28,091 bases of DNA, taken from positions 1-28,091 of the IMG/VR virus record IMGVR_UViG_3300020404_001086. The stretch is one strand, 5' to 3'. The stretch is from a virus. Of the stretch, positions 1 to 28,091 are shown in pieces; within the stretch, counting starts at the first letter, position 1, and every line of letters begins with the position of its first letter. Below the pieces are notes generated by a model. It searched no databases. It had not been told where the DNA came from and saw nothing but the letters and a program-made list of their open reading frames with translations. The translations under genes were made by a program, and so were the position numbers.

Positions 1-1
1 T

Positions 2-154
2 CCTGTTACAGGAGAACTAGTAAGTGACATGATAAAATGCATAGCAGGTGATATGGTAGTGATGGACGGAAAAGTTTATCATGGAGTATACCCTACATTA
101 GAAGAAAGAAAAGTATTTGTAGTTGATTTTACATATGACGTAGAATATGACTAA
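2..154 (+). CDS. 2OG-Fe(II) oxygenase-like protein, C-terminal fragment
   Basis: An open frame enters the window at its left edge and ends at TAA 152-154, giving the last 50 residues of a protein whose start lies outside. The fragment reads as the final strands of a double-stranded beta-helix: a GD-V-MDG turn, then H-G-V-x-P about five residues before an Arg, then a run of hydrophobic residues ending V-D-F. That is the usual spacing of the distal iron-binding His and the 2-oxoglutarate-binding Arg in the 2OG-Fe(II) oxygenase superfamily. It sits 79 bases upstream of the carbamoyltransferase and just before two or three further oxygenase-type genes, which supports the assignment. The HxD half of the metal site is outside the window, so the family cannot be set more finely and the substrate is unknown. 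Confidence 0.6.
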   Translation, partial: PVTGELVSDMIKCIAGDMVVMDGKVYHGVYPTLEERKVFVVDFTYDVEYD

Positions 155-233
155 TGATAAGATTCAGTTCTTGTCAGCAATCACTGGGATTGCAAATACA
201 TACAGTATATAAAGAAAAATAAAAGGAAAACAT

Positions 234-2063
234 ATGACACAGTGGATTGGAGCAATCACAAGAGGACACAACGGCGGCGCTGTTTTATTGAAAGATGGTG
301 AAATTGTATTTTCAATCGAAGAAGAACGTCTAACTCGTAAAAAATATGACGGAGGACCACTTGCCGCGATGGTTAAATTCCTTGATTATACAGATAAATT
401 AGACTATCTTGTAGTAGCACATACACAACCATTAGCAGAATCTAGTAGAATTGATTTTAGTGGCGGAGATATGTATACAGGTTTAGCAAGAAAGCTAGGA
501 TTAATTGATAGAAGTGACAATGCTTACACACCAGATGGACAACACCAACATAGACAAGTTATTGACCTAAGTCATATACATCATAAGTTACATGCGGCAT
601 GTGCATTTTATCGTTCAGGATTTGAATCAGCAGTTAGTGTTATTGTTGATGGTGCAGGAACATTTATACCAATGAACATTAATATGGGTGTGTTTAATGA
701 GGAATATATGTCTTGGGAATGTGAAAGTATTTTTAATTGTGCATATCCTGATAATTTTAAAACTTTATATAAGCATCAAGGTGGTAATGGTCCTTTTCCA
801 GGAACACGTATTCCATATATCCCGTCAGATCGTGAAGGAGAAGAAGGATTTCACGAACTTGTGTTAGATGACAGTGCAGGTATTGTAAAAGCATATGAAG
901 CAGTAACGCAATATTGTGGTTTTCAGCCTATCGAAGCAGGTAAAACAATGGGTCTTGCTCCTTATGGCAAGAAAAATCCAAATATCCCACCAATTTACAC
1001 AGATGGTAATGGAGGTAAGTGGCGCACAAGTGATAGAAACGTAGTTATTCCAACATATCCAAATGCGGCATTGGTTAATGAAGCAAAATATGATTATTTA
1101 GAAACATCACAAGATGTAATTGATAGTAAAACAGACCTAACTACACAAGAAAATCGCAGAGATTTAGCATATGCAGTTCAAGAAGGATCACAACAAGAAG
1201 TACTTAACCTTATTTTCAAAGCAGTTGAAATGTCAGGTAATAAAAATGTAGTACTAAGTGGCGGCTATGCACTTAACTGTGTTGCAAACTACTGGTACCT
1301 TGATAAATTAAACAAAGAAGGCATTAAATTATATGTTGAACCTGTGAGCAATGATGCAGGAACTGCAATGGGTGCGGCTATGCTAGTATATCATCAAACT
1401 ACAAAAGATAAAACTGTACGTCCTTATGCAGAAACAATATATGAAGGATTTGCATACTGTTACACTGATAAAGAGATTGAAGAAACTGCAAACAAATATG
1501 GTGCGTCTATTGTTGATGCTGATAACAAAAAAGTTGTAGAACTTATTACAAATAAAAATATTGTTACAGTATTTCAAGGTAAAAGTGAAAACGGTCCTCG
1601 TGCATTAGGTAATAGAAGTATATTATTTGACCCAACATTTGAAGACGGCAAGGATTTTGTTAACAAAGTAAAACGTAGAGAATATTTCCGTCCGTTTGCT
1701 GGAACTATTTTACTAGAACATGCACATGAATGGTTTGATATGCGTGGACTAGAGCAAACACCTCATATGATGTATGCAATGGATTGTCAAGAAGGTGTTG
1801 CAGAAAAGATTCCAAGTATAATTCATGTTGACGGAACGTGTAGAATTCAAACTGTAACTAGAGAACAGAATAAAAACTACTACGAGCTTATCGAAGAGTT
1901 CCATAAACAGACCGGTGTTCCAATTATTTTTAATACTAGTTTCAATTTAGGTGGCGAACCACTTGTTGAAACTTTAGATGATGCTGTACGTACACTATAC
2001 AATAGTGAAATGGAGTATTGTTATCTACCAGAGTACGGCAAATTAATTGAAATGAAAAACTAA
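234..2063 (+). CDS. NodU/CmcH/TobZ-type O-carbamoyltransferase
   Basis: A 609-residue protein of the length usual for the carbamoyltransferase family that moves a carbamoyl group from carbamoyl phosphate, through carbamoyl adenylate, onto a hydroxyl of a sugar or natural product. The N-terminal Kae1-like domain begins with the family signature (a Gly-His at 11-12, GGAVLLKDG, EEER at 29-32), has a His-rich metal site near 114-120, DGAG near 139-142, AGKTMGLAPYG and a Gly-Gly-x-A-L-N motif. The C-terminal YrdC-like part carries SENGPRALGNRS near residues 450-460, a REYFRPFA motif and a closing P-I-I-F-N-T-S-F-N stretch. AGGA lies about 10 bases before the ATG. Its stop overlaps the next start by one base (TAATG). 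Homologues occur in T4-like cyanophages. The acceptor is unknown; the neighbouring oxygenases and GmhB make a sugar hydroxyl plausible. Confidence 0.93.
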   Translation: MTQWIGAITRGHNGGAVLLKDGEIVFSIEEERLTRKKYDGGPLAAMVKFLDYTDKLDYLVVAHTQPLAESSRIDFSGGDMYTGLARKLGLIDRSDNAYTPDGQHQHRQVIDLSHIHHKLHAACAFYRSGFESAVSVIVDGAGTFIPMNINMGVFNEEYMSWECESIFNCAYPDNFKTLYKHQGGNGPFPGTRIPYIPSDREGEEGFHELVLDDSAGIVKAYEAVTQYCGFQPIEAGKTMGLAPYGKKNPNIPPIYTDGNGGKWRTSDRNVVIPTYPNAALVNEAKYDYLETSQDVIDSKTDLTTQENRRDLAYAVQEGSQQEVLNLIFKAVEMSGNKNVVLSGGYALNCVANYWYLDKLNKEGIKLYVEPVSNDAGTAMGAAMLVYHQTTKDKTVRPYAETIYEGFAYCYTDKEIEETANKYGASIVDADNKKVVELITNKNIVTVFQGKSENGPRALGNRSILFDPTFEDGKDFVNKVKRREYFRPFAGTILLEHAHEWFDMRGLEQTPHMMYAMDCQEGVAEKIPSIIHVDGTCRIQTVTREQNKNYYELIEEFHKQTGVPIIFNTSFNLGGEPLVETLDDAVRTLYNSEMEYCYLPEYGKLIEMKN

Positions 2064-2662
2064 TGCTGGTAAACTTATATTCTATACCTGTTTATAAGAT
2101 AAAACTACCGGAACATGAACAAGTACAAAAAGATTTTGCTGACATACTTGAAAAAGACGAGTATTTTAGTAAAGTACCTTCTTGGTACAGTCCTGTAGAT
2201 ACTACATATGGTAACCCCGATGCTTCTAACTTGCCATTTAAGACATTTATTCGATCAGCAATTACTGGACTAAATGAATATCTTGAAAACTTTAGTATAG
2301 ATCTACAATTAGACTACAGAATTGAATGTTGGCTTAACAAATATAAGCCTGGGTCTTATCAAGAAGTTCATAACCATGTAGGATTAGCACAAATTAGTTG
2401 TGCTTATATGATGAACACACCGAAAGATAGTGGTAACTTTGTATTCTACAATAAAGCCTATGACTTTTTACATCATTCAGGTCTTCCTGCATTGTCGACA
2501 CAAGCATTTAGATACAATAATAGAGTAACACCTCCTTTAGAAGAAGGCGATATCGTATTTTTTCCTAGTAACTTAGAACATTACGTATCTAATAATACTA
2601 GCGACCAAGTAAGGTCAACAATTAGTGCTAATTTTGTACTATCGGAGAAACAAAATGATTAA
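2063..2662 (+). CDS. 2OG-Fe(II) oxygenase, PF13759/TIGR02466-like
   Basis: A 199-residue protein resembling the short putative 2OG-Fe(II) oxygenases (2OG-FeII_Oxy_5). After W90-L-N and a Lys-rich turn it has H103-N-H105, which aligns with the conserved H-x-H/D metal pair, then S-G-N-F-V-F-Y strands, and G-D-I-V-F-F-P-S-x-L-x-H173 with R184 eleven residues later, the expected distal His and 2OG-binding Arg. It begins inside the carbamoyltransferase stop (one-base overlap) with no clear Shine-Dalgarno, so translation is probably coupled, and it overlaps the next gene by 8 bases. Such proteins are frequent in marine myoviruses but I know of no assigned substrate. Hydroxylation of a sugar, peptide or nucleic-acid component is inference. 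Confidence 0.82.
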   Translation: MLVNLYSIPVYKIKLPEHEQVQKDFADILEKDEYFSKVPSWYSPVDTTYGNPDASNLPFKTFIRSAITGLNEYLENFSIDLQLDYRIECWLNKYKPGSYQEVHNHVGLAQISCAYMMNTPKDSGNFVFYNKAYDFLHHSGLPALSTQAFRYNNRVTPPLEEGDIVFFPSNLEHYVSNNTSDQVRSTISANFVLSEKQND

Positions 2663-3374
2663 AAACACAATTAACGAAGAAGAAACATTTGCTGTTAATG
2701 AAAACTACGACACAAGATTACATAAGTTTGGAAAAGAAGGTATAAAAGTATTAGTAGTTGATAACTTTTATAAAAATCCAAACCTAGTAAGACAACTTGC
2801 TTTAGATATTCCAGCATCTGTTAATAGACGTATTAGAGGTGGTAATCCTGCACTAAGAATTAATGCATTTTACGAGCTATCAAGTTTAGCTCAACCATAT
2901 CACCACTTAGCATCAGAGTTTTTTCCAGAGATAATGTATCAGTACCAACCAGGATATATGGATAGAAGTTTTATGAACGCAACATTTATGATTAATGTCA
3001 TGCAAACTGATAATTTACCGCCTGTTGCACCGCATCAAGACAATCGATCAGGTATAAATCTTGCTAGTACAATTTATTTGAATAATGAAAACGAATCTGC
3101 TGGCGGTACAAGTTTTTACGAATTCGGCGGCAAACACTTTTATACTGAGGATGTAGTAAACAATGACTTTAATGTTACTATGGATGTAGAAGGTAAGGTT
3201 CCAGTGACAGAATATATTACTGATAGTTCACATGACTGGGAAATGATTGGAATGATTCCAATGCAGTTTAATAGAATGGTATTATACAATCAGGCAGTAT
3301 TACATTCTGCATATGTCAAACCTGATATGTTTGTAGGTGATAACTATAGATTAAATCAACAATTTTTTATATAG
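2655..3374 (+). CDS. DUF6445-like protein with oxygenase-type metal motif
   Basis: I take the ATG at 2655, preceded by GGAG at 2644-2647, rather than the upstream ATG at 2625, because this start gives normal spacing and only a short overlap with the preceding gene; the product is 239 residues. It resembles DUF6445, a family often found beside tryptophan-halogenase homologues: V-V-D-N-F-Y near 34-39, a central H127-Q-D129, a strand S-T-I-Y-L-N, G-G-T-S-F-Y, then N-R-M-V-L-Y and H217 with R232 near the end. The HxD...H...R arrangement is that of a 2OG-Fe(II) oxygenase fold, although biochemical activity of the family is not established to my knowledge. Its place one gene before a halogenase matches the known neighbourhood of the family. 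Confidence 0.7.
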   Translation: MIKNTINEEETFAVNENYDTRLHKFGKEGIKVLVVDNFYKNPNLVRQLALDIPASVNRRIRGGNPALRINAFYELSSLAQPYHHLASEFFPEIMYQYQPGYMDRSFMNATFMINVMQTDNLPPVAPHQDNRSGINLASTIYLNNENESAGGTSFYEFGGKHFYTEDVVNNDFNVTMDVEGKVPVTEYITDSSHDWEMIGMIPMQFNRMVLYNQAVLHSAYVKPDMFVGDNYRLNQQFFI

Positions 3375-3383
3375 GAGAATAGC

Positions 3384-3965
3384 ATGGATGATAATTATGA
3401 TGGAGTTGAAGTATATGATAATGTATATCCGATTGATTTTTGCAAACAAATAATAAAAAGATTTGAAGAATTGTCTTCAATGCAAATGACTGCAATACAA
3501 CAACAAGGTATTGATAGGAATCAAGACGAACGTATATACATGGATTGGGCGAATCATAACAGTCATTATCATGCAGATGAAGATTTATGTAAATTTTTCT
3601 TTGAAACACTAAACAAAACATATTTAGAAAAGTATAAAAAGAAATATGAGAGCTTAGGACTGCTATTTCAACATACAGCAAAAGGTATGAGCGTACAAAA
3701 AACAAAACCACACCAAGGATATCATGCATGGCACTGTGAAAATGCTGATGTAGCAACAAGCACAAGAGTATTAGCATACACATTATACTTGAATGGTGTA
3801 GAAGAAGGCGGCGAAACAGAATTTCTTTACCAAGGACATAAAATTAAACCTGCCCCAGGTAGATTAGCAATCTTTCCTGCATCATTTACGCATCCACATC
3901 GAGGTAATCCTATCTATAAAGGCGTTAAGTACATTATAAGCGGATGGTATACTTTAGACCACTAG
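3384..3965 (+). CDS. prolyl-4-hydroxylase-like 2OG-Fe(II) oxygenase
   Basis: A 193-residue protein with the core of prolyl-4-hydroxylase-type oxygenases: Y-H-x-W-H117-C-E119, the strand A-Y-T-L-Y-L-N, E-G-G-E-T-E-F near 141-147, G-R-L-A-I-F-P near 159-165, H170 followed by H172, and a Lys-rich K-Y-I-I-S-G-W-Y strand at the end. The metal pair is H-x-E instead of the usual H-x-D, and a Lys (K179 or K182) stands where animal prolyl hydroxylases use Lys to bind 2-oxoglutarate. An AGGAG at 3373-3377 overlaps the preceding stop and decides the ATG at 3384. The halogenase starts seven bases after its stop. Marine T4-like phages commonly encode this type. Target unknown; protein-bound proline is possible but not shown. 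Confidence 0.85.
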   Translation: MDDNYDGVEVYDNVYPIDFCKQIIKRFEELSSMQMTAIQQQGIDRNQDERIYMDWANHNSHYHADEDLCKFFFETLNKTYLEKYKKKYESLGLLFQHTAKGMSVQKTKPHQGYHAWHCENADVATSTRVLAYTLYLNGVEEGGETEFLYQGHKIKPAPGRLAIFPASFTHPHRGNPIYKGVKYIISGWYTLDH

Positions 3966-3972
3966 GAAAAAA

Positions 3973-5433
3973 ATGAAAATAGCAGTAGTAGGTGGTGGCA
4001 CAGCAGGCTTTGTGTCAGCATTAATATTAAAAACAAGTTTTCCAAACTTCGAAATTGATGTAATTCGGTCTACCAAGATCGGAACTATTGGTGTTGGTGA
4101 AGGTTCAACAGAACATTGGTCTGCATTTATGGATTTTGTTGGTATTAAGGCTGGCGAACTTATTAACAAATGTGATGCTAGTTTCAAGTCTGGCATTATG
4201 TTTGAAGACTGGAGTGAAAAACCGTATTTACAAAGTGTTCATGAGCCATATGTTGCTGAACAACTAGGCACACCTATTGCATATGCTAAATTGATAGGTG
4301 AAAAAATAGATGCAAGAGAACTTACTGGCGAATATCTATGGAAGAACGAAACTCCTTATAATAAATTTATGGATGAACGTCCTAACGAAACAGGAGTAAG
4401 CCAATATCATTTTAATACTGCTAAATTAAACGACTTCCTAACAAACTTTTGTATAGACAAAGGTATAAATGTATTTGATGACGAAATAACTGATGTAATT
4501 TTAAATGACTTTGGTAATGTGCGTCAAATTAAAAGTGAATCTAATACATACGAATATGATTTCTATATAGACTCTACAGGATTTAGACGCCTATTAATTA
4601 ATGCAGTAGGTGCTGAGTGGCAAAGTTACAGTAAGTATCTTAAAATGAAAGAAGCTATTGTATTTCCTACACCAGAAGGAGATGAAATACCTATATGGAC
4701 ATTAGCAAAAGCAATGGACGCTGGTTGGATGTTTCGTATACCTGTTCAAGGACGCACAGGTAATGGTTACATATTTGATAGCGACTTTATTACAGCTGAA
4801 CAGGCACAAATCGAAGTTGAAAAATATTTAGGACATAGTGTTGAAGTAGCAAAAAATATTAAATTTGATCCAGGAACACTTGACAAAGCATGGATAGGCA
4901 ACGTGTGTGCTATTGGATTAAGTCAAAGTTTTGTAGAACCATTAGAAGCAAGCAGTATTGGTAGTAGCATTAATCAAACATTTTTATTAGCACAGCGTCT
5001 TACAAATTACAATAAAGAAACAATTAATAGATACAATCTTGAAGTTACTGCTATTATGGATAACATTAGAGACTTTATTGTACTACATTATATTACCCAA
5101 AGAAGAGATACACCGTTTTGGAAAGCAGTATCAGAAGTAACATTACCGGATAGCTTAGAAAAAAATCTACGTATGTGGAAAGTTAGAATGCCGATTGCTG
5201 ATGATATGACTACACATACTAAAAAGATTTTGTTTAACGAATACAACTATGCGTTAGTAATGCATGGACTAGGATTATTTGATAATGATAGTATTTTAAA
5301 ACAATATGAAACAATTCCGCAAGGTGCAAAGGATCATGTTGAGAATTCTATACAACAAAAGTTAGAGTTTGATAAGACAAAAACTATTCCGCACAAAATG
5401 ATGTTACAATTATTGCGGAGATTGACATCATGA
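3973..5433 (+). CDS. flavin-dependent tryptophan-halogenase homologue 1
   Basis: A 486-residue member of the tryptophan-halogenase family (PrnA/RebH-like, PF04820), which uses reduced FAD, oxygen and halide to make hypohalous acid that halogenates an electron-rich substrate. The N-terminal Rossmann motif G-G-G-T-A-G is at 7-12, I-G-V-G-E-G-S near 39-45, the Lys that forms the reactive haloamine aligns with K72 (A-S-F-K), and the substrate-site Glu aligns with E325 in F-V-E-P-L-E-A-S. The diagnostic W-x-W-x-I-P, which separates halogenases from monooxygenases, is degraded to W252-M-F254-R-I-P, so the second Trp is Phe. Start ATG follows AGGA; the stop overlaps the next ATG (ATGA). FAD binding is almost certain; halogenation rather than another flavin reaction is likely but less secure than for the two minus-strand paralogues. 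Confidence 0.85.
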   Translation: MKIAVVGGGTAGFVSALILKTSFPNFEIDVIRSTKIGTIGVGEGSTEHWSAFMDFVGIKAGELINKCDASFKSGIMFEDWSEKPYLQSVHEPYVAEQLGTPIAYAKLIGEKIDARELTGEYLWKNETPYNKFMDERPNETGVSQYHFNTAKLNDFLTNFCIDKGINVFDDEITDVILNDFGNVRQIKSESNTYEYDFYIDSTGFRRLLINAVGAEWQSYSKYLKMKEAIVFPTPEGDEIPIWTLAKAMDAGWMFRIPVQGRTGNGYIFDSDFITAEQAQIEVEKYLGHSVEVAKNIKFDPGTLDKAWIGNVCAIGLSQSFVEPLEASSIGSSINQTFLLAQRLTNYNKETINRYNLEVTAIMDNIRDFIVLHYITQRRDTPFWKAVSEVTLPDSLEKNLRMWKVRMPIADDMTTHTKKILFNEYNYALVMHGLGLFDNDSILKQYETIPQGAKDHVENSIQQKLEFDKTKTIPHKMMLQLLRRLTS

Positions 5434-6296
5434 GAGTGTTTGCCTTTGGCTGTAGCTTAACACAATATTTTTATCCTACTTGGGCTGACATTTTAATACA
5501 TCATTATAAAGAAGAAGGTGCTACTACTGGAGAGAACTGGGGACGTAGTGGTGCAGGTAATCAATATATTTCAACTCGTCTATGGGAAGCACATACTGAA
5601 CATAAGTTTAATAAAGATGATATTATCTTATTACAATGGTCTAGTTTTTTTAGAGAAGACAGATTTCATATGGGCAAAGGCTGGCACACTCCAGGAAACT
5701 TTAGTAAAGCAACAGTAGGACAGGACATTCCATTTGTACTCAACAGTTGGCGCTATGAGTCTATGTGGCAATGGGCTGACATGGCATGGGCTACAATGCG
5801 TGATTGTGCATTAATAAGCAGTACACACAAAGCATTAGAGAGTTTAGGATGTAAAGTTATATCAACAGGATTTAGAGAACCTACTGAAGGTTGGGAAGAG
5901 CTTAGTAAAGAATTTAATACTAAAAATAAATATTTAGAATTAGAAGATGTACGAGCTATATTAGAAAAATATAAAGACGATATTAAAACTACATGTCCTC
6001 CAATACTTAATGCACTAGGCTTTGGAGTTGATGAAGAGTTTTTTCAAACAAGACCGACTAGTATACCTGATCCAAACCCAGAACTTTTACATTTACATCA
6101 ACCTGAAGTACATCCTCTTACACATGAAGCGGCAGATTTCGTACAAAATTATGTATGTAAATTAAATGACAAAACGTTAGCCTTTGTTGACAAATGGAAG
6201 CAAACATTGACAGCTGAAGAATCAATAAAACTTTACGAATTAGACTGGTTTAACTCCGAAATACATGGCTGGTCAGATGATAGATGGAGACCTTAA
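5430..6296 (+). CDS. SGNH/GDSL-like hydrolase
   Basis: A 288-residue protein with the block pattern of SGNH hydrolases. The N-terminus M-R-V-F-A-F-G-C-S9-L-T carries the candidate nucleophile S9 in a G-x-S-L context and is followed by P-T-W-A-D-I-L; N-W-G-R-S-G-A-G-N near 36-44 supplies the Gly and Asn of the oxyanion hole; E-V-H228-P-L-T-H232 near the end fits the catalytic His block. Such enzymes remove or transfer acyl groups on sugars and lipids. Start overlaps the halogenase stop by four bases (ATGA), with GGAG about ten bases upstream. It lies between the halogenase and the heptose-phosphate phosphatase, so an ester on the tailored sugar is a reasonable but unproven substrate. The large middle insertion (about 75-215) is Trp-rich and not recognised. 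Confidence 0.72.
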   Translation: MRVFAFGCSLTQYFYPTWADILIHHYKEEGATTGENWGRSGAGNQYISTRLWEAHTEHKFNKDDIILLQWSSFFREDRFHMGKGWHTPGNFSKATVGQDIPFVLNSWRYESMWQWADMAWATMRDCALISSTHKALESLGCKVISTGFREPTEGWEELSKEFNTKNKYLELEDVRAILEKYKDDIKTTCPPILNALGFGVDEEFFQTRPTSIPDPNPELLHLHQPEVHPLTHEAADFVQNYVCKLNDKTLAFVDKWKQTLTAEESIKLYELDWFNSEIHGWSDDRWRP

Positions 6297-6297
6297 A

Positions 6298-6861
6298 ATG
6301 AGTATACCAGTAATTGGATTAGATAGAGATGGAACTATAAATGAAGACATTGGTACATATGTTACAAAGCCTGAACAGTTTAAACCTATAGAAGGTAGTT
6401 TAGAAGCAATTAAAATGATTCGTAACAAAGGTTACGATGTTGTAATACTTACAAATCAAGCTGGTATTATGAAAGGCATCTGTGATGCTGTTGACGTTGA
6501 TGTTGTACATAACTATATGTTAGAATTACTCTGGAACATAGGTTGTAGAAACATTAATGGACTTTACTACAGCACAACTAATTTGAAAGAAGATGTATAT
6601 GCCAAACCAAACACCGGAATGTTCAAACGTGCGGCCGCTGAAATAGGTGTAAATTGGAAAAATGGCGTGTATGTAGGTGATAAAATTACTGATTTAAAGG
6701 CGGCTGTAAAAGCAAAAGCAAAGCCCATACTAGTACGCACAGGATATGGTGTTGAAACAGCTAAAAAATTAAATACGTTTGCTAACAAAGACCTTAAAAA
6801 ACAAACAGAAACCTTTGATAACCTTAATCAGTTTGCCCATAGCTTAGTAGATTTAACTTAA
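6298..6861 (+). CDS. gmhB: D-glycero-D-manno-heptose-1,7-bisphosphate phosphatase (GmhB-like HAD)
   Basis: A 187-residue HAD-superfamily phosphatase. I choose ATG 6298, one base after the SGNH stop and preceded by GGAG at 6286-6289; an in-frame ATG at 6265 would overlap the upstream gene by 32 bases. Motif I is L-D9-R-D11-G-T with the nucleophile and general acid Asp; motif II is I-L-T-N-Q-A-G; A-K-P-N-T-G-M matches the K-P-x-x-G-M of GmhB; motif IV is V-G-D-K-x-T-D. GmhB removes the 7-phosphate of heptose bisphosphate between the two HldE reactions, and hldE and hldD lie at 15.8-17.9 kb. The Cys/His zinc loop before K-P-x-x-G-M in E. coli GmhB is missing here. A histidinol-phosphate phosphatase is the main alternative, but the heptose genes favour GmhB. 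Confidence 0.85.
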   Translation: MSIPVIGLDRDGTINEDIGTYVTKPEQFKPIEGSLEAIKMIRNKGYDVVILTNQAGIMKGICDAVDVDVVHNYMLELLWNIGCRNINGLYYSTTNLKEDVYAKPNTGMFKRAAAEIGVNWKNGVYVGDKITDLKAAVKAKAKPILVRTGYGVETAKKLNTFANKDLKKQTETFDNLNQFAHSLVDLT

Positions 6862-6889
6862 ATTGTACTGTTACATATCTTTGTAAAAC

Positions 6890-6897
6890 GATAAATA
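6890..6897 (+). promoter_or_regulatory. T4-type late promoter in front of structural operon
   Basis: GATAAATA, one mismatch from the T4 late consensus TATAAATA, in the 54-base gap between gmhB and the first virion gene; the ATG follows 18 bases after the box, with GGAG between them. The same ten bases, CGATAAATAC, recur on the minus strand in front of gp14. Confidence 0.7.
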
Positions 6898-6915
6898 CAA
6901 TATGGAGCATGAACA

Positions 6916-7428
6916 ATGAATAAACTTCTGACAAATCTTTTTAGTAAAGGTGCAAATAACACCATTCATCTGCCAGACAGATCAAGTTTTAGTTATAGAG
7001 GTAGCTGGATTGGGGTGCAATATAATACTGTTGTTGACTCATTTCATTTAGGTGAATACAGTAGTGCAGTGTATCAAATTACAGTAGAATTTGATTCAAA
7101 TGAAAAAGAGATTATGCAATTATCAGTAGTTGCTAGACCGGATAGAGCTGTTGCAACTATATTTGGACGTTCAAGTATAAACCAAGAATTAGTAAATTTA
7201 TCTGTCACAGTTGATGCAAGTGTTGTAAAGATTAACGCTAGTCCAACATCAAATACTTATGCTGGCGCAAAGTTAATTTTTCATGCTACATACGCAAAAA
7301 CAATTCATCAGCTTACTCCTCCTGCGATAGTCGCAGATGTATCCACTGTAGAGGAGTCTGGGGTAAATACTTTTGATGCAACAACTACGTATTTTGATAA
7401 TACAAACATAACATTTGATAAGGTGTAA
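6916..7428 (+). CDS. putative virion (tail/baseplate) structural protein
   Basis: A 170-residue protein, first gene after a late promoter and three bases before the gp10-like gene. Residues about 45-135 form a beta-rich domain that starts E-Y-S-S-A-V-Y-Q-I-T-V and ends with a K-L-I-F-H-A strand. This pattern (E-Y-x-x-A-x, then several alternating hydrophobic strands closing with a K-V-x-x-x-A-like strand) is common in marine phage tail proteins and resembles the C-terminal beta domain of T4 gp9; I judge that by eye only. The C-terminal 35 residues are Thr/Val/Asp-rich and probably extended. No enzymatic motif is visible. Position suggests a baseplate or fibre-attachment role. Confidence 0.6.
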   Translation: MNKLLTNLFSKGANNTIHLPDRSSFSYRGSWIGVQYNTVVDSFHLGEYSSAVYQITVEFDSNEKEIMQLSVVARPDRAVATIFGRSSINQELVNLSVTVDASVVKINASPTSNTYAGAKLIFHATYAKTIHQLTPPAIVADVSTVEESGVNTFDATTTYFDNTNITFDKV

Positions 7429-7431
7429 GGA

Positions 7432-8910
7432 ATGGCAAAATCAACAATTAACTTAGGTACAGCCGCAAACGACGGTACTGGTGATAATCTTAGAGCAGGT
7501 GCAACTAAGGTTAATGCTAATACAGACGAGCTGTATAACGCTTTAGGCGACGGAACAAATATTAAAGATATCGTTAACTCTAACATGGAACTTGATGTTC
7601 AAAATGACGATACAAAAATTAACAAGGTATCATTTCATGCCGCAACATTAAACCAAATGAACGCAATTAGCACAAGCACATATCACGGTGCAATGCTACA
7701 TGTTCATGAAGGCGGTTCAGTATACGTTGCACACGCAGGTGCATGGCACAAGATGCTTTTAGATGCAAGTGCAGGTACCATTACAAATTACACAGATCCT
7801 TTAAAGCCAGTTGCATACGTAGGAAACATTAACAGTTTATCAGATGTTGACACAACATCACAAGCACCACAAGCTGGTAACGTTCTTAAATGGGACGGTG
7901 CTAAGTGGGCACCAGGAGTTGACGTTGCCGCAGGCGGTTCTGCTGTTGATGCAGGAACACTAGACGGATTTGATAGTTCATACTTTACAAACTATAATAA
8001 CTTAAATAACAAGCCAGTCATTCCAACATCTATTACAGATTTAAGTATTACAGACGGTACAAGTGGACAAGTATTAGCGTCAAATGGTAACGGAACATTT
8101 GGATTTATTACACCAGCGGCAAGTGGTTTACAAAACATTTATCAAACAGTTGATGCTGACACAGGAACAACAACTGCAAACTCAACAACAGATACATTAA
8201 CACTTGCAGGCGGTACAAATATTACAACTAGTATTGTAGGTGACACTGTAACGATTGCCTATAGCGGTGATGCATTATCAGGTGAAGCTAACCAGAACGC
8301 ATTTAGTAATGTTCAAGCAGACAGTGGACTAGCAGAAGCTGATAGTAAAACTGATACACTAACTATTGCAGGTGGTACAGGTATTACAACATCTGTAACA
8401 GGAGACACTGTTACTATTAATGGTGAAGCGGCAACAGTTGCAAGTTTATCAGATACAGATTTAACAGGTGTAACTACAGGAAGTGTTCTTGTTTACAACG
8501 GAAGTAATTGGGTACGCAGTCCACAAACATTTGATCAAACTGCATATCCTGCAATGACAATGTTAGAAGTAACAGCAGATAGTAATAACGGATATAAGTT
8601 TAGCCAGTATGGTAACACAGAAGATCCAACAATCTATGCATTAGCTGGAGCAACCATTGCATTTAAAATTAATAGTGGAGCAAATCATCCATTCCAAATT
8701 GAAACAAGTGGCGGCGTAGCATACAATAACGGACTTGTTCATGTTGCATTAGATGGCGCACAATCAACAGGATCATCTGCACAAGGTAAAACATCAGGCA
8801 CATTATATTGGCAAGTTCCTGCAAACATTAGCGGTAACTATCAATACCAATGTACAGTACACAGTTCAATGCAAGGTACTATTGTAGTCAAAGCATTGAG
8901 TGCTATATAA
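7432..8910 (+). CDS. gp10-like baseplate/fibre protein with cupredoxin-like end
   Basis: A 492-residue virion protein. Residues 5-40 (I-N-L-G, N-D-G-T-G-D-N-L-R-x-G, N-x-D-E-L-Y-x-x-L-G-D-G) match the N-terminal module shared by T4 gp10 and gp9. Next come two L-S-D-x-D...VL-x-[WY]-x-G-x-x-W units (about 133-162 and 337-363) and two copies of a ~48-residue repeat ending T-D-T-L-T-x-A-G-G-T-x-I-T-T-S-x-x-G-D-T-V-T-I (about 232-276 and 291-338). The last ~115 residues look like a cupredoxin: H419 in N-H-P-F, then Y-x-Y-x-C474-x-x-H477-x-x-M480-x-G-x-I. The protein follows the gp9-like gene by three bases, as gp10 follows gp9 in T4. It could instead be a fibre protein that borrows the gp10 attachment module. 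Confidence 0.75.
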   Translation: MAKSTINLGTAANDGTGDNLRAGATKVNANTDELYNALGDGTNIKDIVNSNMELDVQNDDTKINKVSFHAATLNQMNAISTSTYHGAMLHVHEGGSVYVAHAGAWHKMLLDASAGTITNYTDPLKPVAYVGNINSLSDVDTTSQAPQAGNVLKWDGAKWAPGVDVAAGGSAVDAGTLDGFDSSYFTNYNNLNNKPVIPTSITDLSITDGTSGQVLASNGNGTFGFITPAASGLQNIYQTVDADTGTTTANSTTDTLTLAGGTNITTSIVGDTVTIAYSGDALSGEANQNAFSNVQADSGLAEADSKTDTLTIAGGTGITTSVTGDTVTINGEAATVASLSDTDLTGVTTGSVLVYNGSNWVRSPQTFDQTAYPAMTMLEVTADSNNGYKFSQYGNTEDPTIYALAGATIAFKINSGANHPFQIETSGGVAYNNGLVHVALDGAQSTGSSAQGKTSGTLYWQVPANISGNYQYQCTVHSSMQGTIVVKALSAI

Positions 8911-8924
8911 GGAAATAGAAGTAA

Positions 8925-9482
8925 ATGGCAACAGTAATTAACGATAAGTTTCAAGCACAACACGGTTTTGAAAGTCCTAATTTTTCCGTAGACGGAAATG
9001 GAAAATTAACGACTCCTACTATCGATGTTAAAAGTATTTTGCTTAATGGAACTCCGTTCGTTGCTTACGTTCCACCAGAAGACGACGGCGGTGATGATAC
9101 CGGCACACAGGTATCAAATAGTTTTGAAAGTCTTGCTGTAACAGGCGGAATTTTCAAAGTTAACTATTTAGGTAACACAGCAATATCAGTAGTTAACGGC
9201 AGACTAACAATAAACAGTATGGGTGCTATCCCAGGTAGTATTGACAATGTAGAAATTGGATATAATACACCTTCACAGATTAAAGTACATACAATTGATA
9301 TGGCGGCTAATCCGGATAGTACAGCATCGACTATAAATATGAATGGTGCATCAGTAAAAGGCGATGTAAATATCGCAAACAACGTGGTACTAACTAATCA
9401 GCCTACTGTAGGCACCCACGCAACAAGTAAAGGTTATGTAGACGCAACGGCAACTGCCCTTGCTGTAGCATTTGGAGCATAA
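8925..9482 (+). CDS. putative virion structural / tail-fibre-like protein
   Basis: A 185-residue protein in the late operon, preceded by AAGGA and ending three bases before the giant structural gene. The N-terminus (A-T-V-I-N-D-K-F) and the middle are beta-strand and Gly/Asn-rich with an acidic hinge (P-P-E-D-D-G-G-D-D near 50-58). The C-terminus has V-x-L-T-N-Q-P-T-V-G-T-H-A-T-S-K-G-Y-V-D, a short segment seen at the ends of many marine phage fibre and virion proteins, followed by an Ala-rich tail that could be helical. No catalytic motif. Role as a small fibre or baseplate-associated protein is inferred from the segment and from position. Confidence 0.6.
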   Translation: MATVINDKFQAQHGFESPNFSVDGNGKLTTPTIDVKSILLNGTPFVAYVPPEDDGGDDTGTQVSNSFESLAVTGGIFKVNYLGNTAISVVNGRLTINSMGAIPGSIDNVEIGYNTPSQIKVHTIDMAANPDSTASTINMNGASVKGDVNIANNVVLTNQPTVGTHATSKGYVDATATALAVAFGA

Positions 9483-9485
9483 AGA

Positions 9486-12400
9486 ATGGCTAAGAAAAAG
9501 ATTTATAATTACAAGTTTTACCCAGGATTAGGATTAAATGATAATACATATCCAAATGCATGGGCATTACTTACCCTAAACAAAGACTTTATACAAAAAG
9601 AAGTAGCGGCATGGATTTTACAACAAGTAAACGACAACGCTACAGGGTTTGTGGGTTATACATATAGTCAGTCAAAGTGTGAAAGAGACACAGGTTACAA
9701 CATTGATGCATGGGCACATGACTTAAGATATACAGGTAACGAAGAAACAACAAGAATTTCAAACACATATTGGGAAAAAGAAGTAGCACAAGTAGACGGT
9801 GATAGAGTAGCTGAAATCAAAGCAAAAGAATTTACACGTGACTTAATTATTAATCATGTTTTCAATAACAGTCCACAGTCAACTCCATACCAAGGAAACG
9901 TTGCACAAGTTACAAATTCTGCTAACGCTGAAAATGCGGCAGGATCAAGAATCCAAGTTCTTTCAGGTATTGTTATTGATGTATTGACTTCAGGCACAAG
10001 TGCATTACCAACATTTGAACGTAAAGGCCTAGGACATGTTAGATTCCAAGGTAACTACGATGCTAGTGACTTATTAATTGTAACTAATACAACTAAAACT
10101 GAAGTTATCTATAACTTTACAGATGCACTTAAAGGTGGTAAAGTAACAAGAGTTAATGATGTTACTCCAAGAGATTCAAGTGGGTATGTACCAAAATATG
10201 ACAGTACTTCATCTAATGAAAATGCAGATCATGACTTTCCAAAATACTTACAGACTACAGATGCTGTTACAATTTTAGATTTAACACATAATACATCAAC
10301 ACATGCTGAAACAGACGAATTACAAATTTTTATTGACTCACCAGAGCAAATAACAAGACCGTACGATTTTGGATCTGACGCAATTGAACGTATGCGTATT
10401 GCTCCTCCATTAAGTATGCTTGACGCTGACTTTGAATACGGACTACAGCCTACTAAATGGTCAGCTATTGGAATGATGCGTGGTTATCCAAGTGTATACG
10501 AATTACCAGGTACAGAAACACAAGTGTTAAGCGTGGTAACAGATGCTTCAGCAGGAACAAGTGGCATTGGTGCATCTAAGATTACAGTTACAACTATTGG
10601 TGCTCATGGATTTGAAGCAGGTACACCTATAACAATTAAAGCACTTGAAGATGCTGTAGGTGGCGCGGCGAGAGCTGAAGGTTCATTTATTATTGACTCT
10701 ATTCCTTCTGCAACAACATTTACATTTTATGCAAAAGCAAAAGTTGGTACTACAAACGGACAAGTATTATCAACAACATATACACAGTTACGTAAAGGTG
10801 CATTCTATACTGGAGCAAGTGTAGGACAGCCATTGTTTACAGTGTTTAGTAATGGTACAAATGGTACCATGACACTAAGTTTAGCGGCACAAACAAGTGA
10901 AAACAGATTAGCATTTACAGGCGATGTACCAGAAGTTGGTGCTCCGATTGTTAACGCGGCATTTCCAACAGGAACACAGGTTACTGCTATTGCAAGTACA
11001 CCAGGTGGTACAGCATTACCATTAAACTTAGTAAATGATATTAATATTGGTAATACTGATATTGAAGTTTCTAGTACAACAGGTATTGTTGTAGGACTAG
11101 CGGCTGATAACGGTAGTGGAGATGCTATCTTTGTTAACAATATTGCAGGAACTACAGTAAGCATGAGTGGTTCTTTCACAAGTGCAATTACAAGAAACAC
11201 AGAAACTTATACAGGTGTATCAGGAACAATTACAGCACCTACAGGTACAAATGCACAATTTACAATTTCAAGAACAGGTGTAAACTATTCAGTAGATACA
11301 ATTTCACAAGCAGGATCAGGATACAAAGCAGGTGACAGACTATTAGTAACAGGTGATAACTTAGGTGGTACAACACCTGCACATGATGCAACAATATTAG
11401 TAACAACTGTAAGTGGTACAGGTGCAGTAACAGGTGCAACAGTTAGCGGAACTGCATTAAGTGGAACAATTTCATACACAGGAGTAAGTGCAACTTATAA
11501 TCAAGATGGTGGTACAGTTGGCACAACTAGCTTTGATATTAACTATGCAGGCGGTGGATTTACAACCGTAGATATTAATTCTCCAAATGACACAACAGGT
11601 TATGCAGTAGGAGATAGATTAAGAATTACAGGCGATCAATTACTAGGTGGTGTAGGACAACCAGGCAACCAAAATGCTGGTGGTAATGACTTTGTAGCAA
11701 GAGTATCAGGTGTTGGTGCAGGCGGATCAATTACTTCTTTAGTACCAGATAACGGTGGTTGGAGTATTGGTACACCTCCAAGTCAAACAAGAAGTTATAG
11801 CTTTGGCGGATCAAACTTAGCGTTTACAGGTGGTACAGGATCAGCATTTGAATTTGGTATTAATGTAAACGACACTACATACACTATTCAATATACAGGT
11901 GTGCCAGGAACAGGTTATACAACAGCAGATACACTTGTTTGTGCTGGTACATTATTAGGCGGAGCAAGTCCTGCCAATGACTTATACTTAAGAGTTGTAT
12001 CTGTTGACGGAGCAGGCGGAATTACAGATGTAAGACTAGAAGGAGCAGATGAATCATCTGTTCCAGTTGCACTAAACGCTGGCACATTTGAAAGTAAAAA
12101 TTTAACAGACCTAGCTGGTTCAAGTGCAACATTTGATATTTCAAATGACGGTACTAACTACACTGTATCAGTTACAGCAAATGGTACAGATTATCATACA
12201 GGACAAACTTTTACAGTACTAGGAAACGCAATAGGAGGATCAACTCCAGGAAACGATTGTACTATTACTATTGATAGTGTAAATGGTACAACAGGTGCTA
12301 TTGCAACAGCAAGTGCTTCAGGTAGTGCTCCAGCACTTCCAACAGTATTTACAGGTCAAGCAGGAGTTAACCAAGCACACGCAGGTACAAGTGGAACATT

Positions 12401-15400
12401 TAATGTTACAAGAACATCAGGTGTTTACAGCATAGGAATTAACGCAAGTGGTAGCGGTTACGAAATTGGAAACGTAATAACAATTCCAGGCAACACACTA
12501 GGTGGCGCAACACCAGCACAAGATGCAACAGTTATTGTAACAGGCAAAGATGGAAGCGGTGGATTAAGTAATGCAACTATTACAGGTAGTGCAGTAGCAG
12601 GTGGTGGACTAAGTTTAGTAAATGGTGTCACACTAACAGACTTTACAACAACTACTATTGATGCGGCTACAAGTGTTAACTTTGAAGCACTATCAACTAT
12701 TGAAATTACATGGCCTTATGCACACGGAATTGTGCCAGGTGACACATTTGTTGTTGACGTTAATTCAGATGATGGCGGAACAAATAATCACGCACTAGCG
12801 GCAGGATCGTTTATTGCAATTGATGTTCCAACAAGTAAAAAGATTAGATATAACACAAGAGCTCCTGGAGCAGTATCAGAATTTTTAGGTGATAGTACTG
12901 AGGATAGAATCCAAGGTAACGTTTATCTAAGACCAGATTCGTTCTTTATTCACAGACCATATGATGGTGGTGTGCAGTTAGGTACAGGTGGTCCACAACA
13001 CGGCGCTCAAGCAATTAGACAGAGTAAAAAATATATTAGATACCAGTCAGGTAAAGGTATTATGTACACAACTGGTGCATTGTTTGCTCCAAGTTACGAC
13101 CTAAGAAGTGTAACAGCAGACGGCACAGGTATTGGTGCAATCCTAACTATTGTTACTGATGATAACGATCACGGTGCTCAGGTAGGTGGTAAGATAAGAC
13201 TTATTGGAGTTGAAACAGCAGGCTACAATGGTGAATATGTTATTACACAAATTATAGATGAAAGAACACTTAAATGTTTATCAACTCGTAGACTAGGATC
13301 ACAAACAGCAGTTCTTGGTTTTGCGGCACAGATGACAGTTGTTGGCTGGCACGGTGCTACTGTACGTTCAGGTATATTTGATGACCAGAACGGAATTTAT
13401 TGGGAATTTGATGGAACTAATATTAGTGTTGCCCAACGTACAAGTACTAAACAAATTGCAGGTACTGGAGCAGTTATAGTTGACTCTAACTTAATTACAG
13501 GTAATAATACTAGATTTAGAGATCAGTTAAAAGCCGGCGATAGAATTGTTGTCAAAGGAATGACTCACGTTGTTGCAAACGTTGATTCACAAACACAAAT
13601 AACAGTTACACCAGACTATAGAGGTGTTAATAATTCGGCTTCTTGTAAGATAAACTTAATTACAGACAAGAAAGTTCTACAAAGTGAATGGAACTTAGAT
13701 AGAATGGACGGCACTGGTAAGAGCGGATACAATATGGATGTTAGATACATGCAGATGATTGGTATCCAATACAGTTGGTATGGTGCTGGTTTTATTGACT
13801 GGATGGCACGTGGTGCTGATGGTAACTTTGTATTCTGTCATAGAATGCGTAACTCAAACGTAAACACAGAAGCGTTTATGAGATCAGGTAACTTACCTGT
13901 GCGTTATGAAGTTACTAACGAAGGAGCATTCAGCCAACTTACAGCAGATATAGATCAAACACAAACGTTTATTCCACTTGCAGAATCTAAATTCTTCCCA
14001 GACAGTGGTACAGTATACATTGATAACGAAATTGTTAGTTACACAACGATTGATCATACATTAAAAAGATTAACAAACTGTACTAGAGGAACAACACTTC
14101 AAAACTTCCAAGCTGGTGCAACTAGACAGTACAACGCAGGTCCAGCAAGCGGACACGCAGAGCGTACTGGTGTAATTTTAATTAGTAATAGTATTACACC
14201 ACTTATATCACACTGGGGTTCAGCGTTTATTACAGACGGTGGCTTTGATGAAGATAGAGGTTACATTTTCTCTTACACAGAAACAGGACTAAACATTAGT
14301 ACAACAAGACAAACAGCGTTCTTGCTTAGACTAGCACCTAGTGTTAGTAATGCTATTGTTGGTGACTTAGGTGATAGAGAACTGTTAAACAGAGCTCAGT
14401 TGCTTATGCAGGGTCTAGAGATTACATCAGATGGACTTGATCCTGATAATGCTAACGCTCCAATTTACGGCGGTATTGTTGTTGAAGGTATTTTGAATCC
14501 ACAGAACTATCCACTTAACCCAGGAGACATTGGTTGGACTGGATTGTCAGGACTAGCACAAGGTGGACAGCCAAGTTTTGCACAGGTTGCATCAGGTGGT
14601 AGTGTTAACTGGAACAGTGGTGATACAGCGACATATACTACAGCGGCAGTTATGGCTCAGGTTACAACAACAGCACAATTAATGCCATGGTGGTCATTTA
14701 GAACAAATAGAAGTTATGCATACTTTAGTGCAGATAGTTGGGAAGCGGCTAACTTATCAGTTGGTGATGAAGTTAATGCAGACGGTGGAGGTAATGAATA
14801 CTTCCCACAAGGTACTACAATTCAACAGGTTGTTGACCAAAGTATTTACGGTAGATATCTAGTTTACTTCTCAGGTAATTCAAATTCAAACTCAGGTAAT
14901 GGTGCTACACAAACATTCCAAAAAGGTGGAGACTTATCTAATTCAAGTTTTGCATTCTTCCTTAAAAATGTTTGGGACGCGGCAGGTGCTAAGTCAGGTA
15001 CAGAAATTGGAGATGCAGGCGGAGCTCCAACAGACCAAAGTGATATCACTATGCCAGCATCAAGTTATGTGTCTAATATTGAAGGACCATTACTATTTGG
15101 TAACCAAGGTTCGGGCGGTATTGAATACTATAGAGTCAGCTTTAATAACAGTTTTAACGGAACGCTTCAACCAGGCGACTTGTACAATTTTAAATTCCAA
15201 CAACCTCCATATGCACAGCCAGGAGAAACAGTGTTCTCATTCATTGCTCAGCCTGGAGAAAGATCTACATTGGATCTACAGAACTTGAAAGAACTTACAA
15301 ATACTACACTAGGTGGTAGAGGTACTTTCCCGAATGGTCCAGACGTGCTTGCATTGAACGTTTATAAAACATCAGGTGCGGCAGTAGATGCGAATATTAT

Positions 15401-15428
15401 TATTAAATGGGGTGAAGCTCAGGCTTAA
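9486..15428 (+). CDS. very large virion structural protein, probable baseplate/tail-fibre component
   Basis: A single open frame of 1980 residues. The N-terminal ~400 residues include R-D-T-G-Y-N-I-D-A-W-x-H-D-L near 61-74, a motif recurrent in large structural proteins of T4-like cyanophages, and F-E-Y-G-L-Q-P-T-K-W near 315-324. Residues about 574-1043 hold five diverged tandem repeats (annotated separately). A middle segment (about 1150-1450) contains W-E-F-D-G-T, a Y-R-G-V-N-N turn and F-I-D-W-M-A-R-G-A-D-G-N-F-V-F; near 1500 there is D-Q-T-Q-T-F-I-P-L followed by I-D-N-E-I-V-S-Y, a small beta module often seen in phage tail proteins. The C-terminus ends in a beta-rich domain. No enzymatic motif is seen. 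It ends the late operon and overlaps the convergent cupin gene by four bases. Assembly role, receptor binding or baseplate periphery, is inference. Confidence 0.8.
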   Translation: MAKKKIYNYKFYPGLGLNDNTYPNAWALLTLNKDFIQKEVAAWILQQVNDNATGFVGYTYSQSKCERDTGYNIDAWAHDLRYTGNEETTRISNTYWEKEVAQVDGDRVAEIKAKEFTRDLIINHVFNNSPQSTPYQGNVAQVTNSANAENAAGSRIQVLSGIVIDVLTSGTSALPTFERKGLGHVRFQGNYDASDLLIVTNTTKTEVIYNFTDALKGGKVTRVNDVTPRDSSGYVPKYDSTSSNENADHDFPKYLQTTDAVTILDLTHNTSTHAETDELQIFIDSPEQITRPYDFGSDAIERMRIAPPLSMLDADFEYGLQPTKWSAIGMMRGYPSVYELPGTETQVLSVVTDASAGTSGIGASKITVTTIGAHGFEAGTPITIKALEDAVGGAARAEGSFIIDSIPSATTFTFYAKAKVGTTNGQVLSTTYTQLRKGAFYTGASVGQPLFTVFSNGTNGTMTLSLAAQTSENRLAFTGDVPEVGAPIVNAAFPTGTQVTAIASTPGGTALPLNLVNDINIGNTDIEVSSTTGIVVGLAADNGSGDAIFVNNIAGTTVSMSGSFTSAITRNTETYTGVSGTITAPTGTNAQFTISRTGVNYSVDTISQAGSGYKAGDRLLVTGDNLGGTTPAHDATILVTTVSGTGAVTGATVSGTALSGTISYTGVSATYNQDGGTVGTTSFDINYAGGGFTTVDINSPNDTTGYAVGDRLRITGDQLLGGVGQPGNQNAGGNDFVARVSGVGAGGSITSLVPDNGGWSIGTPPSQTRSYSFGGSNLAFTGGTGSAFEFGINVNDTTYTIQYTGVPGTGYTTADTLVCAGTLLGGASPANDLYLRVVSVDGAGGITDVRLEGADESSVPVALNAGTFESKNLTDLAGSSATFDISNDGTNYTVSVTANGTDYHTGQTFTVLGNAIGGSTPGNDCTITIDSVNGTTGAIATASASGSAPALPTVFTGQAGVNQAHAGTSGTFNVTRTSGVYSIGINASGSGYEIGNVITIPGNTLGGATPAQDATVIVTGKDGSGGLSNATITGSAVAGGGLSLVNGVTLTDFTTTTIDAATSVNFEALSTIEITWPYAHGIVPGDTFVVDVNSDDGGTNNHALAAGSFIAIDVPTSKKIRYNTRAPGAVSEFLGDSTEDRIQGNVYLRPDSFFIHRPYDGGVQLGTGGPQHGAQAIRQSKKYIRYQSGKGIMYTTGALFAPSYDLRSVTADGTGIGAILTIVTDDNDHGAQVGGKIRLIGVETAGYNGEYVITQIIDERTLKCLSTRRLGSQTAVLGFAAQMTVVGWHGATVRSGIFDDQNGIYWEFDGTNISVAQRTSTKQIAGTGAVIVDSNLITGNNTRFRDQLKAGDRIVVKGMTHVVANVDSQTQITVTPDYRGVNNSASCKINLITDKKVLQSEWNLDRMDGTGKSGYNMDVRYMQMIGIQYSWYGAGFIDWMARGADGNFVFCHRMRNSNVNTEAFMRSGNLPVRYEVTNEGAFSQLTADIDQTQTFIPLAESKFFPDSGTVYIDNEIVSYTTIDHTLKRLTNCTRGTTLQNFQAGATRQYNAGPASGHAERTGVILISNSITPLISHWGSAFITDGGFDEDRGYIFSYTETGLNISTTRQTAFLLRLAPSVSNAIVGDLGDRELLNRAQLLMQGLEITSDGLDPDNANAPIYGGIVVEGILNPQNYPLNPGDIGWTGLSGLAQGGQPSFAQVASGGSVNWNSGDTATYTTAAVMAQVTTTAQLMPWWSFRTNRSYAYFSADSWEAANLSVGDEVNADGGGNEYFPQGTTIQQVVDQSIYGRYLVYFSGNSNSNSGNGATQTFQKGGDLSNSSFAFFLKNVWDAAGAKSGTEIGDAGGAPTDQSDITMPASSYVSNIEGPLLFGNQGSGGIEYYRVSFNNSFNGTLQPGDLYNFKFQQPPYAQPGETVFSFIAQPGERSTLDLQNLKELTNTTLGGRGTFPNGPDVLALNVYKTSGAAVDANIIIKWGEAQA
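11205..12612 (+). repeat. five diverged in-frame tandem repeats in the large structural protein
   Basis: Five units of roughly 75-95 codons begin near 11243, 11476, 11806, 12100 and 12385. Each encodes G-T-x-x-x-F-x-I, then Y-x-x-x-x-x-x-G-x-G-Y-x-x-G-D-x-L-x-x-x-G-x-x-L-G-G-x-x-P-x-x-D, and a strand ending in a Gly/Ser-rich linker. Units 1, 4 and 5 are the most alike; unit 2 has an insertion (G-Q-P-G-N-Q-N-A-G-G). The DNA is diverged, so these are old protein repeats and not recent duplications. Confidence 0.75.
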
Positions 15429-15868
15429 TTTTCAGGGGTAGTAGTTACAGTATTAACAGCATCATCTTCGGGTGGTGCTGTTTCCATTTGTGGCTTAGGC
15501 TTTTGACTATCACCTGGTGCAATGCGATAATTATCTTCAACACTATCAGGTGTACTTACTTCAGTAACACTACTTCCAGGTTCCATACAAACTAATTGAT
15601 GAGGCATCAGTGGTGGATTGTGCCATGTCATTCCAGAAGTAAGTTCTTGTGATTTGTATTCAGCAGTGGTTGTATCTATATAATTTAACAAAAATCGTCC
15701 GTTATTTACAAACCATGTTTCATCTTTTTCTTTATGAAAATGCATACTAAATTTAGCACCAACTTTTTCAAATACCATAATCTTTCCGCAGTACTTGTCG
15801 TTTGTAGCCCAGATTAATTCGTAACCCCAACCTTTATCTACTTTACCTTCTAGTCTAGTTGGTTCCAT
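15425..15868 (-). CDS. cupin-domain protein (type II phosphomannose-isomerase-like)
   Basis: A 147-residue protein with one cupin barrel at about 10-110. It starts W-G-Y-E-L-I-W-A and Y-C-G-K-I-M-V-F, as in the cupin half of type II mannose-6-phosphate isomerases/guanylyltransferases. The first cupin motif is H43-F-H45-x4-E50 followed by T-W-F-V-x-x-G, and H90 in P-H-Q-L completes a metal site. Residues 115-147 are Pro/Thr/Glu-rich and likely disordered. The gene is last in the minus operon, overlaps hldD by 14 bases and overlaps the convergent structural gene by four. The context suggests isomerisation or epimerisation of a sugar phosphate or nucleotide sugar, but cupins are too varied to decide. 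Confidence 0.78.
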   Translation of the reverse strand: MEPTRLEGKVDKGWGYELIWATNDKYCGKIMVFEKVGAKFSMHFHKEKDETWFVNNGRFLLNYIDTTTAEYKSQELTSGMTWHNPPLMPHQLVCMEPGSSVTEVSTPDSVEDNYRIAPGDSQKPKPQMETAPPEDDAVNTVTTTPEN

Positions 15869-16685
15869 TGATATACTCCTCTATTGTGTGCCAATGTCTC
15901 ATTGCTATAGTATTATGTAGCTTTGTATTATCTGCACAAGTATATTCCTGATACTGACCTTTCAAATGATCTGGCATTGGAATATATTCTATTTTTGCAT
16001 TATATTTTTCTGCAATTAGTTTAGCAATTTCTTCTACATTATTTGTTTTGCCTGTACCTAGATTATATAAACCTTTAGCATCTGTTTCATGCATCATTTT
16101 TTCATGTACAATAGCAACATCATGTACACTTACACAATCTCTTTTGTACTTGTCACTGCCTTCAAATAATTTAATTACACCATCTTGTGATGCTTGCTTT
16201 TGAAACTTACTAACCAAACTCATTTGGTCACCTTTATGTCCTTCACCTGGACCATACACATTAAAATACCTAAAATTCTGCACTAGCATACCAAAGTTTT
16301 CGTATCCATTTTCTTTCAAAAACTTATCAATTAGATACTTACTCCATGCGTAAGGTGTTTGCGGATAAACAGGATCCGATTCTTTAAATTTTGTATTATT
16401 ACCATAAACAGCAGAAGTACTTACAAGTTGAATATTAGTATTAAAGTTTTCACAAACTTGTAATAGACGTAGTGTAAATTCATAATTTTGTTGCCAAACT
16501 TTATCTATATCTCGTTCTGTAGTATCTGAAATTGCACCGCAATGTATTACCCAGTCGTAACTAGATACATCAGGTACAACATTTTCTACCCATTCAAAAC
16601 CTTCTACTTCATGTTCTCGTGATTGTAGATAATTAGCAATATAACTGCCAATAAATCCTTTGTGTCCTGTTACTAATACTTTCAT
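15855..16685 (-). CDS. hldD: ADP-L-glycero-D-manno-heptose 6-epimerase (HldD-like)
   Basis: A 276-residue extended short-chain dehydrogenase. Nucleotide-binding T-G-H-K-G-F-I-G at 6-13, the catalytic triad S-T-S-A-V-Y-G near 89-95 plus Y112-x-x-x-K116, and the substrate-side signature F-R-Y-F-N-V-Y-G-P-G-E at 138-148 followed by H-K-G-D-Q-M-S and L-F-E-G-S-D-x-Y-x-R-D, all typical of HldD/RfaD, which epimerises C6 of ADP-heptose using bound NADP. It is shorter than the ~310-residue E. coli enzyme. AGAGG lies 7 bases before the ATG, and a consensus sigma70 promoter lies at 16703-16731. hldE precedes it by 29 bases. Another NDP-sugar epimerase is the alternative, but the signature and the hldE neighbour make HldD the strong choice. 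Confidence 0.9.
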   Translation of the reverse strand: MKVLVTGHKGFIGSYIANYLQSREHEVEGFEWVENVVPDVSSYDWVIHCGAISDTTERDIDKVWQQNYEFTLRLLQVCENFNTNIQLVSTSAVYGNNTKFKESDPVYPQTPYAWSKYLIDKFLKENGYENFGMLVQNFRYFNVYGPGEGHKGDQMSLVSKFQKQASQDGVIKLFEGSDKYKRDCVSVHDVAIVHEKMMHETDAKGLYNLGTGKTNNVEEIAKLIAEKYNAKIEYIPMPDHLKGQYQEYTCADNTKLHNTIAMRHWHTIEEYINGTN

Positions 16686-16702
16686 CTATACCTCTTTTAA
16701 CT

Positions 16703-16731
16703 ATTATACTATCTTTAATTACTATTGTCAA
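16703..16731 (-). promoter_or_regulatory. consensus sigma70-type promoter for hldD-cupin
   Basis: On the minus strand TTGACA (16731-16726), 17 bases, then TATAAT (16708-16703): exact match at both hexamers with the optimal spacer. The -35 falls inside the last codons of hldE, and the hldD ATG is 17 bases beyond the -10. It should be read by unmodified host polymerase. Confidence 0.85.
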
Positions 16732-17863
16732 TCTTTTTAATTGTTGCAGATGTACTATGTCCTTCAACTATAGGAAATATTACAACTTCTGCAAGATGAT
16801 TTCCAACAACTGTATCAAATGTATAATCACCACCTTTTACTATAATATCTGGCTCTAATTTAGTCATCGACTCTAACGGAGTATCTTCATCAAAAATAAT
16901 TACATCATCTACAAAACCAAGCTCTAAGAGCAATTCCTTGCGGGTGTCTTGATCGTTAATGGGTCTTAAATCGCCTTTTAAACGCTTTACACTTGCATCG
17001 CTGTTAATACCCACTATAAGCCTATTTCCTAGGCTATGTGCGTGTCTAAGTAGCTTTAAATGGCCAATATGCAGTATATCAAACACTCCGTTAGTCCATA
17101 CAACTACGTCTTCTAAATCGTCTTTTTGGAGAATATATGTACCAGAATGTTTCACACTTTCAGTTGATCCTCGTATAGCTATTTCTAAACATTTCTTGTG
17201 TGCATATCCTTTTGTTAGACCGTATACAAAGCCTGCTATGAAGCAATCACCTGCACCAGTAACGTCGGATACTTCAACTGTTTCTACAGGAATGTTGTAT
17301 TCAACATCATCTATTTTAGCAGTAACTTCATGTCCAGCGTCAGTAGTGATAATATTGCCTTGCCATTTATCAAACTCAAACTTAGTATATTCGCTATTGT
17401 TAGGCTTGACTAACCAAGCACCTTCGTAGTCGTGTGCGTAACGTTTTGGATCTACAATTACCTTACAATTAAATTTGTTAATATGCTTAATAATTTGTTT
17501 AGCATTGTCTAATGTTCCTTTATTGTAATCACTTAAAACAACAATATCATATGGTCTAAAATCTGCTTGTTTGATTCTTTCTAGCACAGCATTTGAATCT
17601 GCTTTTTTATCTTCATCAATACGTGTTATGTAATGCCCATCACAAATAATTCTAGTTTTAAGACTATGGTCTTCTAATGTGTCATACATTTCTACATTTA
17701 CACCTAAACTTTTTAAATTATCGTAAACTAATGCCGCTCCGCCCATTGTAGTTTTTTCTTCTTTATGTGTTACTACAGGAACAGGGGCTTCTGGACTAAT
17801 ACGTGTACTAGTTCCATAAATGTATTTGTCATATATTATATCACCAATTACTAAAACTCTCAT
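16715..17863 (-). CDS. hldE: bifunctional heptose-7-phosphate kinase / heptose-1-phosphate adenylyltransferase (HldE-like)
   Basis: A 382-residue fusion with the two HldE domains. Residues about 1-245 are a PfkB/ribokinase-fold kinase: I-G-D-I-I-x-D-K-Y near 6-14, S-P-E-A-P-V-P-V at 23-30, M-G-G-A at 40-43, and D-V-T-G-A-G-D206 with the catalytic Asp. Residues about 253-380 are a nucleotidyltransferase: T-N-G-V-F-D-I-L-H-I-G-H at 257-268, N-S-D-A-S-V near 287-292, V-K-G-G-D-Y at 342-347, and G-H-S-T-S-A-T-I at 368-375. The enzyme phosphorylates heptose 7-phosphate at C1 and, after GmhB, adds AMP. It is about 95 residues shorter than E. coli HldE, with the kinase domain compressed. The ATG overlaps the stop of the upstream halogenase by one base. 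Confidence 0.93.
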   Translation of the reverse strand: MRVLVIGDIIYDKYIYGTSTRISPEAPVPVVTHKEEKTTMGGAALVYDNLKSLGVNVEMYDTLEDHSLKTRIICDGHYITRIDEDKKADSNAVLERIKQADFRPYDIVVLSDYNKGTLDNAKQIIKHINKFNCKVIVDPKRYAHDYEGAWLVKPNNSEYTKFEFDKWQGNIITTDAGHEVTAKIDDVEYNIPVETVEVSDVTGAGDCFIAGFVYGLTKGYAHKKCLEIAIRGSTESVKHSGTYILQKDDLEDVVVWTNGVFDILHIGHLKLLRHAHSLGNRLIVGINSDASVKRLKGDLRPINDQDTRKELLLELGFVDDVIIFDEDTPLESMTKLEPDIIVKGGDYTFDTVVGNHLAEVVIFPIVEGHSTSATIKKIDNSN

Positions 17864-19341
17864 TACATTTCCTTTATGTATTGTGTATTGTCTGGTAAGT
17901 TTTTACTTTTTTGATCAAATACTTCAACATGATAACGATAGGCACTGTCACTAAATTGTACATCATTATTAAAAATTAATTCTTTTTCTGCAACTTCAGA
18001 TGTCAATTTGCCAGTACCTGCAAGTACATAACTCCATAACGGCCATCCAGCTCCACCTTCTGGTCTTGGAAATAATGTCATATTAGGTACTCTATGTTTG
18101 CAAACTTCGTGTATTGATTTTACAAACTCTGTAGTTGTTGCTCCACTATCAATATACTTCCAAAATTCTGTATCATTACGTCCGCATGTATAATGTGCTA
18201 CTAAGAAATCTTTTGTTGTATCATACAAATGACCTAGCTGATTATTGTATCTGTGAACAGTTCCTTCATTACATGTCATATTTTTATCAGCAGACAAGCA
18301 ATTTAAAACAAAATCTTTTAATTGCATAATTGTTGTGTGTATACTTGTTGCTTCTAATGGTTCTGCAAAGGCCGCACACAATCCGATTGATAAAACATTT
18401 TTAATCCAAAGTGTTTCTTGCCTTCCTGATTCAAACTTTAAAAGCCTAATTGGGTCAACTTTGCGTCCAATTGTTTGCTCAAGTTCAGCATGTGCTTGAT
18501 CAGGTGTAACAAATTCATCACTGAATACGTATCCACAACCACGTCTATTTTTTGTAGGTATTTGCCAGCACCAACCATTATTTTGTGCCCAAGCATTAGT
18601 TACAGGCTGTATTACTTCGTCATCTTCATAAGGTAAAAGGAACGGTAATGCACTGTTTACAGGCAAGTTTTCTTTGTAACTTTTCCATTTTCCGCCTACT
18701 GCTTTCATAAGCACTTGATTGAATCCACTAGCGTCAATAAACATATCACCTTCAACGGTATTGCCGTTGCTTAACTTAACTGACTCTACAAATCCAGTGT
18801 CTGACTCAAGTATAACATGTTCAACTTCACTGTCAATATGTGTAACAGTTTCACAAATTTTCTTAAAATATTGTCCTACTTTGTGTGCATCAAAATGGTA
18901 TGCATGATTACCTGCAGGTTCAACAAAACTATTTTTATTATGATGTATTTTATAACCAAGCTCGGTAGCAAGGTGTAACAATTCTTTATCTCTAGCACCT
19001 AAAGCATGTTGAAACACAAGATCAACAACATCATTACTAGTTGGTGTGCCATCAATAGGACCATAATAATGCTTGTTTTTGTCAGGTCCCCAACCAATAT
19101 GCTTGATACCTAATTTAATTGTAGCATCACACTCTTTAATAAAGTCTTGTTCGTTACAACCAAAATCAAACATTTCATTATGAATAATGTTTGTTAGTGA
19201 TCCTGTTGAACCTTCACCTGCACCTATGATGCCAATCTTTGAACTTTCAATGACTGTAACTGTGTTTTCGGGCTTAACTTTCGAAATCATTAGAGCCGCT
19301 AGCCAACCGGCTGTGCCTCCACCTACAACAACTATCTTCAT
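17863..19341 (-). CDS. flavin-dependent tryptophan-halogenase homologue 2
   Basis: A 492-residue PF04820-type flavoprotein. G-G-G-T-A-G at 7-12 binds FAD; I-G-A-G-E-G-S near 39-45; the reactive Lys is K76 in D-A-T-I-K; W257-C-W259-Q-I-P262 is a complete W-x-W-x-I-P halogenase signature; F-A-E-P-L-E330-A-T-S is the substrate-site Glu, with Ala where PrnA/RebH have Ser after that Glu. It differs widely from homologue 1 and homologue 3 outside the motifs, so this is not a recent duplication. It starts inside the stop of homologue 3 (ATGA overlap) and its stop overlaps the hldE start. That places it in one transcript with the heptose genes, suggesting a shared product, but the substrate is unknown. 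Fully consistent with an active halogenase. Confidence 0.9.
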   Translation of the reverse strand: MKIVVVGGGTAGWLAALMISKVKPENTVTVIESSKIGIIGAGEGSTGSLTNIIHNEMFDFGCNEQDFIKECDATIKLGIKHIGWGPDKNKHYYGPIDGTPTSNDVVDLVFQHALGARDKELLHLATELGYKIHHNKNSFVEPAGNHAYHFDAHKVGQYFKKICETVTHIDSEVEHVILESDTGFVESVKLSNGNTVEGDMFIDASGFNQVLMKAVGGKWKSYKENLPVNSALPFLLPYEDDEVIQPVTNAWAQNNGWCWQIPTKNRRGCGYVFSDEFVTPDQAHAELEQTIGRKVDPIRLLKFESGRQETLWIKNVLSIGLCAAFAEPLEATSIHTTIMQLKDFVLNCLSADKNMTCNEGTVHRYNNQLGHLYDTTKDFLVAHYTCGRNDTEFWKYIDSGATTTEFVKSIHEVCKHRVPNMTLFPRPEGGAGWPLWSYVLAGTGKLTSEVAEKELIFNNDVQFSDSAYRYHVEVFDQKSKNLPDNTQYIKEM

Positions 19342-20855
19342 ATCATTGTTTCTCTATCAGTACGGCTCATACACTTTGACCACCAGTCAACACCTAAGTT
19401 AGTAGTTTCAATTGCATCAGAGTGCGACATACTAACTATATGTCTTATGTGTTCTTCTTTGTTAAATTCTTGTTGTTGAGCTTCTAGTTCTAACTTTGGT
19501 ATTCTTGATAAGTCAACGTTTGTTGGATATCCCATTTGTATTAACCAAAGTTGCCAGTTAGGTGGATGAAATAGTGTAACTGAATGTACTCTAGAGTAAA
19601 AACTTCTTTTAGGATCCTTTAACCAACGTTCATAAAATTTATGTTTTTCTGATTTTACATGTGTTTCTTTTACAAAATTCCAAAAAGGTGTATCCCACTC
19701 AGTATCAGCATAATGACTATTAATAAAGTCAACTGCGTCTTCGTACCATGCCATCATATAATTATTATATGTGCTAATTCTAGCATCATCATACCATTGT
19801 TGAGGTATCATTTTTGCAAGTTCTTGAACACCTGTTGTCATACTTGCTAATCCTGTACTCTCTAATGGCTCAATAAATCCTCCACTTAGGCCTATTGAAA
19901 CAACATTCTTGTCCCAAAAGTTTTTACTATAGTAAGGATTCCAATCGATAACTTTCATATTTTCTGGTTTAATTCTGCCATTCCAATGATCGCTAAAATA
20001 TTGTTTAGCAGTATCAATGTCAGTGATATCTCTATTGAATACCATGCCACTACCTAAACGTGTTTGTGTAGGAATTTTCCAAATCCAACCATGATCTACA
20101 GCAGGACAGTTTACATATGGTGTTCGTTCTTTTTCAATATCCTCGTACTCAACATGTCCAGCAACAGCAGTGTTTGTAAACAATCTTCCTTTACCAAGTA
20201 ACTCAACTCTGTCTTGTTTTTTTAATATTGAACCAAATCCTGTACAGTCAATATAAAAGTCTGAGTAATGTTGATGCCCGTTTTCTAGACCTAAGCTCTC
20301 AATATATCCTTCTTTATCTCTATTAACATTTACAACTTCACTTTTAATAATAGTCATATCTCTTTGACATATTTCTTGTAAACGTTTTACTAATTTCCCG
20401 CAATCAATATGATATGCTAAGGTTGTGTACGCATTGTGTATATCAATTTTGTTATCCATGTTTGTTTTATAACATGGTAAAGCCAACTCTTGAAAGGTTT
20501 CACGCTTGCCTAGATCTGCCCAAACATCATATTGTGTCATTGCTTGGTCAAGGTATGATTTATTAAGATAGAACGGATGCCATACAGTATTACCAGGCTT
20601 CTTCCATCCCGGAAAGTTAATGCCTGCTTTATAAGATCCGTCTACTTGTGTGAACCAATCTCTTTCATGTAATCCACACTCTCTAAGAAAAGTAGGAAAT
20701 GTTAATACAGTTGCTTCACCAACACCAATAGGTGTGCCTACTTCCTTGTCAATTATTGTTAACGGTACGTCCCACATATTATGTCGAATATATGCGGCCG
20801 CTAGCCATGCCGCAGATCCACCACCCACTATTGTAATGTTTTCGATTTGCTTCAT
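19338..20855 (-). CDS. flavin-dependent tryptophan-halogenase homologue 3
   Basis: A 505-residue flavoprotein and the most canonical of the three: G-G-G-S-A-A-W at 11-17, P-I-G-V-G-E-A-T at 42-49, S-Y-K76 with the reactive Lys, W257-I-W259-K-I-P262, and F-I-E-P-L-E332-S-T-G with both the substrate-site Glu and the following Ser as in PrnA and RebH. Length is within the usual 500-540. It overlaps the Nudix stop by four bases upstream and the next halogenase by four bases downstream, so all are translationally coupled. Marine phage relatives include VirX1 of cyanophage Syn10, reported as an iodinase with broad substrate range. No flavin reductase gene is present in the window, so reduced FAD would have to come from the host or from elsewhere in the genome. 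Confidence 0.92.
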   Translation of the reverse strand: MKQIENITIVGGGSAAWLAAAYIRHNMWDVPLTIIDKEVGTPIGVGEATVLTFPTFLRECGLHERDWFTQVDGSYKAGINFPGWKKPGNTVWHPFYLNKSYLDQAMTQYDVWADLGKRETFQELALPCYKTNMDNKIDIHNAYTTLAYHIDCGKLVKRLQEICQRDMTIIKSEVVNVNRDKEGYIESLGLENGHQHYSDFYIDCTGFGSILKKQDRVELLGKGRLFTNTAVAGHVEYEDIEKERTPYVNCPAVDHGWIWKIPTQTRLGSGMVFNRDITDIDTAKQYFSDHWNGRIKPENMKVIDWNPYYSKNFWDKNVVSIGLSGGFIEPLESTGLASMTTGVQELAKMIPQQWYDDARISTYNNYMMAWYEDAVDFINSHYADTEWDTPFWNFVKETHVKSEKHKFYERWLKDPKRSFYSRVHSVTLFHPPNWQLWLIQMGYPTNVDLSRIPKLELEAQQQEFNKEEHIRHIVSMSHSDAIETTNLGVDWWSKCMSRTDRETMI

Positions 20856-21301
20856 TTTTTATCCTGTTCTAAGTAATCAATTAAACTAAACACTGTTTCA
20901 AACTTAGTTTGGTTAGTTTTACTTTGTAATGTATTGCGTAATCCCATGTGTAAAGGTTTAGGCCATCTTCCAAAACTGACCCACGCATATCCGTCATGTT
21001 CTTCGTTTAACTTCGGAAGGAATTCGTCTTTTAGTATGCACAGATATGTATGAAAACTAAATTTTTCATCTGTACTAATAAAAGTTTCTAAAGGAATAGT
21101 TTTAATTATGTCTGGTAATTCACCGACTTCTTCGTGTATTTCTCGTTGTAGTGCAGGCCACGGAGCTTCATTCTTACCGTTAGTACCGCCTACTAATCCC
21201 CATACATGTTTTTGTTTGCTTTGTGTGCGATGTAATAATAAAAACCGTTGTGTTTTAAGTGAATAAAACAAGGCACCACTGCATATAATCTCTTGGCTCA
21301 T
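20852..21301 (-). CDS. Nudix hydrolase
   Basis: A 149-residue single-domain protein with a clear Nudix box at 39-61: G-x5-E-x7-R-E-I-H-E-E-V-G, all metal-binding Glu residues present, with Glu instead of a hydrophobic residue at the final box position. The preceding strand (V-W-G-L-V-G-G) and the C-terminal W-V-S-F-G-x-W-P-K-P-L-H-M-G-L-R segment resemble the small phage Nudix proteins annotated in T4-like cyanophages. Nudix enzymes hydrolyse nucleoside diphosphates linked to another moiety. Given the operon, a nucleotide sugar such as an ADP-sugar, or general pool cleaning, is possible, but specificity cannot be read from sequence. It begins 13 bases after the gp15 stop without a strong Shine-Dalgarno and shares four bases with the halogenase behind it. 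Confidence 0.87.
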   Translation of the reverse strand: MSQEIICSGALFYSLKTQRFLLLHRTQSKQKHVWGLVGGTNGKNEAPWPALQREIHEEVGELPDIIKTIPLETFISTDEKFSFHTYLCILKDEFLPKLNEEHDGYAWVSFGRWPKPLHMGLRNTLQSKTNQTKFETVFSLIDYLEQDKK

Positions 21302-21314
21302 GCAAGTACTTATT

Positions 21315-22778
21315 TTAGAGTGCCAGGCGCCAGGTTCCTTTTCGGTATTCCCCTTCGAATGAAAGTATCCATTCTGTGCCAGTCCATCTGTACTGCACCC
21401 CAGTATTTAGGTTGGTTACGTATTTTGTTGTATCACCTGGATCTGTACTAGCGTCAAATACTATATGCCATGCACTTCCGTCCCATTCTACAATATCATT
21501 TTCGCCTGCTACAAAGTCTGAATTATCTGCATTTTTCCAAGCATCTGGTCCATCATAGCCTGCAGTTCCTACATTAGAACTAGTGTTGATAGCACCTAAT
21601 AGTAATAATCTAAGTCCAGCGGCTTTTGCAGTAGTAGGATTGTATGTTCCAGGATCAATTATAAAGTCAATTGAGCCAGTATTATTTCTTCCTGCCGGAC
21701 TTGGTAATGTAGTATTTGTAGGAATAGTATCTTCATCCCAATCAATTATTAATTGACTTTCGTCTAGTGTATTAATAGTTACTGATCCGTTAACACTTAT
21801 ACTTGTATCTTCTCCTGCTAATAGTTTACGTTGTAATTGTAACTGTGATAATCCTGCTCTATATTCGCCTGGTAATGCTTCTATTAACTTAGTCCAAGTT
21901 ACTGTTCCTGTTTTTCCTCTATCAATTATTTGTGCAATGTTATTCATTACAACCATATTATAGTCTTTGTAAGTTGCAGTAGTAACTGAAAGATTTAATG
22001 AATCTCTATTAATACGATCAGTTTGTTTATCCATTGCCGCCCTTTCTGCTGGACTATCAGAATAGGCTTTTAGTTGAGGAGTTGTAATTCCTAATTCAAC
22101 ATTACCGTTTGACTCGTCAAATATACTCATTATAACATTTGTTATAATTCCTAATTTCTTTACTTTGGCAGGCATATTAATGTATATAGGTGTTGTGAAA
22201 CTAAGTTGTGCAACATCAATTTCACTTTCTGTTCCGATAGGAATTGATCTTGAACTAAAGCTCATGCTTGTTAATTCAACACTTGTTAAACTACTCCAAT
22301 CAACATAGTTGTCAGTTGTTTGTATTTCTAAACTAGGATTAAACAACATTAATAATTGTTCCATAATTTGTAATTTTTGATCTGTATTTGTTGACCAAAT
22401 ATCTACATTAACATTTAATGTATATGGACTAGGCATTATACGTTCTACTGTATAATTTTTGCCTTGTGTATTCAAATATTCTTTGCCAGCATCATCATAT
22501 GCACGTTCTCTAATATGCACCTTACTAGTAAAAGAACTATCACTAGTGCGTGATCTGTCTTGTTCTAATCCTGTAATATATACTGACATACGTGGAGCAC
22601 TAGGTACTTTGTTTTCAGAATTATCTCTTAAAATATGACCAACTTGACGTGTAATATCTCCGTACATAACAGGCACACGTACTATTTTGCCGTCGCCGTC
22701 CTTGTAAGAAAAATTACTGAATAGTCTTACAAGTTGTGTAAGATATCTTCTAATTTGTCCGTCATAAAAATGTTGCAT
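21315..22778 (-). CDS. 15: tail completion / sheath stabiliser protein, gp15-like
   Basis: A 487-residue protein whose N-terminal ~230 residues align by eye with T4 gp15, the hexameric ring that caps the tail and joins it to the neck: H-F-Y-D-G-Q-I-R-R-Y, L-F-S-N-F, a Lys-Asp turn, then I-V-R-V-P-V-M-Y-G, and later P-S-P-Y-T-L-N-V-N-V-D-I-W and L-M-L-F-N-P-S. T4 gp15 is about 270 residues, so the C-terminal ~200 residues are an extension, as is common in marine T4-like phages. It contains two [WY]-x-G-[ST]-x-W units near the end. The gene follows the small membrane ORF by two bases and is transcribed with gp14, opposite to gp13 and gp18. Confidence 0.88.
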   Translation of the reverse strand: MQHFYDGQIRRYLTQLVRLFSNFSYKDGDGKIVRVPVMYGDITRQVGHILRDNSENKVPSAPRMSVYITGLEQDRSRTSDSSFTSKVHIRERAYDDAGKEYLNTQGKNYTVERIMPSPYTLNVNVDIWSTNTDQKLQIMEQLLMLFNPSLEIQTTDNYVDWSSLTSVELTSMSFSSRSIPIGTESEIDVAQLSFTTPIYINMPAKVKKLGIITNVIMSIFDESNGNVELGITTPQLKAYSDSPAERAAMDKQTDRINRDSLNLSVTTATYKDYNMVVMNNIAQIIDRGKTGTVTWTKLIEALPGEYRAGLSQLQLQRKLLAGEDTSISVNGSVTINTLDESQLIIDWDEDTIPTNTTLPSPAGRNNTGSIDFIIDPGTYNPTTAKAAGLRLLLLGAINTSSNVGTAGYDGPDAWKNADNSDFVAGENDIVEWDGSAWHIVFDASTDPGDTTKYVTNLNTGVQYRWTGTEWILSFEGEYRKGTWRLAL

Positions 22779-22780
22779 TA

Positions 22781-22966
22781 TTATCCCTTACACTTTGAGC
22801 AGTGACAATCTCTAATAAAAAAATGTACAACTGCCATAGTAAACCACATCCATGTCATTTCACCTATACCAAATAAGTTAGGTCCGTGATTCATATGTCC
22901 CATATTATTACTTAAAAAATATATACCTAAAATTAAAAATATTACTCCTGCGAATTTATGTCTCAT
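22781..22966 (-). CDS. small two-helix membrane protein with Cys cluster
   Basis: A 61-residue ORF that fills the gap between gp14 and gp15 almost exactly: its ATG overlaps the gp14 stop (ATGA) and its stop is two bases from the gp15 start, so I take it as real. Residues about 5-19 and 37-51 are hydrophobic and long enough to span a membrane, with a His/Met/Asn-rich loop between them (M-G-H-M-N-H near 22-27). The C-terminus is C-H-C-S-K-C-K-G, a possible metal-binding end. It has no signal-peptidase site that I can see. No function is recognised; a holin-like or metal-handling role would be guesswork. Confidence 0.6.
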   Translation of the reverse strand: MRHKFAGVIFLILGIYFLSNNMGHMNHGPNLFGIGEMTWMWFTMAVVHFFIRDCHCSKCKG

Positions 22967-24123
22967 GAATTATCTGCCTTTGCCTTCAACGCTTGACTTA
23001 AACCTTGTCTTTCTTTTACAGTGTCGCCACCAATTGTTGATTCATTTGTGTTGTTAACAAACGTACCTTTTTGTGTTTGTTTTGTATTAGTATTTGTCAT
23101 TGTCATCCTTACATTATCTTCCATCTTGACCCATCTTGTTCCGTCATATCTAAATAATCTATTAGGCATCATATCAATTCTCAAGAAATAATCACCTTTA
23201 GTTTGTGTAAGTGGAAAACTAATTCCACTACCAAATGCTTCTCCGTTTGGTGCTATACCGTCTCCAATAAGATATCCTGTATATCCTTCACGTTCTGGAG
23301 TTTGATTTACTCTATCTGCTAACTCTCCTTGTGTGCTTGCATCAAGGTCTGTTGCATCTGTTGTTACTAGTTCAGGCTCACCTCTATCATCAACTTGTAG
23401 TGTATATAAATGACTAGTGTCATAACCTGCTTTAGGAGCATCAGCTTCTGCTTGTGAAATAATAGCATCATTAATTTGCATCTCTTGTTCATATGTGCTA
23501 AGAACATCACGTAATGTTTGTGACGAACCTTCTTCTGCAGGTAAATCAAGTATCTCCTTAAACTCTTGCGAGTCAACTATTTGCTTCATTTTCACACGAT
23601 ATAAATGTGGATACCAAGTTGGCGAAAATCCTTCGCTTGCTCTGTTAACATCTTCAACAACATAGAATCGTTTGAGTGCTACAGTATAATCATTGAGTGC
23701 ATTTTCATCTTTTAAATGAGGTAATTCAATTACATCACCGGACATAATTTTACGTCCCAAAGTTTTTACACTATAATTAATAGGTATAGTCATAAAAATG
23801 ATATCATTTTGTAAAAATAAACCAAATTGACTCATGTCAAAATCTACATCAGAGACACTATAAATGCCACGCATTGTATAAATGTCTGGATCGTACTTAC
23901 GATCTCTGTTCTCCATAAACAGCATGTCTTGTATATTAGTTTCTTTTACAGCATTGTATTGAGGCTGATCAGCAGTAGCACTTGCTTCATCAGGATTTTT
24001 AGGGCCTAAATACTTGTGTACAAAGACGTCGGTACCTCCAACGGTAAACATCTCTGTTATAGTTTTATCTAAAAACGTGTAATCTTTCCCTCTTTCGGGT
24101 TTGTATAAACTGAGTCTCGGCAT
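22963..24123 (-). CDS. 14: neck protein, gp14-like
   Basis: A 386-residue protein; the ATG at 24123 gives an N-terminus P-R-L-S-L-Y-K-P-E-R-G that fits marine phage gp14, whereas an in-frame ATG at 24192 would run across the divergent promoters into the gp13 region. T4 gp14 similarity is seen in Q-F-G-L-F-L-Q-N-D-I-I-F, the strand with G-R-K-I-M-S-G-D-V-I-E-L-P, and K-R-F-Y-V-V-E-D-V-N followed by P-T-W-Y-P-H-L-Y-R-V-K. T4 gp14 is about 256 residues, so the C-terminal third is an addition; it contains F-R-Y-D-G-T-R-W-V and a Thr/Asn-rich tail. gp14 joins gp13 and gp15 at the head-tail junction. There is no Shine-Dalgarno and the late promoter box lies only eight bases before the ATG. Confidence 0.82.
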   Translation of the reverse strand: MPRLSLYKPERGKDYTFLDKTITEMFTVGGTDVFVHKYLGPKNPDEASATADQPQYNAVKETNIQDMLFMENRDRKYDPDIYTMRGIYSVSDVDFDMSQFGLFLQNDIIFMTIPINYSVKTLGRKIMSGDVIELPHLKDENALNDYTVALKRFYVVEDVNRASEGFSPTWYPHLYRVKMKQIVDSQEFKEILDLPAEEGSSQTLRDVLSTYEQEMQINDAIISQAEADAPKAGYDTSHLYTLQVDDRGEPELVTTDATDLDASTQGELADRVNQTPEREGYTGYLIGDGIAPNGEAFGSGISFPLTQTKGDYFLRIDMMPNRLFRYDGTRWVKMEDNVRMTMTNTNTKQTQKGTFVNNTNESTIGGDTVKERQGLSQALKAKADNS

Positions 24124-24131
24124 AGTAATAG

Positions 24132-24139
24132 TATTTATC
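24132..24139 (-). promoter_or_regulatory. late promoter for gp14-gp15 operon
   Basis: On the minus strand GATAAATA within CGATAAATAC, identical over ten bases to the late promoter at 6889-6898. Only eight bases separate the box from the gp14 ATG, so if initiation occurs about six bases past the box, as in T4, the mRNA would be leaderless or nearly so. Confidence 0.65.
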
Positions 24140-24145
24140 GTAACG

Positions 24146-24153
24146 CATAAATA
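24146..24153 (+). promoter_or_regulatory. late promoter for gp13
   Basis: CATAAATA, one mismatch from TATAAATA, followed by C as at the other late boxes; GGAGAAG lies at 24162-24168 and the gp13 ATG at 24173. It is back to back with the minus-strand box at 24132-24139. Confidence 0.7.
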
Positions 24154-24172
24154 CATTGTACGGAGAAGATAT

Positions 24173-24934
24173 ATGGCAACAAACATAAACACTAAAAAAC
24201 AAGAAGTTTACAAGTACGTAGAACTTAGTCTTGGTGGTGGAATGATCGACGTTGAACTCGATCCAGAGCATTATGAAAGTGCTCTTAACACAGCATTTAC
24301 TAAATTTAGACAGCGTAGCGAAAATAGTGTTGAAGAATCATATGTATTTTTACCTACAGTAATAGATCAAAATGAGTATATACTACCAAACGAAGTAATG
24401 GAAGTAAGGCAAATTTTCCGTAGATCAATTGGTTCACGTACAGGCGGTGGAGATGGCGGAACATTATTTGAACCTTTCAACCTAGCATATACAAACACTT
24501 ATTTGTTAGCAAGTTCTAACATGGGTGGACTTGCAACATATAATGCATTTGCCGGTTACCAAGAATTAGTTGGACGTATGTTTGGTTCTTTTATAGAATT
24601 TAAATGGAACAGATCAAATAAGAAACTTACAATATTACAACGTGCCCGTGCAGAAGAAGAACTATTACTAGAATGTTACAATTACAGACCAGACTTTGAA
24701 TTATTAGATGACTATATGGCTGTACAATGGATCAAAGATTATACACTTGCTAAGTGTAAATATATGCTTGGAGAAGCACGTAGTAAATTTGCAACTGTAG
24801 CAGGCCCACAAGGAGGCACATCTTTAAACGGTGATGCCCTAAAAGCTGAAGCACAAGCTGAGATGGAAAAACTAGAGCAAGATTTATCACTAGCAGTAGC
24901 TGGTGGCGTCGGATATAGCTTCACAATCGGTTAA
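24173..24934 (+). CDS. 13: neck protein, gp13-like
   Basis: A 253-residue protein starting M-A-T-N-I-N-T-K-K, chosen over the in-frame ATG at 24101 because GGAGAAG lies five to eleven bases before 24173 and a late promoter lies just upstream. T4 gp13 likeness: an N-terminal V-E-L-x-P-E-H-Y-x-x-A-L-N-x-A-F segment, F-L-P-T-V-I-D-Q-N-E-Y-I-L-P-x-E-V-M-E-V-R-Q-I-F, and the strand near residue 140 with F-I-E-F-K-W-N followed by a Y-N-Y-R-P turn. The C-terminal part is helical with an Ala/Glu-rich stretch. gp13 binds the portal-proximal neck and completes DNA-filled heads. In T4 genes 13, 14 and 15 are co-directional; here gp13 diverges from gp14 and gp15. Confidence 0.85.
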   Translation: MATNINTKKQEVYKYVELSLGGGMIDVELDPEHYESALNTAFTKFRQRSENSVEESYVFLPTVIDQNEYILPNEVMEVRQIFRRSIGSRTGGGDGGTLFEPFNLAYTNTYLLASSNMGGLATYNAFAGYQELVGRMFGSFIEFKWNRSNKKLTILQRARAEEELLLECYNYRPDFELLDDYMAVQWIKDYTLAKCKYMLGEARSKFATVAGPQGGTSLNGDALKAEAQAEMEKLEQDLSLAVAGGVGYSFTIG

Positions 24935-24942
24935 AATAACAC

Positions 24943-24971
24943 TTGACATCTGCTAAATTATAAAGTATACT
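24943..24971 (+). promoter_or_regulatory. sigma70-type promoter for dNMP kinase
   Basis: TTGACA (24943-24948), 17-base spacer, TATACT (24966-24971): perfect -35 and one mismatch in the -10, within the 62-base gap between gp13 and the kinase. AGGAG follows at 24986-24990 before a TTG start. This should give early expression of the kinase by host polymerase, in contrast to its late neighbours. Confidence 0.83.
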
Positions 24972-24996
24972 ATACATTATAACTTAGGAGAACAAC

Positions 24997-25632
24997 TTGA
25001 TAATTGGAATTTGTGGCTTAATCGGTAGTGGTAAAGGTACAGTAGCAGACGTTCTTGTTGAAGAACATAAATTCGAAAAAATATCATTTGCAGATAAACT
25101 GAAAGATGCAGTAGGCGTACTATTTGACTGGCCGCGTGACATGCTTGAGGGTGAAACATCTGATAGTAGGTACTGGCGTGAGCAAGAAGATAAGTTTTGG
25201 ACTGAAGAAACAGGACGTTCAATAACACCAAGATTAGTATTACAAGAGTTTGGTACAGATTGTATGCGTAATGGATTTTATGACGGAGTATGGGTCAGCT
25301 TTGTAAAGAAGAAAATAATAGACAATCCAGACAAAAATTTTGTTATTCCTGATGTAAGATTTGAGAACGAAGTAGAAGTAATTAAAAGTATGGGTGGTAA
25401 AGTATGGTGTGTAAAACGTGGCCCAGATCCTGTATGGTTTAGACAATATCAAGATTTAGGCATTGAGCCTACAGATATACATCCAAGTGAATGGCGTTGG
25501 GCTAAAGCATCATTTGAACATAATATTTACAATGAAGGAACCATTGCAGATCTTAAAAGTCAGGTAAAAGGTCGCCTTGTTTCCACTTTGCGCCTTGCTT
25601 CTGCATCAACCTCTGACAGTTCGCACAAATAG
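24997..25632 (+). CDS. 1: deoxynucleoside monophosphate kinase, T4 gene 1-like
   Basis: A 211-residue P-loop kinase. The start is TTG at 24997: AGGAG sits 6 bases upstream and the frame then gives I-I-G-I-C-G-L-I-G-S-G-K-G-T, the Walker A loop at its usual place near residues 7-15. Later come F-A-D-K-L-K-D-A (LID/NMP-binding side), L-Q-E-F-G-T-D near the centre, and V-I-P-D-V-R-F-E-N-E-V, as in T4 dNMP kinase, which phosphorylates dGMP, dTMP and modified dCMP. The last ~27 codons overlap the antisense HNH gene by 80 bases, and the final ~20 residues (Arg/Ser/Thr-rich) do not look like the usual C-terminus, so the native end was probably replaced. It has its own sigma70 promoter. Confidence 0.85.
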   Translation: MIIGICGLIGSGKGTVADVLVEEHKFEKISFADKLKDAVGVLFDWPRDMLEGETSDSRYWREQEDKFWTEETGRSITPRLVLQEFGTDCMRNGFYDGVWVSFVKKKIIDNPDKNFVIPDVRFENEVEVIKSMGGKVWCVKRGPDPVWFRQYQDLGIEPTDIHPSEWRWAKASFEHNIYNEGTIADLKSQVKGRLVSTLRLASASTSDSSHK

Positions 25633-25891
25633 TTTTCAAGTTACTTCGCAACGTATTGTTTAGATCACCATCTATATGATATACATTAAATTGTTCAGGT
25701 TTATTACTTTTAAAATTACACTTTTCACATACATCTAATTGTCTATAACCAGCACGATGCCATTTAGGTATACCCCACATTTTCTTACCATGGTGTAAAC
25801 AAGTGTCGCACTGCCTGCGATAAAATGTTTTACCATTTTTTTTATAATTTACAGCCGCAGGCCGGTATCCGCACTCGCATAAAGGTCTCAT
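25553..25891 (-). CDS. HNH endonuclease (phage homing-type)
   Basis: A 112-residue protein with paired metal knuckles and an HNH core: C5-E-C7, C28-x-x-C31, C55-E-K-C58, then Y-H72-I-D-G-D-L-N-N, R-S-N84-L-K, and C89-A-N-C92-Q-R. The C-terminus K-W-K-Q-G-D-L-L-P-D-F is typical of the small HNH proteins scattered through T4-like cyanophage genomes. These nick or cut DNA and can spread by homing. The gene stands alone on the minus strand between two plus-strand genes and overlaps the kinase 3' end by 80 bases, as expected of an insertion. Upstream of its ATG is TAAATACAAT, shared with the late-promoter region at 6893-6902. Confidence 0.88.
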   Translation of the reverse strand: MRPLCECGYRPAAVNYKKNGKTFYRRQCDTCLHHGKKMWGIPKWHRAGYRQLDVCEKCNFKSNKPEQFNVYHIDGDLNNTLRSNLKTICANCQRLMQKQGAKWKQGDLLPDF

Positions 25892-25895
25892 ATTG

Positions 25896-25903
25896 TATTT
25901 ACC
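25896..25903 (-). promoter_or_regulatory. weak late-promoter-like box before HNH gene
   Basis: On the minus strand GGTAAATA, two mismatches from TATAAATA, ending only four bases before the HNH ATG. The 13 bases TAAATACAATATG are identical to those at the late promoter near 6893. It may be a promoter giving a near-leaderless transcript, or chance in AT-rich DNA. Confidence 0.3.
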
Positions 25904-25958
25904 TACCCTTTGTGGTACCTTTTTATTGGTGTTTTGATATATGTTTTTGAAGAAATCA

Positions 25959-25966
25959 TATAAATA
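25959..25966 (+). promoter_or_regulatory. T4 late promoter for gp18
   Basis: A perfect TATAAATA followed by C, in the 107-base gap between the HNH and sheath genes. The sheath ATG is 32 bases past the box, with AGGAG between. This is the only exact consensus among the late boxes in the window and stands before what should be the most abundant tail protein. Confidence 0.85.
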
Positions 25967-25998
25967 CTTTTAACAGTTGTTATAACAGGAGAACTTAA

Positions 25999-28091
25999 AT
26001 GGCTTTAATATCACCAGGTGTACAAGTTAGCGTAATAGACGAGAGTTTTTACACACCAGCAGAACCAGGTACAACGCCTATGATTTTTGTAGTGTCTAAA
26101 CAAGACAAAGCAAACGCTTCAGGCACAGGTACAGCAAGAGGTACAACAAAGGCAAATGCCGGTGTACCATTTTTAATTACATCACAAAGAGATTTATCAG
26201 ACACGTTCGGAGATCCACACTTCCAAACAGATGCAAGCAACAATCCAGTAAACGGGGGCGAACTTAACGAATACGGGTTACAAGCGGCTTACTCCTATTT
26301 GGGTGTCAGCAATAGAGCATTTGTTGTTAGAGCAGATGTTGATCTAAACGAACTTAGCCCAAGTGCAAATGCACCTGCGGCAAATCCAGCAAACGGAACA
26401 TGGTGGTTTGATACAGCATTAACAAAATACGGAATATTTGAGTGGAACGCAAACGCGGTAACTGTTACTGGTGGACAGTCATTCACTAATAAAGTTCCAT
26501 TAGTTATTACTTCAAAATCACAACTAGTTGGCGGAAGTGCAACAGGACTTCCTAAAGGCGCAGTTGGTGCAGTAGGCGATTATGCTGTAGTTACAACAAC
26601 TACTTTGAACAAAGTTTATTATAAAAATAGTTCAGGAACATGGGTAAAAGTAGGCTCAGCGGCTTGGGTAGCAAGTTGGCCAACTGTAACAGGTACAGCG
26701 GCTAACCCAACACTAACAAGTAGCCAAGGTATTTCAATTAACGGATCAACAGTTTCGTTAGGTGGATCAGACACTACTGTAGCACAATTTGCGGCGGCAG
26801 TAAACAGTGCAGGTATTACAGGCGTTACTGCATCTGTAGTTGATGGTAAAATTAACTTGTTTGGAGACGGTACAAACACAGTTGATGGTACAACAGACGA
26901 TGATGGCGCTATTAGACTAGCGGCAGGTGGATCAGGTACACTACTTGCAGACCTAGGACTAACAGCAGGTGACTACTATTCACCAGCATTTGAAATTGCT
27001 CCACACACAGCAGTTCCAGCATTTAAAACAGCTGATACAAAATCAAGACCAACAGGAAGTGTTTGGTTTAAAATTACTGATGCAAACTTAGGCGTACAGA
27101 TGAAAGTTAAGCAGTTCAACGGAACTACAAAACTTTGGGAAGACAAGCCAGCACCAGTATATACAAACCATGCTCAAGCATTATATAATTTAGATAAAGC
27201 ACAAGGTGGTTTAGGACTTGCATTAGGTCAGTTATATGTACAAGCACATACTTCAGAAGCAGAAAACGAAGAATTTGACTTTACAATTATGGCAAGAAAC
27301 AGTTCAACTGCAACTAAAATTACTTCAAGTGCAGTAGCAACACAATTAAGCAGTCAGTCATATGGCTTTACTATTGCTGAAAGTATTGTAGGACAACTTG
27401 CTATGTCAGGTGGACAAGCATTAAGTATTACAGCAACAGGCGCGGCAAGTGATGCAGACTTAATTGCAAACGCAATTAACGCGGCAGGATTTACTAACGT
27501 TGTTGCAAGTGTAGATGCTTCAAACAGAGTTGTAATTGAACATAACGATGGCGGAGAAATCCACATTAAAGACACAAACGGTGCTTTAGGTTTAATTGGC
27601 TTTACAGCATTTAATTACTCAACAAAATCAGGTACTGCAAACTTATATGCGGCACCAAGCGGTGATGCAACTTATGACTTCCACGCTTCAAACTGGAAGA
27701 TCCTAACACAAACTGCAAGTGCAGATGCTCCAACAGCGTTAACAACTGATGGTGCATTATGGTACAACAGTATTGTTGATGAAGTTGATATTATGGTACA
27801 CGATGGTAGTACATGGAAAGGTTACCAGAACGTTTACAGTTCAGCTGATCCATTAGGACCAATTGTAAGTGCAACACAACCAACTACACAACAAGACGGT
27901 TCATCTGCACTAGTAACAGGTGATATTTGGGTATCAACAGCAGATTTAGAAACATATCCGCAAGTACACAAATATAATTCAGACTTAGCAAAATGGATTG
28001 CATTAGACGAAGGCGATCAAACATCAGAAGATGGTATTTTGTTTGCTGATGCACGTTACGGTACAAGTGGCGGGACAGCTACAGAAGCACC
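25999..28091 (+). CDS. 18: tail sheath protein gp18-like, 3' end outside window
   Basis: An open frame from ATG 25999 (AGGAG nine bases upstream) to the window edge, 697 codons without a stop. The N-terminus A-L-I-S-P-G-V-Q-V-S-V-I-D-E-S is the classic start of contractile tail sheath proteins, followed by T-P-M-I-F-V and G-L-Q-A-A-Y-S-Y-L-G-V-S-N-R-A-F-V-V-R-A-D, also typical. Downstream are several surface-type insertions with W-F/W-Y and D-G-S-T-W units, then G-D-I-W-V-S-T and D-G-I-L-F-A-D-A-R-Y, which match sheaths of T4-like marine phages. T4 gp18 is 659 residues, so this one is longer, and its conserved C-terminal sheath domain should lie beyond the window. It polymerises around the tail tube and contracts on infection. 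Confidence 0.92.
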   Translation, partial: MALISPGVQVSVIDESFYTPAEPGTTPMIFVVSKQDKANASGTGTARGTTKANAGVPFLITSQRDLSDTFGDPHFQTDASNNPVNGGELNEYGLQAAYSYLGVSNRAFVVRADVDLNELSPSANAPAANPANGTWWFDTALTKYGIFEWNANAVTVTGGQSFTNKVPLVITSKSQLVGGSATGLPKGAVGAVGDYAVVTTTTLNKVYYKNSSGTWVKVGSAAWVASWPTVTGTAANPTLTSSQGISINGSTVSLGGSDTTVAQFAAAVNSAGITGVTASVVDGKINLFGDGTNTVDGTTDDDGAIRLAAGGSGTLLADLGLTAGDYYSPAFEIAPHTAVPAFKTADTKSRPTGSVWFKITDANLGVQMKVKQFNGTTKLWEDKPAPVYTNHAQALYNLDKAQGGLGLALGQLYVQAHTSEAENEEFDFTIMARNSSTATKITSSAVATQLSSQSYGFTIAESIVGQLAMSGGQALSITATGAASDADLIANAINAAGFTNVVASVDASNRVVIEHNDGGEIHIKDTNGALGLIGFTAFNYSTKSGTANLYAAPSGDATYDFHASNWKILTQTASADAPTALTTDGALWYNSIVDEVDIMVHDGSTWKGYQNVYSSADPLGPIVSATQPTTQQDGSSALVTGDIWVSTADLETYPQVHKYNSDLAKWIALDEGDQTSEDGILFADARYGTSGGTATEA

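Follow-up and report, generated by a model that had tools for sequence, protein, structure and literature searches.

The closest described counterpart of the locus reported here is a cluster like that of jumbo cyanophage S-SSM6a, for which a role in secondary metabolism or in the capsule has been published (Iyer et al. 2021, PMC7824862). The S-SSM6a-type set of carbamoyltransferase, halogenase, 2OG protein, cupin, and HAD phosphatase also lies together in one neighborhood in the window, by which we mean the whole 28,091-base stretch of virus record IMGVR_UViG_3300020404_001086, from an uncultured marine bacteriophage. No methylase family that would correspond to the HemK-like methylase of that cluster was found among the window proteins scanned. 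The island of phage S-SSM7 is similar as well, encoding an O-carbamoyltransferase (CarbT, 66% identical to that of the window), a HalC-type halogenase (38%), 2OG-type and DUF6445 proteins, a heptose kinase, an adenylyltransferase, a cupin, an epimerase, and a transferase-like protein (59-60%), and it adjoins tail fiber and tail-tip paralogues. The window differs from S-SSM6a and S-SSM7 in having three island halogenases rather than one, two opposed operons flanking the fiber gene, a fused HldE, a full-size GmhB-like gene, and no second carbamoyltransferase in the window. Its virus belongs to another T4-like lineage, the terminase of its relatives being 33-34% identical.

Related sets are found in P-SSM2 (T4-GC 302-308) and, as their counterparts, in S-CAM1, comprising a transferase-like protein, CarbT, an adenylyltransferase, a kinase, a small HAD-like protein, a cupin, and an epimerase (Sullivan et al. 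2010, PMC3037559). These heptose or "LPS" genes form one block adjoining tail fibers, as in the window, with no halogenase annotated in the islands and the P-SSM2 halogenase about 60 kb away. The three window halogenases, all PF04820 members, match VirX1 (PDB 6qgm; HalB 3.2e-45, HalA 1.9e-40, HalC 1.1e-42), which we take to originate from cyanophage Syn10 and which reportedly iodinates diverse substrates. As in the window, the halogenases of the Syn10 locus lie by tail-fiber genes and share an array with proteins of the 2OG and DUF6445 types; unlike the window, it lacks CarbT, transferase-like, and heptose matches in the 32 kb examined.

Heptosylation of adhesins has precedent, since TibC transfers heptose from ADP-D,D-heptose to Ser of adhesin passenger domains (PMC4358343). 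The TibC/AAH system resembles the present one in the predicted fold of the transferase (among other folds), an adhesin-type gene adjoining it, and an available ADP-heptose donor (PMC4358343); our transferase-like protein differs in lacking a sequence match to TibC and, apparently, the catalytic Asp. Our literature search on phage tail glycosylation recognized no relevant paper among those listed. The original prediction knew of no described system with this combination of enzymes; its being undescribed is not supported, the S-SSM6a-type cluster being already in print (PMC7824862). What is new here is the split triple-halogenase variant, its lineage, the predicted transferase fold, and the linkage to tail genes.

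Layout of the island

Because the record is a fragment, the upstream end of the island is missing. The 13 enzyme genes named in the original prediction are all present as intact ORFs where it had placed them, in two opposed operons flanking tail-fiber genes, and the 3′ end of a 14th precedes them. The plus operon runs CarbT, OxyA, DUF6445, OxyC, HalA, SGNH, GmhB and the minus operon Nudix, HalC, HalB, HldE, HldD, cupin; orf6916, the gp10-like gene, orf8925, and the long fiber gene separate the two.

2..151, plus: OxyE, C-terminal end of a 2OG-type oxygenase, truncated by the record start; translation equals the end of a 194-aa ORF (L199:1171-1755)
234..2063, plus: CarbT, NodU/TobZ-type O-carbamoyltransferase (PF16861 2.7e-58; PF02543 3.8e-25; phrog_1601 3.3e-166)
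2063..2662, plus: OxyA, 2OG-Fe(II) oxygenase (PF13759 1.5e-15; phrog_81 2.7e-39)
2655..3374, plus: DUF6445 protein, probably a 2OG-type oxygenase (PF20043 1e-22; PADLOC 2OG model 1.4e-5)
3384..3965, plus: OxyC, 2OG-Fe(II) oxygenase (PF13640 4.4e-13; phrog_61 2.5e-45)
3973..5433, plus: HalA, flavin-dependent halogenase (PF04820 4.2e-97; PDB Trp halogenases, best 1.4e-61)
5430..6296, plus: SGNH/GDSL-fold hydrolase-like protein (conserved motifs and predicted fold)
6265..6861, plus: GmhB-like D,D-heptose-1,7-bisphosphate 7-phosphatase, HAD (NF006506 1.4e-38)
6916..7428, plus: orf6916, conserved tail-region ORF, no family match; in relatives between GmhB and the gp10-like gene
7432..8910, plus: gp9/gp10-like baseplate wedge/tail-fiber connector (PF07880 6.2e-9; phrog_677 2.5e-95)
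8925..9482, plus: orf8925, conserved tail-region ORF, no family match, place conserved
9486..15428, plus: long tail-fiber-like protein, 1980 aa (tblastn to S-CAM1 and S-CAM3 proteins)
15425..15868, minus: cupin, end of the minus operon (phrog_7851 3.8e-36; Cupin_2 4.5e-4, below the Pfam cut-off)
15855..16685, minus: HldD-like ADP-heptose 6-epimerase (TIGR02197 1.3e-64; PDB HldD 1eq2 3.6e-40)
16715..17863, minus: HldE-like bifunctional heptose kinase/adenylyltransferase, short kinase domain (NF008454 3.4e-81; PfkB and CTP_transf_like)
17863..19341, minus: HalB, flavin-dependent halogenase (PF04820 7.8e-93; VirX1 3.2e-45)
19338..20855, minus: HalC, flavin-dependent halogenase (PF04820 2.6e-88; 38% identity to the S-SSM7 island halogenase)
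20852..21301, minus: Nudix hydrolase, first minus-operon gene after gp15 (PF00293 8.6e-14; 4-base overlap with HalC)
21315..22778, minus: gp15-like tail sheath stabilizer, upstream same-strand neighbor of Nudix (PF16724 6.7e-25)

The fourth 2OG-type oxygenase that had been suspected is real: bases 2-151 are its end, and the whole gene lies in locus L199, which is identical to the window across the shared stretch. Start/stop overlaps, on which the predicted translational coupling was based, occur at 8 of the 11 junctions among the 13 complete genes, the shortest measuring 1 base and the longest 32. A further two junctions at the outer ends, OxyE-CarbT and gp15-Nudix, bring the tabulated total to 13 and are without overlap. 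For the DUF6445 gene, ATG 2655 was preferred to GTG 2625 as the start because GGAGAA precedes it. Beyond the window's upstream end lie a further oxygenase, a transferase-like protein, and three Cys/Gly-rich putative tail-tip proteins; L199 carries the end of the transferase-like gene, and L200, whose CarbT is 99% identical to that of the window, carries it whole.

The long fiber aligns by tblastn with S-CAM1 and S-CAM3 proteins, labeled virion structural protein in RefSeq, at 45.7-51.7% identity across 45-49% of the query. Megablast of bases 1-24,999 against named phages returned a single match of 186 bases, and the photosystem gene PF00124, a mark of cyanophages, occurred in 0 of 13 records. 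The T4-type late promoter motif was not enriched (2 found versus 4.46 expected), and a defense library search gave nothing beyond 2OG matches of a generic kind and a single weak hit to PDC-S06 (1.1e-4). A PF14602 search in the window's own record had no bearing on the island.

Enzyme families and motifs

For GmhB, HldD, and HldE, the respective enzymes are the best NCBIfam models, yet all three score under the curated equivalog cut-offs (HldE 273 bits versus 521; GmhB 132 versus 178; HldD 218 versus 274.6), and we therefore call them GmhB-like, HldD-like, and HldE-like. When HldD is aligned with 1eq2, the YxxSK tyrosine (YAWSK) and the EGHKG lysine, which we take to be the catalytic residues of HldD, match up. 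The GmhA isomerase (PF13580), which the original prediction had suggested seeking elsewhere in the genome, was found in none of 30 related records, some of which may be fragments, while the E. coli control was positive. We rejected the cyanophage "phosphoheptose isomerase" T4-GC 306 as the source of the absent GmhA activity: this protein has a length of 108-114 aa, has no SIS match, and shows a DIDGT-type motif by eye, and its Pfam matches amount to a weak LNS2 hit for one of four sequences (E 0.025). A small phosphatase of the HAD type seems the better description.

Both Pfam domains of CarbT are above cut-off (PF16861 197 bits versus 27; PF02543 89.5 versus 24), and its PDB matches include carbamoyltransferase 7xb6 (5.9e-56), GdmN, and TobZ. 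The SGNH protein matches neither Pfam nor PHROG families, so its assignment rests on motifs and predicted fold. FGCS, GxGN, and ExHP are invariant in 15 aligned sequences, including the S, G, N, and H columns, with GCS and ExHP as variant blocks, and the model (pLDDT 78.5) gave modest fold matches (Foldseek best 8ik1, 4.8e-4; TesA Z 9.6, rmsd 3.8, 163 aligned).

HalA, HalB, and HalC score 326, 312, and 297 bits against the PF04820 cut-off of 21. The EPLE motif is present in all distinct sequences of each (46/46, 44/44, and 54/54, respectively), and the GxGxxG pattern in 45/46, 44/44, and 54/54. Of the 44 HalB sequences, 40 show the lysine pattern and four do not; counting the six commonest variants, it is present in at least 37 of 46 HalA and at least 50 of 54 HalC sequences. 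From the motifs, we take GxGxxG to be FAD-binding and the pattern lysine and EPLE glutamate to be catalytic. GWxWxIP is kept in 43/44 HalB and 54/54 HalC sequences, and Phe replaces the second Trp in all 46 HalA sequences (GWMFRIP in the window). A flavin reductase (PF01613), a second partner that the original prediction had suggested seeking, was absent from the 14 records searched; it could come from the host. Of the five 2OG-type oxygenases, three are whole in the window, one is cut, and one lies upstream. The whole OxyE ORF in L199 matches PF13640 below cut-off (E 0.0018), and its homologue in G024 matches phrog_81 (2.5e-8).

A search for a glycosyltransferase elsewhere in the genome had also been suggested, and a protein with a predicted glycosyltransferase fold is indeed encoded upstream of CarbT, just outside the window. 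This transferase-like protein (phrog_8954) yields a middling model (pLDDT 67.5) whose predicted fold resembles ADP-heptose heptosyltransferases. Foldseek matched it to the GT9 protein 3tov (6.4e-7), WaaF (5.8e-6), WaaC (2.7e-5), and TibC (3.7e-5), with VIA Z of 14.8 (rmsd 5.5, 237 aligned), 14.6 (3.3, 168), 12.8 (3.5, 152), and 11.4 (3.7, 165), respectively. Other GT-B-like proteins are matched as well: a plant NDH-PSI chain is the third distinct Foldseek entry (7.0e-6) and has the top VIA Z (15.4), and UDP-GlcNAc 2-epimerases, at 11.8 and below, are tied with TibC; the sugar therefore cannot be named from the fold alone. Pfam GT9 (PF01075) was above cut-off in 0 of 30 records, and the family profile found no GT9 chain or other relevant match among PDB sequences. 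By eye, an NGGAGR-type motif places Arg at the likely catalytic position in 15 aligned sequences. The Asp base of WaaC and TibC thus seems to be replaced by Arg.

Conservation, tail genes, and separable layers

The island is conserved as a unit: neighboring island genes are kept side by side almost always in contigs of the window type, bearing out the co-occurrence expected across relatives. The locus sets examined were the best 80 of 85, 333, 472, and 487; because these overlap and hold near-identical populations, the counts that follow represent non-independent events biased to close relatives. Among the best 80 of 487 transferase-like loci, CarbT follows in 70/70 of those extending that far, and the genes that precede include a putative tail-tip gene in 46/46 and a tail-fiber-assembly-like gene in 55/57. 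GmhB lies downstream in 58/58 and the fiber in 32/32 of the best 80 of 472 CarbT loci, and HalB (79 loci examined) is followed by HldE in 50/51, HldD in 41/42, and the cupin in 38/39. On this conserved order and neighborhood, we rejected a chance assembly of unrelated ORFs. Median dN/dS across the 13 genes is 0.02-0.19 (pairs restricted to 75-99.5% identity and dS under 3), indicating purifying selection.

In a set of 50,697 phage records, at least 80% of the transferase-like protein is present in 23; these coincide with the 23 that score best for CarbT, and HldE is matched in every one of them, partially in one. Hypergeometric values for this overlap count duplicate records as independent, and we set them aside. 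The C-terminal part of the fiber was matched in 12 records, all within these 23. The other 11 show no fiber match among the matches listed, and we rejected the fiber as sole acceptor. In AG-345-P14, the module is present, but the 38.9 kb examined gave no match to a tail-tip protein.

The heptose-carbamoyl and halogenase-oxygenase genes occur separately in relatives. A sister lineage, defined by its common gp15/Nudix/HldE order rather than by a tree, keeps heptose synthesis, the transferase-like protein, and CarbT, with few oxygenase matches and, but for one exception, no island halogenase; the 25 records searched were hand-picked among the HldE scan results, with length as the main criterion, and window versus sister lineage is essentially one contrast. 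Seven of the sister loci listed have a GmhB-like match beside the cupin (L080-L083, L106, L112, L120), and the rest of those listed have none. Because OxyA is weakly matched (27-29%) downstream of the cupin in four sister loci (L136, L138, L143, L144), oxygenases and halogenases do not go strictly together. Putative tail-tip proteins are found in relatives without halogenases too. Conversely, the Syn10 halogenase/2OG/DUF6445 block adjoins tail-fiber genes with the heptose layer absent, and Syn10 is missing both from the 48 records in which HldE is matched and from the 55 in which the transferase-like protein is. The three halogenases are not always gained or lost together: G042 has HalA without HalB or HalC, whereas an additional halogenase is present in the minus operon of G013 and G014.

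Proposed tail modification and competing readings

Taken together, we favor a tail-fiber modification island with two separable chemistries over one halogenated heptose, and put the probability of this reading at roughly 45%. In its core layer, the GmhB-, HldE-, and HldD-like enzymes would make ADP-heptose, with the GmhA step presumably supplied by the host, and the heptosyltransferase-fold protein would transfer this sugar to an acceptor. Most likely that acceptor is a tail protein of the virion, with the putative Cys/Gly-rich tail-tip proteins and the long fiber as candidates. CarbT would then carbamoylate a hydroxyl, and the SGNH protein and cupin may trim or convert intermediates. In an optional second layer, side chains would be halogenated by the three flavin-dependent enzymes and hydroxylated by the five oxygenases of 2OG type; the tail proteins that receive the heptose may also be the ones so altered. 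Location favors the tail as target, whereas the order of reactions and any role in receptor binding or virion stability are our conjecture.

The heptose could instead be placed on the LPS or capsule of the infected cell, carbamoylated and decorated, and so exclude superinfection. Synthesis of the LPS core typically involves heptose enzymes and a GT9 fold, LPS genes of cyanophages and pelagimyophages have been interpreted in this way (PMC2984593, PMC7029224), and capsule decoration is an option named for the S-SSM6a cluster (PMC7824862). We nonetheless consider host-surface modification rather unlikely: the island proteins scanned include no flippase, polymerase, or ligase family and a single transferase-like gene, and the island is linked to tail-tip (46/46) and fiber (32/32) genes. 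Marine picocyanobacterial LPS has been reported without heptose, which would count against this reading for a host of that group. A halogenase with a carbamoyltransferase and oxygenases also resembles natural-product clusters, and the diverse substrates that VirX1 reportedly iodinates would suit a diffusible halogenated, carbamoylated antibiotic, toxin, or signal made during infection. Such a metabolite, already proposed for the S-SSM6a cluster (PMC7824862), strikes us as improbable here, for it leaves the constant tail-gene neighborhood unexplained, the layers are found apart in relatives, and the proteins scanned include no scaffold-building family (PKS, NRPS, amide ligase), though a few ORFs match no family.

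Of the natural-product or decorated-sugar pathway first envisaged, coherent ADP-heptose-type synthesis and tailoring stands, and a single heptose both carbamoylated and halogenated is not supported. Two coupled operons and co-occurrence in window-type contigs speak for one product, but it is very unlikely given that the sister lineage has the heptose layer without halogenases and Syn10 the reverse. Moreover, PF04820 enzymes are known to halogenate electron-rich aromatics, and heptose is not one. That the Nudix gene heads the minus operon with a dNMP kinase gene nearby might point to modified nucleotides for DNA; this we regard as extremely unlikely, as the window proteins scanned matched neither a base hydroxymethylase family nor one of DNA glycosyltransferases, and the lineage without island halogenases still has Nudix placed between gp15 and HldE. 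Non-functional "stuffer" DNA was still considered an option for the LPS genes of cyanophages in 2010 (PMC3037559), and gene content is modular and variable among relatives. The idea can practically be dismissed in view of the dN/dS medians, the conserved catalytic motifs, and a gene set and neighborhood common to distant T4-like lineages.

Tail modification thus remains our preferred reading, and a broader form of it is one we propose tentatively and think doubtful: that uncultured marine T4-like viruses, a widespread group, customize their own tail, using a phage-specific heptosyltransferase to put ADP-heptose-derived, carbamoylated sugar on adhesins, with halogenated and hydroxylated side chains added in some lineages. 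Selection, the constant tail neighborhood, and the separable layers make this testable in cultured S-SSM7, S-CAM1, and Syn9/Syn10. It addresses both the natural targets of marine phage halogenases such as VirX1 and the purpose of cyanophage "LPS" genes. If true, VirX1-type phage halogenases would be virion-protein modifying enzymes, and receptor binding or decay resistance would depend on chemistry installed by enzymes in addition to protein sequence.

Two opposed operons and their conservation

The IMG/VR record lies complete in the window (28,091 bases) and is a fragment of a T4-like virus, with matches to gp15, a gp9/10-like protein, the head-tail adaptor Ad2, and tail sheath. The enzyme inventory and coordinates of the original prediction were correct, with two opposed operons in which 13 enzyme-like genes are complete and a 14th is represented by its end:

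Plus strand, in order: end of a 2OG-type oxygenase, carbamoyltransferase, OxyA, DUF6445, OxyC, halogenase A, SGNH-like, GmhB-like
Between the operons, after the plus-strand genes: four tail-region genes
Minus strand, read from gp15: Nudix, halogenase C, halogenase B, HldE-like, HldD-like, cupin

Thirteen junctions were computed, 11 of them between the 13 complete genes, and at 8 of these 11 the genes overlap (by 1, 8, 4, 32, 4, 4, 1, and 14 bases). An HNH-endonuclease-like ORF (25553-25891, minus strand) overlaps the end of a dNMP-kinase gene and occupies the same place in many relatives.

The operon arrangement recurs across viral contigs that share populations and are not independent events; flanks were counted only where contigs extend far enough. 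Around halogenase B (best 80 of 85 matches, 79 loci), halogenase C (72/73), Nudix (67/70), and gp15 (54/55) lie 5′, and HldE (50/51), HldD (41/42), and cupin (38/39) lie 3′. The exception at every flank gene is locus L078 in record G030; loci L041 and L042 (records G013 and G014) have no Nudix within the set distance and an additional halogenase in that operon, giving three halogenase genes there versus two in the window. Downstream of the carbamoyltransferase (best 80 of 472 matches) are OxyA (78/79), DUF6445 (79/79), OxyC (70/74), and halogenase A (61/62), followed by SGNH (60/61), GmhB (58/58), gp10-like (40/40), and fibre (32/32) genes. Halogenase A is matched at ≥52% identity in 21 of 30 records searched, some partially at a contig end; judging by coordinates, eight of the remaining records stop short of its expected place, and the ninth, G030, is different. 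Median dN/dS against the window for 13 genes ranges from 0.019 (OxyC) to 0.187 (HldE), from 13 to 56 pairs per gene.

Across loci L001-L079, halogenase C (window 19338-20855) falls into two identity classes (≈66-70% versus 89-94%), as does HldE (window 16715-17863; ≈39-49% versus 63-80%), and since these classes do not track their neighbors, they suggest gene-by-gene exchange. In L187 (G002, ≈2050-9800), the stretch from carbamoyltransferase to a 52%-identical halogenase A has no DUF6445, OxyA, or OxyC match and holds other ORFs, one with a CxxxCxxC-like stretch (possibly radical SAM) and one amidinotransferase-like, both by eye only. Distant from the island, L175 (G012:80001-100000) and L158 (G024:140001-160000) contain a second HldE-like nucleotidyltransferase match and SGNH-like matches at 34-45% identity.

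A transferase-like protein beside tail genes

Related contigs extend the island upstream. L199, 100% identical to the window from carbamoyltransferase to fibre genes, adds two 2OG-type oxygenases, the nearer being the gene truncated by the window start, and the final part of a transferase-like gene; L200 (99%) further holds a gene of tail-fibre-assembly type together with three paralogues rich in Cys and Gly (phrog_4205; in G024 they contain ≈10-11% Cys and 18-19% Gly). We label these putative tail-tip proteins because the G024 paralogues sit between long tail fibre and tail-fibre-assembly-like genes. Among the best 80 of 487 loci, the transferase-like gene has the carbamoyltransferase 3′ in 70/70, the assembly-like gene 5′ in 55/57, and a tail-tip paralogue 5′ in 46/46. 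A non-exhaustive GTDB genome scan with two peptide patterns found relatives on four contigs, two from one Neomarinimicrobiota MAG, all four with carbamoyltransferase and tail-tip-like genes and three with fibre matches. Given these phage-island genes, they are probably virus contigs binned into MAGs. The four contigs (L345-L348) come from MAGs labelled Actinomycetota, Neomarinimicrobiota, and Euryarchaeota and bear parts of the phage island.

The transferase-like protein has no Pfam match, and its family, PHROG 8954, has no assigned function. For an AlphaFold2 model built from 15 sequences (pLDDT 67.5, pTM 0.64), Foldseek returned the GT9 protein 3tov (6.4e-7), Escherichia coli WaaF (5.8e-6), a plant NDH-PSI chain (7.0e-6), WaaC (2.7e-5), and TibC (3.7e-5). 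VIA-align placed the plant chain first (Z 15.4), then 3tov (14.8), WaaF (14.6), and, lower, WaaC (12.8), with TibC (11.4) tied with UDP-GlcNAc 2-epimerases (≤11.8). The predicted fold is thus GT-B, and heptosyltransferases rank high among its matches; as the plant NDH-PSI chain and 2-epimerases appear in these lists too, the fold alone does not fix the sugar. No record of 30 scored above cut-off for PF01075, and a family profile found no GT9 chain among PDB sequences. The 15 phage sequences share an N-terminal NGG(A/T)GR motif where, compared by eye, WaaC has Gly-Asp, a difference by which catalysis of the predicted transferase could also differ. TibC is a protein O-heptosyltransferase that uses ADP-D,D-heptose to modify serines in adhesin passenger domains, with Asp-110 as candidate base (PMC4358343). 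In the one open-access library searched, the titles and abstract openings of papers on cyanophages with heptosyltransferase or ADP-heptose describe no phage heptosyltransferase at tail genes.

Separate occurrence of the two gene sets

Sister HldE-bearing contigs keep the order gp15-Nudix-HldE-HldD-cupin-fibre, and their Nudix-HldE interval is free of halogenases. In 25 sister records, chosen mostly for length and including several short fragments, a full-length carbamoyltransferase match occurs in 17 (partial in one more), a tail-tip match in 14, and a halogenase of any kind in three: those of G045 and G047 lie ≈110 kb from the carbamoyltransferase, and that of G042 is halogenase A. Six sister islands (L337-L342) carry tail genes, transferase-like gene, and carbamoyltransferase, five with an SGNH match, and within these stretches none matches OxyA, OxyC, OxyD, OxyE, DUF6445, or a halogenase. 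Weak OxyA-like matches (27-29%) 3′ of cupin in four other sister loci (L136, L138, L143, and L144) count against a clean split.

The converse is seen in the cyanophage Syn10, from which the halogenase VirX1 comes. A single small ORF separates its operon of two halogenases, 2OG proteins (phrog_61, phrog_81), and two DUF6445-type proteins (phrog_1644) from genes of tail-fibre and tail-fibre-assembly families (phrog_529, 693, 863). The 32 kb examined contain no carbamoyltransferase, transferase-like, or heptose match, and Syn10 belongs neither to the 48 records matching HldE nor to the 55 matching the transferase-like protein. Other relatives combine features of both sets: loci L328-L333 have heptose/carbamoyl core and oxygenase matches and no halogenase at the locus, and five of the six records, searched whole, contain none; records of L325-L327 and L334-L336 hold one to three halogenases. 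As each layer occurs without the other, the halogenase/oxygenase and heptose/carbamoyl sets look like separate chemistries meeting at tail loci.

Distribution among phages and interpretation

The transferase-like protein is at least 80% covered in 23 of 50,697 phage records, which are also the 23 best records for the carbamoyltransferase and all have an HldE match (partial in AG-345-E02). They reduce to S-SSM7/S-SSM6a, Sf-FS3, S-CAM1, S-CAM3, P-SSM2/P-SSM5, and four single-cell virus contigs. Among 60 of 65 records listed, a halogenase B-type match occurs in at least seven of the 23, and by coordinates it lies beside the island in S-SSM7/S-SSM6a only. The window carbamoyltransferase is 66-67% identical to those of S-SSM7 and Sf-FS3; terminases of window-type records G005, G012, and G024 are 33-34% identical to that of S-SSM7, and the window tail sheath (25999-28091; 20 of 60 matches listed) is nearest Agrobacterium phage Atu_ph07 and Pseudomonas PA5oct-type jumbo phages, not cyanophages. 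That the carbamoyltransferase is more conserved than this backbone suggests module transfer between lineages. No psbA-type gene was found in 13 related records.

Genes annotated "phosphoheptose isomerase" (L193:21312-21656, L191:23055-23390, L192:19421-19747, and L194:21193-21531) occur in the P-SSM2, S-SSM7, Sf-FS3, and P-TIM68 islands. The encoded 108-114-residue proteins have no SIS match; inspection by eye shows a DIDGT/DIDNT-like motif in the first three, and they resemble small HAD phosphatases more closely. "Nucleotidyltransferase"-annotated genes of P-SSM2 and S-SSM7 (T4-GC 307) match Cupin_2.

T4-GCs 304, 305, 307, and 308 and three others were reported to co-occur in three phages, their role left between function and stuffer DNA (Sullivan et al. 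2010, PMC3037559), the only paper in the open-access literature searched to combine carbamoyltransferase, tryptophan halogenase, and phage. Halogenase or LPS-type genes are reported in PMC2984593, PMC10452541, and PMC7029224. A 10-gene S-SSM6a cluster (carbamoyltransferases, HemK-like methylase, amino-acid halogenase, 2OG enzymes, cupin-like proteins, and HAD phosphatases) was proposed to decorate capsule or make a secondary metabolite (Iyer et al. 2021, PMC7824862). Modification of the host surface is a serious rival to modification of the tail.

The original prediction proposed seeking GmhA and flavin reductase beyond the window; neither was found (0/30 and 0/14 records), so each must be host-supplied or dispensable. 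Gene set, order, conservation, motifs, predicted folds, and separability are observed; the acceptor, the sequence of reactions, and the benefit are inferred. The best-supported account is a two-layer tail-modification island in which heptose from phage-made ADP-heptose would be passed on by the transferase-like protein and receive a carbamoyl group, and halogenation and hydroxylation would be an optional addition.
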